Shown here: piece after piece, positions 1 through 64,000 of the stretch | Position numbering within the stretch: position 1 is the stretch's first letter | Layout of the letters: the number at the start of each line of letters is the position of its first letter | Assembly (NCBI RefSeq): GCF_022827545.1 | Contig: NZ_CP094669.1 | Span: forward strand, 4,891,001 to 4,955,000 | Length of the DNA: 64,000 nucleotides | From: Hymenobacter tibetensis | GTDB taxonomy: Bacteria > Bacteroidota > Bacteroidia > Cytophagales > Hymenobacteraceae | Direction of reading: 5' to 3' | Translations under genes and position numbers: made by a program | The notes under the pieces: model-generated | Told to the model about the DNA's origin: nothing | Seen by the model: the letters and a program-made list of their open reading frames with translations, nothing else | The model's database searches: none

Positions 1-348
1 AGTAGGTGCCCAAGACTACTACCTGGATCTTGTATTCTACCATCTCCAACTGCGCTGCTTTGTTATTATCGACTTGAAAATAGGTGAATTCAAGCCCGAG
101 GACAGCGGCAAGATGATCTTCTATCTGGCCGCGGCCGATGAGTTGCTACGCCACGCCACCCCACTGACCACCCAAGTATCGGGCTGGTGCTGTGCAAAAG
201 TCAAAACCGGGTGGTGGCCGAATATGCACTACGTGGCCTCAGCCAACCTATTGGAGTAGCCGAATGGCAACTTACCCGGGCCCTGGCTATCGAGTTGCGA
301 CGCAGTTTGCCCACCACGGAAGAGTTGGATGCTGCCCTTACCAATTAG
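1..348 (+). pseudogene. YhcG/DUF1016-family PDDEXK nuclease remnant, frameshifted and cut by window start
   Basis: The first frame (from base 2) gives YLDLVFYHLQLRCFVIIDLK followed by IGEFKPEDSGKMIFYL, which is the conserved C-terminal nuclease core of the YhcG (DUF1016) family, including the D...(D/E)xK residues. Around base 175 the family alignment jumps to another frame, which continues IGLVLCKSQNRVVAEYAL and PIGVAEWQL and stops at 346-348. The single-frame reading instead ends at about 259. A one- or two-base indel has therefore split the gene. The N-terminal DUF1016 domain lies outside the window. YhcG-type proteins are common passengers of defence and mobile islands. The copy is almost certainly non-functional unless the frameshift is a sequencing error. 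Confidence 0.75.
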
Positions 349-349
349 A

Positions 350-1100
350 GGGTGTACACAAAATCAGGCGGGCTGTAGTCGTCGGCACATGAGGTGGATT
401 ACGGCCACGAAAATCCAGGCACAACTATTTTGAGGTATAGGCTCCAAATAGCGAGTGCCAAGGCGGCGGTAGCGGCTTAGCCAAGCAAAGGCGCGCTCGA
501 CCTCCCAGCGACGAGGCAGCGCGGCAAAGGGCTTCTGGCCCGCAGGCTTGGCCACCATTTGCAGTCGGCAGCCGAACGGTGCAGCCCTTGCAGCGGGCGG
601 CCCGCTATAGCCCCCGTCGGCCCACACCACGCCCAGGCCGGGCTGGCGCCGCTCCGGCCAACCCCGGACCATACGCCGGGCCGGTCCTGTTCGCTAGCCG
701 GCTGCACCTGCAAGACCAACAATAGGTCCAGCGTGTCGACGAGCAGGTAACGCTTGCGCTCGGTTATGACTTTGCCAGCATCGTAACCCCAGTTACCCCT
801 TTTTTTACCCACTGTGCGCACGGCTTGGCTGTCAACGAAAGCTGTGGAATAGGTAGTTTTATTGGCTTGGCGACGTACCAGCGGCCGTCAGGCCTCGTGC
901 ACCTACTTCATGGTACCGTTGTCACGCCAGCGACGGAAGCTGGTTCACATCACGTTCAACTGCGGCAGGTCGTAGGGCAAGTTACACTAAGAGCACCCAA
1001 TGCGGACCTGACAGGAAATGACGTTTCACACAGCTTGGAACGGCCGGCGACGCGGGCAGCACGGCCAGCACCTGCCCCTACAGTACACCGCTTAAATCAG
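350..1100 (-). mobile_element. Decayed IS5-family (IS427/IS1031-like) insertion sequence
   Basis: On the minus strand, pieces of a DDE transposase can be read in two overlapping frames. One frame (about 821-640) gives VDSQAVRTVGKKRGNWGYDAGKV and then ERKRYLLVDTLDLLL. The other (672-364) gives VWADGGYSG and then LPRRWEVERAFAWLSRYRRL, the usual C-terminal catalytic region of this group. The N-terminal part (about 830-1000) is readable as FRRWRDNGTMK but carries stops. At least one frameshift and several stops make it inactive. The left boundary is placed after the nuclease remnant, near gagggtgtacac. The right boundary is approximate, because I could not match convincing terminal inverted repeats. 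Confidence 0.7.
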
Positions 1101-1288
1101 TGCTATAATTCGCCCGCTGCATAATCAGCAATTATGCTCATCAACCGACTTTAACATACCTCCAACGTGTTTGGGGATGTAAATAAAACCGAGTCAGTAA
1201 GATCATGCCTGGGATTGCAAGCTGTGATCATACTTTGCTTATCGAAGCATGATGGCCTAAATGTCTTTTTAGCATATTTTAACACGAA

Positions 1289-1340
1289 TAAAGCAAGGAA
1301 GGCTCGAATGGAGATCTCCATTCGAGCCTTCCTTGCTTTA
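1289..1340. terminator. 52-base perfect palindromic hairpin at the 3' end of the TIR gene
   Basis: Every base from 1289 to 1340 pairs around a centre at 1314/1315 (gagatctc). The outer arms read taaagcaaggaaggctcg and its complement. The TIR-domain gene's stop codon (1338-1340) lies inside the right arm. The A-rich and T-rich ends make it a plausible bidirectional rho-independent terminator. Confidence 0.8.
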
Positions 1341-2546
1341 AGCAATACCTATTGACCAGTTTCCTGTTCTGAAGTACTCTTCTTTATCATCGTCTTTCAC
1401 CCTTTTGTTAATAATATTAATCATAAAGCTGTACGCTTGCTTAGGTATCACTTGATTTAGCAGTGTTTCCTTTGATAGATCGAAAGTATATAGTCCAGCT
1501 ATGGTAGTTAAGAAAAGGTTACTATCAACACCAACCTTCCCACGAAGATTTTTCAGCTCCTCTTGATTAATATATATTTTATAAATCCATTTCCCATTCT
1601 TGTGAAATACATCAAATCCTGTTTCATTATTTATTTTTCCCTTAACTTCATATGAGAATAATGGCAAGCAATTCATAATACATTCTGCCAACTCCTTGAA
1701 AGAACTTATATAGCCATATTCTTGATAGGAATAATCTATAATATTGTTAATACAAGCATCAAATTGACTGTAAATATTGCCTCCTTTGTTAAAATAATAT
1801 GGCCTTAATACTTCTCTTAATATATTTTTTCTCTGCACTTCTTCCTGTGTTAGCTCCCTTTTCAGATTTAGCGCGTTCAATTCTTTGTGTAATTCACTGT
1901 ATTGCTCTATATTATAGTTTAGAGTGTAACTAGAGTTGTTTCTTCTTAGTTCGCTTATCTCGGATAGAATATCTATAAATACTTCAGTTGATTGTCTTAA
2001 GGAAAAATCACTATTCAAATCTATAGTAAATTCATCTCTTTTATAATCATTGGTTTTTGTAAAATCTGGCTTACTCCCTCTTTCGGGTTTAACAAACTCT
2101 GGTTCGTTATAAATTGTTCTTACCAATGTATTCAATGACATATTGTAATCTAAATCTTCTTTAAAATTAATTGAGTATATCCCTTTAAAATGCGGTGGTA
2201 TCGCGCAGTTTTCTCCTTGAAAATTTCCTGACCTTATAATTGGAATAAACTTATTCCTTTCAACCCCTGACATTATTTCTCCTGATACGATCTGTTGTTC
2301 ATAGCTTACTCCCCCACTTTGGCTAAGAGACCTGCTTCGGTAGTTAGGTGTTAGAACAACAACAACTTTTCCGGCTTCCTCCAAAGACTTATTCATAAAA
2401 TGAGTGATACTGTCACCTGGCTGAAGCGCGTAAACATCAAGTAGGGTTTCGATACCATTAGCTTCTAAATCATCTGCTAGTTTTCTTACCCATTCTTTAT
2501 GCTGATGGTCGTCCCATGAGTAGGTGATAAAAACTTTATGTTCCAT
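1338..2546 (-). CDS. TIR/SEFIR-domain protein, likely stand-alone defence effector
   Basis: The 402-residue product starts KVFITYSWDDHQHKEWVRKL, the betaA strand and box 1 of the TIR/SEFIR (TIR_2) fold. Later come DVYALQPGDSITHFM, VVVVLTPNYRSRS and a conserved YEQQI segment around residue 80 whose glutamate sits where NAD-cleaving TIR domains place their catalytic acid. The remaining 250 residues have no recognised domain and are lysine, asparagine and isoleucine rich. The gene is markedly more AT-rich than the BREX-like cluster downstream, which suggests separate acquisition. No partner gene (STING, cyclase, Sir2, Argonaute) is adjacent, so it may act alone in phage defence. That role is inferred from family and island context only. 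Confidence 0.75.
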   Translation of the reverse strand: MEHKVFITYSWDDHQHKEWVRKLADDLEANGIETLLDVYALQPGDSITHFMNKSLEEAGKVVVVLTPNYRSRSLSQSGGVSYEQQIVSGEIMSGVERNKFIPIIRSGNFQGENCAIPPHFKGIYSINFKEDLDYNMSLNTLVRTIYNEPEFVKPERGSKPDFTKTNDYKRDEFTIDLNSDFSLRQSTEVFIDILSEISELRRNNSSYTLNYNIEQYSELHKELNALNLKRELTQEEVQRKNILREVLRPYYFNKGGNIYSQFDACINNIIDYSYQEYGYISSFKELAECIMNCLPLFSYEVKGKINNETGFDVFHKNGKWIYKIYINQEELKNLRGKVGVDSNLFLTTIAGLYTFDLSKETLLNQVIPKQAYSFMINIINKRVKDDDKEEYFRTGNWSIGIA

Positions 2547-3260
2547 AGTTTCGGGGATGAAATGTCTTTGTGAATTTATAATTTATGTTGTGAGATTGTC
2601 AGGGGTTTACGGTCAGAGCCGCTGTTATGAGGCTCTGTTCCTGGTTCAAGGTATTGTTCTTTGTGCTAAGTATTTTCCTATTATAGTGGTGCCGATGTGT
2701 ACCTGGTCTACCCAACGACCATTCATCAGACACCTCACAAGTTGATAGTCGAGCAAGCCGGCTACATCCGATTAGCTGCTGTTGTAGGAGTCTCAGCTAG
2801 CTGCAAGAAGATCACGTACGGGACACGCGTTCTGCAGTCATGTAGTCGACGATACAAACGAGCAAGTCAAAGGCTCTGAGTAGCTCTCATAGTCCATCTA
2901 CAGGGCAACCGATCAGTTGTGTTGTTATCGCTTACTACTCTGATGCAATTACTGAGGCTCGGGTCTGAGATACACTGGACATAGGCAACAGGTTGCTGGA
3001 CCAACTATGCATTGTATTGATGTATGTGGCCTCGGTAACTGGTTGCACCCTTCTAGCCTAACGCTGTCCGCTCGCACTAGTGCTCGGTGGCGTGGTAGTT
3101 GATAAAACAGTTTTCTCTTTAAATCTAGCTGCTGGTAGGACGAATCAACAGATAGGTTGGTCGTTGCTTAGCTAACACCTATGAGTGCAGACCTCACATA
3201 CCAACACTGACCACATACAGCTAATAATTAACAGCTTGACAATTCATTTTGAATATCTTT
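2547..3260. other. Gene-free stretch between TIR gene and XRE regulator
   Basis: No reading frame here has convincing length or a recognisable product, and both flanking genes lie on the minus strand. I see no tRNA, repeat array or IS-like protein pieces. It presumably holds the TIR gene promoter at its left end and otherwise looks like decayed island DNA. Confidence 0.5.
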
Positions 3261-3494
3261 TTAATCAATATCTGAGAAGAATTCCCGCAACGTAAGGTGA
3301 TGAATATCAAGCAAACGCAGCAAACTTTTCATCGTGATATTACTGCCTTTCTCGTGCTTGCCATAGCTCACCCGCGAAAGCTCATGCTCAAAAGCAAACG
3401 TTTCGTAGGACTTGTACCCCGCAGCCAAGCGTAAGCGGCGAAGCTTATTGGCAATCTGTTGGATGCGCGGATCCGGTAGCGAGTCAGACTTCAT
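3261..3494 (-). CDS. XRE-family helix-turn-helix regulator (77 aa)
   Basis: This small protein is a single Cro/C1-type helix-turn-helix domain. Helices are visible as QIANKLRRLRLAAGYKSYET, followed by FAFEHELSRVSYGKHEKG, which matches the usual xxLxxxR...Ys..E.g core, and then SLLRLLDIHHLTLREFF. Nothing remains for an effector domain, so it probably acts as a dimeric DNA-binding repressor. It lies alone, with gene-free DNA upstream and downstream and the next genes on the opposite strand. It could regulate those genes (3734-5009) divergently, or be a leftover from a mobile element. Confidence 0.75.
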   Translation of the reverse strand: MKSDSLPDPRIQQIANKLRRLRLAAGYKSYETFAFEHELSRVSYGKHEKGSNITMKSLLRLLDIHHLTLREFFSDID

Positions 3495-3733
3495 GAGCGG
3501 CGAAAGTCCGCCAGAAGCCTGTAAAAAGTAACAACATATAATTACCTTATTTTATAATCCTTATTATAGTAGGTTTGTAGTGGCTGAATATTCCGCTGCT
3601 TATCCTATTTAGAATCTAGCGCCGCCACGCCTCACAGAGACTATAGCAGCGCTGGACTCCAGTATAGTTGGTCAATAGTGTGTATTACAGCTTGTTTATC
3701 AGGCCTGCAGCTCTAACTGCATCTCGTTTTCGC

Positions 3734-4465
3734 ATGACTCTCTTTCGCACCCATTCCCAGTTTTCTTTTTCTGTTCGACAGCGGCATTTATTACTAGTCG
3801 TAACAGACCGCGTTCATCTTTCGCTGCAAAGTCAATCTCAACAAGCTGTCAGAGAACAGTCGGAGTGTTGGACACCCCTGCCGCCACTCGAGCAGTTACA
3901 ACAGGAGCTGGCTAAGTTTCGCTATAACCTAGAGGAAGAGCAATATGCTAAGCTCAGTTTGAGTACCCCCCTGCTGATATTGCTGCTATTTGAGCTGATG
4001 CAGTCATGGGGCCCCGAAGTCGGTCCAGTTCCCACTCAAGAAACGGAGCAGCAAGAGCTGTTCGGTTTATACTACATGCTCAGTTTTCCTTTCACTTATC
4101 ATTTCGCCATGCAGGAATACCAGACCTTTTTGCACCCCTTCCGCTCGCCAGCGGTGCAAGCGCGTTTTGCCAAGGACAAGCGACAATACATCAACACGGC
4201 TGGAATGGACGTAATCGCCGTATTTACGGCTCTATATAATGCCGGTAAAGGTTCCTTGCAAGAGGAAGTGCTGGACATTACAGAAGAGCAGGGCGCGCAC
4301 CTCTTAATGGCTTGGCCCGGTACAGAGTTGAAGTTCGTGCAGGATCGGTACCTGTACCTTAGTCGACGCGACTTAGAGCGAGGCTATATCGACGTAACGT
4401 GTTACGACGAAGAACACGGGGCGGGAACGGCGCAGCAAGCTGTGGCCCACTTACCGCGTAATTAA
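3734..4465 (+). CDS. Hypothetical protein, no recognised domain
   Basis: The reading frame is open from a TTG at 3668 to the stop at 4463-4465. I prefer the in-frame ATG at 3734, giving 243 residues, because the first 22 residues look unlike coding start sequence. The protein is mostly helical-looking and soluble. It has a Gln/Glu-rich N-terminal third (PPLEQLQQELAKFRYNLEEE), a hydrophobic helix LSLSTPLLILLLFELMQSWG, and a C-terminal part with PFTYHFAMQEYQTFL and AGMDVIAVFTALYNAGKGSL. I recognise no family. The next gene begins 13 bases downstream on the same strand, so the two are probably co-transcribed and may work together. Confidence 0.5.
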   Translation: MTLFRTHSQFSFSVRQRHLLLVVTDRVHLSLQSQSQQAVREQSECWTPLPPLEQLQQELAKFRYNLEEEQYAKLSLSTPLLILLLFELMQSWGPEVGPVPTQETEQQELFGLYYMLSFPFTYHFAMQEYQTFLHPFRSPAVQARFAKDKRQYINTAGMDVIAVFTALYNAGKGSLQEEVLDITEEQGAHLLMAWPGTELKFVQDRYLYLSRRDLERGYIDVTCYDEEHGAGTAQQAVAHLPRN

Positions 4466-4478
4466 GGATAACCTTTCA

Positions 4479-5009
4479 GTGTCCAGCACGGTCATTCAGG
4501 TTACCAGTTGCTCTCTTCTAGCAGTTGGAGATACGATGGTCGTGCGGCTCAAACAAGTTTTCTTTTCACTCATGTCCACTAGCCTTTCAGCTCGCACAGA
4601 GCAGACGTTAATTCTTTTCGCCAACGCCTTTGATTGGCACGGCTACGCGCAGACGCGCTGGCCTACCTACGACATCAGTCAATTGCACGCCCAGTTGCAG
4701 GAGTGGACCCAACAATTGCATGCCCAGGCCAAGCTTCAACTACGAATAGAGGAAAATATGGCCCTCAATAGTTACTTGCACCGCACGTATCACCACCACG
4801 GGCAGTTGCCTACTGCGGAGCAAGTAGAAGGGGAGCGGATGGCATACCTGTATCTACATCTCTATCGTCAGGGCATTCCAGCATCTTACCGGCATACTTT
4901 TTACGCGGAATGGGAGCAATTAATACCAGCAGCGGCCGAAGCCGCTGCCGTGGAACTTCGTCTAGCATTAGGTACTCATCAAGCAGCAATTACAGCTTTG
5001 AGTAGCTAA
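4479..5009 (+). CDS. Hypothetical protein, second gene of a small island operon
   Basis: The frame runs from a GTG at 4479, with an AAGGA about ten bases upstream that overlaps the previous stop codon. An ATG at 4536 is an alternative start, giving 157 instead of 176 residues. The sequence is rich in Gln, His and aromatic residues (FDWHGYAQTRWPTYDISQL, YLHRTYHHHGQLPTAEQVEG), and the C-terminal helix is alanine-rich. No signal peptide, membrane segment or known motif is visible. The tight spacing to 3734-4465 supports a two-gene operon. I do not recognise either gene, and the placement inside an island suggests accessory functions only. Confidence 0.5.
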   Translation: MSSTVIQVTSCSLLAVGDTMVVRLKQVFFSLMSTSLSARTEQTLILFANAFDWHGYAQTRWPTYDISQLHAQLQEWTQQLHAQAKLQLRIEENMALNSYLHRTYHHHGQLPTAEQVEGERMAYLYLHLYRQGIPASYRHTFYAEWEQLIPAAAEAAAVELRLALGTHQAAITALSS

Positions 5010-5269
5010 GTGGGCACATACGTTTCCTAGTAGAATGATTTCGACTTAGCGTTCAGGTGAGGCTTCGGCGAACCCCATCCTGATCCTTATCTTTCCGCCC
5101 TGTACTTGAATGGGTATAGCCCTTCACGCAGCTGACGCCTAGTCACGCACAGCTTGGAAGCAAGCCAAGCTGTACTATTTTTTATTCTGACGCAACCTAC
5201 CGAAGATCTTTGAGATAGTTGAGTTTAGCTGGTATAGAAGAAGGATGCATCTTTCTTTTGCTATGACAA

Positions 5270-6040
5270 TTATAAAGAATGGGCGTCGCTCGATAAACGA
5301 CGCAAATAGAACGAGGCATCTAAGGCCGAAGTCTTGCGCCTAGCCTCGGAAAGCTGCAGCACGCAAGCGGCCGCTCAACAGTTGGGTATAAGCCCGAAGT
5401 TACTGTATCAGTGACAGCAGGCCTTGGAACTAGACATCTTAGCCCTCTTTGCCCAGTCAACTACTTGAGCATCTACTACATTGTCCATCGACGATGTTAG
5501 GTTTTCATGCGCCTCTGCTAGGCGCTGCATGTGGCCCCAAGCCCCTACCACGCTTGGCATCAGCCCGCCATCGAGCCCGTCTGGCAAGTCGCCGTACGCA
5601 CGACGTTTCAGGGATAGAACGTGCGCTTTGGCTATGCCCGAAGACTTGGTTAGCGAGGTCCTGCGGCGCGTCTTAGCCGTGCCGTGGCCTGCTGCCGGAC
5701 TCATTATGCAGTTGAATCAGGGCACCTAATATAGCGCTATTCGCTTGTAGAAATTGTTGAGCCGGTATGGGTCCCAACAAAGCATGAGATGGCGCGGCAA
5801 CTATTACGATAAGGCCTACGCTGAATAGTTTTGGAACTGGCTTAAACTAAACTGCCTCGATGGCGACAGCTTCCGAAACTTAACCGAAGCGCACTTGGAA
5901 ATCAGTCATTATCTGCCCTATTACAATAACGAGCGCCAGCATTCAGCTCTCGGCTACCTTGCTCCGGATTACTTTGAAACCCATTTTCAAACTGCATTCC
6001 AACTCTGTGCGGCTTAGTGAGACCACCTCACTAACTCAAA
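5270..6040 (+). mobile_element. Decayed IS3-family insertion sequence with internal deletion
   Basis: OrfA is readable at about 5310-5410 as SKAEVLRLASESCSTQAAAQ and then QLGISPKLLYQ, followed by a stop where the family has RWQQ. A short piece of the OrfB start (HVAPSPYHAW) appears near 5530-5560. It is followed by MPEDLVSEVLRRVL and AAGLIMQLNQGT at 5635-5728, where the family motif HSDRG is mutated. The C-terminus, 5765-6017, reads SMRWRGNYYDKAYAE, stop, FWNWLKLNCLDGDSFRNLTE and then YYNNERQHSALGYLAP. OrfB lacks its middle third and has in-frame stops, so the copy is dead. Ends are approximate; the sequence after 6017 (tgagaccacctcactaac) resembles an IS3 right end. Confidence 0.8.
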
Positions 6041-6457
6041 AATCCTGCTTATGCCGAAGACAAAACATAATAGCAGATTAGCCGCATGACTCTCAAAACG
6101 GGCGTCCCCTCCCCTACACTTGTATTTGCCCACTGCCCCAACTAATTCTAACCTCCGCAACTCGATTGAGCGAATCATCAAGTTCGCGAACAGCACCGAT
6201 GTGTGGGTAGATTTTATTCATGGAAATTAAGAAACGTCTTTACCCGTAAAATGCAGCATAAAATAGAAGCTGCAGGTTAAGAGTAACTTCTTATCTACTA
6301 CTCTTTAACCGCTGGGCAGCTCACAAATAGCAGGCCGCCCGTATTGTTGTAAGTTGTAGGCATTGGTAACCTAATGGTAGCAAATCCCACTTTCCCTGCC
6401 GACCTTTAAACTTGAATTACCCACCTTATTTCCTAATGTGGTTAGCTAATTTACGAT
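6018..6457. other. Gene-free leader of the BREX-like cluster
   Basis: This 440-base AT-richer stretch lies between the IS3 remnant and the first gene of the long plus-strand cluster. It presumably carries the cluster's promoter. I could not pick out a convincing Bacteroidota -33/-7 pair (TTG/TAnnTTTG), so no promoter is called. No small gene or repeat is evident. Confidence 0.4.
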
Positions 6458-7438
6458 ATGTCTGTCCAGTTCCCACCTACCACCATTGCTGAGATGTTTG
6501 AAGCGGTTCACACCACTCAGACATTGTTGCCTAGTCCACCTAGTTTCGCCGGTCATCAAACCTTTGCCATGCGGTCAGCTTGGCTCAAAAAAGGTGTGGA
6601 TGCATTGCTGCAAGACCCTGCGGTTTTCTCTGCTGAGGGTGCATTAGTTGAGCTAGGGGTAGGTAAAAATATGGTGTCAGCTATCCGCCATTGGCTGCTG
6701 GCCACGCGATTAGCAGCCCCAACCGAGCGTGGTGGCTATATGTTGCCCACGGAGCTAGGCCACTCTCTGCTTACAAACAACGGCACCGACCCATACCTTG
6801 AAGACCCCGCCACCTTGTGGCTGTTGCATTGGAACCTCTGTGGCCCCGGTTCGCAATCCTACACCTGGGCTTTTGCCTTCAACGTCTTTCGGGAGTGGGA
6901 GTGGACGGCCTCAGCCCTGGTTACAGCAGTGCAAAATGCGGCTCGGGCTACCAGTTCTAAAACCTTCTCCCAGGAAACCGTTGAGCGCGACGTAAGCGTG
7001 TTTCTGCAAACCTACGTCGCGCCGACCGACCGCAGCCAAAACGCCGAAGACGGCCTCGATTGCCCCTTACGCGAACTAGGCTTACTCCGAGCCGGCTTTG
7101 GCGGCCAACAACAATACTCTTTCGTCATCGGCCCCAAGCCCAGCTTGCCTGTTAGCATTTTCGTTTGGGCTCTCCGCAAGTTTTGGGACTGGAAGTACCC
7201 TGGTAGCAGTACTATCGCCGCCCGCGACATTGCGCATGCAGAAGGCTCGCCAGGTATGGTCTTCAAGCTCGACGAGGATTCCACGCTAGCCTACCTCGAC
7301 CAACTCGAGGCCCTCACTGCCGGCGCGTTGCGCTTTGAGGATACGCCCCTCGTGCGCCAAGTGGTGCAAACCACGGCTGATTCCCTTAACCCCGCCGCGC
7401 TGCTGCGTCTTCACTACGCCGCCGCGCCTGTTGCCTAG
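6458..7438 (+). CDS. DUF4007-family protein, first gene of the BREX-like cluster
   Basis: The 326-residue product carries the family's hallmark blocks in order: FAGHQTFAMRSAWLKKG (about residues 30-47), VELGVGKNMVSAIRHWLLAT (about 64-83), DPYLEDPATLWLLHWNL (about 111-127) and ERDVSVFLQTYVAP followed by DGLDCPLRELGLL (about 178-212). DUF4007 proteins occur beside PAPS-reductase/DndC-type genes and PglZ-type defence clusters; their biochemical role is not established. The gene ends five bases before the next ATG, so it is translationally close to the 1123-residue ATPase. The start at 6458 is the first ATG before the conserved blocks. A second, divergent copy of the same architecture is found at 11701-12522. 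Confidence 0.85.
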   Translation: MSVQFPPTTIAEMFEAVHTTQTLLPSPPSFAGHQTFAMRSAWLKKGVDALLQDPAVFSAEGALVELGVGKNMVSAIRHWLLATRLAAPTERGGYMLPTELGHSLLTNNGTDPYLEDPATLWLLHWNLCGPGSQSYTWAFAFNVFREWEWTASALVTAVQNAARATSSKTFSQETVERDVSVFLQTYVAPTDRSQNAEDGLDCPLRELGLLRAGFGGQQQYSFVIGPKPSLPVSIFVWALRKFWDWKYPGSSTIAARDIAHAEGSPGMVFKLDEDSTLAYLDQLEALTAGALRFEDTPLVRQVVQTTADSLNPAALLRLHYAAAPVA

Positions 7439-7443
7439 CCTTC

Positions 7444-10400
7444 ATGTCCTCTGCTACCCAATTAACCCTAGCTGATATCGTTACCGTGCGGCCCCGTTTT
7501 GGCCGCTCAGTACACCTGGAGCGCGACCTTGCCACCCGCGCCACTACGCCCGATAATTACTTCCTCACGCCTTCAGCCATAGAAGCGCTGCAAGGCGTTC
7601 TACGTGCCCAGTACACGCCCACCGACCGAGCCTTGTCGCTCATTGGCCCATATGGTGCGGGCAAAAGTGCTTTCGTTACGTTCCTGGCCCGGTTGGTATC
7701 GGAACCCAAATTCAAGCATGCGGTCAAGTTGCCCGCTAAGCTGCCACCGGTGCCCCAGCTGCTGCCGGTGCCTGTTGTTGGCTCCCGCTCTGCCCTTGGT
7801 CCAGCTTTGCTGGTGGCCTTGCGTCATGCTATTGAAACCGCTCCCGGCGCGCCTGCCATACCCAGCGCGTTGCTTTCGGCCGAGCTTAAACCAACCCCTC
7901 GGAACCTAGCTAATGCCTACCTGGCTGCCGCTCAGGCCGTGGCCAACGCGGGTCAACACACAGGCCTACTATTGCTGGTTGATGAGGCCGGCAAATTCCT
8001 CGAATACGCTGCCAACCACGCCCAGGCCGGCGATATTTTCGGCCTGCAGGAGTTGGCCGAAGCCGCCGCCCGTGCCCCTCAGACCGCGCCGCTGTGGGTG
8101 ATTACAGTGCTGCACCAAAACGCCGAAGCGTACGCCAGCCGACTTGGGCGCACCCAGCAAGCCGAGTGGGCCAAAATAGCCCAGCGCTTCCGCCAGCTCC
8201 CCCTGTTTCCTTCCGATGTAGAACGGATGGACCTCATTGGTCGCGCCCTCCGTCACGACCCCGGTCTGCACCTCAACGGTACTTTCTCGGCCCAGCTCGC
8301 CCCCATTCTCGACCCTCAGAACCAGTTACTCCCCACCGGACTGGCCAGTCGTTTCGAGAAGCTCGCGCGCGCTGCTTACCCCTTGCACCCAGTAACCCTG
8401 CTAGCGGTGCCCGCCCTATTTCGTCGGGCTGGCCAGAGCCACCGCAGCGTTTTCAACTTTCTCGAAGGACAGGAAAATGGTGCGTTAGGCCGTTTCCTGA
8501 ATGACCAAGCCTACGACCCCGCCGACCCGGCCTTCTTCCCACTCGATGGCTTGTTCGACTATGGCCGCGATGTGCTGCTGGCACATTACACCGGTCCCAC
8601 TGCTAGGCCCTGGCTCGAAGCGGTAGAATTGGTGGCCCAGGCTCTCAACAAAGAACCGGTTGTAAGCCCGCTGGCTGTCCGCGCCCTCAAGTGCATTGCC
8701 TTGCTCACTTGGCTCCGCGATGCTCGGCTAAAAGCTTCGCCTACGGTACTGGCTGCAGCACTTGGTACCGAAGTGGCGCCGGCCCTCGAAGAGCTTGTCA
8801 GCCGCTCATTGGTCGTATTCAGCCGCGCCCGCGACAGCTACCGGTTGTGGGAAGCCGGCGACGTGGATATTGAAGCGGAGCTGACTACCGCCCGCGCTGG
8901 CCTAGCCGGCGACGTGTTGCTGGCCGCTACCAGCGACCCTACCCTGTTTCCGCTGCCGCGCCTCGTAGCCCGCCGCCACTCGTTTGAAACTGGCACCCTA
9001 CGTCCTGTAGGGGTGGAGGTACTGCGTCCCGACCAATTGGTCACTCGTGCTGCGACTCGCCCCGACGAGCTGACTGTACTGCTTTGCCTGGCGTCCGACC
9101 CTCTGGCTCGCGCGCTAGCAGAGCAGGAAGCCGAACGTCTCCGTCAGCCCAACTTGCTCGTTGCCGTGGCCCTAGAAACTGAAGGGCTGCGTGACACGGC
9201 CTACCATCTTGCCGCTGCCTGCATTGTCGCCGATACAGTGCCCGCGCTGGCCGGCGACCGGGCTGGCCGCCGCGAATTGGAATTACGCCGCCACGAAGCC
9301 GAAGCACAATTTCGCACGGAGTGGAGCCGCCTGTTTGGCCCCGCCCTAGGCGGCGAAGCAATACCCGCCGCAAATGCGCTCGAAATGGCTGGACTGGCTG
9401 CTACGTGGCACTGGCAAGGCCAACCCCAGCGCCTAGCTGATGCCCGCGCCTTCAGCCGCCAACTTTCCCTGCTGGCCGATCGCACCTTTGAGCGCACCCC
9501 TATCCTGCGCAACGAGATTCTGAACCGTCGTAGCCTCTCCTCGGCTGGGGCCGCTGCGCGTGGGGCTTTAGTAAAAGCCATGCTCACGCAGGGACACCAG
9601 GCCCGGCTGGGCTTCACTGGCTACCCCCCCGAGTACGCCATGTACGCCTCCGTGATGTCAGCTACAGGCTTGCACCACCTCACCAATGAAGGTGTTTGGG
9701 CATGGCGTGCCCCTGATGCTGCCCACGACCCTTACCGTCTACTGCCGGTGTGGGAGGCTATTGAACGCTTGGTGTTCCAAGCCACTGAGCCGCTGCCGCT
9801 GCCTGCCTTATATGCCCACTTGCGTGCTGCTCCCTACGGTATTTCCGATGGCGTATTGCCCGTGCTGCTGGCTGTGTTTCGCCGCGTCCGCGAGGGCGAC
9901 ACGTCCCTTTACCGGGAGGGACAGTTCCTGGCCGATGAGAAAGAAGCGGATTGGGAGTTGCTGCTCCGCCGCCCCGATATGTTCGCCCTGGCTGACTCCC
10001 GCGTCGCTGGGGCCCGCTTAGCTGTTGTCGAACGTATTGCCCAGGCCACCAATGTGCGTCCCCAGCTCGTGCCCGTCGTGCGACGCTTGCTTCGGATGCA
10101 GGACAGCCTGCCTGAATATACCCAGCAAACCCGCCACCTGCCGCTACCGGCCCGCGCCTTGCGCGATGCTTTCCAGCAGGCACGTGCGCCCGAGTACGTG
10201 TTGTTTAACGCGGCCCCGGCAGCGCTCAATCTGCCGTCGTGGTCCGCGGATGCCGCGCCAGAACCCATGCGTGTAGAAGAATTCTTCAAGCAGCTCAACG
10301 AGGCCCTCCAAGCCTGGGCCGCCGCGTACCCTGCTGCCCGTAATCAGGCCCGCGACCATTTGCTTCAGGCCTGCGGCCTACCAGCTGGCCCGGCCAGCTG

Positions 10401-10815
10401 GCTCGACCTGCACCAGCGCATCCAGCTGCTGCCGACTCTCACCTTGCCGCCCTTGCTGGGGCCTTTCGTCAGCCGTTTCACCGATACGGCCGACCCCGCC
10501 GCCGACCTCGACCGGGTGCTGGCCCTCGTCGCCAACCGCCCGCCCAACCTCTGGCGCGATACCGACCTAGCCAACTTCCCGAGCTATGCGGCTCCCTTCG
10601 GGGCGGCGCTGCAATCCGCCTGGAACGGTGCCGGTGCCGTAGCGGCTCCGGCCCGCCCCCGCGTTTCGCGAGCCGAGCAAAAGCAAGTGAAGCAGCTAGT
10701 AATGCAGCTCGACCAGGTAGCTCGGCCTACCACTGGCCCGCGCCCACCCGCCCACCTGGTGCGGGCTGCCGTGCTTGAATGGCTCGACGCGCTAGAAGAC
10801 GACCCGGCCCAATAA
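7444..10815 (+). CDS. Large P-loop ATPase of the BREX/PglY-like class
   Basis: This 1123-residue protein has a Walker A motif GPYGAGKS at residues 68-75 and a Walker B-like LLLLVDEAGKFLEYAA near 176-191. An alpha-helical, Ala/Leu/Arg-rich remainder follows. The arrangement (short N-terminus, early P-loop, DEAGKF Walker B, long helical C-terminus) resembles large STAND/ORC-like ATPases of BREX and related PglZ clusters. It is distinct from the 1449-residue BrxC/PglY ATPase encoded further downstream. It sits between DUF4007 and the PAPS reductase on the same strand, five bases after DUF4007. A role as a DNA-loading or sensing ATPase is inferred. Codon use is GC-rich like the host. Confidence 0.75.
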   Translation: MSSATQLTLADIVTVRPRFGRSVHLERDLATRATTPDNYFLTPSAIEALQGVLRAQYTPTDRALSLIGPYGAGKSAFVTFLARLVSEPKFKHAVKLPAKLPPVPQLLPVPVVGSRSALGPALLVALRHAIETAPGAPAIPSALLSAELKPTPRNLANAYLAAAQAVANAGQHTGLLLLVDEAGKFLEYAANHAQAGDIFGLQELAEAAARAPQTAPLWVITVLHQNAEAYASRLGRTQQAEWAKIAQRFRQLPLFPSDVERMDLIGRALRHDPGLHLNGTFSAQLAPILDPQNQLLPTGLASRFEKLARAAYPLHPVTLLAVPALFRRAGQSHRSVFNFLEGQENGALGRFLNDQAYDPADPAFFPLDGLFDYGRDVLLAHYTGPTARPWLEAVELVAQALNKEPVVSPLAVRALKCIALLTWLRDARLKASPTVLAAALGTEVAPALEELVSRSLVVFSRARDSYRLWEAGDVDIEAELTTARAGLAGDVLLAATSDPTLFPLPRLVARRHSFETGTLRPVGVEVLRPDQLVTRAATRPDELTVLLCLASDPLARALAEQEAERLRQPNLLVAVALETEGLRDTAYHLAAACIVADTVPALAGDRAGRRELELRRHEAEAQFRTEWSRLFGPALGGEAIPAANALEMAGLAATWHWQGQPQRLADARAFSRQLSLLADRTFERTPILRNEILNRRSLSSAGAAARGALVKAMLTQGHQARLGFTGYPPEYAMYASVMSATGLHHLTNEGVWAWRAPDAAHDPYRLLPVWEAIERLVFQATEPLPLPALYAHLRAAPYGISDGVLPVLLAVFRRVREGDTSLYREGQFLADEKEADWELLLRRPDMFALADSRVAGARLAVVERIAQATNVRPQLVPVVRRLLRMQDSLPEYTQQTRHLPLPARALRDAFQQARAPEYVLFNAAPAALNLPSWSADAAPEPMRVEEFFKQLNEALQAWAAAYPAARNQARDHLLQACGLPAGPASWLDLHQRIQLLPTLTLPPLLGPFVSRFTDTADPAADLDRVLALVANRPPNLWRDTDLANFPSYAAPFGAALQSAWNGAGAVAAPARPRVSRAEQKQVKQLVMQLDQVARPTTGPRPPAHLVRAAVLEWLDALEDDPAQ

Positions 10816-10857
10816 GCCTGTTCGCTTCTTTACTCTTACCCTCGATATTCCCATCCC

Positions 10858-11688
10858 GTGAACCTACCCAATTACACTGGTCCGCTGCATCTCGAAGGAG
10901 CCAAGGTGCGCCACATTCTCTGCCTCTCCGGTGGCAAAGATTCTACGGCTCTGGCGCTATATATGCGCGATAAAGTACCCGAAATGGAGTATGCCTTTGC
11001 CGACACCGGCGAAGAGCTGCCCGAAACTTATGATTACTTGGCTCTGCTCGAGGCCCAGCTAGGAAAGAAAATTAACCGGCTCAATCCAGACCGGCCTTTT
11101 CAACACCATCTAGATATTCGTAATGGCTTTCTCCCCTCTGGGCGTCAGCGTTGGTGCACTGATTTACTTAAAATCAAGCCGTTTGAGGCATTTGTAGGCG
11201 ATGATTTAGTGTATTCCTATGTCGGAATTCGAGCCGATGAGAACCGCTCAGGCTACATCTCCAGCAAGACTAATATCATTCCGATTCTGCCTTTCAAAGA
11301 TGATGGGCTTGGATATGACGAGGTAATGCAAATTCTGGATGACAGCGGTTTGGGTTTGCCCAAATATTATGAATGGCGCTCCCGCTCCGGATGCTACTTC
11401 TGCTTTTATCAGCAGCGCAATGAGTGGGTAGGGTTGAAGGAACGCCATCCTGACTTGTTTGAGAAATCCAAGACATTTGAGCGGTTCGATGAGGAAAGCG
11501 GAACTCGCTTCACCTGGAATCAGCGCGAAAGCTTGAATGAGCTGGAACAGCCTGAGCGCATGGCACAGATTAAAGCAGACCACCAAAAGCGGCTAGAACG
11601 TCAAAGCAACTTTGTGCCTGCCAACTTATTGGATATCCTGAGTGACGACGATGATGGCGAAGAAGGATGCCTGATTTGTCATTTATAA
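10858..11688 (+). CDS. brxP: DndC/BrxP-like phosphoadenosine phosphosulfate reductase family protein
   Basis: The 276-residue protein has the PP-loop ATP-pyrophosphatase signature LSGGKDST at residues 23-30, followed by FADTGEELPETYDYL, typical of PAPS reductase/DndC enzymes that activate a substrate by adenylation for sulfur transfer. Cys100 (RQRWCTDLLKIKP) and the Cys179/Cys182 pair (SGCYFCF) are placed like the Fe-S ligands of DndC. An unusual extra pair, Cys271/Cys274, forms the very C-terminus (GCLICHL). A GTG at 10858 is the only reasonable start before the PP-loop. PAPS reductase plus BrxC, PglZ and BrxL defines BREX type 4, where this subunit is named BrxP. Sulfur-based DNA marking is inferred, not shown. 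Confidence 0.8.
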   Translation: MNLPNYTGPLHLEGAKVRHILCLSGGKDSTALALYMRDKVPEMEYAFADTGEELPETYDYLALLEAQLGKKINRLNPDRPFQHHLDIRNGFLPSGRQRWCTDLLKIKPFEAFVGDDLVYSYVGIRADENRSGYISSKTNIIPILPFKDDGLGYDEVMQILDDSGLGLPKYYEWRSRSGCYFCFYQQRNEWVGLKERHPDLFEKSKTFERFDEESGTRFTWNQRESLNELEQPERMAQIKADHQKRLERQSNFVPANLLDILSDDDDGEEGCLICHL

Positions 11689-11700
11689 TACTAGCAAATA

Positions 11701-12522
11701 ATGGAGCCTATCGAAAATGTAGCTTTAAGCTATCATCGTGGATTTGGGTTAGTTAGAACAGCCGTTGCATCAGTACTGCGCTCGTACTCTGAGGGCTATA
11801 CCAGGGCACAGATTGAAGCTGAGTCAAAACTTGGGCCTGACCAGTTTACTGCAGCTGCAATTTATTGTGAGCGAAGTGGTTTGACGATTCAAGGCAAGCT
11901 TACTGATTTTGGCTTAACTGTAGCCGAAAATGATGCGACTTTATCTGAGTCAACAACTCAGTGGGCAATGCATTATTTTTTATCAAATCCTGCGCTCAAT
12001 TCACCTAATTATTGGGCAATGCTGACCTTGAATGGTCTGCCTTTATTAGGTCAGTTGAGCCAAGCTAGGATTTCAGAGGACATAGTTAATTACGCCCAGG
12101 AGGTTTCTGGCTGGCAACCGTCAGATAGAACCGTAAAGTCGGGAGCAACAGCTTATTTAGCTACTTATGCGAAAGAGGAGGGTTTGGGTTCACTAGGCAT
12201 CCTTGAAGAAGCCGAAGGCCGCAGCCAATACACGGTACGACAGCCTCGGGCACTGTCGGTCGGTTCGTTTGCCTGCCTACTGGCCGACTACTGGCAACGC
12301 CACTGGCCCGACCGTGCCGATGTGCTACTTGAACAAGTCACACAGGGTGAATTGGCGCGAGTGCTGCTGCTGAGCGAAAACAAGGTAAACGACCTGCTCG
12401 GCTCCCTGGCTGCCCCCGATATGGCCCTTGTGAAGCGGCAGCGCAAGCACCTGCCGTACCAGATTATCCGTCAGCCTAGCCTTGATGTGACCACCATCTG
12501 GCAAACTCACCTCTACCGCTAA
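11701..12522 (+). CDS. Divergent DUF4007-like protein
   Basis: At first sight this 273-residue protein is unrecognisable, but its layout follows the DUF4007 protein at 6458. It has a helical N-terminus with a winged-helix look (EGYTRAQIEAESKLGPDQF, FTAAAIYCERSGL), then TTQWAMHYFLSN where DUF4007 has TLWLLHW. Later come SDRTVKSGATAYLATYAKEE where DUF4007 has VERDVSVFLQTYV, and SVGSFACLLADYWQRHW where DUF4007 has SIFVWALRKFWDW. The glycine-rich LGVGKNMV block is not conserved. It starts 12 bases after the PAPS reductase and ends 13 bases before the next gene. The paralogy is my reading by eye and may be wrong; the gene itself is secure. Confidence 0.65.
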   Translation: MEPIENVALSYHRGFGLVRTAVASVLRSYSEGYTRAQIEAESKLGPDQFTAAAIYCERSGLTIQGKLTDFGLTVAENDATLSESTTQWAMHYFLSNPALNSPNYWAMLTLNGLPLLGQLSQARISEDIVNYAQEVSGWQPSDRTVKSGATAYLATYAKEEGLGSLGILEEAEGRSQYTVRQPRALSVGSFACLLADYWQRHWPDRADVLLEQVTQGELARVLLLSENKVNDLLGSLAAPDMALVKRQRKHLPYQIIRQPSLDVTTIWQTHLYR

Positions 12523-12535
12523 CGCCCACGCAACC

Positions 12536-13057
12536 GTGTCGCCTGCCACTCCTGCTTCCCTGCTAACCGATTGGTTCGATGATGAGCCGGCCTTCGATTG
12601 CGCCGCTGTGCCCATACCCGTGCTGGCCTTGGTGCGAGCGCTGGCCAGCGGCACCACTACCCGGCGCTGCGCAGTGCTGTGGCTGTCGCCAGCTGCCTAT
12701 ATCGCTGGTCCCCGCTGGGCTACCCACTGCCTCGAGATACAGCCCCGACACCTGGGCCGCGAAGTGCTGGCAACTTGCGAAGCCCAGGGTACCCAACGCA
12801 TACCTGCCAGTGCTTCTGACCTGCTCCGTCACCTACATACCGCAACTGCCGGTACCACAGGCACCTGGCTTTGGGGCCTTGATGCCTTGCTCACCCGCCT
12901 GTCTACCACTGAAGTACAGGTATTTTGGGCAGCCCTTTTCGACTTGCGTCAGCGCCCACCCTTGCTTCTAGCTCTGCCCCAGAACTACCGCGACTTCGGC
13001 CCCCCCGAACCCAGCCGCTGGCTTCAGGCCGACCCCTGCCGGGGGGTGGAGGTCTGA
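12536..13057 (+). CDS. Small BrxF-like protein (degenerate P-loop fold suspected)
   Basis: The 173-residue protein begins at a GTG (12536); no in-frame ATG precedes the conserved-looking part. A hydrophobic strand RCAVLWLSPAAYIAG is followed by TWLWGLDALLTRLSTTEVQ and FWAALFDLRQRPPLLLALPQ. The last two resemble the Walker B and sensor strands of the small P-loop proteins found in BREX clusters (BrxF class), but no Walker A lysine motif is visible. It lies 13 bases after the DUF4007-like gene and 66 bases before the BrxC-like gene, so it is part of the same operon. The BrxF assignment is tentative; it may instead be a cluster-specific scaffold. Confidence 0.5.
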   Translation: MSPATPASLLTDWFDDEPAFDCAAVPIPVLALVRALASGTTTRRCAVLWLSPAAYIAGPRWATHCLEIQPRHLGREVLATCEAQGTQRIPASASDLLRHLHTATAGTTGTWLWGLDALLTRLSTTEVQVFWAALFDLRQRPPLLLALPQNYRDFGPPEPSRWLQADPCRGVEV

Positions 13058-13123
13058 GCTGCTGCCTTCACGACTATTATATTGATTTTTGGTTTCTCCC
13101 GTCCTAATTAGCGTTTACCTTTA

Positions 13124-16100
13124 ATGACACTCTATTCTACCCTCATTGGTGATGTAACAGTACCTAATCCCGATTTCCGCTTCGTGTATGACGTGCGGCT
13201 AAGCCAATACCCCGCTGACCCCGACAACTTGGCCTTAGCCAAAGCCTACCAATGGACGAACCAGCGCATTGGTGCCGACGAACAACCATCGGTGCAGGTA
13301 CTCGAAACGGTGTGCAATGCTTACGAGTACAGTGCCCACGATTCCAATAAAAAAGAAGACCCCCGCCGGGTGTTGCAGGCTACTTATGGCCATGGCAAAT
13401 CTCATTTAGCCCTTGCCTTGGCCAATTTCTTCGGTCAACCTTCTGGCTCGAATGAAGTAGAGGCCGTTTTGGCCGGCGTGAAACACGTGGCTCCCGGCGT
13501 AGAAACCCGCCTGCGCACCTTCAAGGCCGACCGCAAGCCTCATTTGGTATTGCGCCTCACTGGGGGCGGCGATGACAGCCTATCAGCCGCTGTAGTGCGC
13601 GGCTTCGAAAAAGCGCTGAATGAAAACCCTGACACCCGCGGCACCGACCTCGGCCTGTGGTTTGATAAGGCACTCACCGCTCTCGATAAATTTAGCCCCG
13701 AGCAAGCCGCCATTGCCAATAAATATCTTGAAGCCACTGCTCCCGGTGAAAACATCGACCTGGGAGCCTTACGGGCTACGCTACATGGTGACCTGCGCGA
13801 CGGCCGATACCGCGAGTTGACCCACCAGCTGGTTGAGCACGTGCTGGGCGTGTACCCCAATTTTGGAGCTGCCCTCACGCCTCGTGAGTTGCTCAACAAA
13901 GTCGGCCGCGACTTCTGCGGCCCCGACAAGCCCTTTGCGGGCATCCTGGTTCTGTTTGATGAATTCGCGGCTTTTGTCGAAGCCTACGCCCGGCAATACG
14001 GCCGGCACACCGATAGTCAGCCCCTCCAAAGCCTGCTCGACGGCATCAGCGACTTGCAGAAGCCCGACCCCGGCCAAGTTGGCAAGCGCAACCGCGCCGT
14101 ATTACTGGCCTTTTCTCAGCAAGACCCCGACGACGTGGCCGAGTTGGCCATGCGCGAGCGCGGCGCATCCAAAAGTGCCCTTGGCGACCTCAAAAAAGAA
14201 CTCACTCGCCTGCCGAACGAGGCCCGCAACCCGCTTTACTCGCCCATGGAGGCCGTGCTCGATGCCTACCTCAAGCAAAACAAATCTTTGTGGGACGAGC
14301 TCACTCCCGACGACTCGATAGCTGACAACGACGTAGTCGATGCCGTCGATGCCGTGCGCAACTTCTTCCCTCAGCGCTACACCGATGCTGCTGGCTGGAC
14401 GCTCGACCGCATCCGCCACACGCTGGCTTACGGCTGCCACCCGCTGCACCCGCTCACCACGGCCCTGCTGTGTTCGGCTACCCTGCGGGCCGGCTCGGCC
14501 GCTCGTACGGTACTTTCCTTCGTCACCGATGCGATGAAGGACATGCAGGGTCGTCGCGCCTTGGACGATGACCAACGCCTGTGCTGGGTCCGTCCCATTG
14601 CCTTGGTGGCTTATTACAAGCATCAGCTCGTGTCCGATGATGATTGGAAGCAGTTCCAAACCACTCTGGGCAAAGCGACCCCCGCAAAGATTCCTCATAC
14701 CGAGGCCACGCTCCAGGCCATGCTGCTCTACGGCACCGCCGGCTTCCAGCCGGGCGACACCGACGCTACCGACTACTCAGGGGCGTTGGCCGTGCTCACC
14801 GGCCTGGCCCGGCCCCTCATAAAACGCACCTTAGAAAACCTGGAAAGCGCTGGCTACATCGAACTCGACCCAGTGAGCGCCACATACCGCTTTTGGGCCA
14901 ACAATCAGGACGGTTCTCAGGTCCGGGTGGCAGTAGCGGAAGGCCTTGAAAAACTGCGGCGCGATGATAACCGGATGCTCACTGCCCTCTACCGAGGGTT
15001 GAAAGACGAAGAAGCCAAGTTTGCGCCGGTAGGCGAAGTCGTATTCCATGGCTCCACCAACGCCGACTGGAGCGCCAGGGTGATGTTCGTGCCGCGCCAA
15101 TTGTGGAGCCCGGCTTATCTAGCCGACTTGCTTAAGCCCCGGTGTTTGGAAAACGGCAGGCTCTCAGACGCGGCGCGAGGCTATGTGCTGGTTCCCCTTG
15201 CCGCCACCGAAGGCGACGTGCAATGGCTACGTCAACACGCCGAAGCCGACCTTAACCAGGCTGTATCCACGCTCGCCGACCGTCAGCAAGTGCCCCCCGT
15301 GGTAGTGGTATTGCCCAAAAAGCCCCACGATGCCCTGCTCAACGCGGTGCTGGAATTGGACGTGCTGACCAACCTGTCCGAAGCGCAGAAACGGGACCTT
15401 GGTACCGAGCCGCTTACCCTGCGCCGTACCGCTGTGCGGGCCACCGTGCAAAGCGCCCTCGATGTGCTTAAAACCGATGTGCGAGCTGCTGCCGATTATG
15501 CCGTGCCTACCCTGCACCGCTCTGGCATCGAGCGTTTGCTCACGAGCAAGCGCGTGGTAAACCTTACCCATATTCTGGCTGCGGCCTACGAAACAGTATA
15601 TTACCGCTTTGCGCCGTACTTGGGTGAGCCTACCCGCGGCCCCAAACTGCGCGAGGCCGTAGGCCTGGCCGCAGTACGTCTCTACAAAGGCAATTTCTTG
15701 GATTGGGCGGCTAACACCGAGCGGGGTAATCTAGGCCGCGCCCGCGACCTTTATAGCAAGGTGCTGCGCATTGGTTCGCCCGGTTCCTGGGGCGTAGTCG
15801 ATACCAGTGAACGGGTGGTTGCACCCAAATTGTCCCTGGTGAAACACGCTTGGGATTTGCTCGAAGCCACGGTACCGCCTGGTGCCGAAGCCCAGCCCCT
15901 GCGCCCGGTATTACTGCAATTACTCAACGCTCCCTATGGCTACGACCCTTGGTCGTTGGGCCTGCTCTTCGCTACCTGGTGCGGCGTAAACCGCCACCAG
16001 CTCCAAATAAGCGATGCTGCCGGCAAAGTTTTGGATTACAAAACATGGTTGGGTACTGGTAATAACTTCGAGACCATTCTCGAATCTATCCTGCATACCT

Positions 16101-17473
16101 ACGACCTGCGAGCTACCCGCCGCAACGAGGAAATGGTGGAAGACGAAGTGCAGGAGTTACTCAGCAAGCTGCGCTACCCCGTACCCATGGCGCTGGCTGA
16201 GGCCGACACCGTGCTTCAAAAGCTTACCCAGTTTGCCAGCACTGAAGGCGGTAAACCCCACCTGCGCGACGAAGCGGAGCAAGCTGCCCGCCAGCTCACC
16301 CACGAAGTGCAGCAGGCTCAGGATTACGAAGCTCGCATAAGCGGCGGCATCAATAGCCTGGAATCAGTGCCTACTACCGCCAACGGCATCAAACAGCTTA
16401 TTGACCTCTACCAGTTGTTTAGTGACCCCACTAAAGCTGGGGTGCCACTGGGCCGGGTGCTACCCCCCAGCCAAGCCACCATCGTCCAGGCTCAGAAGGG
16501 CGCTAGTATTAAGCTCAGGCCCCTGCTTAGCGATGTATGCTCGGAACTGGCCAACGCCTCAGTGCGGAGTTACGAGCTTAACAAGCAAAACTTGAACAAA
16601 CTACTGGCCCTGCTCGCCCCCTTAGGCGAACCCGACTTGGAGCGGCGGGTGCGCGATGCTCAGCAGCAGCTGGAAAATCTCAATGAAGAATTTGGTAAAG
16701 AAGCACTGGATAAGGACATCCGCGATAAAGTAACCGAGTCGCGTAAGGCTAATGCCTTGGCCGATGTGCGAGAATTGCTGAACCTGTTTGATATCGCCGA
16801 CCCTAAAGCTGATTCTACAGTATCAATGGTAGCCGAGGCCACCATTGCCCTCACCACCAAGCGCCAAGAAGCCGAAGCCTGGCTGCTGTCCATGCAGGAG
16901 CGGGCCCAAGCCTTCACCGAAGGTGCCGCTATCACCACTTTCGAGCGCGACCTCAACCGCCGCGCCGCCCAGTTTGAAGGTACCCCCGAGGCCGAGCAAA
17001 TCAAGGAATTGGAGTTTCACGCCAAGCGGACTACCACCTTGTTGGCTGACCTCAAGGAATTGCGTCGTGAGAAGCCTAAAACAGCTGACGACATGCGCCG
17101 GGTGGTTAAGGAATACGAGCGCCTCGCGGCACGTGATGGCTTAGCCGAGGCCCAACTTACCCTCGTTGCCCAGGAACGCACCGAATTCGAGAGCCGATTC
17201 GACCAACAGCGTCAGGCTGCCCGTGAAAAGCTTGATGAGCTAATTCGCCGCAACGAGGCCCAGGAAGCTCCCGCTTTGCTGTTGGCCGATGTGGAGAAAA
17301 AACTTGAATTCCTACCCGCCGAAGACAAACCTCGCCGCGATGCGCTGGAGAAAGACCTGAAGCGTCGCGTCGCCAAAGACCGCGCCAGCGTCGCCGAGAA
17401 GGCCTTTCTCGATATTGGTAGTCGCGCCGAGCAAAAGGCCTTACTAGTGCGCCTTCAGCAGTTTCTAGACTAG
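13124..17473 (+). CDS. brxC: BrxC/PglY-like ATPase of the BREX cluster
   Basis: The 1449-residue product has Walker A in LQATYGHGKSHLALALANFF (GHGKS at about 89-93) and Walker B in GILVLFDEFAAFVEAYARQY (about 273-292), both characteristic of BrxC/PglY proteins. The FGQ, LLAFSQQDP and HPLHPLTTALLCSATLR segments continue the ORC/STAND-like ATPase core. The last 400 residues are strongly charged and coiled-coil-like (SRKANALADVRELLNLFD, RRDALEKDLKRRVAKD). Length fits the family (about 1200-1450). In BREX systems this ATPase is essential for defence and works with PglZ. PglZ follows 39 bases downstream. The start is the ATG at 13124, preceded by a 66-base gap that could carry its own ribosome-binding region. 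Confidence 0.85.
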   Translation: MTLYSTLIGDVTVPNPDFRFVYDVRLSQYPADPDNLALAKAYQWTNQRIGADEQPSVQVLETVCNAYEYSAHDSNKKEDPRRVLQATYGHGKSHLALALANFFGQPSGSNEVEAVLAGVKHVAPGVETRLRTFKADRKPHLVLRLTGGGDDSLSAAVVRGFEKALNENPDTRGTDLGLWFDKALTALDKFSPEQAAIANKYLEATAPGENIDLGALRATLHGDLRDGRYRELTHQLVEHVLGVYPNFGAALTPRELLNKVGRDFCGPDKPFAGILVLFDEFAAFVEAYARQYGRHTDSQPLQSLLDGISDLQKPDPGQVGKRNRAVLLAFSQQDPDDVAELAMRERGASKSALGDLKKELTRLPNEARNPLYSPMEAVLDAYLKQNKSLWDELTPDDSIADNDVVDAVDAVRNFFPQRYTDAAGWTLDRIRHTLAYGCHPLHPLTTALLCSATLRAGSAARTVLSFVTDAMKDMQGRRALDDDQRLCWVRPIALVAYYKHQLVSDDDWKQFQTTLGKATPAKIPHTEATLQAMLLYGTAGFQPGDTDATDYSGALAVLTGLARPLIKRTLENLESAGYIELDPVSATYRFWANNQDGSQVRVAVAEGLEKLRRDDNRMLTALYRGLKDEEAKFAPVGEVVFHGSTNADWSARVMFVPRQLWSPAYLADLLKPRCLENGRLSDAARGYVLVPLAATEGDVQWLRQHAEADLNQAVSTLADRQQVPPVVVVLPKKPHDALLNAVLELDVLTNLSEAQKRDLGTEPLTLRRTAVRATVQSALDVLKTDVRAAADYAVPTLHRSGIERLLTSKRVVNLTHILAAAYETVYYRFAPYLGEPTRGPKLREAVGLAAVRLYKGNFLDWAANTERGNLGRARDLYSKVLRIGSPGSWGVVDTSERVVAPKLSLVKHAWDLLEATVPPGAEAQPLRPVLLQLLNAPYGYDPWSLGLLFATWCGVNRHQLQISDAAGKVLDYKTWLGTGNNFETILESILHTYDLRATRRNEEMVEDEVQELLSKLRYPVPMALAEADTVLQKLTQFASTEGGKPHLRDEAEQAARQLTHEVQQAQDYEARISGGINSLESVPTTANGIKQLIDLYQLFSDPTKAGVPLGRVLPPSQATIVQAQKGASIKLRPLLSDVCSELANASVRSYELNKQNLNKLLALLAPLGEPDLERRVRDAQQQLENLNEEFGKEALDKDIRDKVTESRKANALADVRELLNLFDIADPKADSTVSMVAEATIALTTKRQEAEAWLLSMQERAQAFTEGAAITTFERDLNRRAAQFEGTPEAEQIKELEFHAKRTTTLLADLKELRREKPKTADDMRRVVKEYERLAARDGLAEAQLTLVAQERTEFESRFDQQRQAAREKLDELIRRNEAQEAPALLLADVEKKLEFLPAEDKPRRDALEKDLKRRVAKDRASVAEKAFLDIGSRAEQKALLVRLQQFLD

Positions 17474-17512
17474 AGCTTCAAACTACTTTGCCGTCTATCT
17501 TCCATATTCGTT

Positions 17513-19831
17513 ATGCTACCTGCTCTTTCCTCTTTTCTGCTGCTCGACCCCCACGGTGATGCCCGCGTTCCGGTAGGTTATGCTGTCGTCGCCACCGAGT
17601 TGGAATGGCTGCGCGAAACTACTAGCATCGGCCTCTCAGCGCCGCCCATCGTGGTACGCGGCCTTGAGCTCACACGGTGGGTAAGGAAGTGGTGGGAAGC
17701 GCGGGGCGGCGAGTGTCAGGAGTTAGTTTCACCCGGTTACACGCTCCAACGCTTGGTAGCTACTTTGCCTACCGCTACCGCTCAGGCCATAGCCGAGGAA
17801 TTGCATACCCATTGGGGAGCCGACACGTGGCCCGCTCCGCTCACGCTGCCGGCCGTCCTCACCGCGCTATATCCGGCCGCCCAGGCATTGTGGAAGTCAG
17901 ACTCTAATAACGAACCTGCTGCCGTAGCGGCTATTGCCGGGCAGTGGCTAGCTTGGCTGCACCATACCGACCAAGTTGAGTGGCCCTCGCAACACGTCGC
18001 CTTGCTAACCGCATGGCTGGCTGAGTGGGAAAAAGCTGCCCCCCAGGCAGCCCTGCTGATGCCGCTTGACCCGGCAATGGCTCTGACTACTTACCAGGCC
18101 TGGGTAGGATTGGCCCCGGCTCCGCTAGCCCGGCCTTTGCGCCAGGCTTTCGCTTGGGCTGGACCTTGCCCAGCGCCTGTGCCCGCCCCGTGGTCCGCCG
18201 CTGCCCGGCAGTACTGGGAAACCGACCTGCCGCGCTACGTAGATGCCCGACCTACCGGCACCGAGGCTAGCTTAGCAGTTGCCGCTTGGTGGGCGCAAAC
18301 CAATAACCAACTCTTACATCCCGACTTGCTACCACTAGTTCTCAACGTAGCCGTGCAGTACGTTTCCCAGCACCGAGCGGCCCTCACAGCTGACCTTCTG
18401 CGCACTTTGCGGGCTAGTATGGCTCCCGAAGATTATGCTCGGTTGGTTCGCTACCTGCCCCCACCCGAGCCCGGCCCCCTGCCTGATGAGCCCGAGGCGG
18501 TGTTGCGTTGGACGACCGACGAGTACCTTCCTTACCGCCTCTGGCAAGCGACCCTTGACCAGCCCGACGAAGCTGCCATTGCCACCGTGCGTCATCACGC
18601 GTTGGCATTTGGTGCGTGGCTGCTGACCACTTACCCCGCTCGCTTGGTTGGGGCTACTCATCCTTATCAGCATCTCTATTGGGCTCAACCCAATCGGGTA
18701 CTTCCCCAGTCTCCCAACGAGGTGGTGGTATGGGTAATTGCTGACGGACTGAGTTGGGCTGATGCCCGCTTCGTAGCCCAAAAAACAGGCGAATTGTCCG
18801 CCAACCGTCTATCTACTACCGAAGCAGCCCGTTGCTTTGGCCTGCTGCCTACTATCACTCATTTTACCAAAGTGCCAGTACGGGCGGGTATCCCTTACCA
18901 AAACACCTTAGGTCGTCTGCCTGAGTTGGCCTCCGCTGCTACTGCTGACGTGCGCGACAGTCAAGATCCTGTGCAACGTGCCAGCCAACTTGCCGGCGGC
19001 CAACTTCTAGTCTGGAAGCCTTTGCAACCCGATGCCGCCTATCACGAATCAGCTGAAGCTTCCGTGGTGCGCCGCAATGCGTTGGGCATTCTTACTACTT
19101 TGGCCCAAACCATTGTGGACGTAGCCCAGGAAATTCCCCGCTCTCTGGCCCTGCGGGTATTGCTCACCACCGACCACGGCCGCATGGCCGGCCTTGGCAC
19201 TCGCGCTGTGACCGTGCCCGAGGGTTTCGAAGCCCACGGCCGAGTAGCTTACCGCTTGGTCCCTGGTCCACCCCCTGCACCTTCCCCCGATATTGAATGG
19301 CTTGACCCCGAGTTTTTCAGCTTACCCGGCTGGGCTGGGGTAGTGCGCGACGAGCGCAGCTTTCGTAAGCTACGCAAAGATGGCAGCCAAGCCGGAGGCC
19401 CCGACAACTTCTCTCACGGTGGTATCTGGCCCGAAGAAGTGGTAGTGCCATGGCTCACAATCCAGCGCGATGCCGTGCCCATCAAAATTACAGGTAGCGC
19501 TACCGGCCGGGCACGAGCGGGGAGTACCGGTACGATTACCCTACAGCTGTTCAACGAAGCCGACCGCCCCGTTCGCTTACGGCGGCTTCAAATTAGCTGG
19601 ACGGGTACCCCACCTTTTGAAGCTGAAGTCAGTACGACCCTGTCCGGCCAGCAAAGCACGTCTGTTTCCGTGCCACTCTCGAATTGGCCCGATGGTTTGC
19701 GCATCGGCACGGCTACTTTATTTATCACCGTCGAGCTGGCTGATGGCCGCGAGCAGCAGTTTTCGCTAACTAATCAACTCAGCACCGACGAATTTCAAAC
19801 TCGCCAGGTCGACCTGCTCGGCGACCTCTAA
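17513..19831 (+). CDS. pglZ: PglZ-domain protein (alkaline-phosphatase superfamily), BREX core
   Basis: The 772-residue protein has a helical N-terminal half and an alkaline-phosphatase-like core. The core includes VVVWVIADGLSWADARF at about residues 402-418 (metal-binding Asp and nucleophile region) and VLLTTDHGRMAGLG at about 547-560, whose DHG supplies metal ligands. It continues with DNFSHGGIWPEEVVVPWLTI at about 628-647 (His ligand). A beta-rich C-terminal domain of about 120 residues follows (TGTITLQLFNEADRPVRLRR). PglZ is the marker protein of all BREX types and is thought to act as a nuclease or phosphodiesterase within the complex. The gene lies between BrxC-like and BrxL-like genes in the order expected for type 4. 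Confidence 0.88.
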   Translation: MLPALSSFLLLDPHGDARVPVGYAVVATELEWLRETTSIGLSAPPIVVRGLELTRWVRKWWEARGGECQELVSPGYTLQRLVATLPTATAQAIAEELHTHWGADTWPAPLTLPAVLTALYPAAQALWKSDSNNEPAAVAAIAGQWLAWLHHTDQVEWPSQHVALLTAWLAEWEKAAPQAALLMPLDPAMALTTYQAWVGLAPAPLARPLRQAFAWAGPCPAPVPAPWSAAARQYWETDLPRYVDARPTGTEASLAVAAWWAQTNNQLLHPDLLPLVLNVAVQYVSQHRAALTADLLRTLRASMAPEDYARLVRYLPPPEPGPLPDEPEAVLRWTTDEYLPYRLWQATLDQPDEAAIATVRHHALAFGAWLLTTYPARLVGATHPYQHLYWAQPNRVLPQSPNEVVVWVIADGLSWADARFVAQKTGELSANRLSTTEAARCFGLLPTITHFTKVPVRAGIPYQNTLGRLPELASAATADVRDSQDPVQRASQLAGGQLLVWKPLQPDAAYHESAEASVVRRNALGILTTLAQTIVDVAQEIPRSLALRVLLTTDHGRMAGLGTRAVTVPEGFEAHGRVAYRLVPGPPPAPSPDIEWLDPEFFSLPGWAGVVRDERSFRKLRKDGSQAGGPDNFSHGGIWPEEVVVPWLTIQRDAVPIKITGSATGRARAGSTGTITLQLFNEADRPVRLRRLQISWTGTPPFEAEVSTTLSGQQSTSVSVPLSNWPDGLRIGTATLFITVELADGREQQFSLTNQLSTDEFQTRQVDLLGDL

Positions 19832-19845
19832 CTATTTCTGCTCCG

Positions 19846-21330
19846 ATGGCTCTTACTTCTGATGAATTATTCGGTGGTCTCTTTGACGAAGGCACTCTGT
19901 CCATGCCTAACCTCGTGAACGGTGTTGACCTGGTTGCGCTCGAAGCCAAAGTTGTGCGGGTTTTCGGCAACGTGTCCATCGACAAGCGTCGCCTGCCTGC
20001 TTCCAAGTTGCAAAGTCGGGGCATCCCTGGTTATGTGGCCGAGTGGGTACTTGAATCCAGAGCCCCTGGCCGCGGGCCTCTTTCTGCTGAAGATGCCGCC
20101 ACAGTGTTGGAGTGGGCGGCCCGCGTTGTACCCAAGGCCGACGAGGGCAACCTCATCCGCAACCGCCTCCTTAATGGCGAGGCCGTGCGTATCCTCACGC
20201 CCGTGCAGGTAGATGTGAACCTGACCGGCAAAAAAGCTGAACGTGTGGCCAAGCTGCCCATGATTGGTGAGGAGAGGGCGCAGATTGCCGAACACCTGCT
20301 CGAAGCATACCCCGCCCTGCTTCAACAAGGGATGTGGGGGGTGGCCCAGCTGCTTTACATCCGCGATCAAGGCATTGTCATCACCGAGTTCCAGCCCATG
20401 CAATCTACTGTGGACTTGAACCGTTGGCGCGAAGCCCGGCGCGAGTTCAGTCTCCCGGAATGGCGCTCCTTGCTTATGCTCACCATGGGCTACAATCCCG
20501 CTGCCTATACCCCCGAAGCTCAATTACTAGTGTTGGCTCGTCTCTTACCATTGGTGCAAAAAAACGTGCATCTCATGGAACTAGCCCCCAAGGGAACAGG
20601 CAAAAGCTACGTGTACGAGAATATTTCTCCCCTTGTGCGTCTTATCAGCGGCGGCAATGTGTCGCCAGCCGTGCTTTTTGTCAATAACCAAACCAACCAG
20701 CCCGGCATTTTGGCCCGCTATGCTGTTGTTGTACTCGATGAAGTACAGACTCTAAAATTCGAGAACCCAGCCGAAATTGTCGGCGGCCTTAAGGGTTACT
20801 TAGCTAACGGTAAAATATCGCGGGGCGGCAAGCACGAAATGGCTTCCGACTGCGGATTCGTGTTATTGGCCAACATCACCCTTGATGCAAACCAGCGGCC
20901 TGCTCGCCAATCCATTGTAAGTGAGTTGCCCGTCTTCTTGCAGGAAACAGCCTTTCTCGACCGTATTCGAGGCCTTATCCCAGGCTGGCAAATACCTAAG
21001 CTCTCTCCTACCAGTTTCGCCGAACAGAGTGGCCTCAAAGCTGATTATTTCAGTGATATTCTGCTGCTGCTGCGTCAGGACTTAGAAATTGACGCTTACT
21101 GCGCCCGCCACATTAACCTTGGCCCAGATGCCTATCAGCGCAATCAGGAAAGTGTTCGGGCCTTGTCCAGTGGCTACATGAAACTTCTCTTCCCCCACGG
21201 TGAGGTTAATGACGCTGACTTTAAAAAGTACTGTGTCCAACCTGCCACCGACCTACGCCAAGGTGTATGGGACCAGCTTTACAACCTCGACCCCGAGTAT
21301 CGCAAGTATGGGCAATTCGTTGCCCCCTAA
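19846..21330 (+). CDS. brxL: BrxL-like AAA+ protein, short form without a visible Lon protease domain
   Basis: The 494-residue product begins NGVDLVALEAKVVRVFGNVS and continues KGIP-like SRGIPGYVAEWVLE and LLNGEAVRILTPVQVDVNLT, the BrxL N-terminal region. Walker A is ELAPKGTGKSYVYENIS (about 245-261), Walker B VVVLDEVQTLKFENP (about 293-307), and VFLQETAFLDRIRGLIPGW carries the sensor and arginine-finger region. BrxL proteins of type 1 systems are about 680 residues and end in a Lon-like domain. Here the protein ends about 40 residues after a helical segment, DLRQGVWDQLYNLDPEYRKY, with no Ser-Lys protease motif. The stop is followed 10 bases later by the cysteine desulfurase start, so this looks like the native end, not a fresh truncation. 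Confidence 0.85.
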   Translation: MALTSDELFGGLFDEGTLSMPNLVNGVDLVALEAKVVRVFGNVSIDKRRLPASKLQSRGIPGYVAEWVLESRAPGRGPLSAEDAATVLEWAARVVPKADEGNLIRNRLLNGEAVRILTPVQVDVNLTGKKAERVAKLPMIGEERAQIAEHLLEAYPALLQQGMWGVAQLLYIRDQGIVITEFQPMQSTVDLNRWREARREFSLPEWRSLLMLTMGYNPAAYTPEAQLLVLARLLPLVQKNVHLMELAPKGTGKSYVYENISPLVRLISGGNVSPAVLFVNNQTNQPGILARYAVVVLDEVQTLKFENPAEIVGGLKGYLANGKISRGGKHEMASDCGFVLLANITLDANQRPARQSIVSELPVFLQETAFLDRIRGLIPGWQIPKLSPTSFAEQSGLKADYFSDILLLLRQDLEIDAYCARHINLGPDAYQRNQESVRALSSGYMKLLFPHGEVNDADFKKYCVQPATDLRQGVWDQLYNLDPEYRKYGQFVAP

Positions 21331-21340
21331 TTATCTATCA

Positions 21341-22516
21341 ATGTCCCCGCTCATTTATCTCGACCACCACGCCACCACGCCCTGTGACCCAGTAGTTGTA
21401 GAGACTATGCTGCCCTACTTTACGGCACAATTCGGTAACCCGTCTTCCGCTCACTTCGCTGGCAGCCGGGCTGCCGATGCTGTGCAGTTGGCCCGTGAGC
21501 AAGTGGCGGCATTAGTGGGTGCTCAACCCGGTGAGGTCATTTTCACTAGTGGCGCCACAGAAGCCAACAACTTGGCCCTACTTGGTTATGCCCGGGCCGC
21601 GCAAGCAACCAACCCGCGCCGTCGCATCATCATTTCGGCTATTGAGCACAAAGCCATTACCAATCCAGCCAAGCAGCTCGTGCGTGAAGGCTTTGAAGTG
21701 ATTGTTCTTCCCGTTGATGCACAAGGAACAGTAAGTATGGCGGCGGCGGCAGAAGCCATAAATGCTAATACGCTTCTGGTTTCCATCCATGCTGCTAATG
21801 GGGAGGTTGGTACCATCCAGCCCATAGCCGCGCTAGCCCAACTTGCCCACGCCGCCGGAGCCCTGATGCACACCGATGCCGCTCAAGCCGTCGGCAAAAT
21901 CCCGGTTGACATGCTAGCCTGGGGCGTCGATATGCTCTCCCTAAGCGGCCATAAGCTCTACGGCCCCCAAGGCATAGGAGCCCTCATTGTGCGTCACCCC
22001 CGCCGTACCCAGCTCGAACCACTCGGCTACGGTGGTGGCCAAGAGCGCAACTGGCGCTCAGGCACCCTCAATGTTCCCGGTATCGTCGGCCTGGGTGCCG
22101 CCTGCAGCCGTTGCGCCCAGGTATTACCTGAGGAAAGTACCCGCCTAGCAACATTGCGCGACGCATTCGAAATGGATGTTCTAAAAGCCGTGCCCAACGC
22201 TTACCGCAACGGCAACACCCAAAACCGGCTACCTCACAATGCTAGTCTAACCTTTCCGGGTATTGAAGCCGATGCTCTATTAGCTCGCCTGCCGACCCTG
22301 GCTCTCAGTACTGGCTCTGCCTGCGACGCTGGTACCATTGAGCCGTCTCCCATACTGTTAGCTTTAGGGCTTTCTCGTGATAATGCCCGCGCCACTGTAA
22401 GAGTAGGGATGGGACGGTTTAATACAGCAGAAGAAGTGATTGAGGCCAGAGTGACACTAGAGGTTCAGATCGTCAAACTTAGAAGACTGCTTGCGGACTC
22501 TTTTTATAAATCTTGA
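21341..22516 (+). CDS. dndA: Cysteine desulfurase (DndA/IscS-like) within the BREX cluster
   Basis: A PLP-dependent class V aminotransferase of 391 residues that takes sulfur from cysteine as an enzyme persulfide. I start at the ATG at 21341 (MSPLIYLDHHATTPCDPVV); the frame is open further upstream but overlaps brxL. Visible are the N-terminal YLDHHATTP block, FTSGATEANNLAL, the PLP-binding SLSGHKLYGPQGIGAL near residue 204, and the active-site cysteine loop STGSACDAGTIEPSP near 322-336. The family more often has SACTSG, so the Asp after Cys is slightly unusual. Its position directly after brxL suggests it feeds sulfur to the BrxP/DndC-like protein, as DndA does for DndC. A housekeeping role is less likely here. 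Confidence 0.85.
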   Translation: MSPLIYLDHHATTPCDPVVVETMLPYFTAQFGNPSSAHFAGSRAADAVQLAREQVAALVGAQPGEVIFTSGATEANNLALLGYARAAQATNPRRRIIISAIEHKAITNPAKQLVREGFEVIVLPVDAQGTVSMAAAAEAINANTLLVSIHAANGEVGTIQPIAALAQLAHAAGALMHTDAAQAVGKIPVDMLAWGVDMLSLSGHKLYGPQGIGALIVRHPRRTQLEPLGYGGGQERNWRSGTLNVPGIVGLGAACSRCAQVLPEESTRLATLRDAFEMDVLKAVPNAYRNGNTQNRLPHNASLTFPGIEADALLARLPTLALSTGSACDAGTIEPSPILLALGLSRDNARATVRVGMGRFNTAEEVIEARVTLEVQIVKLRRLLADSFYKS

Positions 22517-22558
22517 TCCTCATTTAGCTCTAAAATATACTTTCCAAATCATAGTTAT

Positions 22559-23692
22559 ATGCCATTCAAAAAGTTTAATATCATTACTGAAGAGGATTTA
22601 CTTAAGTCTGAGGGAGGACCAAATATGCTACAAGCCATCAAATTCAATGGCCCTCGTCATTTACTGGTAACGGGCCCACCCGGTAGTGGAAAAACAACCA
22701 TTAGTCTGCTACGTGCCACTCGCGAAATACACAAGGGCAAGGCTATCAAACTACTTACCTATCAGCATCTGCTACGATACAGTTTGCTCGGTGTGGCTGA
22801 TCCGGTGCTTCAACCACACATCATTACTATGTATCGTTGGCTAACCGACAACTTCAGTATTAATCCGGAAAGCCATAGTGTAGCCGAAATGGTAAGCCTC
22901 ATGATAGGTAAAGGCCAGCAGTACGATGAGATTCTAGTAGATGAAGGTCAAGATCTGCCCCGTCACCTATATGAAGCATTACCTACTCTTGCAAGGCGGC
23001 TATCGGTAGGGGCGGATACTGGACAAATGCTTCACAGCAAGGGCACAAAGAGCAAGGATATTGGCCAGGCCTTAGAAACGCATCAGGAAGTCGTAGAATT
23101 TTCGCTCCAGTTTAATTACCGCAATTACTTCGAAACGTACGATTTCGCACGCCAATTTATGCCACTGGGCAACCGCGATAATATTGCGCTGCAAAATATG
23201 CCGAAGGGCAAAGGGGGCCTTGACCGCCGGCCCATTATCGTACAGACAGCTAACGAGAAAAAAACTCTTGAACAGATCTATAACCTACTAATTGATAATG
23301 AGTCAGTGAACGTAGCTGTGTTGTTTTTCTATACGCACGAAGTAGACGCCTGGTGTCGCAAAATTCAAGCTAGGCTAAACCAAGACAGGCTAGACTTACG
23401 CATCAGTCGCTTCCATAGCGACATGAGTGATTACGAGCGTGAGAAAGAAGCTGAAACCATGCAAAATTTTGTGGTTACTACTTACAAATCTATCAAAGGG
23501 CTAGAGTTTCAAACCGTTATTATGCCCAGCATGGAATATGCGAGCATCCGACCGAAGATTGAAACGCCTCAGCACTATTACGTGGCCTGTACACGCGCTA
23601 CTGAAAAGCTGTATTTGCTATATCAGGGCGATAAAAAGCCTGACTGGCTTCTAAAGTTTCGCACCGACTCTTATGTGCATCATGCATTCTGA
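22559..23692 (+). CDS. Minimal UvrD/Rep-like superfamily 1 helicase
   Basis: This 377-residue protein has the superfamily 1 motifs in compact form. Motif I is VTGPPGSGKTTISLL (about 38-52) and motif II is EILVDEGQDLPRHLYEAL (about 122-139, DEGQ). A Q-rich motif IV region FNYRNYFETYDFARQF follows, then motif V TTYKSIKGLEFQTVIMPS and motif VI YYVACTRATEKLYLLY near the C-terminus. It is about half the length of UvrD, lacking most 1B/2B insertions, as seen in helicases of several defence systems. It starts 42 bases after the cysteine desulfurase and precedes three further genes on the same strand. The sequence is less GC-rich than the BREX core, hinting at a separate origin. Confidence 0.82.
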   Translation: MPFKKFNIITEEDLLKSEGGPNMLQAIKFNGPRHLLVTGPPGSGKTTISLLRATREIHKGKAIKLLTYQHLLRYSLLGVADPVLQPHIITMYRWLTDNFSINPESHSVAEMVSLMIGKGQQYDEILVDEGQDLPRHLYEALPTLARRLSVGADTGQMLHSKGTKSKDIGQALETHQEVVEFSLQFNYRNYFETYDFARQFMPLGNRDNIALQNMPKGKGGLDRRPIIVQTANEKKTLEQIYNLLIDNESVNVAVLFFYTHEVDAWCRKIQARLNQDRLDLRISRFHSDMSDYEREKEAETMQNFVVTTYKSIKGLEFQTVIMPSMEYASIRPKIETPQHYYVACTRATEKLYLLYQGDKKPDWLLKFRTDSYVHHAF

Positions 23693-23723
23693 GTAAGTAC
23701 CTTGCAGTTTTAAGACCTGTTAT

Positions 23724-25922
23724 ATGCCTCGTCCCTCACTCAGTAAGATCTATTCTGCAGGCGCCAGACAAGCCGAACTCATTGAGTTGTGTAAGCAGAG
23801 GGGACTGCCAATTCAAAACTCCAAGGGAGGAAAATTGACGAACGAAGCCTTGAAAAGGCAGTTAGACGACTTTTCTGCGGACCAAGGAAATATATCAGCT
23901 CTCCCAGCAGCGGAAGAAGCTTCTCATGTATCAGGTAGTGCTAACCGGACTGAGGAAATTCTCAAAGCTGATGACGATACCTCTGCACGTTCTGTTGATA
24001 CCAAACTTGTCGATAGTACCTCTGAGGCTGTAGAAGCAGAGCCGCAGGCAGTTAAATGGGAGCAAGGATCATCCATGTCTTTGCAGCCCGAACTGTTTCC
24101 CATCTTTTCTCCGCCTGCAGCACCGCACTCGTCGGCAGTCACTCCGGAGCTAATCATTACTAACCCAGACAATTTAGAAGAGACAAGTTTTGAGCGAGAT
24201 ACCGCTGGTATTTTGCTTCCATCTGAGCAAGTGGCAGTCGCCCAGTTTACGAAAGTCCAAGATCATTCCATTAACAAGGTTGACGCAACGCATGGTGCAA
24301 GCAGTAGGCTCACCTTTACGGAAGAGGTCAAATCGTCGCCTCGGTCTCGGCCTGATGGACCCTATTACCTCCAACTCTCGCATAGCAAGCTAGCCACCAG
24401 CCTTAGCAGAGGTGTATTTATTCCTGTTGCACTAGATCCGGACCCAGAGCTGCAGCGAATGCGCTCAGGTGATTTACTATCTAAGTATCCAAACTGTCTA
24501 CCACTGTTACATGGACGGCTTGCATCGTTTTCGGACCAGGACGTTTTGGTAGAGTTAACGCTACGCCCCAGTGAAGTAAATCAGCTTGTTGAATACGGCT
24601 CAATTTACGCCTACCTAGAGCCGTTGCCTGTTTCTCGCATCCAAAGCCTAACATTTGCTAATGCTGATGCTCTCGCAGATATTCAAGCTGATGCTCTCAC
24701 GTACAAAAACTTCTTTCTGCCTCAGCAACGAATAATGCTTTTGTCAGAGGGGAAAATAGTGCCGCTGATTGAATTGCCACCTGACACTGAGGTCCACATC
24801 TCGGAAGCACCTAACGCCGACAATTGGATTCCACGACTACAGCAGTTTGATCAACAGCTTGGTTTGTTTGGCTACCTGAAGCACGCTCCATTGTTAGCTG
24901 CTAATACCACTCAAACGGTTCAAGATTATTCAGCTGAATTCCAGTATGCACTTAGCTTGCTAAACACGACGGTGGCTACGCCTCCACCTGCATCTGGCAG
25001 CGAGTTGTTACTGCGAACATTACTGCGGATAAATCCTTCATTTCCTCAAACGGCTGGGCAAATGTTGCTCTCAGCTTTAGTAGATAGCATCTACGCTGGA
25101 ACTGAGGCATCTTTAGAGTGGGCTACGCAGTTGTTAGCAAATGTCATTGCTCAATCGTCATCCATTGTAGGAAAGCACTCTGGTTTGCAAGACTTGGAAG
25201 AAACGCAACGCCAAATTGACTTACTCAAAACCTCTCGCACAAATTATCAAGACGCGTTAGCCGCTATTGCCCGTGGTGGTCGCCAGTCCATCCCCAAAGT
25301 GCCTTTCGCAGCCGTTGTGCTTCTAATCAAGCACCCGAACCGTGCCCGTAGCAGTGCCGATAAACAAGCTGTGCTCGATGTACTCGGCAAAGCTGCCGAC
25401 CGCGGTGCATTAGCTTCGCCACAGCTGGAATGGCTGCTTGCTATTCTTGGCTTGTACTATACCTATTCTCGTCTGACCCGTGAAGATCCAAACTTGCACA
25501 TTCGCAACCCTAACTTAGCAGCCCTTGCGCGACCATTGCATCGGCTGCGTTTCGACATGGACCATTTTGCTGACCGCGTTGTTGTTGAAACCGTGTTCCG
25601 TGTTGCCTCCGAAGGCAAGGTAATATCGGATAGGCTTGCCTATCTAGGGCCAGATGATGAACAGGCTACGACTATAGAATTACCGTTACGTGCGACGGGT
25701 TTTTCATCGGCACAGACTCTATTCGATGCTCCAACCAAACCTGTCGTTAACTCGACTACGGTGACTGCTTCTATGCCGTCCAATGATTTAATTCTTCACC
25801 AAAGTGTGTTACGCAAAATGCTGGCACTATTTGCCCCTGAACAGTTTGAGCAACTACTTCTACCCAGCTTCACTCCGGCTGAGCAGACGTTGCTACGTCA
25901 GGTTCTAGCATTCAAACAGTAG
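23724..25922 (+). CDS. Large protein of unknown function with SAP/HeH-like N-terminus
   Basis: The 732-residue product starts with a helix-extension-helix segment (RQAELIELCKQRGLPIQNSK followed by LTNEALKRQLDDF, about residues 14-51) that resembles SAP-type DNA-binding motifs. Residues of about 55-205 are low-complexity and Ser/Glu/Ala-rich, probably a disordered linker. A folded core begins at YYLQLSHSKLATSLSRGVFI (about 213) and includes PLLHGRLASFSDQDVLVELT and YLEPLPVSRIQSLTFAN. A helical C-terminal half follows (ALAAIARGGRQSIPKVPF, LEWLLAILGLYYTYSRLT). I do not recognise the core. It sits between helicase and methyltransferase-like genes with short gaps (31 and 26 bases), so it is likely a DNA-binding subunit of the same complex. 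Confidence 0.6.
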   Translation: MPRPSLSKIYSAGARQAELIELCKQRGLPIQNSKGGKLTNEALKRQLDDFSADQGNISALPAAEEASHVSGSANRTEEILKADDDTSARSVDTKLVDSTSEAVEAEPQAVKWEQGSSMSLQPELFPIFSPPAAPHSSAVTPELIITNPDNLEETSFERDTAGILLPSEQVAVAQFTKVQDHSINKVDATHGASSRLTFTEEVKSSPRSRPDGPYYLQLSHSKLATSLSRGVFIPVALDPDPELQRMRSGDLLSKYPNCLPLLHGRLASFSDQDVLVELTLRPSEVNQLVEYGSIYAYLEPLPVSRIQSLTFANADALADIQADALTYKNFFLPQQRIMLLSEGKIVPLIELPPDTEVHISEAPNADNWIPRLQQFDQQLGLFGYLKHAPLLAANTTQTVQDYSAEFQYALSLLNTTVATPPPASGSELLLRTLLRINPSFPQTAGQMLLSALVDSIYAGTEASLEWATQLLANVIAQSSSIVGKHSGLQDLEETQRQIDLLKTSRTNYQDALAAIARGGRQSIPKVPFAAVVLLIKHPNRARSSADKQAVLDVLGKAADRGALASPQLEWLLAILGLYYTYSRLTREDPNLHIRNPNLAALARPLHRLRFDMDHFADRVVVETVFRVASEGKVISDRLAYLGPDDEQATTIELPLRATGFSSAQTLFDAPTKPVVNSTTVTASMPSNDLILHQSVLRKMLALFAPEQFEQLLLPSFTPAEQTLLRQVLAFKQ

Positions 25923-25948
25923 ACATATTATTCATTGTATTTATTTCT

Positions 25949-27469
25949 ATGACTGTTGAAGATTTTCTACCCCTGTTTCACGCTTGCACATCGACTGCGG
26001 ACCTCAACTGCTTACTCGAAGATCAACAACAGTCGTTTATCCTAGCTCTTTACAATCTGGATGTGCATTCTTCGGCCGGTTTGCAACAAGCACAACGGTG
26101 CTTTGCTGCCTTCACGTCCTGTTCTCCCTATGAAGAGCAGCAAGCAGAATGGAAGTTTTCAGAGCCAGTTAGACAAGCGCAATTGCTTTTTGCCACTGTA
26201 TTTGAACGGGCTGGTAGCTTCGGGTTGGTAACTCCGTTGCGAAGCGCACTCCCGCCGAAATCATCAGTAGCGTTGCGCTTACGTGCGCAAGAAATATTCC
26301 ACACTCTACTGGACTTACGAACCCAGTATGGCGAGGTATTCTCCGAAGTAATGAACTTGCTTCAGCAAGCACAATTTGAAGGAGAAGAAGATTATACTAT
26401 GGCAGTAGTACAGGTTGCTCATTCGTATTTATACAAAGGCCGAAAGGAGTTGCGTGAACACGGTTTTTTGGTTGAAGAAGCCGCTTTCTGTTCGCTGTTT
26501 ACTGCGCCGGCTCATTTAGATGCTTATCCGTTTCTTTACCACTCATCCCTTGCTGCACTCCTTGAAGGGACCACAGGTGGGAGCCTCTCGGTCCAGCCTG
26601 TCATGGCACCAGGGGTTTTGTTTCCTACAAGTTTCATCCAAAATATATTTCGGCAACATATCCTTGATCCTGTGAACCACGACTCCCGTACGCGTGGCTA
26701 TGCAGCCCCGTTAGGCTACCCAAGCTCCGCCGTTCGGGCTCAGATTCTAGAGTATGGACGGGCAGACTTTACTGCTGCATGCCAAACAGTGACGCCTACA
26801 GCCTCGCCCGCTGAACGGGTTTTACTTTACTGCTATTACAATCTGCGTAAACATTTTTTCACCACCCGCCATGTGCTAGCGCAGATTATTGATTCTTTAC
26901 CCACACTGCTGACCAATGCAACTGCCCAACCGGTATTTCTGGACCTTGGTTGCGGGCCTATGACATCCGCCCTGGCTTTTGCTGACCTCTACCGTGAGCG
27001 TTATCATAAAGCGTTACCCATTCGGTATGTTGGTATCGATATAGCTCCAGCTATGCTTGAGAAAGCTCGCACATTCGAGAATTGTGGGCTGTTCGCTGCT
27101 ACAAGTCAATTCGACTACTTCACCCGCTGGGCTGATGCACTTGACTCTCTGGTTGCGCATGTGCAAGTGAATAATCCTGTTATTATTAATGCATCATACT
27201 TGTTTGCTAGCTCTTCACTGAACACTTCTGAGCTAGCTGTGTTCATTCATAAGTTACGTCAGCGTTGTCCCGTGACCAAAATGTACTTTCTGTTTCAGAA
27301 TCCCAACCGGACTGACCGCAATGTGAAGTATCATACTTGGCGCAATGGGCTTTCATTTGCTTATTCTCTCATCCAAAGCACCCAGGTGGTTCGGTATCAA
27401 ACAAGCAGTTACGCGGCTCCGAGCGAAGAGGAGGTAACGTATGAGCTACTCGCTTTTCAACCCGCTTGA
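25949..27469 (+). CDS. Class I SAM-dependent methyltransferase-domain protein with long unknown N-terminus
   Basis: The C-terminal third of this 506-residue protein is a Rossmann methyltransferase. Motif I is PVFLDLGCGPMTSALAFADL (about residues 327-346). IRYVGIDIAPAMLEKARTFE gives the acidic motif II (about 358-377), and INASYLFASSSL is near motif IV. No NPPY or DPPY motif typical of adenine-N6 or N4 DNA methyltransferases is present, so it is not PglX. The N-terminal 320 residues are helical and unrecognised; YEEQQAEWKFSEPVRQAQLL and YLYKGRKELREHGFLVEEAA are examples. The substrate is unknown (DNA, RNA or protein). Its 3' end overlaps the AlkB-like gene by 29 bases, a sign of coupled translation. 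Confidence 0.65.
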   Translation: MTVEDFLPLFHACTSTADLNCLLEDQQQSFILALYNLDVHSSAGLQQAQRCFAAFTSCSPYEEQQAEWKFSEPVRQAQLLFATVFERAGSFGLVTPLRSALPPKSSVALRLRAQEIFHTLLDLRTQYGEVFSEVMNLLQQAQFEGEEDYTMAVVQVAHSYLYKGRKELREHGFLVEEAAFCSLFTAPAHLDAYPFLYHSSLAALLEGTTGGSLSVQPVMAPGVLFPTSFIQNIFRQHILDPVNHDSRTRGYAAPLGYPSSAVRAQILEYGRADFTAACQTVTPTASPAERVLLYCYYNLRKHFFTTRHVLAQIIDSLPTLLTNATAQPVFLDLGCGPMTSALAFADLYRERYHKALPIRYVGIDIAPAMLEKARTFENCGLFAATSQFDYFTRWADALDSLVAHVQVNNPVIINASYLFASSSLNTSELAVFIHKLRQRCPVTKMYFLFQNPNRTDRNVKYHTWRNGLSFAYSLIQSTQVVRYQTSSYAAPSEEEVTYELLAFQPA

Positions 27470-28052
27470 AGTTTCTCTTTCTCAAACTGAAGCAATTGCG
27501 CCAATTGGATTGCGTTACTTGCCAGAGTATGTATCTACACGTCTGGAGGATCGATTGTTGGATTTGATTGACGCTGCTCCTTGGTTAGGTGACCTCAAAC
27601 GTCGCGTGCAACACTACGGATACCGGTATGATTATAAGTCCCGACGCATTGACCGCTCGATGTACTTAGGGCCACTGCCGCACTGGTGTGAGTATTATGC
27701 GCAAAAATTTGCTGAAGAAGGTGTTTTTAGAAGCCCGCCTGACCAAGTCATTATCAATGAGTATTTGCCTGGTCAGGGCATTGCACCTCATATTGACTGC
27801 ACTCCATGCTTTGAAGATACCATAGTTTCATTGAGCTTAGGATCTGCTTGCGTCATGAATTTCACGAACTTAGCTGACCCTACCCAACACTACAATCAGC
27901 TTTTGGAGCGTGGCAGCGCCGTCGTCCTCCAACACGCTGCTCGTTTTGAATGGCAGCATGGAATTAAACCGTTAAAATCAGACCCTGTCAACGGTCAGCG
28001 CCTGCCACGGCAGCGCCGCGTTTCTTTGACCTTTCGTAAAGTAAAGCTCTAA
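27441..28052 (+). CDS. AlkB-like Fe(II)/2-oxoglutarate dioxygenase
   Basis: The 203-residue protein has all expected ligands of the AlkB group. PHIDC gives His117 and Asp119, WQHGIKP gives His173, and RRVSLTFR gives Arg193 and Arg199 for 2-oxoglutarate. INEYLPGQGIAPH and the nucleotide-lid segment HYGYRYDYKSRRI are also family-like. AlkB enzymes remove alkyl groups from DNA or RNA bases. The start ATG at 27441 lies inside the upstream gene and follows GAGGAGGTAACGT, an unusually good ribosome-binding site for this phylum. As the last gene of the run, directly before a 72-base hairpin, it may edit or reverse a modification made by the neighbouring methyltransferase-like protein, or protect host DNA; both are inference. 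Confidence 0.8.
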   Translation: MSYSLFNPLEVSLSQTEAIAPIGLRYLPEYVSTRLEDRLLDLIDAAPWLGDLKRRVQHYGYRYDYKSRRIDRSMYLGPLPHWCEYYAQKFAEEGVFRSPPDQVIINEYLPGQGIAPHIDCTPCFEDTIVSLSLGSACVMNFTNLADPTQHYNQLLERGSAVVLQHAARFEWQHGIKPLKSDPVNGQRLPRQRRVSLTFRKVKL

Positions 28053-28065
28053 TAGAGCCAGACAG

Positions 28066-28137
28066 CGAGAAGCATAAGCACAAACAAAACGAGCGGACCA
28101 TCCAGTCCGCTCGTTTTGTTTGTGCTTATGCTTCTCG
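28066..28137. terminator. Very strong hairpin (33-bp perfect stem) ending the cluster
   Basis: The arms 28066-28098 and 28105-28137 are exact reverse complements over 33 bases, with a six-base loop (catcca). The stem starts 13 bases after the AlkB-like stop codon. The A-rich and T-rich parts lie within the stem, so it can terminate transcription from either side. The integrase on the minus strand ends at 28486, so both directions may use it. Confidence 0.85.
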
Positions 28138-28485
28138 AAATGCGGCCGCTCCTTAAACCCCGGCCAGTCACTGCACCAGCGTACTCATGCATCAACTGCC
28201 TTAATCATCCGCGCAAACTTGCTTAGCAACAGCCCTGATCATGACACCTCGCCACCCAGCAACCGCCGCCAGTAGCAACATTAGAGAACCAAGCCACTGC
28301 GCCAAAACCTGTGCATGGGCCCCGCAAGGTTCTGCACCGGTTGCCCTTTGTTGCATGCCGTTAGCGTCGCCGCCTGCTTCACCAACGTTTCGGCCTTATT
28401 TAATAATATCAGTTCCAGAGCTATATAGTAGGCTCGGTAGCCGATGCCGTCGTTCTCTCAAAATATTTTACCTCCTACAATCCTA
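28138..28485. other. Gene-free stretch between cluster terminator and integrase 3' end
   Basis: About 350 bases separate the 33-bp-stem hairpin from the convergent integrase stop. An open frame exists at 28241-28489, but its translation is proline/serine-rich without recognisable structure, and I do not believe it codes. No repeat, tRNA or IS fragment was recognised. Confidence 0.45.
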
Positions 28486-29844
28486 CTAAAGTAGGCCTTC
28501 GAAAGCAGCATCGACCTGTTCGGAGGCAAACGAATCTAAATAGATAGCTGTAACAGCTTCCGATTTATGGCCCATGGCCTGTGAAATGACAGCTGTATTA
28601 GCACCACTTCGCCGCAAGGTGGTAGCAAAGGAGTGGCGGGCAACGTAGGTAGTGAGAGGCGTAGCGATGCCAGCCTTCTCCCCCAGTTCCTTTAAGTCGG
28701 CGTTAACCTGACCTAAAATCTTGTGTAGGCGATTTTTCACTTGACTGGGAGTAAGATGCTTGGTAGCGTCCAGAATGGGGAGGAGGTAGCTAGTCAGACT
28801 GACTTGGGTGATAGCGCGGTATTGCTCTACTATGGCTTCTACCGGCGCCAAGAGTTTGACAGAGAACTTGCCGCCCGTCTTCTGCCGCACGTAGGTAAGC
28901 CGTAGTCCACCATCTGCGGGCAATAGATTCTGCCAACGGAGCTGCGCGAGGTCCACAAAGTTGATACCACCACAATAGAAGGAGAAAGCAAATACTGCTT
29001 TTGCCAGCTGATGGCGTTCTGTAGTTACCACCAAGTTTTCCAGCCGGCGAATATCGTCGCGGGTGATGGCGCGCTTAGCGGTGCTTACATCAAACTTGCC
29101 GACTTGGAATTTGTGCTTTTCAGCTACGTTACGTGCAAAAGGGTATTTCTCGACTTTCGCTACCCCAGCCGCAATGGCCTTGTTAAGCACCGCCCGCAAC
29201 GTCCGGAAGCGAAGCGAAAGAGTAATTTCCTCTATTCCCGAACCCCGTAAGGCTTCTTCCCACTGCTGACAGAAGGCAACTGTAACTTGGTCAAACGGGA
29301 TGTCGTGCTGCTGCACCCAGGCGATGCGCTGCGGCTCCAATCCTTTGCCAAGCGGTGGCTCTCCAATGCCTGCTTTAGATGCTAGGTGCTTTGCCAACTG
29401 ATTTCCTAGGTCACGGTACACGGTAGAGTTACCCACTTGACCGGCAACTACCATTCCAGCGGCTAGCTCCTCAATGTAGGCTAATAGTTTGATGCGCCGC
29501 TGCGCTTGGCGCCCTTCAGCCGCCTTCTTAGCTACAGCCGGAGCGTCATGTTGCTCATCAGCCAAACTTAAAGTCTTTGCTGCTTCTGCATATTTCTTCT
29601 CCCATTCTTCCAGTCTCACCAGTAGGTTCTCCCGATCGGGCTCTGGGTAGCTACGCCGGACTTCCTTCTTTTTAGGGTTCCAATAATTCGGATGCAGACT
29701 TAGGCCAGTAGCAATGTATTTTAGCTTTCGATCCTTGGTGATGCGAATCATAAATGGATGGGAGCCATCCGACAGGGTTTTAGAAGTGAAGTAAACGGCC
29801 TTCACAGAAGCCTTACCTTCCTTATGTTCAGTAGTTTTGCTCAT
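28486..29844 (-). CDS. int: Tyrosine recombinase (phage-integrase family), element integrase
   Basis: The 452-residue protein follows the Bacteroidota conjugative/integrative element layout. It has an N-terminal arm-binding region (VYFTSKTLSDGSHPFMIRIT with GLSLHPNYWNPKKKEVRR), a SAM-like core-binding domain, and a catalytic domain from about residue 270. Catalytic blocks visible are TYVARHSFATTLRRSG (box II Arg), QAMGHKSEAVTAIYLDSF (His and nucleophile Tyr) and LTYVRQKTGGKFSVKLL (the beta2-beta3 Lys region). In box I, where relatives read YxRGxxFxD, this protein reads FYCGGINFVDLAQL, so the first catalytic arginine appears replaced by glycine. The gene starts 150 bases from the tRNA-Gly fragment, as expected for an integrase beside its attachment site. 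It may be catalytically impaired. Confidence 0.88.
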   Translation of the reverse strand: MSKTTEHKEGKASVKAVYFTSKTLSDGSHPFMIRITKDRKLKYIATGLSLHPNYWNPKKKEVRRSYPEPDRENLLVRLEEWEKKYAEAAKTLSLADEQHDAPAVAKKAAEGRQAQRRIKLLAYIEELAAGMVVAGQVGNSTVYRDLGNQLAKHLASKAGIGEPPLGKGLEPQRIAWVQQHDIPFDQVTVAFCQQWEEALRGSGIEEITLSLRFRTLRAVLNKAIAAGVAKVEKYPFARNVAEKHKFQVGKFDVSTAKRAITRDDIRRLENLVVTTERHQLAKAVFAFSFYCGGINFVDLAQLRWQNLLPADGGLRLTYVRQKTGGKFSVKLLAPVEAIVEQYRAITQVSLTSYLLPILDATKHLTPSQVKNRLHKILGQVNADLKELGEKAGIATPLTTYVARHSFATTLRRSGANTAVISQAMGHKSEAVTAIYLDSFASEQVDAAFEGLL

Positions 29845-29847
29845 GGT

Positions 29848-29883
29848 GTTTAAACCAGCGGCGGTTTAAACACTGGTTTAAAC
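29848..29883. repeat. Three GTTTAAAC palindromes directly upstream of the integrase start
   Basis: The octamer GTTTAAAC occurs at 29848-29855, 29864-29871 and 29876-29883, each inside a slightly longer G/T-GTTTAAAC-C/A context. The first copy begins four bases from the integrase ATG. Such spaced palindromes can be operator sites for autoregulation or recombinase/excisionase arm sites near the attachment core. Confidence 0.7.
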
Positions 29884-29996
29884 AAGTATACTAAATAACG
29901 ATGAAAAGCCAGTAAGGCTAATAAATCAAATCTGCGAAATTGATCTAAAAACAAAGATTTGACAACCCATAACAACTAGCGATTACACTAAATACA

Positions 29997-30042
29997 CAGC
30001 TTCCCAAGCTGAGGGTCGCGAGTTCGAGCCTCGTTTCTCGCT
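29997..30042 (+). other. 3' half of tRNA-Gly(CCC): element attachment site
   Basis: The sequence from cagcttcccaagctg onward reads as the anticodon arm with loop TTCCCAA (anticodon CCC), a variable loop, a T-arm GCGAG-TTCGAGC-CTCGT and an acceptor 3' strand TTCTCGC plus discriminator T. CCA is not encoded. No 5' acceptor strand or D-arm precedes it; the sequence upstream is AT-rich and unrelated. This is the duplicated 3' tRNA end left at one side of an element integrated into a glycine tRNA gene. It is not an expressible tRNA. The complete gene should be at the element's other end. Confidence 0.8.
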
Positions 30043-30052
30043 CATCTTGAAT

Positions 30053-30094
30053 CAGCCACTTAGACATGCGTCTGGGTGGCTGTTTTATTTTTGA
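30053..30094 (+). terminator. Hairpin and T-run behind the tRNA-Gly fragment
   Basis: The arms cagccac and gtggctg enclose a loop and are followed by ttttattttt, a classical rho-independent terminator. Its place 11 bases after the tRNA 3' end suggests it was the terminator of the original tRNA gene, which marks the chromosomal side of the junction. Confidence 0.75.
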
Positions 30095-30378
30095 GCTTAC
30101 GCTGGCTTACATTGCCCTTCACTCACCTTACTCAGGACAAGGAGCCACCTAGAATAAATTTTTGAGAGAAATTACTTTAAAAGCTATTGATAATTGCCTA
30201 CGACTAAGGCTCAACACACTTATCAATTATCACTAATTAGTACATGACAAGGCGGGGTGTAAAGGAAAGTGACTGACACTTTTTGACTCAAGGCCACTAG
30301 CTGCTAATGGTACTTAGGAAACGATTTATTATACAACCTCTGTTTCCATCACCACTTATCCTTCAATACAATAAGAAA

Positions 30379-30735
30379 ATGAGTGTAAAAAACATGTACT
30401 ATTTATTTATTGGCATTAAAGTAATATCATTTTTCGCAGTGACCTTGATTTATCTTGTAGACAAAAGAAATGGAAATAGAAGCATTAAAACGATTGAATA
30501 CTCTAATGCTTATATTAACGCTAAGACGTTTAGCGACGAATATAAAAGGGTAAAGTCTGTAGATCTAATGTTTAAAAATGATTCAATTAGCAAAATATTA
30601 TATAAAAATGATATTAAAATTCTTAGGAATGATAGCCTTGGAGTCGAAGCCATATCTATTCCAAAAGACAGGGGATCAGATGATTATTATTTGATAATTA
30701 ATGATTCTATTTTTACAATGGCTATTAGACGCTAG
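30379..30735 (+). CDS. Small AT-rich hypothetical protein with one membrane segment
   Basis: I start at the ATG at 30379 (MSVKNMYYLFIGIKVISFFA), giving 118 residues; the frame is open 24 codons further upstream. One N-terminal hydrophobic segment (YYLFIGIKVISFFAVTLIYL, about residues 7-26) is followed by a positively charged stretch and a polar domain of about 85 residues. That domain is rich in Lys, Asn, Asp and Ile (SIKTIEYSNAYINAKTFSDE). No family is recognised. It is strongly AT-rich compared with the chromosome on its right, and stands alone just outside the attachment fragment, so it may be a relic of an earlier insertion at the same tRNA. Confidence 0.45.
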   Translation: MSVKNMYYLFIGIKVISFFAVTLIYLVDKRNGNRSIKTIEYSNAYINAKTFSDEYKRVKSVDLMFKNDSISKILYKNDIKILRNDSLGVEAISIPKDRGSDDYYLIINDSIFTMAIRR

Positions 30736-30873
30736 CTATAGATGTTTTCAAAGACGAGAGGTAAAACATAGTAACAACCTAGTTTTTCACTTGCCTAAAC
30801 CTATCATTTCAGAACACCTTTGATTTTACTGTATTCTAAATAAGTAGCACAACCACAATATATATTACCGCCA

Positions 30874-30942
30874 TCGACTGCTTGATTACAGAAAAGGCTC
30901 GCTTTAGTTAAAAGCGAGCCTTTTCTGTAATCAAGCAGTCGA
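30874..30942. terminator. 32-bp perfect-stem hairpin at the 3' end of the prolyl oligopeptidase gene
   Basis: The arms 30874-30905 and 30911-30942 are exact reverse complements over 32 bases around a five-base loop (agtta). The hairpin starts 18 bases after the minus-strand stop at 30961 and contains A- and T-rich runs, so it fits a strong, possibly bidirectional terminator. Confidence 0.85.
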
Positions 30943-30960
30943 CAATTATTTCGAGCGGTG

Positions 30961-33084
30961 TTAGTTGGCTACGTTATAGGGGACGCCCATATTCTGGAAT
31001 AGAAACGCCCACTTGTCGGTTTGCTCGCTAATTACTTGGGCGGTGGAACGGCCTGCTCCGTGGCCAGCTTTGGTTTCGATACGGATCAGGACGGGGGCAG
31101 TGCCTTTCTGGGACTCCTGCAGCCGGGAGGCGAACTTAAAGGAATGGGCTGGCACCACCCGGTCGTCGTGGTCGGCGGTGGTAACCATGGTGGCGGGGTA
31201 GCTGGCGGGCTTCAGGGCGTGGTAGGGCGAGTACTTGTAGAGGTACTCGAACATCTCCTTGGAATCTTGGGCAGTGCCGTAGTCGAAGGCCCAGCCTGCA
31301 CCGGCCGTGAACTGGTTGTAGCGCAGCATGTCCATCACGCCTACGGCGGGGAAGGCCACTTTAACAAGGTCGGGCCGCTGGGCCATGACGGCCCCTACCA
31401 GCAGGCCCCCGTTGGAGCCCCCTGAAATGGCGAGGTAGTCTTTGGAGGTATAGTTGTTTTTTATTAGGTATTCACCAGCCGCAATGAAGTCGTCGAACAC
31501 GTTTTGCTTTTGCAGTTTGGTACCGGCCAGGTGCCACTTCTCGCCGTATTCGCCGCCGCCGCGCAGGTTGGCTACGGCATAGATACCGCCATTCTCAAGC
31601 AGAATGATATTGGACGTGCTGAAGCTAGGCGTCATGCTGACATTAAATCCGCCGTAGGCATAAAGCAGCGTGGGATTTTTGCCGTTCATCACCAAGCCTT
31701 TTTTGTAGGTGATAAGCATGGGTACGCGGGTGCCGTCTTTGGAAGTGTAAAACACCTGCTTCGACTCAAACTTGGTGGGGTCAAACTGCACGTTGGCCTT
31801 CTTGAACACCGTGGACTTGCCGGTGGCAATGTCGTACTTGAAGATGGTGGGCGGGTAGATGTAGGACGTGAAAGTGTAGTAGGTTTCTTTCTCTTCCTTC
31901 TTGCCACTGAAGCCAGCAGCCGAGCCTATCGAGGGCAGCGCAATATCCCGTTCCTTTTTGCCGGCCATGTCATATTGCTCAATCAGCGAGGTAGCATCTT
32001 TGAGATAGATGGCGAATAGCTTGCCTCCGGAAGTGTTTACATCCAGCACGTTTTTGGTTTCCGGAATCAGGTTTTTCCAGTTCGCGGGCTTGGGCGAGGC
32101 GGCGTCCACGGTCACTACGCGGTTGTTGGGCGCTTCTAGGTTGGTGAATATGTATAGCTTGCTGCCCACGTTATCAACTACCTGATTGATGGTTTTCTCG
32201 TTGTCTACTACGGGCACGATAGCGCTGCCGGGCTTGCTCAAGTCTTGGAGGTAGAGTTCGTTGCCGGTCGTGGTATTGCGGGCCGAAATGACGAGGAACC
32301 GTTGGTCTTCGGTTACGGAGCCGTTGATGTAGCGGCGCGGGGTTTTCTCGCCCCCAAACACGAGTACATCGGTGCTTTGGGGCGTACCGAGCTTGTGGTA
32401 CATCAGCTTGTGCAACTGGGTTTTACCAGCCAACTGGCTGCCGGCTTTGGGCTTGTCGTAGCTGCTGTAGTAGAAGCCTTCGTTGCCTTTCCAAGCAGTG
32501 CCCGAAAACTTGACGTCCTTGAGCGTATCCCCCACAATCGACTTGTCAGCGGTGCGCAGCACAATCACCTTGCGCCAGTCCGAGCCGCCTTCCGAAATCT
32601 GGTAGGCGGCCAGGCTGCCGTCTTTGGTGAAGCTAATGCCGGCCAATGACGTAGTGCCATCTTTCGAGAAGATATTGGGGTCGAGAAATACCTCGGGCGT
32701 GCCGGTACCCTGCTGCCGGTACAGCACCGACTGGCTTTGCAAGCCCGTGTTCTTGCTGAAATACGTGTATTTGCCTTCCTTGAATGGAGCCCCGTATTTC
32801 TCGTAGTTCCACAGCGTTTCGAGGCGCTTCCGGATGGCGTCGCGGTACGGAATCTGGCTCAGGTAGCTTTGCGTAACCTTGTTTTCCTCTTGCACCCAGG
32901 CCTTGGTGTCACTCGCCTGGTCGTTTTCCAGCCACCGATACGGATCAGCCACTTTGGTACTGAAATAGGTGGTAACGGTATCTACTTTTTTGGTTTGGGG
33001 ATAAGGCAGCAATTTGATGGGCGCCTGGCCATGGGCCTGCGCGCCAGCCAGCAACACGGCCAGCAAGGTAAAGTAGCTTTTCAT
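30961..33084 (-). CDS. Prolyl oligopeptidase family serine peptidase (S9A), secreted
   Basis: Starting at the ATG at 33084 the product has 707 residues with a signal peptide MKSYFTLLAVLLAGAQAHGQ; the open frame upstream adds 24 non-conserved codons. A beta-propeller N-terminal part (TTYFSTKVADPYRWLENDQA is the usual opening) is followed by an alpha/beta-hydrolase domain. The nucleophile is in SGGSNGGLLVGAV (Ser near residue 555), with the acid in TTADHDDRVVPAHSFKF and the histidine in KAGHGAGRS. It cleaves short proline-containing peptides, here probably in the periplasm. Gene-free DNA lies upstream and a strong hairpin downstream, so it is a single-gene unit. Confidence 0.92.
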   Translation of the reverse strand: MKSYFTLLAVLLAGAQAHGQAPIKLLPYPQTKKVDTVTTYFSTKVADPYRWLENDQASDTKAWVQEENKVTQSYLSQIPYRDAIRKRLETLWNYEKYGAPFKEGKYTYFSKNTGLQSQSVLYRQQGTGTPEVFLDPNIFSKDGTTSLAGISFTKDGSLAAYQISEGGSDWRKVIVLRTADKSIVGDTLKDVKFSGTAWKGNEGFYYSSYDKPKAGSQLAGKTQLHKLMYHKLGTPQSTDVLVFGGEKTPRRYINGSVTEDQRFLVISARNTTTGNELYLQDLSKPGSAIVPVVDNEKTINQVVDNVGSKLYIFTNLEAPNNRVVTVDAASPKPANWKNLIPETKNVLDVNTSGGKLFAIYLKDATSLIEQYDMAGKKERDIALPSIGSAAGFSGKKEEKETYYTFTSYIYPPTIFKYDIATGKSTVFKKANVQFDPTKFESKQVFYTSKDGTRVPMLITYKKGLVMNGKNPTLLYAYGGFNVSMTPSFSTSNIILLENGGIYAVANLRGGGEYGEKWHLAGTKLQKQNVFDDFIAAGEYLIKNNYTSKDYLAISGGSNGGLLVGAVMAQRPDLVKVAFPAVGVMDMLRYNQFTAGAGWAFDYGTAQDSKEMFEYLYKYSPYHALKPASYPATMVTTADHDDRVVPAHSFKFASRLQESQKGTAPVLIRIETKAGHGAGRSTAQVISEQTDKWAFLFQNMGVPYNVAN

Positions 33085-33442
33085 AGAGTGAAGGTAGAAG
33101 AGTGAATGGCAAGCACGGAAGCGGCAGCCAGCGGCATCAGCACGGCGCGCAGGCATAGACTCTGCCTCTCACCATGCGTTGCAAAACGGGCAAACAGAAG
33201 TTGGCTGCCAGGTGAAAGTAGCAAAGGCTAGGGCGTAAACCTACTGCGCTTGCCCCGTCACCTACGGTCAAGCAAGTGAGCTTTTCGCTGCTAACCCACA
33301 GGGCAGCAGTTGCCGCTTGCTAGCTCTCCAAGCCACCAGACAAGCCCAACAGTGACAAAGTATTTCGAGTAGTGAGCAGGTTACGTTTTCAGTGAAATGG
33401 CATTAAGTGATATTCGTCCATAGAAAAACCTCACTTTCCGCT
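33085..33442. other. Intergenic region between divergent peptidase and lipoprotein genes
   Basis: About 360 bases separate two divergently oriented genes, so promoters for both should lie here. I could not assign a convincing -33/-7 pair. No reading frame, repeat or RNA gene stands out. Confidence 0.4.
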
Positions 33443-33712
33443 ATGAAAATCTCCTTCAAATCCCTGTTCGTTCTTGCTGCTTTCGCTCCGTTGGCTTTGA
33501 CTTCCTGCTCGGAAAGCACCCAGCAAAACGCCGAAGCAACTGCTGAAGGCGCTGCTACCGACGCGACTAACGCGGCTGCCAATGCTGGCGAAGCTGTTGA
33601 AAACGCTGCCGACAGCGCTACCGCCGACCTAGCTCCCGAAGCAGGCGACACAGCCGTTGTTCGCAATCAGGAAGCCGACAAGCTAGTAGAAGAAACGCCT
33701 GCCAAGCAGTAG
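33443..33712 (+). CDS. Small alanine-rich lipoprotein
   Basis: The preferred start is the ATG at 33443, giving an 89-residue protein. A lipoprotein signal, MKISFKSLFVLAAFAPLALT, ends in a SPII box LTSC, with the cysteine near residue 22. The mature part is low-complexity Ala/Glu/Thr/Asp sequence (STQQNAEATAEGAATDATNA and NAGEAVENAADSATADLAPE). Such heptad-like, alanine-rich acidic repeats resemble small stress-related or Lea-like envelope proteins, but the function is unknown. It stands alone and ends 30 bases before a hairpin shared with the convergent glycosidase gene. Confidence 0.7.
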   Translation: MKISFKSLFVLAAFAPLALTSCSESTQQNAEATAEGAATDATNAAANAGEAVENAADSATADLAPEAGDTAVVRNQEADKLVEETPAKQ

Positions 33713-33741
33713 TCGGGTAGTCTAGCCACTTGCTCCACCGA

Positions 33742-33776
33742 AAAGCCCCTTTCAGGTTCTACCTGGAAGGGGCTTC
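33742..33776. terminator. Bidirectional terminator between lipoprotein and glycosidase genes
   Basis: A hairpin with arms aagcccctttcaggt and acctggaaggggctt (one G-T wobble) lies between the convergent stops at 33712 and 33810. A-rich sequence precedes it, so it can serve both genes. Confidence 0.75.
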
Positions 33777-33809
33777 AAGTGTACTTACGCGGCTGAGCTA
33801 GCTTGCAGC

Positions 33810-35183
33810 TTACTTGCCGGTGCTAACGACTACGTCCGGCCGCTTGGGCTGACCAACGTAGAAAGGAAAGCTGTTTGTAGTGACACTGCCTTTCTTGTCG
33901 TACACGTTGACTAATAATCGGTAGGCCCCCTCTTGGGCTGGGGCCCGAATAAGAGCCGTAGTTCCCTTGGCTTGGCGGATGGCACTCGGTATAGCTTCGG
34001 GCGCAGTTCGGTTCTGGGGCAGCGTGTGGAACTCGTCTACGTCGCGGGTTACTTTCCACTGGACGGCCAGCGAGTCACCGTCCGGATCGAAGGCACTGAC
34101 GGAGGCAGTGTACTCCAAGTTGGGCTTCAGGGCCACACTCAGGCTATCGGGCTTAGAATCCAGCAGCATCACGCCCACTTTCGGCGCTTGGTTTTCCGGC
34201 TCGGTCTTGGTCCACAGGTATTGCATCATGTCAACCATTGGGGTTTTTTCGCCGGTGGGAGCAAACATGCTAAGCCACATATCGGTCTGCTCGAAACGGT
34301 TGCCCCAATACAGCGCGTACGAGCCCAGGCAATGCGAGCCATTGCTGGCTACAGTGGATTCGTAGTTGCGGCCCATTAGCTCTGCTTTCTCAGACCCACT
34401 TTGGTCGAGGGGAGCCCCCCAGCTGGTTTGCGGCGCTTCCCACCATCCGCGGCCGCCAAACTCTCCTATAACGAAGGGGCCAGACCAACCGGCTGCTTTC
34501 AGATCCTGCGCGTGGCGACCTAGCGTGTTGAACACATTGATGGTAATCACATCAAGGTCTGGACACAGGCGCGCGATGGCCGGAATAGGAAATGTACTGG
34601 AAGTTAGGGTGGTAGTTACGGGATGATTGGGGTCGAGCCGGTGAATGACTTGCGCTGTTTCGTTGACAACCTGGTACACCTTCATGTCAAGGGTGTGGTT
34701 GTTCAACTCGTTGCCCAGGTTCCACATCAGCAGCGACGGGTGGTTTTTGTACCGCAGCACTTGCTCGTATATCTGCTGCTGCTGCATGGCTACGGCTTTA
34801 GGGTCGTAGTAGTCGAACTTTTCGTATGATGGCCGCATCCACAATCCGAACATCACGGTTAGGCCGTTGCGGTGGGCTTCATCCAGCAGAATATCAGCAT
34901 AGTTGGCGGTGTAGATCCGGACCGAGTTGCCGCCTTTTTGGCGAATCAGATCCAAATGCTGCACGCCCGCTACACCTTTTATGTGGTACGGTTTGCCACC
35001 TCGCTGTAATTCATACCCAGTGGACGTACGTACCACGCGCACGGGCACCACGGCCCCTGCTGGGTTTAATGGTTTAATACCGGCCAGTGCCGACTCGGTG
35101 TTCTGCTGACAACTAGTGGCCAGTACAATACTCGCTACCAACGGAATGACAGCTAAGCTTTTCAAGAACGAGGCATACCTCAT
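33810..35183 (-). CDS. Clan GH-A glycoside hydrolase (GH2/GH5-like TIM barrel), lipoprotein
   Basis: From the ATG at 35183 the product is 457 residues, with a signal ending in an SPII box (VLATSC). GYELQRGGKPYHIKGVAGVQ opens a TIM barrel of the GH2/GH5 type. The acid/base lies in SLLMWNLGNELNNH (Asn-Glu) and the nucleophile in GPFVIGEFGGRGW. WLSMFAPTGEKTPMVDMMQY closes the barrel. The last 120 residues form an Ig/PKD-like beta domain (FDPDGDSLAVQWKVTRDVDE). The substrate cannot be read from sequence. Its gene is divergent from a GT2 polysaccharide synthase (35475) whose C-terminus also looks glycosidase-like, so it probably trims or releases the same glucan-type polymer at the outer envelope. 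Confidence 0.75.
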   Translation of the reverse strand: MRYASFLKSLAVIPLVASIVLATSCQQNTESALAGIKPLNPAGAVVPVRVVRTSTGYELQRGGKPYHIKGVAGVQHLDLIRQKGGNSVRIYTANYADILLDEAHRNGLTVMFGLWMRPSYEKFDYYDPKAVAMQQQQIYEQVLRYKNHPSLLMWNLGNELNNHTLDMKVYQVVNETAQVIHRLDPNHPVTTTLTSSTFPIPAIARLCPDLDVITINVFNTLGRHAQDLKAAGWSGPFVIGEFGGRGWWEAPQTSWGAPLDQSGSEKAELMGRNYESTVASNGSHCLGSYALYWGNRFEQTDMWLSMFAPTGEKTPMVDMMQYLWTKTEPENQAPKVGVMLLDSKPDSLSVALKPNLEYTASVSAFDPDGDSLAVQWKVTRDVDEFHTLPQNRTAPEAIPSAIRQAKGTTALIRAPAQEGAYRLLVNVYDKKGSVTTNSFPFYVGQPKRPDVVVSTGK

Positions 35184-35474
35184 TGAAAGTGTTGGCCTTA
35201 TGATTCTCATTATTAGAATTACAGATGAGCTTACTTAAATATACGGATGAGCTTATCTAGTTAAAATACTTGTTTTATACATAGTTATAATGACGAAGGT
35301 CCGAAAAAGCAGTATTATTGCAAAGATTTATTCTCAGATTTATTTGTGTTTAAGCTAGAAAGCAGGCGTAACTGATTGACCTTTTTACTTTAAAAAGCGT
35401 TTTTACTCCTATTAATAATTAGATAATGAATACTGTATCTAGCATTGACCAGCTTGCCTCACAGGAAACTTCTT

Positions 35475-37985
35475 ATGGAGAATTCAACTCTTCCGAAGCA
35501 GCCTTCTTCAAATAATTTAACTACCGCAAAAGCTACCATCCAGTTCAAGGATGCAGAGGGAAGCAAGAAAATGCGGGTGCTGGTAGCCGTTGGCGTACTG
35601 CTTTTACTTCAGTTCTTCTGGTGGTTTGCCGATTCCGACCACGTAGGCTACGCCCCCCTATTTTGGCTGCTCACGTTTTCGCTCTGCTATAAGATGCTGC
35701 GCATGTTGCAGGAGTGGTATCACTACGTGCACGTGCAAGAGCCGATTGCACCAGTGGTTGCTGCCACAGCCCCTCTTCGCACCGTGGACATGCTCACCAC
35801 CGCGTGCCCAGGGGAGCCACACGCCATGATCATTCGCACGCTCGAAGCCATGGTGGCGGTCCGCTACCCGCACACCAATTACCTCTGCGACGAAGGCGAC
35901 GACCCCGTATTGCGGGCCGCCTGTGACCGTCTCGGCGTCGTGCACGTGACGCGCATTCTGAAAGTTCATGCCAAGGCTGGCAACATCAACAACGCCTTGC
36001 AGCAGGCCACTGGTGAGCTGTGCGTGGTGCTAGACCCCGACCACGAAGTAACGCCCGACTTTCTAGACCAAGTCGTTCCGTATTTCGAGGACCCTACCTT
36101 GGGCTACGCGCAGGTGGTGCAAGCTTACGGCAACCAGCAGGAGAGTTTCGTGGCCCTTGGTGCGGCCGAGCAAACGTACCACTTCTATGGCCCCTTGATG
36201 ATGGGCATGAACAGCTATAACACGGTGCAAGCCATTGGAGCCAACTGCACCTTCCGCCGGACTGCCCTCGACAGCATTGGGGGACACGCGGCGGGCCTCA
36301 CCGAGGACATGCACACCGCTATGCGCATGCACGCCCACGGCTGGAAATCGATTTATGTGCCCGTGGTGGTAAGCCGGGGGTTGGTGCCTTCCACGTTGGG
36401 CGGGTTCTACATGCAGCAATTGAAGTGGGCGCGCGGCACCTTCGATTTGCTGTTTCATGTGTACCCCAAGCTGTTCCGGCACTTCACGTGGCGGCAGCGG
36501 CTCCACTACCTCATGATGCCGCTGTACTTCCTGTCGGGGCTGGTGGCCCTGATTGATATTGCAGTGCCGGTAGCTTCACTGGTGCTGCTGAAGTTTCCCT
36601 GGCACCTCTCGTTGCCGGAATTTGCGCTGCACATGCTGCCGGTGGCTACTGTAGCCTTGCTCATTCGTTATAACGCCCAGCAATGGCTGCGCGAACCGCA
36701 CGAACCGGGTTTGCATCTGGCGGGTGGTATTCTGCGCATCGCCACGTGGTGGGTGTACTCCCTGGGCTTGATCTATACCTTCTTTAATGTGAAGGTGCCG
36801 TACATTCCAACGCCCAAGGAAGGGCAAGTGAAAAACGAATGGCTGTTGAGTTTGCCTAACCTGCTGTTGGCAGCTCTCTCCGTTGGGGCGGCGGCTTTTA
36901 GCTTGCAGGTACAGGGCATTCGGGGGCCGTACACCAAGCTGATGGCCACGTTGGCGCTCATCAACGCCTTCATTCTGCTGGTGTCGGTGCTGATGGCACA
37001 ACATGCCTTAATCATGGGGCTACGGTCGTTTATGTGGTCGGTTCCTATTCTGCACACGTTGAAGAGAAAGTTCGACCAGACCTTGGCAGCCGGCGCGGGC
37101 ATTATTGCCACCCGGTTGCGCTCAGGCTCTATTGCCTTTGCTGCCGGGCTAGCTATACTGCACTTGCTGGCCACGGCTGGCTTGGTGCTGATGCAGTGGC
37201 GAGAAAACGTGTCTATTTCCGAGGACTATATCTGGGCGCATACCGGCTACGGAGAGCTGCGCATCGGTCGGCCTCTCGCCGCCAAGCAAGCAGCATCGTT
37301 GCCGGTGCGACAGGCCGCCAGCAACAAGCAGCCTGCCATCATCTGGACCAAAACATCTTCGAGTGCTCGCCAGGTTATCAGCATCGAACTCCCAACAAAC
37401 ACCCCTCCTCAGGTGCCCGTGGGCGTTATCGAGGATATAAATCAGCGCCACAATATTCCGCTGCTCACGTGGGTTGCAAACGAAGCGCCGGACAAGACCC
37501 ACGCATTCAAGCAGCAAGTGCTGCGCATTGTCAAGCACGAAAACCAACTGCTGCTTCGGCCCATTATCCGGGCTAAAAGCCCGAGTGCTTACCGCGCCGC
37601 TTGGCAGCAGCTTGTAAAGAGCTACCGCGCCTCCGGCGACACTACTTTGGTTTGGGTTTGGACCCCACCCCGCCCCGATTCCATTGCGGCCTACTTCCCA
37701 GGGTCGGCGTACGTGACGTGGATCACCAGCGACTGTACCACGCAGCCCGAACCCGCCAACACCACCCTAGACTGCTACAATACGTTTCGCCAGCAGGTAG
37801 CCATCCAGATAGAAATGCAAAGTAAGCCTGTGCTCTTGTTTGCCCCGCAGTTCTACTCGCCTACCTCCTATCAGTGGGCTAAAAAAGCAACTGAACGGTA
37901 TCCGGAAATTAAAGCAGTGGTGTTCTCCGCCAACAATTCCTCTGATAGCCCATCCAAGAACGTGAGCCTTACCGTGGCCAACTAA
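35475..37985 (+). CDS. Membrane GT2 polysaccharide synthase with C-terminal glycosidase-like domain
   Basis: From the ATG at 35475 the protein has 836 residues. Two N-terminal membrane helices precede a BcsA-type GT2 domain containing VLDPDHEVTPDF (DxD), GLTEDMHTAMRMHAHGW (TED) and QQLKWARGTFDLL (QxxRW variant with Lys). At least five more membrane helices follow (about residues 350-560). After VLMQWRENVSISEDYIWAHT comes an extracytoplasmic domain of about 250 residues. Segments such as PVGVIEDINQRHNIPLLTWV and AAYFPGSAYVTWITSDC resemble the barrel of GH26-type glycosidases, without clear catalytic glutamates. It likely makes and extrudes a beta-glucan-like polymer. Linkage and sugar are unknown. 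Confidence 0.75.
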   Translation: MENSTLPKQPSSNNLTTAKATIQFKDAEGSKKMRVLVAVGVLLLLQFFWWFADSDHVGYAPLFWLLTFSLCYKMLRMLQEWYHYVHVQEPIAPVVAATAPLRTVDMLTTACPGEPHAMIIRTLEAMVAVRYPHTNYLCDEGDDPVLRAACDRLGVVHVTRILKVHAKAGNINNALQQATGELCVVLDPDHEVTPDFLDQVVPYFEDPTLGYAQVVQAYGNQQESFVALGAAEQTYHFYGPLMMGMNSYNTVQAIGANCTFRRTALDSIGGHAAGLTEDMHTAMRMHAHGWKSIYVPVVVSRGLVPSTLGGFYMQQLKWARGTFDLLFHVYPKLFRHFTWRQRLHYLMMPLYFLSGLVALIDIAVPVASLVLLKFPWHLSLPEFALHMLPVATVALLIRYNAQQWLREPHEPGLHLAGGILRIATWWVYSLGLIYTFFNVKVPYIPTPKEGQVKNEWLLSLPNLLLAALSVGAAAFSLQVQGIRGPYTKLMATLALINAFILLVSVLMAQHALIMGLRSFMWSVPILHTLKRKFDQTLAAGAGIIATRLRSGSIAFAAGLAILHLLATAGLVLMQWRENVSISEDYIWAHTGYGELRIGRPLAAKQAASLPVRQAASNKQPAIIWTKTSSSARQVISIELPTNTPPQVPVGVIEDINQRHNIPLLTWVANEAPDKTHAFKQQVLRIVKHENQLLLRPIIRAKSPSAYRAAWQQLVKSYRASGDTTLVWVWTPPRPDSIAAYFPGSAYVTWITSDCTTQPEPANTTLDCYNTFRQQVAIQIEMQSKPVLLFAPQFYSPTSYQWAKKATERYPEIKAVVFSANNSSDSPSKNVSLTVAN

Positions 37986-37995
37986 CCCTTGGCCT

Positions 37996-38613
37996 CTAAG
38001 CGGAAGTTACGCGGCTTACTGCCGCCGCCTGGCTTGCACGCACGGGTGCCGCTTGGTTGGTTGCCGTTGCTACGGATAAGGTGGCTTTCACTCGGAGCGC
38101 TTGCTGCACGTGGCGCTGTTCGTGCAGCACTACAAACTCGAACGTTTCGCCCAGGCGCATATTCAGTAGTTTAAAGAACTCCACTGGTACTGCTTTACGG
38201 TCGAGGTCGGTATGGCGGGCTTCCGCGAGTAGTTCTAGCAGGTGCTGTTGCTGCTGTTGAAACTCAACTATTACTTCACGGCCCAGTTGGCTTCCGCTGG
38301 GGTTCATGCGCTTCAGAGTTTTGGCCTTTTTGGTGTTGCCGGGCGCCATCATGGCAATGAACTTGCGCCCTAGCCAGCTATAGCGTACTTCGCGCTTGGG
38401 GGTGCCGCCGTAGGCTAGCGCTTCTGCCAGAGCAGAATTGTAATAGCAACTGTACCGGTTCAGGTGCTCCAAGCACTCCAAGATGCTCCACGCCTTGGGG
38501 GCAGGCTGCTGGTTGAGTTCAGTTATGCGTAGTGGTGCTAGCTCGGTTTGCACGGTGAGCAGCAGCTGGCGGGTGGCGTGTTCTAGCTGGGAAAGGAAAG
38601 CGTTGGGAGTCAT
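37996..38613 (-). CDS. DinB-superfamily protein
   Basis: The frame opens at a TTG at 38631, but the ATG at 38613 gives a 205-residue protein that starts at the conserved part (MTPNAFLSQLEHATRQLLLT). The four-helix DinB/YfiT fold is indicated by KAWSILECLEHLNRYSCYYN (first metal-ligand histidine), then a middle helix, then FEFVVLHEQRHVQQALRV, which carries the HxxxH ligand pair. The C-terminal 30 residues are low-complexity. DinB-like proteins bind a divalent metal and in some cases act as thiol transferases; the substrate is unknown. It ends head-to-tail against the GT2 gene (11 bases) and follows a Crp/Fnr-like gene on the same strand. Confidence 0.8.
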   Translation of the reverse strand: MTPNAFLSQLEHATRQLLLTVQTELAPLRITELNQQPAPKAWSILECLEHLNRYSCYYNSALAEALAYGGTPKREVRYSWLGRKFIAMMAPGNTKKAKTLKRMNPSGSQLGREVIVEFQQQQQHLLELLAEARHTDLDRKAVPVEFFKLLNMRLGETFEFVVLHEQRHVQQALRVKATLSVATATNQAAPVRASQAAAVSRVTSA

Positions 38614-38675
38614 GACGTTTGTTTTTATCAAAGGTCCGGGCGGCCTTCTACTTTCGCCTTGATTGAAATCAAGAT

Positions 38676-39266
38676 TTACTTGAGCCGGCTTAGTGTTTCA
38701 GGCGTCATGCGCAGGTAAGAGGCCACGTACTTCTTCGGAACGGTTTGGAAGATGTGCGGACTGCGTTGGCGTAATCGTTCGAGGCGCTGGGCGGGTTCGG
38801 GGAGCAGCAAGTCGATTTCGTGCTCCATTCGCCCAACCAAGGCTCTTTCCAACTCTGCCCGCCACAGGCGGGCCAGGGCGGGGCTGTTGTCGAGGCAGGT
38901 TTGGAAGTCGTTGCGGGCAATGGCAATCAGCCCACTTGGTTGGAGCGCCTGAATAGCGTACTCCGATGGCCGGCCCATGGCAAACGAGGGAAAAGAACAC
39001 ACCATGTCGGTAGGGTGCACAAAGCCTACGCAGATTTCCTCGCTTGGCGTTGGGTAGAAGATGCGCAACGTACCGTGGTGCGTGAAATACAAGTACTGTT
39101 CTGTTTGGCCCGGCGACACCAGGAAGTCGTTGCGCGACACGTGTAGTTCCTTGGTCCAACAGGCCACGAAATTATTGATTTCAGTGGCTCGCAAATACGG
39201 AACCTTGCCCAACGTGGTGGCAAGCAGAGCACGGGCAGTGGCAGCAAAGGCAGGCGCAGAAGCCAT
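38676..39266 (-). CDS. Crp/Fnr-family transcriptional regulator
   Basis: The 196-residue protein has an N-terminal cyclic-nucleotide-binding-like beta-roll (NDFLVSPGQTEQYLYFTHHG, TLRIFYPTPSEEICVGFVHP, AIQALQPSGLIAIARNDF). A dimerisation helix follows, and the C-terminus HIFQTVPKKYVASYLRMTPE with TLSRLK is the start of the HTH recognition helix. This short form without an extended wing is common among Bacteroidota Crp-like regulators. No Fe-S cysteines are present, so it is not a classical oxygen-sensing Fnr. It lies 62 bases upstream of the DinB-family gene, and the two may form an operon. The ligand and targets are unknown. Confidence 0.82.
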   Translation of the reverse strand: MASAPAFAATARALLATTLGKVPYLRATEINNFVACWTKELHVSRNDFLVSPGQTEQYLYFTHHGTLRIFYPTPSEEICVGFVHPTDMVCSFPSFAMGRPSEYAIQALQPSGLIAIARNDFQTCLDNSPALARLWRAELERALVGRMEHEIDLLLPEPAQRLERLRQRSPHIFQTVPKKYVASYLRMTPETLSRLK

Positions 39267-39413
39267 TACAGAGAAGTTGGGGCAACAAGTGAAATAACCC
39301 GAAATACAGATAGCGTAAGCTTACCTCATCCACAGCACAAGCAAGCAGGGCGCACGCCGAAACCCGAGCTCCGTACCAGCCTGCTTGGCCTTCTGCCAGC
39401 AGTACCGGCCTGC

Positions 39414-42188
39414 CTACCGCTTGGTTAGCCGCAGCAGTTGCCGACAAAGCTCGGCTTCCTCGAAGGGCTTGTTCACGCACGCATCCATGCCCGCGGCCAT
39501 GTAGCTGGCCCGGTCTGCCTCGAAGGCGTTGGCTGTTAAGGCAATAACAGGGAGCCGGGCCACATGCGAGTCGGGGTGTTGGCGCAGGGCTTCGGTTACC
39601 TCCACACCAGTCAAGCCGGGCATTTTAATATCCAGCAGAGCGGCATCGAAGTCGCGGGTTGTTAGGGCCACCAGCGCATCCACCCCGTTGTCTACGGCTT
39701 CCACCACTACGCCCCAGTGCTCTAGCACTACGGTGGCAATCCATTGGTTGACAGCGTTGTCTTCGGCGAGCAGAACCCGCAAACCCTGAAGGGCTTCGTA
39801 GTTGTCTATGGGCAGGGTGCCTAGGGCATCTTGGTCGGGCTCGTGGGCCCGTGGCAAGGTGAGGACAAACGAAAACGTAGTGCCCAGTTGCGGCACGCTA
39901 CACACCTGCAACATTCCGCCCATGTGCCGTACCAGTTGCTCGCTTATGGCCAAGCCTAGGCCCGTTCCGCCGGCTTGGTGGCTGCTGGCTGTGCTGGCCT
40001 GCGTGAAGGCCTCGAATATACGTTCCTGCTGTGCGGGCGCAATGCCTATGCCGGTGTCCAGTACCCAGAACCGCAACGTCACTTCGGCTGCTGTTTCCTT
40101 GAGTACCACGGCCCCTAGCTGCACACAACCAACCTCCGTGAACTTGACGGCGTTGCCTAGCAGGTTGAGTAGCACTTGGTGTAGTCGGTAGGCGTCGCCG
40201 AGCACGCGCCGCACCGACGGGGCTACGGGCTCAACGGTTAGCAGCAACCCTTTCTGGGTGGCCAGGGCGGCTATTGTCTGTCGTGCGCCCTCCAGCGTGC
40301 CGTTCAGGTCGAAGGCAGCCTGGGCAATTTGCAGATGCTGAGTGGTGATTTTCGCCAGATCAAGCACGTCATTAATCAGGGCCAACAAGTGGTGTCCCGC
40401 CTGCTGCATGGTGGTCAGGTAGTCTTGCTGCAACGGGGTCAGCGGCGTTTTTTCCAGCAGAGTAGCCATTCCCATCACCCCGTTTAACGGCGTCCGAATC
40501 TCGTGGCTCATGCGGGACAGAAACGCTTCTTTGGCTCGCGCATTTTCTTCGGCCTGCTGTTGCGCGTGCTTTAGAGCCGTAATGTCGGTGCTGACAATGA
40601 GTACCTCCACGCGGCCATCGGCGTACTGCAAGGGGCGCATATGCACTTGCAGGTAGCAGGATTCGTCGTTGTTCATGGTCAGGAGCATTTCCACGTTCAA
40701 CGGCTGGCCGGTTGCCATTACCTGCCTGCGCCACGCCCGAATCTGCTCTACCTGCGCTTCTATCAGCGCTGGCTTTTGCGCAGCTATATGCTGGCTACGG
40801 GCTGCTGTGGCGTTGAAAGCAGCATTACGAAATGAAATATTACCCTCAGCGTCCGCTACGTACACAATATTAGGTAGCGTGTCCACAATCAGCCGCACAA
40901 ATTCTTGCTGCTCCCGAACCAGTGCCTCGCTTGTTTGCTGGAGTTCCTCGGCCTGCTTACGCGCTGTAATATCGATACCTGAAGCAATGAGCCGCCGAAT
41001 CTGCCCGTCGGCCTCCACAATAGGCCGTAGCTGAAAAATCACAGAACGTTGTCTGCTGCCATCCGGAAATGTTTCTTCCCAGCTAACTCCCTCCTTCTTA
41101 CGCATAGCCTCTTCGAAGCCTCGCTGCCGGTGCTCGATTACACTGACAGGACGCAACCGCTCACGCCCAGCTTCCACGTTGGTTTTCCCGATCATCTGAA
41201 CCCGCTTAACGGGGTCTGGCTCTATGGCTGGGTTGACGTAGAGGTAGCGAAAAGCAGTATCAACCACGGCTACCGCCATGGGCACCTGGTTGAGAATGGT
41301 TTCGTAGAACAACCGTTGCTCCCCCAATTGTTGCTCTACCTGCTGGCGCGCGGTCACCTCGGTCAGGTACAGCGTGGCGTATTTCTCGTCTGGCACCGCC
41401 ACTGCCGTGAACAGATAGTGCCGGTTAGCTACTTGTAGCTCTTGCTGTTGCTGGCCACTGGTGTGCAAGACATGCTGCACCAAGTCAACCAGCCGCGTGC
41501 GTAGCAACCCAACCTCATTCGCCTCTTCGATAGCCAGCGCGCGGAGCAGCGGCCCGGCGGCGGGGTTGGCATATATCACCTCACCCGCTGCCGACAGCCG
41601 CACAACGGCATTGGGGCTTTGCTCGGGAATATACGAGAGCGTGCGGAGCTGCCCTTCGCGCAAGTGGCGCTCCGATACGTCGCGGTAACAAATCAGCCGG
41701 CCGGCTTGGCCTTCCTCCAAAACAAGGTAATCAAGTTCCACCACCCGGCCGTCGGCCAAGACAAACTCCTGGTTGAGGATTGTTTTGCCGGCTTGGTGTA
41801 TAGCACGAGCGCGGGCACTGAACGCCGCCGGGTCCTGGAAAGCTGTATCAATAGAAACAGTGTCGGGGGCGGCGGACGGATACCTGTCGGCCAATACAGC
41901 CGTTGGTGGTAGGTTGAATAAGCTGCGGAAATAGGAATTGACCAACTGAATCTGGCCTGCCGGGTCCACTAGCAGCAAACCCACCGGCAAGTTTTGCACT
42001 AGTGCCGCAAGTTGGGCCTGATGCCGCCGGCCGCTTTCCTGCGCCTCAGTTAGCTGTTGTTCTAAAGCAGTAATACGAGTCTGAGCTACTGCCAACGCGG
42101 CCTCGGCCTCTCGGCGCCGGTCTTGCTCGGCTGCCAAGCGGGCATCTGCGTCTGCGTCTGGACGAGAAAGTGGCGAGTCAGTAGGCAT
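39414..42188 (-). CDS. Hybrid histidine kinase with several PAS domains and a receiver
   Basis: The 924-residue cytoplasmic-looking protein has a coiled-coil start (AEQDRRREAEAALAVAQTRI). Four PAS-type sensory segments follow: LVQNLPVGLLLVDPAGQIQL, QSPNAVVRLSAAGEVIYANP, QVPMAVAVVDTAFRYLYVNP and TLPNIVYVADAEGNISFRNA. Next come HisKA (FLSRMSHEIRTPLNGVMGM with the phospho-histidine), HATPase (VLLNLLGNAVKFTEVG; LDTGIGIAPAQQERIFEAF) and a C-terminal receiver (RVLLAEDNAVNQ; LLDIKMPGLTG with the phospho-Asp). No transmembrane segment is seen. A separate response regulator is not adjacent, so output may pass through a phosphorelay encoded elsewhere. Confidence 0.9.
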   Translation of the reverse strand: MPTDSPLSRPDADADARLAAEQDRRREAEAALAVAQTRITALEQQLTEAQESGRRHQAQLAALVQNLPVGLLLVDPAGQIQLVNSYFRSLFNLPPTAVLADRYPSAAPDTVSIDTAFQDPAAFSARARAIHQAGKTILNQEFVLADGRVVELDYLVLEEGQAGRLICYRDVSERHLREGQLRTLSYIPEQSPNAVVRLSAAGEVIYANPAAGPLLRALAIEEANEVGLLRTRLVDLVQHVLHTSGQQQQELQVANRHYLFTAVAVPDEKYATLYLTEVTARQQVEQQLGEQRLFYETILNQVPMAVAVVDTAFRYLYVNPAIEPDPVKRVQMIGKTNVEAGRERLRPVSVIEHRQRGFEEAMRKKEGVSWEETFPDGSRQRSVIFQLRPIVEADGQIRRLIASGIDITARKQAEELQQTSEALVREQQEFVRLIVDTLPNIVYVADAEGNISFRNAAFNATAARSQHIAAQKPALIEAQVEQIRAWRRQVMATGQPLNVEMLLTMNNDESCYLQVHMRPLQYADGRVEVLIVSTDITALKHAQQQAEENARAKEAFLSRMSHEIRTPLNGVMGMATLLEKTPLTPLQQDYLTTMQQAGHHLLALINDVLDLAKITTQHLQIAQAAFDLNGTLEGARQTIAALATQKGLLLTVEPVAPSVRRVLGDAYRLHQVLLNLLGNAVKFTEVGCVQLGAVVLKETAAEVTLRFWVLDTGIGIAPAQQERIFEAFTQASTASSHQAGGTGLGLAISEQLVRHMGGMLQVCSVPQLGTTFSFVLTLPRAHEPDQDALGTLPIDNYEALQGLRVLLAEDNAVNQWIATVVLEHWGVVVEAVDNGVDALVALTTRDFDAALLDIKMPGLTGVEVTEALRQHPDSHVARLPVIALTANAFEADRASYMAAGMDACVNKPFEEAELCRQLLRLTKR

Positions 42189-42391
42189 ATACTAATAACG
42201 ACACGGTGAACAGGTGAATGTACTGTCGAACTCCGGCAATGTGGCTTCTGTAGCTACCACTTGGGTGGCACAGCTACTAGAGTGGAGTCAAGGGCCTGCC
42301 AAGTTACGAGTGTAGATGTTCACAAGACCACAGTAGCTGCCTAACCGGCGCAGCCAGAAGCTACGATAAGTTGAAGAATATATACTGGTTG

Positions 42392-42465
42392 GCGTTCAGC
42401 GTAACACAACAAAAAACCCAGCAGGCAATTGCCTACTGGGTTTTTTGTTGTGTTACGCTGAACGC
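42392..42465. terminator. 74-base near-perfect palindrome at the 3' end of the M36 protease gene
   Basis: The arms pair over 37 positions around 42428/42429 with a single mismatch; the outer part is gcgttcagcgtaacacaac and its complement. It lies 22 bases after the minus-strand stop at 42487 and contains an A-run and a T-run inside the stem. It is a strong, probably bidirectional terminator. Confidence 0.8.
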
Positions 42466-42486
42466 TTGCAGGCGTGCGGCGTGTGC

Positions 42487-45105
42487 TTAGTGCTGAATCA
42501 GGATCTTCTTGGTGAAGGAACCGGCATCGGAACGTAGCTGCACGATGTACAAGCCAGGTGCCAAGGCCGTGGTGTTGAGGCGCAAGCCGCGCTGCAACTC
42601 ACTGGAAGGCGTAGCAGAAGTCTGCACCGTCTTGCCCAGCATGTCCACCACCGATACTTGTACTGGCGTCTTGCTGCTTACGGGCAGCTTGACCGTTAGC
42701 TCGCTGTTGGCGGGATTCGGATACAGCTCCAGCAACTGGTCGCGCTGCTGCTGCGACTGGGTAGCCAGCACGCGGGTTGGAATCAGGTAGCCGGCCACTT
42801 GGTCGGTGAGCAGGTTGCTAGAACCCTGCACGGCATCAACACCCATGCCACGACGGGCAAACACCTGCCAGATCTGGTACGTGTTGGCTTTGTTGTTATA
42901 GATCGAGTCGGCCCGCAGGATGGCGTCGCGGCCGTCGAGGAAGCCGGGGCTACACGGTTGCAGTTTCAGGCCGTCGAGCACGAGCTTGAGGGCGATGTTG
43001 TTGCCGCCGGTAGCCGCTTTCAGGTTGCGGTTGTAGCCATACTTCTCCACCATCTTCCAGTTCAAATCCCAGAGCGTAGCAGCCCATACTGAACCGATGG
43101 CGTGCACAGCCGTGTACGGGGCTACCCCAATGTTAGCGTAGGTCTGGTTGTTCACGGCGAAGTCCGTGGAATAGCGCTGCGGACGGATACCTACACCGTC
43201 GGGGGTGCGAGAAGTGGCATAGTTACCGATGCCGCGAGGCGTAGCGCCTTGGTCGCCGGGCTTGGTGGTCATCCACAAGCCGAAGAAGTCGCTCCAGCCT
43301 TCGCCCATCTGTTCGGCGTTGCCGAGGCAGCTCACGTTAGCGGGGCCGCCGGTGAGGCGGTTGGAGATGCCGTGGCCGTATTCGTGGGCAATGATGCCGT
43401 TGTCGAAGTCACCGTCGCGGGGAATACCAGCAACCAGGGAGCCGCTCGGCGTGTTTCCGGCCGCTAGGCTAGCCTTGAGGGCGGTACCGTCAGCCAGCGA
43501 AATCATAACGGATGGAATGCCGGTGTTGGTGGTATCGGCACCAGCGCCCATCGTGATAGGGTCACCAGGCACGTTGTTTACTACCACTACCCCCCTAGCT
43601 CCAGCTAGTTTGGCATTACGAACTTTCGCGGAGAAGTCACAAGAACCCCGATCAAGCACGGCTATTTTACCGTTGACAGCGGCAGCGTTGATGAAGGGAG
43701 TGGTGCAGCCTAAGGTAGTAGCGCTAGCGTCGTTTACGAGCACAAACTGCCCAGTGAAAGGCGAGCCAGGGGCCAATTGCTTACCAAAGCCAGCAGTTGT
43801 TGCCTTGTATGTGCCGGCAACGTTGGAAGGTGCGTTGATAACCAAGGAGGCAGGTGCCGACCACAGATACATCTGCATACGCGGGCGCATACCGTCCACG
43901 GGCGTACCGAAGTTGGCATTGTCGAGGCCACCGCCGTCTTGAGCTTCAGCACGCACATCGTCGTTGCCTAAGCCCGCAACGGTGTAGTTTTTCACCTGGA
44001 AGTTACCACTAGCCTCGTCGAAGCCGTGAGTTGCCATTACGTCGTGTATCACGTTGTTCCAGTAGAACAAGTTGGTGATAGCAGCGTTCTGGTTGGCTAA
44101 CGGAAGCAGATTTTGGTCGAAGGGAAAGTCGAAGCTCAGGTCAGTGCCACCGTCGGGGCTGTAGCCGGGGGTGTTTAGGTTGGCCCGGTCTTCATACGCG
44201 TGCACGTTATTGCCGCGGGTGATGGTGAATTCAGCACCAGCTATACCGTTGGTATCGTGCCAGCCGTAGGGCGAGAACGTGGCGTCAGCAGGATTCACTA
44301 CCAGCTGCCGGGTTCCATGGATAGGGCTCTCCACGGTCAGCGGATACACGTTGTAGCTGTTGGGGGTAGCCGTTGGGCTGGCAGCCTGCGCCTGGGGCCA
44401 CGTGGCCGACGCCAATGAGCGTTGCGTTAACGCTTGAAAGTCGACGGGCTCGTAAATAGTGAAGTCAACTTTATCTACCAGTTGGCCTGTCTGCGCGTTC
44501 ACACGCACATTCCAGATGTGGTCACCTACTTTGGGAGCAATGGTCACGTCCCATACCAATACCAGTTCGCCGCTAGGACGGGCCTGGTACATCAGCTTCA
44601 CAGGAATAGGAGTTAAAGAAATACCACCCTCTGAGTACGTCAGGCCCTCGGTGGGAGTACCCGCTTTGGTGACGGTCAGGCTGCCAGGTCCGGGCAGGTT
44701 CAGCACACGAGCAGCCGCAGCCACTGCCTGCACCGACGACAGACCAGGAACCGTAGAAGCACTGCGCGCTGCCACAGCCACGTTGGCTACGAAGTCGCTG
44801 TGCATGGCCACTACTTTGCCGGCGCGGTCGAGGTGGATGTTGGCTTCGGCCCCATACACTTCAATGCCCTGGTGGCGCTGACGCAAGTACACGTGCGTTA
44901 CTTCGCCGCTCGCATCGGTGTAGGAGCTGGTAACTGCCGGATTAGCCACGTCAATGGCGCTTAGCCCCATGCGGGTCTGCCGATTGCCCAGTTGCTGCAA
45001 CGCATCGGCAAGCGGGGTGTTTTGCGCCGCCGCCAATCCTGGAATAGCCAGCAGAGCTGCTACAACTAAAGGACGGCAGATAGTTGGCGTAAAGAATGCT
45101 TTCAT
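42487..45105 (-). CDS. M36 (fungalysin-type) metallopeptidase with PA domain and T9SS sorting signal
   Basis: The start is set at the ATG at 45105, where a signal peptide begins (MKAFFTPTICRPLVVAALLA), giving 872 residues. An FTP-type propeptide (RQRHQGIEVYGAEANIHLDR) is followed by the M36 catalytic domain (TNLFYWNNVIHDVMATHGFD). A protease-associated domain comes next at about 450-550 (GKIAVLDRGSCDFSAKVRNA). The zinc site is HEYGHGISNRL near residue 572, with the third ligand Glu in GEGWSDFFG. The C-terminal 75 residues are a type A T9SS sorting domain (LLELYPNPANSELTVKLP to GLYIVQLRSDAGSFTKKILI). The enzyme is therefore exported across the outer membrane and digests extracellular protein. 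Confidence 0.92.
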   Translation of the reverse strand: MKAFFTPTICRPLVVAALLAIPGLAAAQNTPLADALQQLGNRQTRMGLSAIDVANPAVTSSYTDASGEVTHVYLRQRHQGIEVYGAEANIHLDRAGKVVAMHSDFVANVAVAARSASTVPGLSSVQAVAAAARVLNLPGPGSLTVTKAGTPTEGLTYSEGGISLTPIPVKLMYQARPSGELVLVWDVTIAPKVGDHIWNVRVNAQTGQLVDKVDFTIYEPVDFQALTQRSLASATWPQAQAASPTATPNSYNVYPLTVESPIHGTRQLVVNPADATFSPYGWHDTNGIAGAEFTITRGNNVHAYEDRANLNTPGYSPDGGTDLSFDFPFDQNLLPLANQNAAITNLFYWNNVIHDVMATHGFDEASGNFQVKNYTVAGLGNDDVRAEAQDGGGLDNANFGTPVDGMRPRMQMYLWSAPASLVINAPSNVAGTYKATTAGFGKQLAPGSPFTGQFVLVNDASATTLGCTTPFINAAAVNGKIAVLDRGSCDFSAKVRNAKLAGARGVVVVNNVPGDPITMGAGADTTNTGIPSVMISLADGTALKASLAAGNTPSGSLVAGIPRDGDFDNGIIAHEYGHGISNRLTGGPANVSCLGNAEQMGEGWSDFFGLWMTTKPGDQGATPRGIGNYATSRTPDGVGIRPQRYSTDFAVNNQTYANIGVAPYTAVHAIGSVWAATLWDLNWKMVEKYGYNRNLKAATGGNNIALKLVLDGLKLQPCSPGFLDGRDAILRADSIYNNKANTYQIWQVFARRGMGVDAVQGSSNLLTDQVAGYLIPTRVLATQSQQQRDQLLELYPNPANSELTVKLPVSSKTPVQVSVVDMLGKTVQTSATPSSELQRGLRLNTTALAPGLYIVQLRSDAGSFTKKILIQH

Positions 45106-45683
45106 ATAAGAGGGTGAGGGTGAAAAAGTACCGTTACAACTGCGTAAGACTGCGCAGTTATCCAAACCTATCCAAGAATCTGGATAACAAGAAATTTATT
45201 TCCTTTTGAAATATAATTTATTATTACTATCACTATGTAGCAATGCCCGAATTATGCTCATAAATATCCTGGTCTAGCATAGTTTCGATGGCACCCACTC
45301 ACAATACTGGGCGAGCAAAAAGGCATTTTTAGCTGCTTCAGCGCGTCGCTTGCTCAGTATCTGAACGTATTGCGGAAAGAAAGCAGCGCACGTTTCCCAG
45401 CGCTATTGAGCGTACAACACCCCTTGTATTCATTAGTGCCGGTGTTGCTGAGCAGAACTTCTCTTACCAGCTTAGGCGCAAGTATCAGGTCGGCTACCCG
45501 ACCGTGAGCAAGCAGGCGGCTGGATACGCTCCGCAAGCACGAGCTTCACTGGCTTCACCAGCACTTATGCCGGTGGTTTGGTGGTGTTCGTAAGCTCGAC
45601 ACTTGCTACTGTAAACAATAGCAGAAGCTGCGCGTTACGATTTGGCCAGTTTCACAAATCGTAACCTTTACATCTGTACATGT
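45106..45683. other. Gene-free stretch between divergent M36 protease and NHL-like lipoprotein genes
   Basis: The first 130 bases are AT-rich and probably hold the protease promoter. The rest is GC-richer. It contains an open frame at 45354-45536 (minus) whose product is not recognisable, and I leave it uncalled. No tRNA, IS or repeat signature was seen. Confidence 0.4.
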
Positions 45684-46742
45684 ATGCGCGCATCCTTATT
45701 CCGCTTGCCAACCGCTGCCTCGGTGTTCACACAGGTAAGCTTGGCCTTAGCTACCGTTTGGCTGGGAGCTTGCTCCCCGAATGCTTCGTTGGAAGAGCTG
45801 GACAATGCCGGCCTCGAAACGGCTAGCCAGGAAGGAAAAAAGACGGCCATTGCCGAGCAAACCACTTTCACTCAGCCAGGGCTGTATCCGGAAGGGTCGG
45901 TGCTGGACGAGAAAAACAACCGCTTCTTGGTTAGCTCCTTTGCGCAAGGCACCATTGGCGCCGTTAACTTCGATGGCACCTACACGCCTTTTATAGTGGA
46001 CTCCCGCTTGGTGGCTACCGTGGGCCTGACGGTGGACAAGGCCCGCAACCGGGTGCTGGTGGCAGTTGCGGATCCGACGCAGGGCAACCTGGCAGCATTG
46101 GGTATCTACGACCTCACGACGGGTAGCCCGCTTCAGTTCGTGAACCTGGGCCAGGTTAGCAATACCACGGCCAATTTCGCCAACGACATTGCGCTTGATC
46201 CGCAGGGCAACGCGTACGTAACCAACAGCTTTTCACCAGTTATCTACAAAGTAGACCCTAGCGGCAACGCTACGGTTTTCTTTCAGGACCCGGCGTTTGC
46301 CACGCCAGCCGGCGCGTTCGGCTTCAACGGCATCGTGTACGACAACCGTGGGTACCTCTTGGTTGCCCTCACCAGCTCCAGCCAGATCCTGCGCATTCCT
46401 GTGCGGGAGCCGGCTGCTTACAGCTTGGTTGAACTGGATGCGCCTCTGCTCAACCCTGATGGCTTACTACTCAGCCAGGATGGCAAACAATTGGTTGTGG
46501 TGAATAATGCGTTTGGTGCTGCGGCAGGCAATGTGCAATCCTTCCTGACCACCAACCAATGGGCTACGGGCCAGCTAGCTGCCACCTTCCGGACCGGCCC
46601 AGTTTTCCCTACCACGGCCACCAGCGACGGCAAGAACATTTACGTGCTGTACTCCTACCTGAACCAGCTGCTAAGCGGCGACGCCTCACGCGCCACCTAC
46701 ACCATCCAGCGAGTGGACCTAGCCGGTAATCGTCCTTTCTAA
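45684..46742 (+). CDS. SMP-30/NHL-like beta-propeller lipoprotein
   Basis: From the ATG at 45684 the product has 352 residues with a lipoprotein signal (FTQVSLALATVWLGAC, SPII box LGAC). The mature chain is made of repeated propeller blades: EGSVLDEKNNRFLVSSFAQG, VGLTVDKARNRVLVAVADPT, ANDIALDPQGNAYVTNSFSP, FNGIVYDNRGYLLVALTSSS and DGLLLSQDGKQLVVVNNAFG. This pattern fits SMP-30/gluconolactonase-like or NHL-type sensors and lactonases. Metal-ligand residues cannot be confirmed by eye, so an enzymatic role is uncertain. It stands as a single gene with a short hairpin between it and the convergent DUF2809 gene. Confidence 0.78.
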   Translation: MRASLFRLPTAASVFTQVSLALATVWLGACSPNASLEELDNAGLETASQEGKKTAIAEQTTFTQPGLYPEGSVLDEKNNRFLVSSFAQGTIGAVNFDGTYTPFIVDSRLVATVGLTVDKARNRVLVAVADPTQGNLAALGIYDLTTGSPLQFVNLGQVSNTTANFANDIALDPQGNAYVTNSFSPVIYKVDPSGNATVFFQDPAFATPAGAFGFNGIVYDNRGYLLVALTSSSQILRIPVREPAAYSLVELDAPLLNPDGLLLSQDGKQLVVVNNAFGAAAGNVQSFLTTNQWATGQLAATFRTGPVFPTTATSDGKNIYVLYSYLNQLLSGDASRATYTIQRVDLAGNRPF

Positions 46743-46770
46743 GCGCCCACTTACGCCAACACCCGTACGC

Positions 46771-46806
46771 AAAACCCCAATTGGCTTTAAAACCAGTTGG
46801 GGTTTT
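46771..46806. terminator. Bidirectional terminator between propeller lipoprotein and DUF2809 genes
   Basis: The arms aaaaccccaattgg and ccagttggggtttt (one wobble) form a hairpin with A- and T-runs at the ends. It lies 28 bases after the plus-strand stop at 46742 and touches the minus-strand stop at 46805. Confidence 0.8.
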
Positions 46807-47260
46807 ATGTGGGTGGTAGGCTACTCCGTTTCTGCAACCACAGCAGCTCACAAGCTAGCCCCACCAGTATCCCAGTGCTGTAGCATAGCAAGTCGCTCCA
46901 CAGGAAGCCATGGCCCAAAACCAGCGCCCCAATGGTAGTACTACGAAGCGCATTCAGCCAAGGTGCCTGGTAGAGCTGGCTTACTTCAATAGCTACGGCA
47001 AACAGCCAAGCCGCCCCAGCCACTCGCCTACTCGACAAACTAGGTAACGCAAAGCCCAGCAACCAGAAAACCAGCAGCGCCCACAGTGTGTCGCCGGAAT
47101 AGGCAGCCACTGGCGCAGGCAGCATAACGGCAAAGCGGCGGGAGCCCAAGCCCAGCAGCACAGTGCAGCAGACAAGCACCCCGTAAAGTATGCGGTTCCG
47201 CCTATGCTGCTGGGCTGCTTCGGGAATCCGCGACCGAGCTTTTTGAAGGGATGATGCCAT
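46805..47260 (-). CDS. DUF2809-family small membrane protein
   Basis: The frame opens at a TTG at 47275; I prefer the ATG at 47260 (MASSLQKARSRIPEAAQQHR), giving 151 residues. Four hydrophobic helices are visible: ILYGVLVCCTVLLGLGSRRF, DTLWALLVFWLLGFALPSLS, VAGAAWLFAVAIEVSQLYQA and LLCYSTGILVGLACELLWL. The motif AIEVSQLYQAPWLNALRSTT is the DUF2809 signature and is also VanZ-like. The family's function is unknown; it is an inner-membrane protein. It is flanked by convergent genes on the left and divergent DNA on the right and appears monocistronic. Confidence 0.8.
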   Translation of the reverse strand: MASSLQKARSRIPEAAQQHRRNRILYGVLVCCTVLLGLGSRRFAVMLPAPVAAYSGDTLWALLVFWLLGFALPSLSSRRVAGAAWLFAVAIEVSQLYQAPWLNALRSTTIGALVLGHGFLWSDLLCYSTGILVGLACELLWLQKRSSLPPT

Positions 47261-47563
47261 ACAAGGTGAAGTCAAGCGAGGCTGCTACGCTGGCTAGGGG
47301 GTCCCGCTTACAAGCAACGGTTGTGCTTGATTGAAGTGGCAAGTTGGCGAGAAGCTGTTGTGGAGAGAATACGCGTAGTGCAAAAGTCAGCTATTTTACT
47401 TTGCAATACAAAGTACTCTGAATACATTTGTATGGCCTTAGCCTGTGCGACTTGCTTTTAGGCGAGACAGGCTAGCCAGAGCAACTTTTGCCCCTGGTTT
47501 CAGTGTAGTCATAGCAGCCAGGCCACTCCTTCTTGTTTGGCTTACGCTCTCAATTATTGGTAT

Positions 47564-48340
47564 ATGGAATATTTTGTGGCTCCCGGGTCGGTGGTACGAG
47601 ACATCTGGGGCAAGGCCGACACGGTGCTATTTATTTTTGCTGGTGCGGCGGCTGAATTTGCCTTGAACAAGGCCGTTGACTGGCTGTACTTCACTGGTAA
47701 GCTTCCCGCCGACCCGTTGGCCCGGCTGTTTTCCACGGTCGACTATGCGCGCCAGATTGTATTTGCTGAACGTGCCGCTGCCGAGCGTGCCATTGACACT
47801 ATTGCGGCCATTCATGGAGCGGTGGAGGCTAAACGCGGCATGTCCATCCCCGACTGGGCCTACCGCGACGTGCTGTTCCTGCTCATCGATTACTCTATTC
47901 GGGCTTTCGAGGTGCTGGAGCGCCCTCTTAGCGCACCGGAAAAAGAAGAAGTATTCACGGTGTTTCGGCGGGTGGGTGCCCGAATGGGCGTGCCGGGTTT
48001 GCCCGAATCATATGCAGCGTGGCTGCTGGTTCGGCAGCAACACCTCGACGAGAACCTAGCGCACAGCCACTACACCACTGACCTATACCGGCAATACCGC
48101 CGGCACTTAGGCAAGTTGCGCTACGGATTATTGCTACAAGCCCAGCGCCTCGTGGTGCCGCCACACGTTCGGGCGCTGTTGCACCTGGGCAACCGGACGT
48201 GGCTGCCCCTGCTGCTGCCGCTCTACCGCCGCACACAGCATCTGGCCGCCAGCAAGTGGGCAAAAGCGGGGCTGTTGCCGGCGGCCTACAAAGACCGAAT
48301 CCTGGCCCTCGACCACCAGCCAGCTGTCTTGGCAAGCTAA
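47564..48340 (+). CDS. Oxygenase MpaB-family protein (DUF2236)
   Basis: The frame opens at a TTG at 47537, but I start at the ATG at 47564 (MEYFVAPGSVVRDIWGKADT), giving 258 residues. The family pattern is seen in GSVVRDIWGKADTVLFIFAG near the N-terminus, the helical STVDYARQIVFAERAAAERA, and IPDWAYRDVLFLLIDYSIRA. LPESYAAWLLVRQQHLDENL follows further on. MpaB/latex-clearing-protein relatives are haem-containing oxygenases. Whether the haem ligands are present cannot be judged here, so the reaction is left open. About 290 bases of gene-free DNA precede it and a hydrolase gene follows on the same strand. Confidence 0.72.
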   Translation: MEYFVAPGSVVRDIWGKADTVLFIFAGAAAEFALNKAVDWLYFTGKLPADPLARLFSTVDYARQIVFAERAAAERAIDTIAAIHGAVEAKRGMSIPDWAYRDVLFLLIDYSIRAFEVLERPLSAPEKEEVFTVFRRVGARMGVPGLPESYAAWLLVRQQHLDENLAHSHYTTDLYRQYRRHLGKLRYGLLLQAQRLVVPPHVRALLHLGNRTWLPLLLPLYRRTQHLAASKWAKAGLLPAAYKDRILALDHQPAVLAS

Positions 48341-48546
48341 GTGCTACGCCTGACCCTAACACCCGCCACGGCACCCAACAAGCAGGGAAAGGAAGTTGCG
48401 TGCGTAGCTTTGATTCATAACATTCACGTAAAGAGTACACTACTCTTTTAGTCGACCTTTGCTCTCCCCTGCTTGCTTCGGCAACGGCAGTTGGCCAAGG
48501 TGTGCATCCATGAGTTCATGCGCTTGGCGCTTTCCAGAAGGAATAC

Positions 48547-49164
48547 ATGCAGTGGTACCAGGAAGAAATACGGCAACTTGAAGCGAAACCAGTGGTGCAG
48601 TCGGGGTTGCAGAAGGTGATATTCTACGGCAGCTCCACGTTCACGCGCTGGCCGAACCTAGAACAGTGCTTTCCGCAGGTCCAGGCGCTCAACCTCGGGT
48701 TTGGAGGGTCTACCCTGGCCGCTTGCGCTTGGTTTTTCAAACGCGTGGTGCCGCAGCACCAGCCCAACATGGTGATGGTGTATGCCGGCGACAACGACCT
48801 AGGCGACGGACGCACGCCCGAAGAAGTGGTGTTGTTCTACGAGCACTTGCTGGCTTCCATTAGAGCCATGCTTGGCAACATTCCGGTGTGCTTTGTTTCA
48901 ATCAAACTGAGCTTTGCGCGGTTACACCTGCGCGGTAGCATCGAGTATGCCAACAGCTGCGTCAGTCGGCTGGTGTCGTTGCAAGGCCCACCGCTCTATT
49001 ATCTCGACCTCTACTACCCCATGTTCGATGAGCGAGGCAACCTGCACCCTGCGTTTTTCGAGCCCGACGGCCTGCACCTGTCGCCGGCAGGCTACACCCT
49101 GTGGCAGCAGAAAATCAGCGCCCAACTAGACCATATGCTGCAACACCAGCAGCCATTATCCTGA
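48547..49164 (+). CDS. SGNH/GDSL-family hydrolase
   Basis: The 205-residue protein has the SGNH blocks in order. VIFYGSSTFTRW holds block I with the nucleophile serine, NLGFGGSTLAACAWFF is block II with the oxyanion glycine, and MVYAGDNDLGDGRTPEEV is block III with GDND. FFEPDGLHLSPAGYTLWQQ is block V with the Asp-x-x-His pair. No signal peptide is visible, so it is probably cytoplasmic. This subgroup cleaves esters of small molecules or acetylated sugars; the substrate is unknown. An esterase gene starts 42 bases downstream on the same strand, so the two hydrolases may be co-expressed. Confidence 0.85.
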   Translation: MQWYQEEIRQLEAKPVVQSGLQKVIFYGSSTFTRWPNLEQCFPQVQALNLGFGGSTLAACAWFFKRVVPQHQPNMVMVYAGDNDLGDGRTPEEVVLFYEHLLASIRAMLGNIPVCFVSIKLSFARLHLRGSIEYANSCVSRLVSLQGPPLYYLDLYYPMFDERGNLHPAFFEPDGLHLSPAGYTLWQQKISAQLDHMLQHQQPLS

Positions 49165-49206
49165 AAATCCGCCTTTCTATTTAGGTAGCCACTAACCGTT
49201 TTGCTG

Positions 49207-49935
49207 ATGCGCCGCGAATACCATGAATGGGAGAGTCCTGCGTTGGGTCGGCCGATGCAGATGCTAGTTTTTGGCGAAACCGGCGCCCGGGTACTGCTAT
49301 TCCCTACCCGCAAAGCCCGCTTCTACGACTACGAAAATTGGGGCGTGATTGAGGCCCTGCAAGCCAAAGTAGAAAGCGGCTTCCTGCAACTCTATTGTGT
49401 GGACAGCATTGATGCCGAAAGTCTCTACAGCCTCGACAAGCCGCCAGTGGAGCGCATTCAACGCCATTTACAGTACGAGCAGTACATTCTGGACGAGGTG
49501 CTGCCCATGAGTGAAGCCACAAACCCCAACGCGTTTCTAATTGCCGCTGGCTGCAGCATGGGCGCATTCCATGCAGTCAACCTCTCGTTTCGGCACCCCA
49601 ACCGGTTTGGCAAAGTGGTGGGCATGAGCGGCCGCTATGACCTTACGCAAGCCATGGCTTCGTTTCCCGACTTGTTTCAGGGCTACGTCGACGAGAATGT
49701 GTACCTGAACACCCCCAACCGCTTCATCCCCAACCTAGAGGACGACTCTTATCTGGCGCAGCTGCGCAACTTGGAAATCACCTTAGCTATCGGCACCGAA
49801 GACGCTTTTCTGCAAGACAACCTGTTTCTAAACCAGCAGCTTCAGCAAAAAGGGGTTGACAGTCAGCTGCACGTGTGGGAAGGTGAGGCGCACAACCCAG
49901 TGGCGTGGCGGCACATGGTTGATTTGTACTTGTAA
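49207..49935 (+). CDS. Alpha/beta-hydrolase, esterase family
   Basis: The start is the ATG at 49207, six bases inside a TTG-initiated frame, giving 242 residues. MRREYHEWESPALGRPMQML and FGETGARVLLFPTRKARFYD begin the domain. IAAGCSMGAFHAVNLSFRHP carries the nucleophile elbow GCSMG. Asp and His of the triad are probably in LAIGTEDAFLQDN and EGEAHNPVAWRHMVDLYL. It resembles esterase-D/PHB-depolymerase-type proteins annotated as 'esterase family protein'. No signal peptide is present. It follows the SGNH hydrolase closely and ends 88 bases before a hairpin shared with the convergent uvrB gene. Confidence 0.82.
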   Translation: MRREYHEWESPALGRPMQMLVFGETGARVLLFPTRKARFYDYENWGVIEALQAKVESGFLQLYCVDSIDAESLYSLDKPPVERIQRHLQYEQYILDEVLPMSEATNPNAFLIAAGCSMGAFHAVNLSFRHPNRFGKVVGMSGRYDLTQAMASFPDLFQGYVDENVYLNTPNRFIPNLEDDSYLAQLRNLEITLAIGTEDAFLQDNLFLNQQLQQKGVDSQLHVWEGEAHNPVAWRHMVDLYL

Positions 49936-50023
49936 AACGTCTCAACGCCCTAGAGCCCGTGTTGGCTAGAGCTGCAACCCAGCAAGCGTACTTGCTTGCA
50001 ACTGGGAATGCCTATAAAGAATA

Positions 50024-50065
50024 AGAAGCTGTTCTGATCAGGTTGCCCCAATCAAAACAGCTTCT
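50024..50065. terminator. Bidirectional terminator between esterase and uvrB
   Basis: The arms agaagctgttctgat and atcaaaacagcttct pair with one mismatch. It lies between the convergent stops at 49935 and 50085, so it can end both transcripts. Confidence 0.7.
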
Positions 50066-50084
50066 TCCACTGAAATTCGTTCTA

Positions 50085-52121
50085 CTACTCCCGCTTAGTT
50101 TTGAGCACCTGCTTCAGCGCGGCCAACTCGTCGCGGAGCTTAGCGGCTGTCAGGAAGTCGAGGTCCTTGGCGGCAGCTTCCATGGTTTTCTCGGTTTGCT
50201 TGATGAGCTTTTCCAAGTCGGGACGGGTCATCATGGATATCACTGGCTCGGCGGCTATGGCCAGCGCCGTGTCCGTGTCGGGCCCAACGTAGGCTTGCGG
50301 CTCGGCAATACGATAATCGGAGAGCGACGTCTGCTCCATGATGGCCTCGCGCGACTTGCGCACTGTCCGTGGCGTGATGCCGTGCTCCTGGTTGTACGCG
50401 AGCTGCGTGGCGCGGCGGCGGTTGGTTTCGTCGATGGCGCGCTGCATGGAACCGGTCATCCGGTCGGCGTACATGATAACCTTGCCCCGGTCGTTACGGG
50501 CGGCGCGGCCCATGGTCTGAATCAGGCTGCGTTGGTCGCGTAGGAAGCCTTCCTTGTCGGCATCGAGGATGGCAACGAGGCTCACTTCGGGCAAGTCCAG
50601 GCCTTCGCGTAGCAGGTTTACCCCAATCAGCACATCAATTTCGCCGAGGCGCAGCTGACGCAGAATTTCCACCCGGTCCAGGGTTTTCACATCGGAGTGC
50701 ACGTAGCTGGACTTGATGCCAAGGCGCTCCATGTATTTCTGTAGTTCTTCGGCCATTCGCTTGGTAAGCGTGGTTACCAGCACCCGGTCGCCCATTTTCA
50801 CCCGGTTGTCCACTTCGTCCAGCAAGTCGTCAATCTGATTCACCGAAGGCCGAATATCAATTTCCGGATCCAATAGGCCGGTCGGCCGGATGATCTGCTC
50901 GACTACCACGCCGTTGGCCTGGGTAAGCTCGTAGTCGGCCGGGGTAGCCGACACGAATACGGCCTGCTGATACATGCTCTCGAACTCGTTGAACGTGAGT
51001 GGGCGGTTGTCTAGGGCCGAAGGCAACCGGAAGCCGTATTCAATCAGGGCCGTTTTGCGGCTCCGGTCGCCGCCCCACATGGCCCGAATCTGGGGCATGG
51101 TGGCGTGGCTTTCATCTACTACCAGCAGGTAGTCGTTGGGAAAGTAGTCGAGCAAGCAGAACGGGCGGGTGCCGGGGTTGCGGCCGTCGAAGTACCGCGA
51201 GTAGTTCTCGATACCCGAGCAGTAGCCCAGCTCCCGAATCATTTCCAAGTCGAATTCGGTACGCTCCATGATGCGCTTGGCTTCCGAGTCGCGCCCCTCC
51301 TTCTCGAAGTAGGCGTGCTGCTGCACCATGTCGAACTGGATTTCCTTGATGGCCTGGTTGAGCGTGTCTTTGCCGGTCACGAACAGTTGAGCCGGATACA
51401 GCGTCACCGACTTTTCATCGGCCAGCTTCTTGCCACTCACCGGGTCAATCTTATGGATGGCTTCGATTTCGTCGCCAAAAAAGAAGATGCGGTAGGCATA
51501 GTCAGCGTAGGCCGGGAATATGTCCACTGTGTCGCCTTTCACCCGGAACGAGCCGCGCGTAAACTCCATCTCGGTGCGCGAGTACAGGATCTGTACAAAC
51601 TGGTAGAGCAGGTTGTTGCGCGAGTAGCGCAGGCCTGGCGCCAAGTAAATCACGTTTTTGCTGAACTCCTCGGGGTTGCCGATACCGTAGATGCACGACA
51701 CCGACGCAATAACAATCACGTCGCGCCGGCCGCTGAGCAGCGTGGAGGTGGTGTGCAGCCGCAGCTTCTCGATTTCCTGGTTGATGGCCAAGTCTTTCTC
51801 GATAAAGACGTCGGTACTGGCAATGTAGGCCTCTGGCTGGTAGTAGTCGTAGTAACTGATGTAGTACTCGACGGCGTTGTTGGGGAAGAACTGCTTGAAC
51901 TCGCCGTAGAGCTGGGCGGCCAGGGTTTTGTTGTGGCACAGCACCAAGGCGGGCTTGCCGGTTTCGGCAATAACGTTGGCCATGGTGAACGTTTTGCCGG
52001 TGCCCGTGGCCCCGAGCAACACCTGCGCCGGCTCGCCGTTGTTGACGCCTTCCACCAACTGCTTGATAGCCTGCGGTTGGTCGCCGGTGGGTTTGAATTC
52101 CGAGGTAAGTTGATAGTTCAT
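50085..52121 (-). CDS. uvrB: UvrB, excinuclease ABC subunit B
   Basis: From the ATG at 52121 (MNYQLTSEFKPTGDQPQAIK) the protein has 678 residues, the usual length. Visible are Walker A LGATGTGKTFTMANVIAETG, the beta-hairpin region ISYYDYYQPEAYIASTDVFI, DESHATMPQIRAMWGGDRSR (motif II region), VLVTTLTKRMAEELQKYMER, GVNLLREGLDLPEVSLVAIL and TMGRAARNDRGKVIMYADRM (motif VI). A C-terminal UVR motif, LEKLIKQTEKTMEAAAKDLD, binds UvrC. UvrB is the damage-verification helicase-like subunit of nucleotide excision repair. It is a single gene here; uvrA and uvrC are not in the window. Confidence 0.97.
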   Translation of the reverse strand: MNYQLTSEFKPTGDQPQAIKQLVEGVNNGEPAQVLLGATGTGKTFTMANVIAETGKPALVLCHNKTLAAQLYGEFKQFFPNNAVEYYISYYDYYQPEAYIASTDVFIEKDLAINQEIEKLRLHTTSTLLSGRRDVIVIASVSCIYGIGNPEEFSKNVIYLAPGLRYSRNNLLYQFVQILYSRTEMEFTRGSFRVKGDTVDIFPAYADYAYRIFFFGDEIEAIHKIDPVSGKKLADEKSVTLYPAQLFVTGKDTLNQAIKEIQFDMVQQHAYFEKEGRDSEAKRIMERTEFDLEMIRELGYCSGIENYSRYFDGRNPGTRPFCLLDYFPNDYLLVVDESHATMPQIRAMWGGDRSRKTALIEYGFRLPSALDNRPLTFNEFESMYQQAVFVSATPADYELTQANGVVVEQIIRPTGLLDPEIDIRPSVNQIDDLLDEVDNRVKMGDRVLVTTLTKRMAEELQKYMERLGIKSSYVHSDVKTLDRVEILRQLRLGEIDVLIGVNLLREGLDLPEVSLVAILDADKEGFLRDQRSLIQTMGRAARNDRGKVIMYADRMTGSMQRAIDETNRRRATQLAYNQEHGITPRTVRKSREAIMEQTSLSDYRIAEPQAYVGPDTDTALAIAAEPVISMMTRPDLEKLIKQTEKTMEAAAKDLDFLTAAKLRDELAALKQVLKTKRE

Positions 52122-52204
52122 GCGAAGGAAATTAGCTACTAGACCGCGAGTTGGCAAAAAGGTCAGCCTAGGATAACTGCATTAGTAAAGTGGAGGTTTC
52201 CTCG

Positions 52205-52240
52205 GAAACAAAAAAACCTGCCCGGGTTACGAGCAGGTTC
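52205..52240 (-). terminator. Rho-independent terminator of the 52272-52700 lipoprotein gene
   Basis: Read on the minus strand, gcaggtt-type arms (aacctgc at 52215-52221 and gcaggtt at 52233-52239) are followed by a run of seven T. It begins about 30 bases after the gene's stop at 52272. Confidence 0.8.
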
Positions 52241-52271
52241 TCAGGAGTGTGGTGTGGTAAGGCGCAGGGTA

Positions 52272-52700
52272 TTATTGGCGGGTTAGCCGCAACGACGCTG
52301 TTTGGGCCGAGGAAGTGCCCGTAGCCGCAGGACCAGGTTCAACGGCCAGTAGCGTTAGCCAGTGGGGTATGGTGTTGAGCACCACGGTAGCCGAATCGTT
52401 TTTACCGCGGCAGTCGCCGAGACAGAGGGAAGCATTTTGCACGGCCCCAATGGCATCCCGTAGCTCCACATCCACAGTAGCTTCCCCAGCCCAGATGCAT
52501 TGCAGGTTGGCCGGGCAACGCGAATCGGATATGCCGCTGACGGTGAACTGCACATTGGAATCAGCAGCTTTAACGGTCGTACTTTTCTTGCTTTCAAGCT
52601 TTATCGTATCGTTGAGGGTCAATTGCTCTGCATCTTTTTTGCTGCACTGCATCAACCCTAACAACCCCCAAACAGTCAAAAGAAACAGAAGTGTTTTCAT
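52272..52700 (-). CDS. Putative lipoprotein, unknown function
   Basis: From the ATG at 52700 the product has 142 residues. MKTLLFLLTVWGLLGLMQCS gives a lipoprotein signal with cysteine near residue 19. The mature domain is beta-rich and contains two Cys pairs, SGISDSRCPANLQCIWAGEA and SLCLGDCRGKNDSATVVLN, which probably form disulfides. Similar small lipoproteins with an 'SRCP..VQCIWAGEA' segment are frequent in Bacteroidota; their role is not known to me. It lies upstream of a clear terminator and downstream of another lipoprotein gene on the same strand (91-base gap), so the two may be co-transcribed. Confidence 0.75.
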   Translation of the reverse strand: MKTLLFLLTVWGLLGLMQCSKKDAEQLTLNDTIKLESKKSTTVKAADSNVQFTVSGISDSRCPANLQCIWAGEATVDVELRDAIGAVQNASLCLGDCRGKNDSATVVLNTIPHWLTLLAVEPGPAATGTSSAQTASLRLTRQ

Positions 52701-52791
52701 AGTTTGTGCGAGTATGGTTGGAACATAGAATGTGGTTTCAAACAAGCACGCAGCAGACCTCCGGATGAGGTGGCCAGCTGCTGCTACACTG

Positions 52792-53181
52792 TCAGCGCGG
52801 GTCGCGCCAAATCAGAACGGGATTGGTAGCAGTGGTTTTAAAATCGGGGCAAATGCCGTCACCGTCGTTGTTGGGTCCACCACTGGCAGCGCACACCACC
52901 TTCCCGCAGCTATCGAACAGGTAGTTGAGGTTGATAGAGGCTCCATTGGAAACCGTACCACTCCCACCCGTCACGAGGTACACCATCTGTCCTTGATACG
53001 TGTACTGCGTAACTTCCGCTACTGGAGTACGCTTGGGTTCCTGTTTGAGCTGCTCAATTAGCGTCTCGGAAAAATTGCCGGTGCAACTCGGGCTAGCATC
53101 CAAATCAGCATTTGTGCTACACGCCACCATCCCCCCCAACGAGAGCAAAGCAGTTAGTAGGTAGGCGAAAAGTCGGATCAT
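52792..53181 (-). CDS. Putative lipoprotein of the DUF6970 type
   Basis: The 129-residue product begins with a lipoprotein signal (MIRLFAYLLTALLSLGGMVA, then CSTN). The mature chain reads SETLIEQLKQEPKRTPVAEV, VTQYTYQGQMVYLVTGGSGT and LFDSCGKVVCAASGGPNNDG, then DGICPDF, a pattern found in small Bacteroidota lipoproteins that I associate with DUF6970. Four cysteines probably form disulfide bonds. It lies between another lipoprotein gene and the anti-sigma-like barrel gene on the same strand (32-base gap to the latter's stop at 53214), so it could belong to the same sigma-controlled operon. The biochemical function is unknown. Confidence 0.7.
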   Translation of the reverse strand: MIRLFAYLLTALLSLGGMVACSTNADLDASPSCTGNFSETLIEQLKQEPKRTPVAEVTQYTYQGQMVYLVTGGSGTVSNGASINLNYLFDSCGKVVCAASGGPNNDGDGICPDFKTTATNPVLIWRDPR

Positions 53182-53213
53182 AGAAAAGGTGAATCAAGAA
53201 GAGTGCCAGCTAC

Positions 53214-54908
53214 TTACTGCGCCACAGGCATTGGCTTGGGTCGGCCGAATTCTACAACCGCCTCCACACCTACACTGTGCGGCCGGCTTTGGCTGAGCCC
53301 GCGCTGGCTGGGGTTGGCATTCAGCGTCGTGAGGCCCATTTCGGCAGTAGGCCCAACTACCATGCTCCAGTTAGCGTTGGCTGGTTGGTAGCGTATACCG
53401 GCGCCACCCCGCACAGAGGCTTGCACCTTCCGGTACGGAGAATCAGACGACCCCACCGAATACGCGCGGCTCGCATCCGCACTGGCCGGTGCAAAGGAAG
53501 CAGGGCTATTGGCCACCCTTACCGACGGCTCCACAAACTTTGAGTTGCTATTGAGCAGCAACCCTACTGCCGCGCCCATTTTGGCATATAGCGACACACC
53601 TGTCCGCTGCGAACCATACCGCAAGGCTACGGGAACAGCCACCGAGCGGTAGCGGTAAGCCGTTTTGCGGGTTGATGCGGGAGCTGCTGCCCGGTTAGAC
53701 AACACGTAAGAGTAGCTGGTATTGTTGAATAAGTCGGCTACTCCGCGGCTCACTTGCCGGCCATCGAGAAAGTCGTAGCTGGTGGCTGACGTGGCGTGTT
53801 GCTGGGCGGCTTCCACTCCCGAAACAAGCGTCAGGCGTTTGTTGAGGGTGTACGCCGCCGTGAGGGCTACGCGCTGGCTGAGGCCCGCCCGCAGGTTGCG
53901 GCGGTATTCTGCTTCGGCATCTTCCTGATAATAGCTGCGGAGGGCGTTGGCAACCCGGTCGGCCTGCACCATCCCGTTGTCGTCGGAGAAGTTGATGTTG
54001 GGGTTGTAGGCTCCTACTGCATAGCTACCGCCGAGGCGCAATCGGCGCCACTGCTTGGCAGCTGTTTTGGTTTGATCCTGCGCGGCGGCCAACGTACCAA
54101 TGGCTGGCTGCGGAGCTGACAACAACGAGCGTTTCAAGGTATCAGGGCGGGAGCCCAACCAGCCCCCACGTAGGCTAGCAAAGCGCGGAGACACCCCGTT
54201 CCAGCCAACCGTAGCCGTCTCCGTTTCCATACCTGAGTAGCTTGTGGCCGCTGGGAAACCCGCTTGGCCGGACGGCCTACTGCCATTGGCACTGTAGTAG
54301 CTGCCAGCTACACCCATAGCGGCTGGCATAGTGCCCACAGAGTACACATTAGAACCTACACTACGGCCAGTAGCGGCTTGCGGAGCAGCTACCAAACCAG
54401 CAGTCTGACTAGCATCCGATGCAACTACCCCTTGCTCGGCGGCAGGCATCGGCAGGTGGTTTTCGCTCGCCAAGAGCTCCTTGGCCGCACCTGTTGAAGC
54501 ATCAGCGGCATCTTCTGTATTGTTGGAAGCGGCGGAAGCAGTACCAGCAGCAGTGGCGGCGCTACCCGATGCAGTGCCTGATAGGCCGTTGGCCGCTACT
54601 CCGGTGTGGCTATCGGCACCGGTGCCCCGCTGTACGGCCAAGCCAGGAGCGGCGGGTTGCCACTCATGCAACAAGGCCCAGCCACTTACGCTTAGCAGCA
54701 ACAACAGGCAAGCCGCGGCCACCCACCGGTGCACACGTAGCCGATGGCGGTAAGTGTTGTTTTGGTCGACAAGCAGCTCGTGGTCGAGTTGCTCCCAGAG
54801 GCTGGCACGCGGCGTCACCTCGGCGTCCGCGAACTTCTGTCGAAACAGATGTTCCAGGTCGCCGGTGGGCCGGGGGTCAGGAGTGGTATTAGGTGCGGAA
54901 GTGGCCAT
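53214..54908 (-). CDS. Anti-sigma-like membrane protein with outer-membrane barrel-like C-terminus
   Basis: From the ATG at 54908 (overlapping the sigma gene by 20 bases) the protein has 564 residues. DLEHLFRQKFADAEVTPRAS and WEQLDHELL form a cytoplasmic N-terminal segment typical of Bacteroidota anti-sigma-like proteins, followed by a single membrane helix WVAAACLLLLLSVSGWALL near residue 70. A long Ala/Ser/Thr-rich linker leads to a beta-strand-rich domain (RLRLGGSYAVGAYNPNINFS; SLYAKMGAAVGLLLNSNSKF; SVRGGAGIRYQPANANWSMV) that looks like an outer-membrane porin-family barrel. It probably binds the adjacent sigma factor and reports on envelope state. Confidence 0.72.
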   Translation of the reverse strand: MATSAPNTTPDPRPTGDLEHLFRQKFADAEVTPRASLWEQLDHELLVDQNNTYRHRLRVHRWVAAACLLLLLSVSGWALLHEWQPAAPGLAVQRGTGADSHTGVAANGLSGTASGSAATAAGTASAASNNTEDAADASTGAAKELLASENHLPMPAAEQGVVASDASQTAGLVAAPQAATGRSVGSNVYSVGTMPAAMGVAGSYYSANGSRPSGQAGFPAATSYSGMETETATVGWNGVSPRFASLRGGWLGSRPDTLKRSLLSAPQPAIGTLAAAQDQTKTAAKQWRRLRLGGSYAVGAYNPNINFSDDNGMVQADRVANALRSYYQEDAEAEYRRNLRAGLSQRVALTAAYTLNKRLTLVSGVEAAQQHATSATSYDFLDGRQVSRGVADLFNNTSYSYVLSNRAAAPASTRKTAYRYRSVAVPVALRYGSQRTGVSLYAKMGAAVGLLLNSNSKFVEPSVRVANSPASFAPASADASRAYSVGSSDSPYRKVQASVRGGAGIRYQPANANWSMVVGPTAEMGLTTLNANPSQRGLSQSRPHSVGVEAVVEFGRPKPMPVAQ

Positions 54909-55650
54909 GATTGGATTGTGCGTCAAGACGCTCGATTTTCGACTTCAAGATTGCCCGTGCCCGGGAATATTGTGATTTGCTGGTGCCTTCGGAAATGCCG
55001 AGCATCTCCCCTATTTCTTTGTGGCCGTAGCCTTCAACAGCAAACAGGTTGAATACCATGCGGTAGCGGGGCGCCAGCTCCTGCACCATGGTCAAAAGTT
55101 CCTCGAAACCGTAATTGGCTAATGTAAATTCCTCATCTGCCAACTCTTCGGGATATTCGCCTTCGCTAACGGCTACTAAAGGGGCGTTGCGGCGGTGTTG
55201 GCGCAGGGCAGCGTTTACCATGATGCGCCGGATCCAGAACTCTAAGGGGCACTCGCGGCGGAAGCTGCCCAGATTGCGGAACACCGTAATAAATCCTTCT
55301 TGCAACACGTCTTCGGCCTCGAACGTGGTTTGGGCGTACCGCAGGCATACTGCCATCATCCGTCCCGAGAACCGCTCGTAGAGATATTTCTGCATGAGGC
55401 GGCTGCCCGCTAGGCACCCGTCTATTAGCTCAGCCTCGCTGAGTTGGGAAGGCGGTGTGAGTTGGCGCACGGAAGGAGCGGGCGAAGTGAAAGCTTCAGT
55501 CGACGGGGCCGGTGTACCGGCGAGCAAGCCCCGCAACCCGGTGGCGGGCCGCAGAGACAAAGAGGAAAGAGCACTCACCGGGCTGCCCGACCTCCGGGGC
55601 CGGAACCGTGTACCCGTACAGACTGCGCTGCCTGCCAGACTCGCGCGCAC
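54889..55650 (-). CDS. ECF-type RNA polymerase sigma factor
   Basis: Region 2 is visible as SEAELIDGCLAGSRLMQKYL, then YAQTTFEAEDVLQEGFITVF with the DVLQ core, and REC-like RRECPLEFWIRRIMVNAAL. Region 4 is ELAPRYRMVFNLFAVEGYGH and KEIGEMLGISEGTSKSQYSR (HTH). The start is unclear. The frame opens at a GTG (55650), giving 253 residues with a low-complexity Ser/Pro/Arg-rich N-terminus, and no ATG occurs before region 2, so a GTG or TTG between about 55650 and 55440 must be used. The gene's end overlaps the anti-sigma-like gene by 20 bases, which indicates coupled translation and partner function. Confidence 0.88.
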   Translation of the reverse strand: MRASLAGSAVCTGTRFRPRRSGSPVSALSSLSLRPATGLRGLLAGTPAPSTEAFTSPAPSVRQLTPPSQLSEAELIDGCLAGSRLMQKYLYERFSGRMMAVCLRYAQTTFEAEDVLQEGFITVFRNLGSFRRECPLEFWIRRIMVNAALRQHRRNAPLVAVSEGEYPEELADEEFTLANYGFEELLTMVQELAPRYRMVFNLFAVEGYGHKEIGEMLGISEGTSKSQYSRARAILKSKIERLDAQSNHGHFRT

Positions 55651-55956
55651 TGAACGTATATAAATTGCATAGGCCGTAAGCTAACTAAACAAAATCCGTG
55701 AGGCTAGCCTTTTGAAGGCGTCGCTACAGATGCAAGAGCCTACACCCTGCCCCAAGGGTTGCATGCAGATAAGCAACCAGCCCAAAAATTTCCTGAACTA
55801 TTCCGAACTAGTTGATGGCGAAGGAAAACAATCCGAGCCAACAAGCCGTACTGTCCATTAATGTACCTACATATTTGTGTAGGGTCCGTTGTTTTCTCCG
55901 TGCTTTTTTCCCAACTCGCACAAACATATTTCCTCTTCCATTTCACTCCTTATCGT

Positions 55957-56571
55957 ATGAAAACTCTGGTTCTGTTTTACTCCACGTATGGTCATCTCTA
56001 CAAACTAGCCGAGGCTATAGCAGAAGGGGCCCGGGAGGTAGAGGGCAACGAGGTATCGTTGAAGCGCGTGCCTGAAACACTGTCCCGCGAAATACTAGAC
56101 AAAACCGGAGCTACAGAAGCACAAAAGGCATTCGAGCACGTGCCCGTAGCCACTCCCGACGAACTAGTGGAGTACGATGCCATCATCTTCGGCACGCCTA
56201 CCCGCTACGGCAACCTATGCGGCCAGATGCAGGCCTTCATGGACAGCACGGGTGGTTTGTGGGCCAAAGGAGCACTGGTTGGTAAAGTAGGCAGTGCCTT
56301 CGTGAGTACGGCTACCCAGCATGGCGGCCAGGAAACCACCTTGCGCGCTTTCCATACTGAGCTGTTGCACCACGGCTTCGTGATTGTGGGCTTGCCTTAC
56401 GCGTGGCAGGGCCAAATGGGCCACGATGAGGTAACGGGTGGCACGCCTTACGGCGCCAGTACTGTAACCGGCGGCCAAGGTGAGCGGCAGCCAAGTGCCA
56501 ACGAGCTGGAGGGTGGCCGCTACCAGGGCCGTCACACGGCAGAAATAGCAAAAAAACTTTCAGTGAAATAA
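55957..56571 (+). CDS. wrbA: NAD(P)H:quinone oxidoreductase WrbA
   Basis: From the ATG at 55957 the protein has 204 residues, the WrbA length; upstream open frame is not conserved. The flavodoxin phosphate loop is in [23 protein letters not shown]-binding segments are [20 protein letters not shown] and [20 protein letters not shown]. The WrbA-specific insertion and C-terminal [40 protein letters not shown] and [17 protein letters not shown] are all present. WrbA performs two-electron reduction of quinones and protects against redox stress. It is monocistronic here, divergent from the sigma factor gene. Confidence 0.95.
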
Positions 56572-56755
56572 ATTCAGTTAATTTAGCACTTGGATTATAA
56601 CAAATAGTATTCGTCCCGCATACCTCTTGCAACGTTGTCCAGCCGCTCCTCACCAGAGTGGCTGTACTTTTTTAGGGCCATACCGCAGAGCCACAAGCTG
56701 TTGTCTTCTACACGCCTCGTATCCAAGCAGAACAGGTAGAGCGGTAGCCACATCC

Positions 56756-57502
56756 CTACAACTGTTGATACGCCCGAATCAGCGTGGCAAACGATTCGCG
56801 GTAGGTGTCGCCGATGGGGAGCAGGCGCCCAGCCACCTGCACCTTGCCCCGCTCTACGTGCTCGATACGGCTCAACGCTACCACGTAGGATTTGTGGATG
56901 CGCGCAAACCGCTCGGGTGGCAGCACCTCTTCTATGCGCCGGAACGACTGCAAGGTGAGCACCTTCCCTGTGGTGGTGTAAATCATCAGGTACTCCTTCA
57001 TGCCTTCTATGTAGAGGATATCGTCGAAGGCGACGCGCTGCAACCGGTGTTCGTTCTTCACGAACATGGCGTCGGGGGCGGTGGCGAGTGCTTCCGGAAT
57101 GGCAGCAGGCAACGTACTGGCCGGGGTAGAGCTAGGGGCTGGGGCACTGAGTTGCTGACGTACTTTCTGGACGGCCTGCACAAAACGCTCGAAGGCAATG
57201 GGCTTAAGCAAGTAGTCGGCGGCGTTGAGCTCGTAGCTCCGAACGGCGTACTGGTCGTAGGCCGTGGTGAAAATGATGCGTGGCGTGGGGGCCGGTAGAA
57301 GTTGGGCCAGCTGCAAGCCAGTTAGCCGCGGCATATGGATATCCAGAAACACGATATCAACCCGATTTTCCTGCAAAAAGGCCAAGCCTGCCAAGGCATC
57401 ATCGAACTGCGCCTTCAACTCTAGGCCAGGCACTTGCGCGCAATAGTCGGTCAGCAGATCGAGGGCCAGCGGCTCGTCATCAAAAATAACGCAGGTCATC
57501 AT
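56756..57502 (-). CDS. LytTR-family response regulator
   Basis: The 248-residue protein starts MMTCVIFDDEPLALDLLTDY. Its receiver domain has the acidic pair at Asp8-Asp9, the phospho-acceptor Asp54 in DIVFLDIHMPRLTG, and Lys in ADYLLKPIAFERF. A linker rich in Pro/Ala/Thr leads to a LytTR DNA-binding domain (about 150-246: MFVKNEHRLQRVAFDDILYI, EGMKEYLMIYTTTGKVLTLQ, ERFARIHKSYVVALSRIEHV). It lies downstream of the histidine kinase at 57612-58883 on the same strand with a 109-base gap. The pair is divergent from an ABC transporter operon, a likely target. Confidence 0.92.
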   Translation of the reverse strand: MMTCVIFDDEPLALDLLTDYCAQVPGLELKAQFDDALAGLAFLQENRVDIVFLDIHMPRLTGLQLAQLLPAPTPRIIFTTAYDQYAVRSYELNAADYLLKPIAFERFVQAVQKVRQQLSAPAPSSTPASTLPAAIPEALATAPDAMFVKNEHRLQRVAFDDILYIEGMKEYLMIYTTTGKVLTLQSFRRIEEVLPPERFARIHKSYVVALSRIEHVERGKVQVAGRLLPIGDTYRESFATLIRAYQQL

Positions 57503-57611
57503 AAGTGGGATACTGAAGTGTGGAATAGCAAGGTAACATGCGTGCGCCGGGCGGCTAGCCGATACGTAGCGGCGGATATAAAGCCAGTGGTATCAATACC
57601 TGCTGTCTGTT

Positions 57612-58883
57612 TTACCGCAGCAACACCAGCGTTACGAGGTGCTGGGCGGGCAGCGTTTCTACGTGCAGCGTGTAGCGGCCAGGGTAGAGCAGTTCTAAGC
57701 GGCGGCGCAGATTCACGAGGCCAACGCCGCCGGGCTGCACCGGCAGCTCCCGTTCGGCATCGGCGGGCGCTACATAGTTGAGCACCGAAAAGCGAAGCAG
57801 GCCTTCCGTTGTTAGGTTGAGCGAGATGTGCACGGCCACGGGCCGGGCCGTCAGGTCGCCATGCTTGAAGGCATTTTCTACCAGCGGCAGCAGCAGCAAT
57901 GGGGCAACCGGGTGCGCACTGTCGGGCGCGGCACCAGTTACCTCGAAACGGATGGCATCTTGTGCTGAGGCAGACAACCGCAGCCGCTGCAAGTCCAGAA
58001 AGCTGTTCAGGTGCTGTATCTCCCGGCTCAATGGCACTGTATCGGTGCTGCTTTCATAGAGCAGGTACCGCATGATTTCGGCGAGGCGCAACACCGCTTC
58101 CGGCGCTTTATCCGACTTGCGGCTCGTGAGGGAATAGATGTTGTTGAGGGTGTTGAAGAGGAAGTGCGGGTTGATTTGCGTTTTGAGCATGGCTAGCTCC
58201 GTCAGCAGTTGCTGGCGTTCCTGCTCCCGGCGGTTGCGCTGCTGGCGCAAGTAGTCGTTGGTTATGCGGAGCGCTGTGCTACTCCCCACAACCACAGTTC
58301 CGATGAAAAGTGAACCCAATACCACCCCCCATAACAAGGGGCCTTCCAGACCGCGCTTCTGGGGGTCAACAATGGTAGTAACCGGCTTTTTCTTGCCTGC
58401 CACTTGGCGCGTCACTTTGTAAGCCTGAATTTTCACCCCTTTGTTGGCAAACTGCACGGTAAAGGTGCCTACTATAGCCGCATAGGGGATTATCAGCATT
58501 GCCGCCAGCAGGACATACTGTCCAATTCGAGCCCGTCCTAAAGTCCGAGGTACTAGCCATTGCCACGTGAGGTAAAACAGGGTGGCCCCGAATATATCTT
58601 CCAGCAACTGCCGACCTAACAGGGGCAACAGGGGCTGCCATTCGGTGGCGGTGTGCGGAAACCGAGGTAGCAACCGGATGTTGTTGGCCAGTTTCATAAC
58701 ATCCAGCGTGAGCAGCCACAGCCACAGCAGCACATGAATTAGCCACGGAATACGGCCCAGATGTAAATCGGCGGTTGAACCAGTAGGCTGTAGCAACCTG
58801 CGCAGCCGCTGCCACCAGGTGGGCCGAGCAACGACGGAATCCTGCAGGGTTGAACCTATGACGGGTGCGGCTGATAGTTCCAT
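57612..58883 (-). CDS. LytS/YehU-type sensor histidine kinase
   Basis: Taking the ATG at 58883 (MELSAAPVIGSTLQDSVVAR), the protein has 423 residues. Four membrane helices are suggested: IHVLLWLWLLTLDVMKL, LLEDIFGATLFYLTWQWLV, YVLLAAMLIIPYAAIVGTFT and LLWGVVLGSLFIGTVVVG. The His_kinase domain carries the phospho-histidine in LAMLKTQINPHFLFNTLNNI, and the ATPase domain ends in NLRRRLELLYPGRYTLHVET. The stimulus is unknown. The kinase directly precedes the LytTR regulator. The start is uncertain because the frame is open to 58970. Confidence 0.88.
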   Translation of the reverse strand: MELSAAPVIGSTLQDSVVARPTWWQRLRRLLQPTGSTADLHLGRIPWLIHVLLWLWLLTLDVMKLANNIRLLPRFPHTATEWQPLLPLLGRQLLEDIFGATLFYLTWQWLVPRTLGRARIGQYVLLAAMLIIPYAAIVGTFTVQFANKGVKIQAYKVTRQVAGKKKPVTTIVDPQKRGLEGPLLWGVVLGSLFIGTVVVGSSTALRITNDYLRQQRNRREQERQQLLTELAMLKTQINPHFLFNTLNNIYSLTSRKSDKAPEAVLRLAEIMRYLLYESSTDTVPLSREIQHLNSFLDLQRLRLSASAQDAIRFEVTGAAPDSAHPVAPLLLLPLVENAFKHGDLTARPVAVHISLNLTTEGLLRFSVLNYVAPADAERELPVQPGGVGLVNLRRRLELLYPGRYTLHVETLPAQHLVTLVLLR

Positions 58884-59124
58884 AGCTAAAAATAGTACGC
58901 CTAGTTGCCAACGGCCACTGGTATTCAACCAACCCGGCCCTACAACCCGCCAACGCCTTGCTGCAAGCACTTAAGCACGTATAGGCCTGCACAGGGTACG
59001 AAAGGGGGAGTTGAGCTGAAAAACGGGCTGTTCTAGCTGATTTAGTACGGGTTGGTTGAATAGCGCTAGTGCAATATAGGGCACCTCGCTAGGTTTGCTG
59101 CCGTCATCCTTCTCTATCAACGTT

Positions 59125-60060
59125 ATGTCGTCTAGCTTTCCTCTACTCGAAACCCGAGCCCTGGCGTTCCGCTACGGAAGCCGCTCTATCCTACACGATG
59201 TACACCTGCGGGTAGAGCCGGGGAGCATCTACGGTTTTCTGGGTCCCAATGGCGCCGGCAAAAGCACCACCATGCGAGTACTGCTGGGCTTGCTGCGCCC
59301 CGCCAGCGGCTCCATTCACCTCTTCGGCCACGACATGGCCCGCCACCGGGTAGCGTTGCTGAACCGAGTTGGTGCCCTGATTGAAAACCCTTCCCTCTAC
59401 GACCACCTTACAGGCCGCGAAAACGTGGAAGCTACCCGCCGGATACGCGGCGTTGCGTCCAACCGCACGGCCGAGGTACTACACCTGGTGGGTCTCACCG
59501 ACAACGCCCACCGGCCCGCCCGCGAGTACTCGCTGGGCATGCGGCAGCGCCTAGGCCTTGCTATTGCTTTGCTTTCCGACCCCGACCTGCTCTTGCTCGA
59601 CGAGCCCACCAACGGCCTCGACCCCAACGGCATCATCGACATGCGCAAACTCTTGCAACAGCTGCGCGAGGAACACGGCAAAACAATAGTGGTGAGCAGC
59701 CACCTCATCGGCGAAATCGAGAAGGTAGCCACGCACGTGGGCGTGATTCAGCAAGGCAGCCTGGTGTTCCAAGGCAGCCTACCCGACTTGCAACAACTGC
59801 AAACCGGCCGGGCACGGCTGGTGCTGGAAACCGACTGCGCCGATACGTGCCGCAACCTGCTCCCACGCCTGCTGGCGGGCGCCACGGTAGCGGAGCCCGG
59901 CACGCTCTGGGTACCCTGGGTGTCGAAAGAGCATACCGCCGAGCTAGCTACGGCACTAGTAAGCGCTGGGCTGCCGCTGTACGCCCTGCGCCTAGAGCAA
60001 CCCAGCCTGGAAGACACCTTCCTGCACCTCACCGAAGCGAAAAGCGAGCTAGTGAAATAG
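59125..60060 (+). CDS. ABC transporter ATP-binding protein
   Basis: From the ATG at 59125 the protein has 311 residues. It contains Walker A GFLGPNGAGKSTTMRVLLGL (GPNGAGKST at 40-48), the signature YSLGMRQRLGLAIAL, Walker B DLLLLDEPTNGLDPNGI and the switch histidine in IVVSSHLIGEIEKVATHVGV. The C-terminal extension ends EQPSLEDTFLHLTEAKSELV, the usual end of ABC-2/bacitracin-type exporter ATPases. The permease starts 36 bases downstream. The divergent LytTR pair at 56756-58883 is a possible regulator. The exported substrate is unknown; antibiotic or peptide export is typical for the group. Confidence 0.92.
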   Translation: MSSSFPLLETRALAFRYGSRSILHDVHLRVEPGSIYGFLGPNGAGKSTTMRVLLGLLRPASGSIHLFGHDMARHRVALLNRVGALIENPSLYDHLTGRENVEATRRIRGVASNRTAEVLHLVGLTDNAHRPAREYSLGMRQRLGLAIALLSDPDLLLLDEPTNGLDPNGIIDMRKLLQQLREEHGKTIVVSSHLIGEIEKVATHVGVIQQGSLVFQGSLPDLQQLQTGRARLVLETDCADTCRNLLPRLLAGATVAEPGTLWVPWVSKEHTAELATALVSAGLPLYALRLEQPSLEDTFLHLTEAKSELVK

Positions 60061-60096
60061 CCTGCCTGGTATTTATCTCTTTCTATACACGCTACC

Positions 60097-60948
60097 ATGG
60101 AAACTACCCTGACTCCTTCCCTCTCTGACTTTTCTTCTCTTCCCACGGCCCCATCGGCCCTGACGCAGCTCCGGCGCACGCTGGCGGCCGATGCCCTCAA
60201 GCTCCGGCGCACGGCTGCCTTGCGGCTCACGTTGTTTAGTGGCGCGTTGCCCGTGCTGCTGGGGTTTATGATTTATTTCTTTAAAGGCGACATCATTATG
60301 AAGAGCGGCGGCGACCCGTGGCCGCGCTTCATCAGCATGGCTTGGCAAACGGCCGGCACACTGCTGCTACCGCTATTTGTAGTGCTGCTAACGAGCTTGG
60401 TGGTGAACATCGAAACCAAGGCCACGGCTTGGAAGCACCTATATGCCCAGCCCGTGGGACGCGGCGCGGTGTTCGGCTCGAAGCTGCTGCTACTTCTGGG
60501 GCTGAACGCCCTGGCGTTGGTGCTCTTTGCGGGCCTGATGCTGGGAGCCGGGGCCTTGCTGGCGGTGTTGCGGCCCAAGCTAGGATTTCAGGACTATGCC
60601 GTACCGTTCAACGCAGTAGGCTGGATGCTGATGCGCACGTACATAGCCACGCTGGGCTTGCTGGCAGTGCAATATATCGTGAGCTTGTATTGGCGCTCGT
60701 TTGTGGTGCCGGTGGGTGTGGGCATGGGGGCCGTAGTGGCTACCATCGCGCTGCTACAGTGGGAGCACGCCGACAAAATACCATACGCAGCCCCGCTGGG
60801 CACCGCCGTGTCCATGAAGATGGCCAAAGTTGGTGGCTTACAGGTGGCGCATATGTTGGCGAAGCACGAATGGTACAGCCTCGGGTGGTTTGCTGGCGCC
60901 CTGCTACTTGGCTATCTGGTCCTCTACCGCCGCAACATAGCCAACTAG
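60097..60948 (+). CDS. ABC-2-type transporter permease
   Basis: The 283-residue protein has a cytoplasmic start (LRRTLAADALKLRRTAALRL) typical of ABC-2 permeases, followed by about six membrane helices. These include LTLFSGALPVLLGFMIYFFK, TAGTLLLPLFVVLLTSLVVN, LLLLLGLNALALVLFAGLML and TLGLLAVQYIVSLYWRSFVV. The later ones are VGMGAVVATIALLQWEHA and LGWFAGALLLGYLVLYRR. EKTKATAWKHLYAQPVGRGA-like sequence (ETKATAWKHLYAQPVGRG) between helices 2 and 3 is the coupling helix region seen in bacteriocin-immunity permeases. It works with the ATPase encoded 36 bases upstream. Confidence 0.88.
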   Translation: METTLTPSLSDFSSLPTAPSALTQLRRTLAADALKLRRTAALRLTLFSGALPVLLGFMIYFFKGDIIMKSGGDPWPRFISMAWQTAGTLLLPLFVVLLTSLVVNIETKATAWKHLYAQPVGRGAVFGSKLLLLLGLNALALVLFAGLMLGAGALLAVLRPKLGFQDYAVPFNAVGWMLMRTYIATLGLLAVQYIVSLYWRSFVVPVGVGMGAVVATIALLQWEHADKIPYAAPLGTAVSMKMAKVGGLQVAHMLAKHEWYSLGWFAGALLLGYLVLYRRNIAN

Positions 60949-61426
60949 TTGGCCGCTACGTATTTCGTTTGCTGTCCAACCATGCTGTAACGTTTCCACT
61001 TATTAGGTGGTATTCGGGCCGGGCTGTTGCAACGATGTAAGCACAACCACGTCCTTGTCCGTCAGCAAAAAACACCTAGGGTCAGCCTGCCACGCCAACT
61101 TACCCGGCCGCAGCCCCCAGGCGCCACTGCCTGACTAGAGCTACTATGCTCTTTATGATTACCAGACAACGCGTTACTATACAAGTTTTCCATACTCCCG
61201 AGCATCCTTTATCAGCTCCCTACTTCCCTAATCACTTATTCTGTGCTACCCAAGCTACTCTTGTGCTGAAGGCAATTCAACTGCTTTGCCTGCTGCTAGC
61301 AAACCATACCGGCTGCGCTTTTCAACCTAAGGTGTAATGATTCCGCCTGGTTGTCGATTTACCTGTGCGCCTAGAGGGCCGATGCTGTTTCGAAAATTCT
61401 TCCTTTTCTGTTTTCCTTATTTCTAG
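60949..61426. other. Gene-free stretch before the TonB-dependent receptor gene
   Basis: About 480 bases lie between the ABC permease stop and the receptor start. An open frame at 61146-61337 gives a 63-residue hydrophobic product without any recognisable feature; I do not call it. Promoter for the receptor gene presumably lies in the last 100 bases. Confidence 0.4.
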
Positions 61427-64000
61427 ATGAGCAAATTAGTACTTGCCTCGTTAGGTCTGGCTGGCTTACTGACTGGCCCTGTTATGGCTCAAACGGCCCC
61501 GGCCGGCGCACCACCAGCCGGAGCACGCCCCGCGGGGGCACCTGGCGCAGCCACTCCGGCCCCACGCCTGGCCCTGCCCGAAACCCCAAAAGGCGCTGGC
61601 CGCCTAACGGGCACGGTGCTCGACGGCGCCACCAAAAAGCCTGTGCAGTTTGCTACCGTAGCCTTGTTTCCCGCCGCTGGCGACAAGCCCCTCGACGGCA
61701 CCACCTGCGACGAGCGGGGCCGCTTCGTGCTGAAGGGACTGGCGCCGGGCTCCTACCGGGTCCAGATCAGCTTTCTGGGCTACGGCAACCGTACTGAAAA
61801 CGTAACGGTAACGGACGGCACCGCCGACTTGGGCACCATCAGCCTCGCCTCAACCGCGCAGAAGCTAGGCGAAGTAACAGTTACTGGCGAGCGGGACGTC
61901 ATCGAGACCAAGCCGGACCGCATTGTGTACAACGCCGAAAAGGACATCACCAACTCGGGTGGTACGGCGGCCGATGTACTGCGCAAAGTGCCGCTGGTGA
62001 ACGTAGACCCTGATGGCAACGTGGAACTGCGCGGCACCAGCAACGTGCGCGTACTCATCAATAACAAGCCCTCGGGCATCGTGGCCAGCTCAGTGGCCGA
62101 TGCCATGAAGCAGATTCCGGCCGACCAAATCAAGAGTGTAGAGGTGATTACCACGCCCTCGGCCAAGTACGATGCCGAAGGCACGGGTGGTATTATCAAC
62201 ATCATTCTGAAAAAGAACAACCTGGAAGGCGTGAACGGCAGCGTGGGGCTGGCCGGCGGTACGCGTAGCTCCAACGGCAATGCTTCGCTCAACTACCGGA
62301 AGGGCAAGCTGGGCATCAACAGCTCGGCGAGTGGCTTCGCGTTCTACAGCCCCAACCGCAATGACCTGACCCGCTCTCTGAAAAACCCGGACGGCACCGA
62401 GACACTGGCCCTGCAGCAGGATGGCGACGGCAACACGCTGGGCGGGGGCGGCTTCGGCCGGCTGGGCCTCGACTACGACCCCGCCCAGTACCACAACCTC
62501 ACGCTGGGCATCCAAGGCAGCCTGTTCCGCAACTCCGGCGACTACCAGCAGTTCAACGATGTGCTGTTTCCGGCTATAGCCGCCGACCAGTTCACCCGCG
62601 CCACCGACCGGAAGTTCCGGACACAGAGCTACGATTTGAGCGGCTCCTATACCCGCACCTTCGAGCAGAAGCGCCGCGAGTGGAGCGTGCTGGCCCAGCA
62701 CACCCGCAACCGCAACGTGCAGGACTACGACCTCAACCAGTACGCCGGCCGCAACGAAGCGGGAGCAGTGCAGTACCGGGAACAGAGCGACAACCTAGCG
62801 CGCAACCTGGAAACCACCATTCAAACCGATTACGCGCACCCCTTCTCGGAAACCGCCCTGCTTGAAACCGGTGCCAAAGCCATTATGCGTCGCGTGAGCA
62901 GCGACTACGACGTGTACGACCAGCTGGCGCTAGACTTCAACCCGGCCCGCTCTAACCTCTTCGACTACAACCAAGATGTGGTGTCGGCTTACGGCACCTA
63001 CGGGTTTTCGGCTTCCAAGAAGGTGAGCTTCAAGCTAGGGGCGCGGGTGGAAAATACGCGCGTTAGGGGCAACTTTGATCCGCAGCCAGCCGACAATGCT
63101 GGCGTGCGGCAGGACTATACCAACGTGCTGCCCAACCTGAGCATGAGCTTCCAGCCCAACAACCCCAAGAAGCCCGGCCAGACGCTGCGCCTAGCGTATT
63201 CCAAGCGCATTCAGCGCCCCCAGATTTTCTATCTTAACCCGTTCCGCAACACCTCCGATACCCTCAACGTCAGCTACGGCAACCCCGACCTGGAGCGCGA
63301 GCTGACCGACAGCTACGAACTGAACTATACCACCTTCATTAAGGGCTCGGTGCTGAATATGTCGGCGTACGTGCGGCGCACCGGCAACGCTATTGAAAGT
63401 GTGCGCTTCATCAGAGACGGTATCAACAACCAGACCTTCGCCAACATTGGGCGCAACGCCACTTATGGTATCAGTTTGTTTGGGTCGGTGAAGCCGGTGC
63501 CGAAGTGGGACTTGAGCGGCAACGTGAATGTGTACTACGTATCGTTGAAAAGCCCGGCCCTGAGCTTCGGCGAAGGCGCGGTAAACACGGCGGCTTACTC
63601 CAACGGTGGCGTGATGTACAACGTGAACATAAACACCAGCTACAAATTCGAGAAGGGCCTGAGCATTCAGGGCTATGGCGGCCTGAACTCGCCCCGCATC
63701 CAGCTCCAAGGCAAGCAAGCCGCCTGGACATTCTACTCGGTGGGCGTGCGCAAAAATCTGCTCAAGGACAAAGCCGACCTCACGCTCAGCGCCGACAACT
63801 TCCTAAGCGCCACCCGCAACCTAAACACCATCCTCGATACCGAGCAGTTCCGGCAGGAAAGCAACAACTACATCTATCAGCGGGGTGTACGCCTGGCCTT
63901 CGGCTACCGCTTCGGCAAAATCTCGGCCCAGCCCCAGAAGCGCCGCCGCAGCATCCAGAACGACGACACCAAGCAAGGTGAAAGCAGCGGCCAAGGCCAG
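61427..64000 (+). CDS. TonB-dependent outer-membrane receptor, cut at the window end
   Basis: The frame is open from the ATG at 61427 to the last base (858 codons, no stop in the window). A signal peptide (MSKLVLASLGLAGLLTGPVM) precedes a Pro/Ala/Gly-rich linker and a carboxypeptidase-regulatory-like domain (GRLTGTVLDGATKKPVQFAT; RGRFVLKGLAPGSYRVQISF). A plug domain follows (GTAADVLRKVPLVNVDPDGN, VELRGTSNVRVLINNKPSG, STPSAKYDAEGTGGIINIIL-like TTPSAKYDAEGTGGIINIIL), then a 22-strand-type barrel whose last strands read GVRLAFGYRFGKIS. Only a short charged tail remains, so the gene is nearly complete. The outer-membrane-beta-barrel/TonB group imports or binds large ligands; no SusD partner is visible. 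Confidence 0.9.
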   Translation, partial: MSKLVLASLGLAGLLTGPVMAQTAPAGAPPAGARPAGAPGAATPAPRLALPETPKGAGRLTGTVLDGATKKPVQFATVALFPAAGDKPLDGTTCDERGRFVLKGLAPGSYRVQISFLGYGNRTENVTVTDGTADLGTISLASTAQKLGEVTVTGERDVIETKPDRIVYNAEKDITNSGGTAADVLRKVPLVNVDPDGNVELRGTSNVRVLINNKPSGIVASSVADAMKQIPADQIKSVEVITTPSAKYDAEGTGGIINIILKKNNLEGVNGSVGLAGGTRSSNGNASLNYRKGKLGINSSASGFAFYSPNRNDLTRSLKNPDGTETLALQQDGDGNTLGGGGFGRLGLDYDPAQYHNLTLGIQGSLFRNSGDYQQFNDVLFPAIAADQFTRATDRKFRTQSYDLSGSYTRTFEQKRREWSVLAQHTRNRNVQDYDLNQYAGRNEAGAVQYREQSDNLARNLETTIQTDYAHPFSETALLETGAKAIMRRVSSDYDVYDQLALDFNPARSNLFDYNQDVVSAYGTYGFSASKKVSFKLGARVENTRVRGNFDPQPADNAGVRQDYTNVLPNLSMSFQPNNPKKPGQTLRLAYSKRIQRPQIFYLNPFRNTSDTLNVSYGNPDLERELTDSYELNYTTFIKGSVLNMSAYVRRTGNAIESVRFIRDGINNQTFANIGRNATYGISLFGSVKPVPKWDLSGNVNVYYVSLKSPALSFGEGAVNTAAYSNGGVMYNVNINTSYKFEKGLSIQGYGGLNSPRIQLQGKQAAWTFYSVGVRKNLLKDKADLTLSADNFLSATRNLNTILDTEQFRQESNNYIYQRGVRLAFGYRFGKISAQPQKRRRSIQNDDTKQGESSGQGQ

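What the first reader, a model, noticed from the sequence alone, without database searches (positions are those of the whole stretch)
6458..22516. BREX type 4-like cluster carrying its own cysteine desulfurase
Gene order DUF4007, ATPase, PAPS reductase (BrxP/DndC-like), DUF4007-like, BrxF-like, BrxC, PglZ, BrxL, cysteine desulfurase. The brxP-brxC-pglZ-brxL core is the published BREX type 4 definition; to my knowledge its modification chemistry is unresolved. No PglX-type methyltransferase (no NPPY motif in any product) is present, and no DndB, DndD or DndE was recognised. A DndA-like desulfurase 10 bases after brxL plus a DndC-like protein with cluster-type cysteines suggests a sulfur-based mark made by BREX proteins. 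That would link BREX and Dnd systems, as a hybrid of both.
Basis: partly seen in the sequence, partly recalled or inferred. Interest (0 to 1): 0.85.

Follow-up and report, generated by a model that had tools for sequence, protein, structure and literature searches.

The report
Sulfur-marking system paired with BREX
A bacterium carries one nine-gene cluster that appears to put a sulfur tag on its own DNA with one known enzyme set and to attack untagged phage DNA with parts of a different known defence system, joined by a DNA-binding adaptor protein that in some close relatives carries a sulfur-reading domain.

Summary
The gene order at 6458-22516 is real, but it is not canonical BREX type 4. 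Genes 1-3 plus the last look like a complete SspABCD phosphorothioate (PT) writer. Between them lies a five-gene module without PglX: second DUF4007, small protein, second large SspC-like ATPase, PglZ, BrxL. Two canonical type 4 loci of the same phylum have BrxP-BrxC-PglZ-BrxL and one large ATPase. The nine-gene order is kept in 10 of 12 family genomes with a long second-ATPase match, on a Thermomicrobium plasmid and, with insertions, on a Pseudanabaena plasmid. Across 11 loci SspBCD and the five-gene module reassort. The second DUF4007 is split: residues 1-165 co-vary with SspD, residues 166-273 with ATPase2/BrxL. Three of those loci have an N-terminal extension there; the IS2118 one matches a solved PT sulfur-binding domain, E 8e-24; G006's copy is frame-broken. 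Reading: SspABCD writes PT, DUF4007 reads target or PT, ATPase2-PglZ-BrxL restricts. PT-making by type 4 BREX, often with a desulfurase, is already in print. New here: two-module anatomy, swappable adaptor, sulfur-reader fusion. All function is inferred.

The parts
6458..7438 (+). SspB (DUF4007), 326 aa: DNA-binding subunit of the PT writer
   Evidence: PADLOC SspB 3.2e-97; Pfam DUF4007 6.5e-80; matches solved SspB 6juf/6lb9 E 2e-35
7444..10815 (+). SspC, 1123 aa: ATPase of the PT writer, Walker A GPYGAGKS, Walker B LLLVDE
   Evidence: PADLOC SspC 1.5e-275 (a BrxC model 3.2e-148 also fits); motifs seen in 10 of 11 aligned loci, altered in G144; G015's aligned fragment lacks that stretch
10858..11688 (+). 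SspD, 276 aa: PAPS-reductase-like sulfur transferase, SGGKDS loop, RWCT motif plus CYFC and CLIC pairs
   Evidence: PADLOC SspD 2.5e-113; SGGKDS and these cysteines kept in 11 of 11 aligned loci; CxxC at residues 179 and 271
11701..12522 (+). second DUF4007 protein (DUF4007b), 273 aa: proposed target/PT-reading adaptor; residues 1-165 travel with SspD, residues 166-273 with ATPase2/BrxL
   Evidence: Pfam DUF4007 5.2e-10; bipartite co-variation; orthologue L009 carries an N-terminal sulfur-binding domain
12536..13057 (+). p173, 173 aa: small protein of unknown fold; by my reading no Walker A and a Walker-B-like WLWGLDALL strand; co-evolves with ATPase2 and PglZ
   Evidence: 54 relatives by profile; alignment of 46; rho 0.85 with ATPase2 and PglZ over 10 loci
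13124..17473 (+). ATPase2, 1449 aa: second large SspC/BrxC-superfamily ATPase (GHGKSH, LFDEF)
   Evidence: 261 relatives from a capped candidate list; profile match to SspC E 5e-24 over 762 columns, to two type 4 BrxC 2e-9; motifs
17513..19831 (+). PglZ, 772 aa: putative metal-dependent nuclease/phosphodiesterase, motifs ADG, LPTIT, TTDHG, HGGxWPEE
   Evidence: PADLOC PglZ 2.3e-52; D411, G412, P446, T449, D554, H555, G556, H635, E641, E642 among the invariant columns in 9 aligned proteins; profile match to E. coli HS PglZ 4e-6
19846..21330 (+). BrxL, 494 aa (short form without the C-terminal part of the 679-aa solved BrxL)
   Evidence: PADLOC BrxL 8.9e-190; matches solved BrxL 8emc E 1e-56 including Walker A GTGKS
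21341..22516 (+). SspA/DndA-type cysteine desulfurase, 391 aa, catalytic Cys in GSACD, PLP Lys in SGHK
   Evidence: PADLOC DndA 4e-144 and SspA 5e-144 tie; solved SspA 6m4j E 4e-68, but IscS-type solved chains match better, best 3e-96, and NCBIfam NifS and DndA models stay under their cutoffs; start codon

Best explanation
A two-module, PT-based restriction-modification system. Writer module: SspA takes sulfur from cysteine and loads SspD, and SspB and SspC select and present DNA so that one backbone oxygen at a short motif is replaced by sulfur. Restriction module: DUF4007b, p173, ATPase2, PglZ and BrxL form a BREX-like complex. ATPase2 is the motor or scaffold, PglZ the nuclease or phosphodiesterase, and BrxL the DNA-binding AAA+ that blocks phage replication. 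DUF4007b is the adaptor: its N-terminal part (in some relatives with a fused sulfur-binding domain) reads the target or the PT mark, and its C-terminal part docks on the ATPase2/BrxL complex. Inferred: that PT is made, that DUF4007b reads it, which way the switch works (PT protects or PT activates), and phage defence itself.
For: SspABCD assignment; intact catalytic motifs; nine-gene order in 10 of 12 family genomes with a long ATPase2 match and on two plasmids of other phyla, with insertions in Pseudanabaena; each of those 12 loci lies beside ssp genes; SspBCD and the five-gene module form separate co-variation blocks (rho 0.64-0.75 and 0.64-0.93; cross-block 0.03-0.45); DUF4007b split: residues 1-165 rho 0.77 with SspD and 0.18 with ATPase2, residues 166-273 rho -0.03 with SspD and 0.88 with ATPase2 (sliding window); similar exchange boundary in 3 of 3 chosen contrasts; SBD match 8e-24 for IS2118 with the pocket His, Lys and Pro that PMC6224610 describes.
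Against: No PT measurement. The sulfur-binding domain is absent from the window's own DUF4007b and found in 3 of 11 loci, one with a broken frame; only the IS2118 copy was tested against solved structures. sspD and duf4007b are adjacent, so one recombination tract could carry both without functional coupling. In a fourth comparison (window/G039, same SspD class) similarity ends earlier, 277 bp into duf4007b. DUF4007b residues 166-273 also correlate with SspB (0.37). The loci are related and the permutation p-values (0.0014 and 5e-5) do not fully correct for that; the 165/166 split was chosen after seeing the data, although the sliding window shows the same crossover. p173 could not be tied to BrxB or BrxF. 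The desulfurase resembles IscS-type solved enzymes more than solved SspA.
Confidence: 0.72

Rival explanations
1. It is an ordinary BREX type 4 system in which the DUF4007-PAPS fusion is split and the desulfurase kept; nothing mechanistically new.
For: PMC12839542 (section 34 read) counts PT writer genes, BrxL, PglZ and a desulfurase (255 of 457 taxa) as type 4, says the fusion is frequent rather than universal, and treats type 4 BrxC as the SspC homologue. Its supplementary loci were not visible to me and may include nine-gene loci.
Against: Two ATPases and two DUF4007 proteins here. Type 4 loci L050 and L051 have one large ATPase that matches our SspC HMM at only 36 and 21 bits and gave no ATPase2 hit, and their PglZ gave no hit to ours (these HMMs were built from close relatives, and the SspB HMM also missed the DUF4007 part expected in BrxP, so absence of weak homologues is not proven). 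The main-text passages I read do not describe a second ATPase or second DUF4007.
Confidence: 0.2
2. SspABCD and the PglZ/BrxL module are neighbours in a defence island but work independently; the five-gene module restricts by a PT-independent cue.
For: The two halves evolve independently. The window looks like a defence island (bSEFIR gene, integrase).
Against: The 12 family loci with long ATPase2 matches keep ssp genes at the same place; the order recurs in two other phyla; the second DUF4007 co-varies with SspD over residues 1-165 and carries a PT-binding domain in IS2118; SspA sits beyond BrxL at the far end of the unit.
Confidence: 0.12
3. PT activates rather than protects: the module is a PT-sensing effector like SspE, with host PT licensing attack on invading DNA.
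For: SspE is PT-dependent (PMC8092258 passages); an SBD fusion fits either direction.
Against: SspFGH restricts DNA that lacks PT and DndFGH harms PT-deficient cells (PMC8092258 passages), and known BREX spares marked DNA. No datum here separates the two.
Confidence: 0.3
4. DUF4007b belongs to the writer (a second specificity subunit) and the SBD guides maintenance of PT rather than restriction.
For: Residues 1-165 co-vary with SspD (rho 0.77); sspD and duf4007b are adjacent.
Against: Residues 166-273 co-vary with ATPase2, BrxL and PglZ (0.88, 0.88, 0.77) and not with SspC or SspD (0.03, -0.03), though SspB gives 0.37. In 4 of 14 genomes with compact SspD the locus has SspFGH-sized genes and no DUF4007b gene was recognised.
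Confidence: 0.12

Closest known systems
SspABCD PT modification with SspE or SspFGH
   Same: SspA, SspB, SspC and SspD by PADLOC models; in this family SspBCD also pairs with SspF/SspH genes (PADLOC-tested in L086).
   Different: The restriction partner here is a second DUF4007, p173, ATPase2, PglZ and BrxL, not SspE or SspFGH. PMC8092258 says 2,211 of 2,678 (its 83.9%) sspBCD examples lack sspFGH or sspE and that more restriction counterparts may exist (passage; the two figures do not quite agree).
BREX type 4 (BrxP-BrxC-PglZ-BrxL)
   Same: PglZ and BrxL with a PT writer instead of a methyltransferase.
   Different: No BrxP fusion; separate SspB, SspC and SspD; two ATPases; two DUF4007 proteins; PglZ hits a different PADLOC model (PDLC02549 here, PDLC02550 in L050).
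BREX type 1 (E. coli HS)
   Same: Analogous layout: DNA-binding protein, small protein, large ATPase, PglZ, BrxL.
   Different: No PglX; no detectable sequence match of DUF4007b to BrxA or p173 to BrxB, weak for ATPase2 to BrxC (single E. coli sequences used).
SBD-containing type IV restriction enzymes (ScoMcrA, SBDHga)
   Same: IS2118 DUF4007b N-terminal region matches SBDHga1 (8h0l), E 8e-24.
   Different: Fused to DUF4007 and embedded in a PT-writing operon instead of to an HNH nuclease attacking PT-DNA.

Membership tests
SspABCD PT modification | SspB, SspC and SspD homologues adjacent, with SspA or another desulfurase | tested here: met
   PADLOC E-values 3e-97, 1.5e-275, 2.5e-113, 5e-144; whether the desulfurase is SspA or another IscS-type enzyme is not settled (DndA model ties)
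SspABCD PT modification | Catalytic motifs intact (SspD SGGKDS and cysteines, SspA Cys and PLP Lys, SspC Walker A/B) | tested here: met
SspABCD PT modification | PT present in host DNA on one strand | not testable with these tools
   needs LC-MS/MS
SspABCD-SspE / SspABCD-SspFGH | SspE or SspFGH as partner | tested here: not met
   No SspE or SspF/G/H hit listed for the nine cluster proteins and the next gene (for the next gene 25 of 27 families are shown)
BREX type 4 | BrxP (PAPS reductase of the BrxP family) | tested here: not met
   SspD vs BrxP model only 6e-8; no BrxP match at E<=1e-30 in own genome
BREX type 4 | PglZ and BrxL | tested here: met
BREX type 4 | BrxC of the type 4 kind as sole large ATPase | tested here: not met
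   two ATPases here; our SspC HMM scores two type 4 BrxC 36 and 21 bits, no ATPase2 hit
BREX type 1/2/3 | PglX-type methyltransferase | tested here: not met
   no NPPY-like motif in cluster; BREX-1 PglX model best 61 bits in the genome, cutoff 500; models of other types not run
Dnd | DndC, DndD, DndE | tested here: not met
   only weak DndC hits (8e-5), no DndD or DndE
BrxB/BrxF iSTAND (for p173) | sequence or profile similarity to BrxB/BrxF | tested here: inconclusive
PT sulfur-binding domain (for the DUF4007b extension in IS2118) | homology to a solved SBD and His/Arg-Lys/Pro pocket residues | tested here: met
   8h0l E 7.9e-24, PHK and P of PFFHL aligned; pocket roles from PMC6224610 passages; the extension is in 3 of 11 loci, not in the window itself

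The most novel reading that the evidence does not exclude
This is a distinct class of PT defence: an autonomous SspABCD writer coupled to a BREX-type restriction complex through a swappable adaptor. The second DUF4007 is the missing specificity subunit of a methyltransferase-less BREX; its N-terminal half is exchanged together with sspD, as target-recognition domains are in restriction-modification systems, and nature has made versions that read sulfur directly through a fused sulfur-binding domain.
Probability: 0.55. Interest if true: 0.78.

Novelty: new variant of a known kind. Interest (0 to 1): 0.62.

Why it matters
More than four in five sspBCD examples were reported without sspFGH or sspE, and the authors asked whether further restriction counterparts exist (PMC8092258, passage); this proposes one with a defined gene set. 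It also separates which BREX parts serve restriction and which serve marking, because here the writer is its own module, and it offers a physical link (a sulfur-binding domain fused to the DUF4007 adaptor) through which a BREX complex could sense a backbone mark. How BREX senses its mark is an open question that purified parts of these loci could test directly.

Tried and rejected
Tried: 'desulfurase is the only IscS' (rejected). PglX elsewhere in the genome (BREX-1 model only; not found above cutoff). p173 as BrxF/BrxB (not supported). DUF4007b as a sequence relative of E. coli BrxA (no match; a fold-level link is claimed in PMC12839542, passage). ATPase2 against solved structures: best hit E 0.005 to an unrelated chain, mostly in its coiled-coil-like C-terminal part. 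PglZ and SspC against solved structures: nothing useful; SspD only PptA, 1.6e-4. Survey of non-Bacteroidota genomes could not be centred there; the plasmid collection gave 3, 3 and 4 records, of which Annamia is fragmented and Abditibacteriota weak, neither counted. The third BrxP-positive genome (G575) was not read in context. For the co-variation, G069 was left out (SspD, DUF4007b and p173 not found there) and, also G144 (very divergent SspBCD); G066 has no p173 row, G144 no SspA row, and G015's SspC row is an 860-aa fragment. The contrast G066/G006 was chosen although G144 is slightly closer to G006 in ATPase2 (72 against 69%), because G144 has a long-form SspD. In one search the SspB-DUF4007b and SspD-SspC partial correlations were also nominally significant (0.35, p 0.011; 0.35, p 0.028), and the DUF4007b N-part with ATPase2 given SspD (0.35, p 0.023).

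What I saw of papers: PMC12839542 passages plus sections 34 and 39; PMC8092258, PMC6459918, PMC10853773, PMC11931770, PMC12707154, PMC12205998, PMC7188994, PMC6224610, PMC11437467 passages only. Yuan et al. (PMC12914056) not held, nothing seen. I found no description of the nine-gene two-ATPase anatomy or of an SBD-DUF4007 fusion in searches of the open-access library; some lists were capped (20 of 73, 30 of 40, 40 of 91 papers shown), most hits were seen as listings only, and supplements were not available. One search was ineffective (a word stem was asked for as a whole word) and is not counted.
Full report
What is there. The window lies at 4891001-4955000 of contig 1 of a 6.3 Mb genome. Nine + strand genes with gaps of 5-66 bp run from 6458 to 22516. 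By PADLOC and Pfam they are SspB, SspC, SspD, a second DUF4007, a 173-aa protein without hits, a 1449-aa protein without significant hits, PglZ, BrxL and an SspA/DndA-type desulfurase. The label BrxP is wrong, because the PAPS reductase is SspD (2.5e-113 against 6e-8 for BrxP). The labels BrxF (fifth gene) and BrxC (sixth gene) were not confirmed.

The writer half is known. SspABCD makes single-strand phosphorothioate in Vibrio and E. coli (PMC8092258 and PMC7188994 passages). Here all four subunits are present with intact motifs in the window: SGGKDS and three cysteine sites in SspD, GSACD and SGHK in SspA, Walker A and B in SspC (in IS2118 and the MAG the residue before HK of SspA differs, Lys kept). 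The organism has two other strong class-V desulfurase-type hits of 293 and 254 bits, so the cluster copy is not the only one. The desulfurase itself matches IscS-type solved enzymes (3e-96) better than solved SspA (4e-68), so SspA is assigned by context as much as by sequence.

The restriction half. PglZ keeps the DG, DHG and HGGxxPEE motifs as invariant columns in nine aligned proteins from three phyla, and its DHG and HGG segments align with E. coli HS PglZ (E 4e-6). [quoted passage not shown] BrxL matches solved BrxL (1e-56) but is the short form. Of 25 aligned members, 10 match a PADLOC SspC model and few match BrxC models. In profile comparison it is nearest to SspC (5e-24, 762 columns), then to type 4 BrxC (2e-9, 408 columns), then to E. 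coli HS BrxC (0.005, 98 columns). The second profile holds only 2 sequences and the third is a single sequence, so this ranking is tentative.

Not canonical type 4. The BrxP model finds 3 of 395 phylum genomes, all in one genus. The two that I read in context (L050, L051) have BrxP 786 aa, BrxC 1385/1383 aa, PglZ and BrxL, with no second large ATPase ORF and no desulfurase recognised in the 20 and 17 kb fetched. No separate SspB was recognised either, but the HMM used also missed the DUF4007 part expected in BrxP, so that absence is weak.

Distribution. Of 204 family genomes, 14 match the ATPase2 profile and 12 do so over most of its length (G069 from model position 77). In those 12, the nine genes are in order in 10: window, IS2118=G084 and MAG=G117 (both with one extra gene between sspC and sspD), G042, G064, G122, G039, G006, G066, and G015 whose sspC is in two frames. 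G144 lacks SspA and has very divergent SspBCD. G069 has SspB and a truncated SspC, then other ORFs before ATPase2. The p173 call is weak in G066. The other two, G056 and G021, match weakly. G056 holds a second, very divergent version: SspB-SspC-SspD-288 aa-DUF4007-144 aa-1553 aa ATPase-PglZ-BrxL without SspA recognised. G021's contig starts within the locus; ATPase, PglZ and BrxL were labelled. Outside the family the order recurs on a Thermomicrobium roseum plasmid and, with insertions, on a Pseudanabaena plasmid, where the small gene was not labelled by the p173 HMM and aligns at 21%. A 395-genome phylum sample gave 7 genomes, three of the same genus (own included) and four with partial or weak hits, so the system looks rare in Bacteroidota outside this family.

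SspBCD has several partners. 39 of 204 family genomes have an SspD match. Fourteen have the compact form: ten of these are ATPase2 loci, and four (G018, G033, G096, G101) have SspFGH-sized genes instead, confirmed by PADLOC for SspF and SspH in G018 only. In G508 an SspB-SspC-SspD-SspA run is followed by SspF-, SspG- and DndH/SspH-like genes and then a DUF4007b-like (41 bits) and an ATPase2-like gene (143 bits), so that pair can sit with a different effector.

Two modules and an adaptor. Pairwise identities over 11 loci show SspB/C/D co-varying (rho 0.64-0.75) and DUF4007b/p173/ATPase2/PglZ/BrxL co-varying (0.64-0.93), with 0.03-0.45 between blocks; SspA follows neither closely, apart from 0.59 with SspB. 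For example G039 has SspBCD 96-98% identical to the window but ATPase2 and PglZ only 36%. DUF4007b is itself split. Over ten loci (45 pairs), residues 1-165 follow SspD (0.77) rather than ATPase2 (0.18), and residues 166-273 follow ATPase2 (0.88) and BrxL (0.88) and not SspD (-0.03); SspB gives 0.27 and 0.37 (one search gave the same picture with a cut near residue 175). A sliding window puts the crossover around residues 140-180. Partial permutation tests give p 0.0014 for the N-part with SspD given ATPase2 and 5e-5 for the C-part with ATPase2 given SspD. In three contrasts between ATPase2 relatives with different SspD classes (window/IS2118, G122/G015, G066/G006) the unalignable DNA around the sspD-duf4007b junction runs from about 105-150 bp before the end of sspD to about 480-545 bp into duf4007b; G066/G006 has two further gaps, at the end of sspC and inside ATPase2. 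In window/G039, of the same SspD class, similarity ends 277 bp into duf4007b. Linkage of adjacent genes can explain co-transfer; the repeated boundary inside duf4007b is what suggests an adaptor.

The sulfur reader. In IS2118, G015 and G006, the loci of the second SspD class, DUF4007b has an N-terminal extension (ORFs of 423, 422 and 357 aa). The IS2118 extension matches SBDHga1 (8h0l) at 7.9e-24 and keeps the His-Lys pair and Pro of the sulfur pocket described in PMC6224610 (passages). G015's extension aligns with it, and G006's matches an HMM built from those two (9e-30), but neither was itself compared with solved structures. The G006 copy is interrupted by a frame break. The window protein lacks the extension, and no other match was found in the window or fetched loci at E 1e-4 with that two-sequence HMM.

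Verdict. The cluster is best read as SspABCD writing PT and a DUF4007b-p173-ATPase2-PglZ-BrxL complex restricting, with DUF4007b in between. The general link between BREX and PT is in print (PMC12839542 and PMC11931770). The separate writer, second ATPase, split adaptor and SBD fusion were not found in the texts searched (lists partly capped), but PMC12839542's supplements were out of reach and its type 4 set may include such loci. No function was measured.

Noticed in passing
window 1338-2546 (-): TIR/SEFIR protein, PADLOC bSEFIR 6e-62: a separate defence gene just upstream.
   Followed up: no
window 22559-25922 (+): SF1 helicase-like 377 aa and a 732-aa protein with a 2CompART (ADP-ribosyltransferase-like) domain hit directly follow sspA; homologues follow sspA in L040 too (42% over 98% and 36% over 30%, the latter cut by the stretch end). 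Possibly an accessory pair.
   Followed up: partly
window 25949-28052 (+): Weak methyltransferase-like 506-aa protein (PADLOC C3a159 1e-22) and an AlkB-like 2OG-Fe(II) oxygenase.
   Followed up: no
window 28486-29844 (-): Tyrosine recombinase with Arm-DNA-bind_5; the region may be a mobile or integrated island; no tRNA in the window.
   Followed up: no
L009:6465-7283 and L010:6963-7703: An AHJR-like REase-fold gene sits between sspC and sspD in two loci.
   Followed up: no
L043 and L052 (G508): SspABCD locus with SspF-, SspG- and DndH/SspH-like genes followed by DUF4007b-like and ATPase2-like genes: a second reader/motor pair next to a different effector set.
   Followed up: partly
L092 and L093 (G056, G021): Very divergent version with a 1553/1559-aa ATPase, PglZ and BrxL; G056 also has a 288-aa gene with a sub-threshold GIY-YIG hit (E 0.012) and no SspA recognised.
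   Followed up: partly
L084 (G116): SspBCD beside a PbeA-like helicase (PADLOC 2e-28), another possible partner.
   Followed up: no
L044 (NC_011961.1): The Thermomicrobium copy lies next to a type III-B CRISPR module on a 918 kb plasmid.
   Followed up: no
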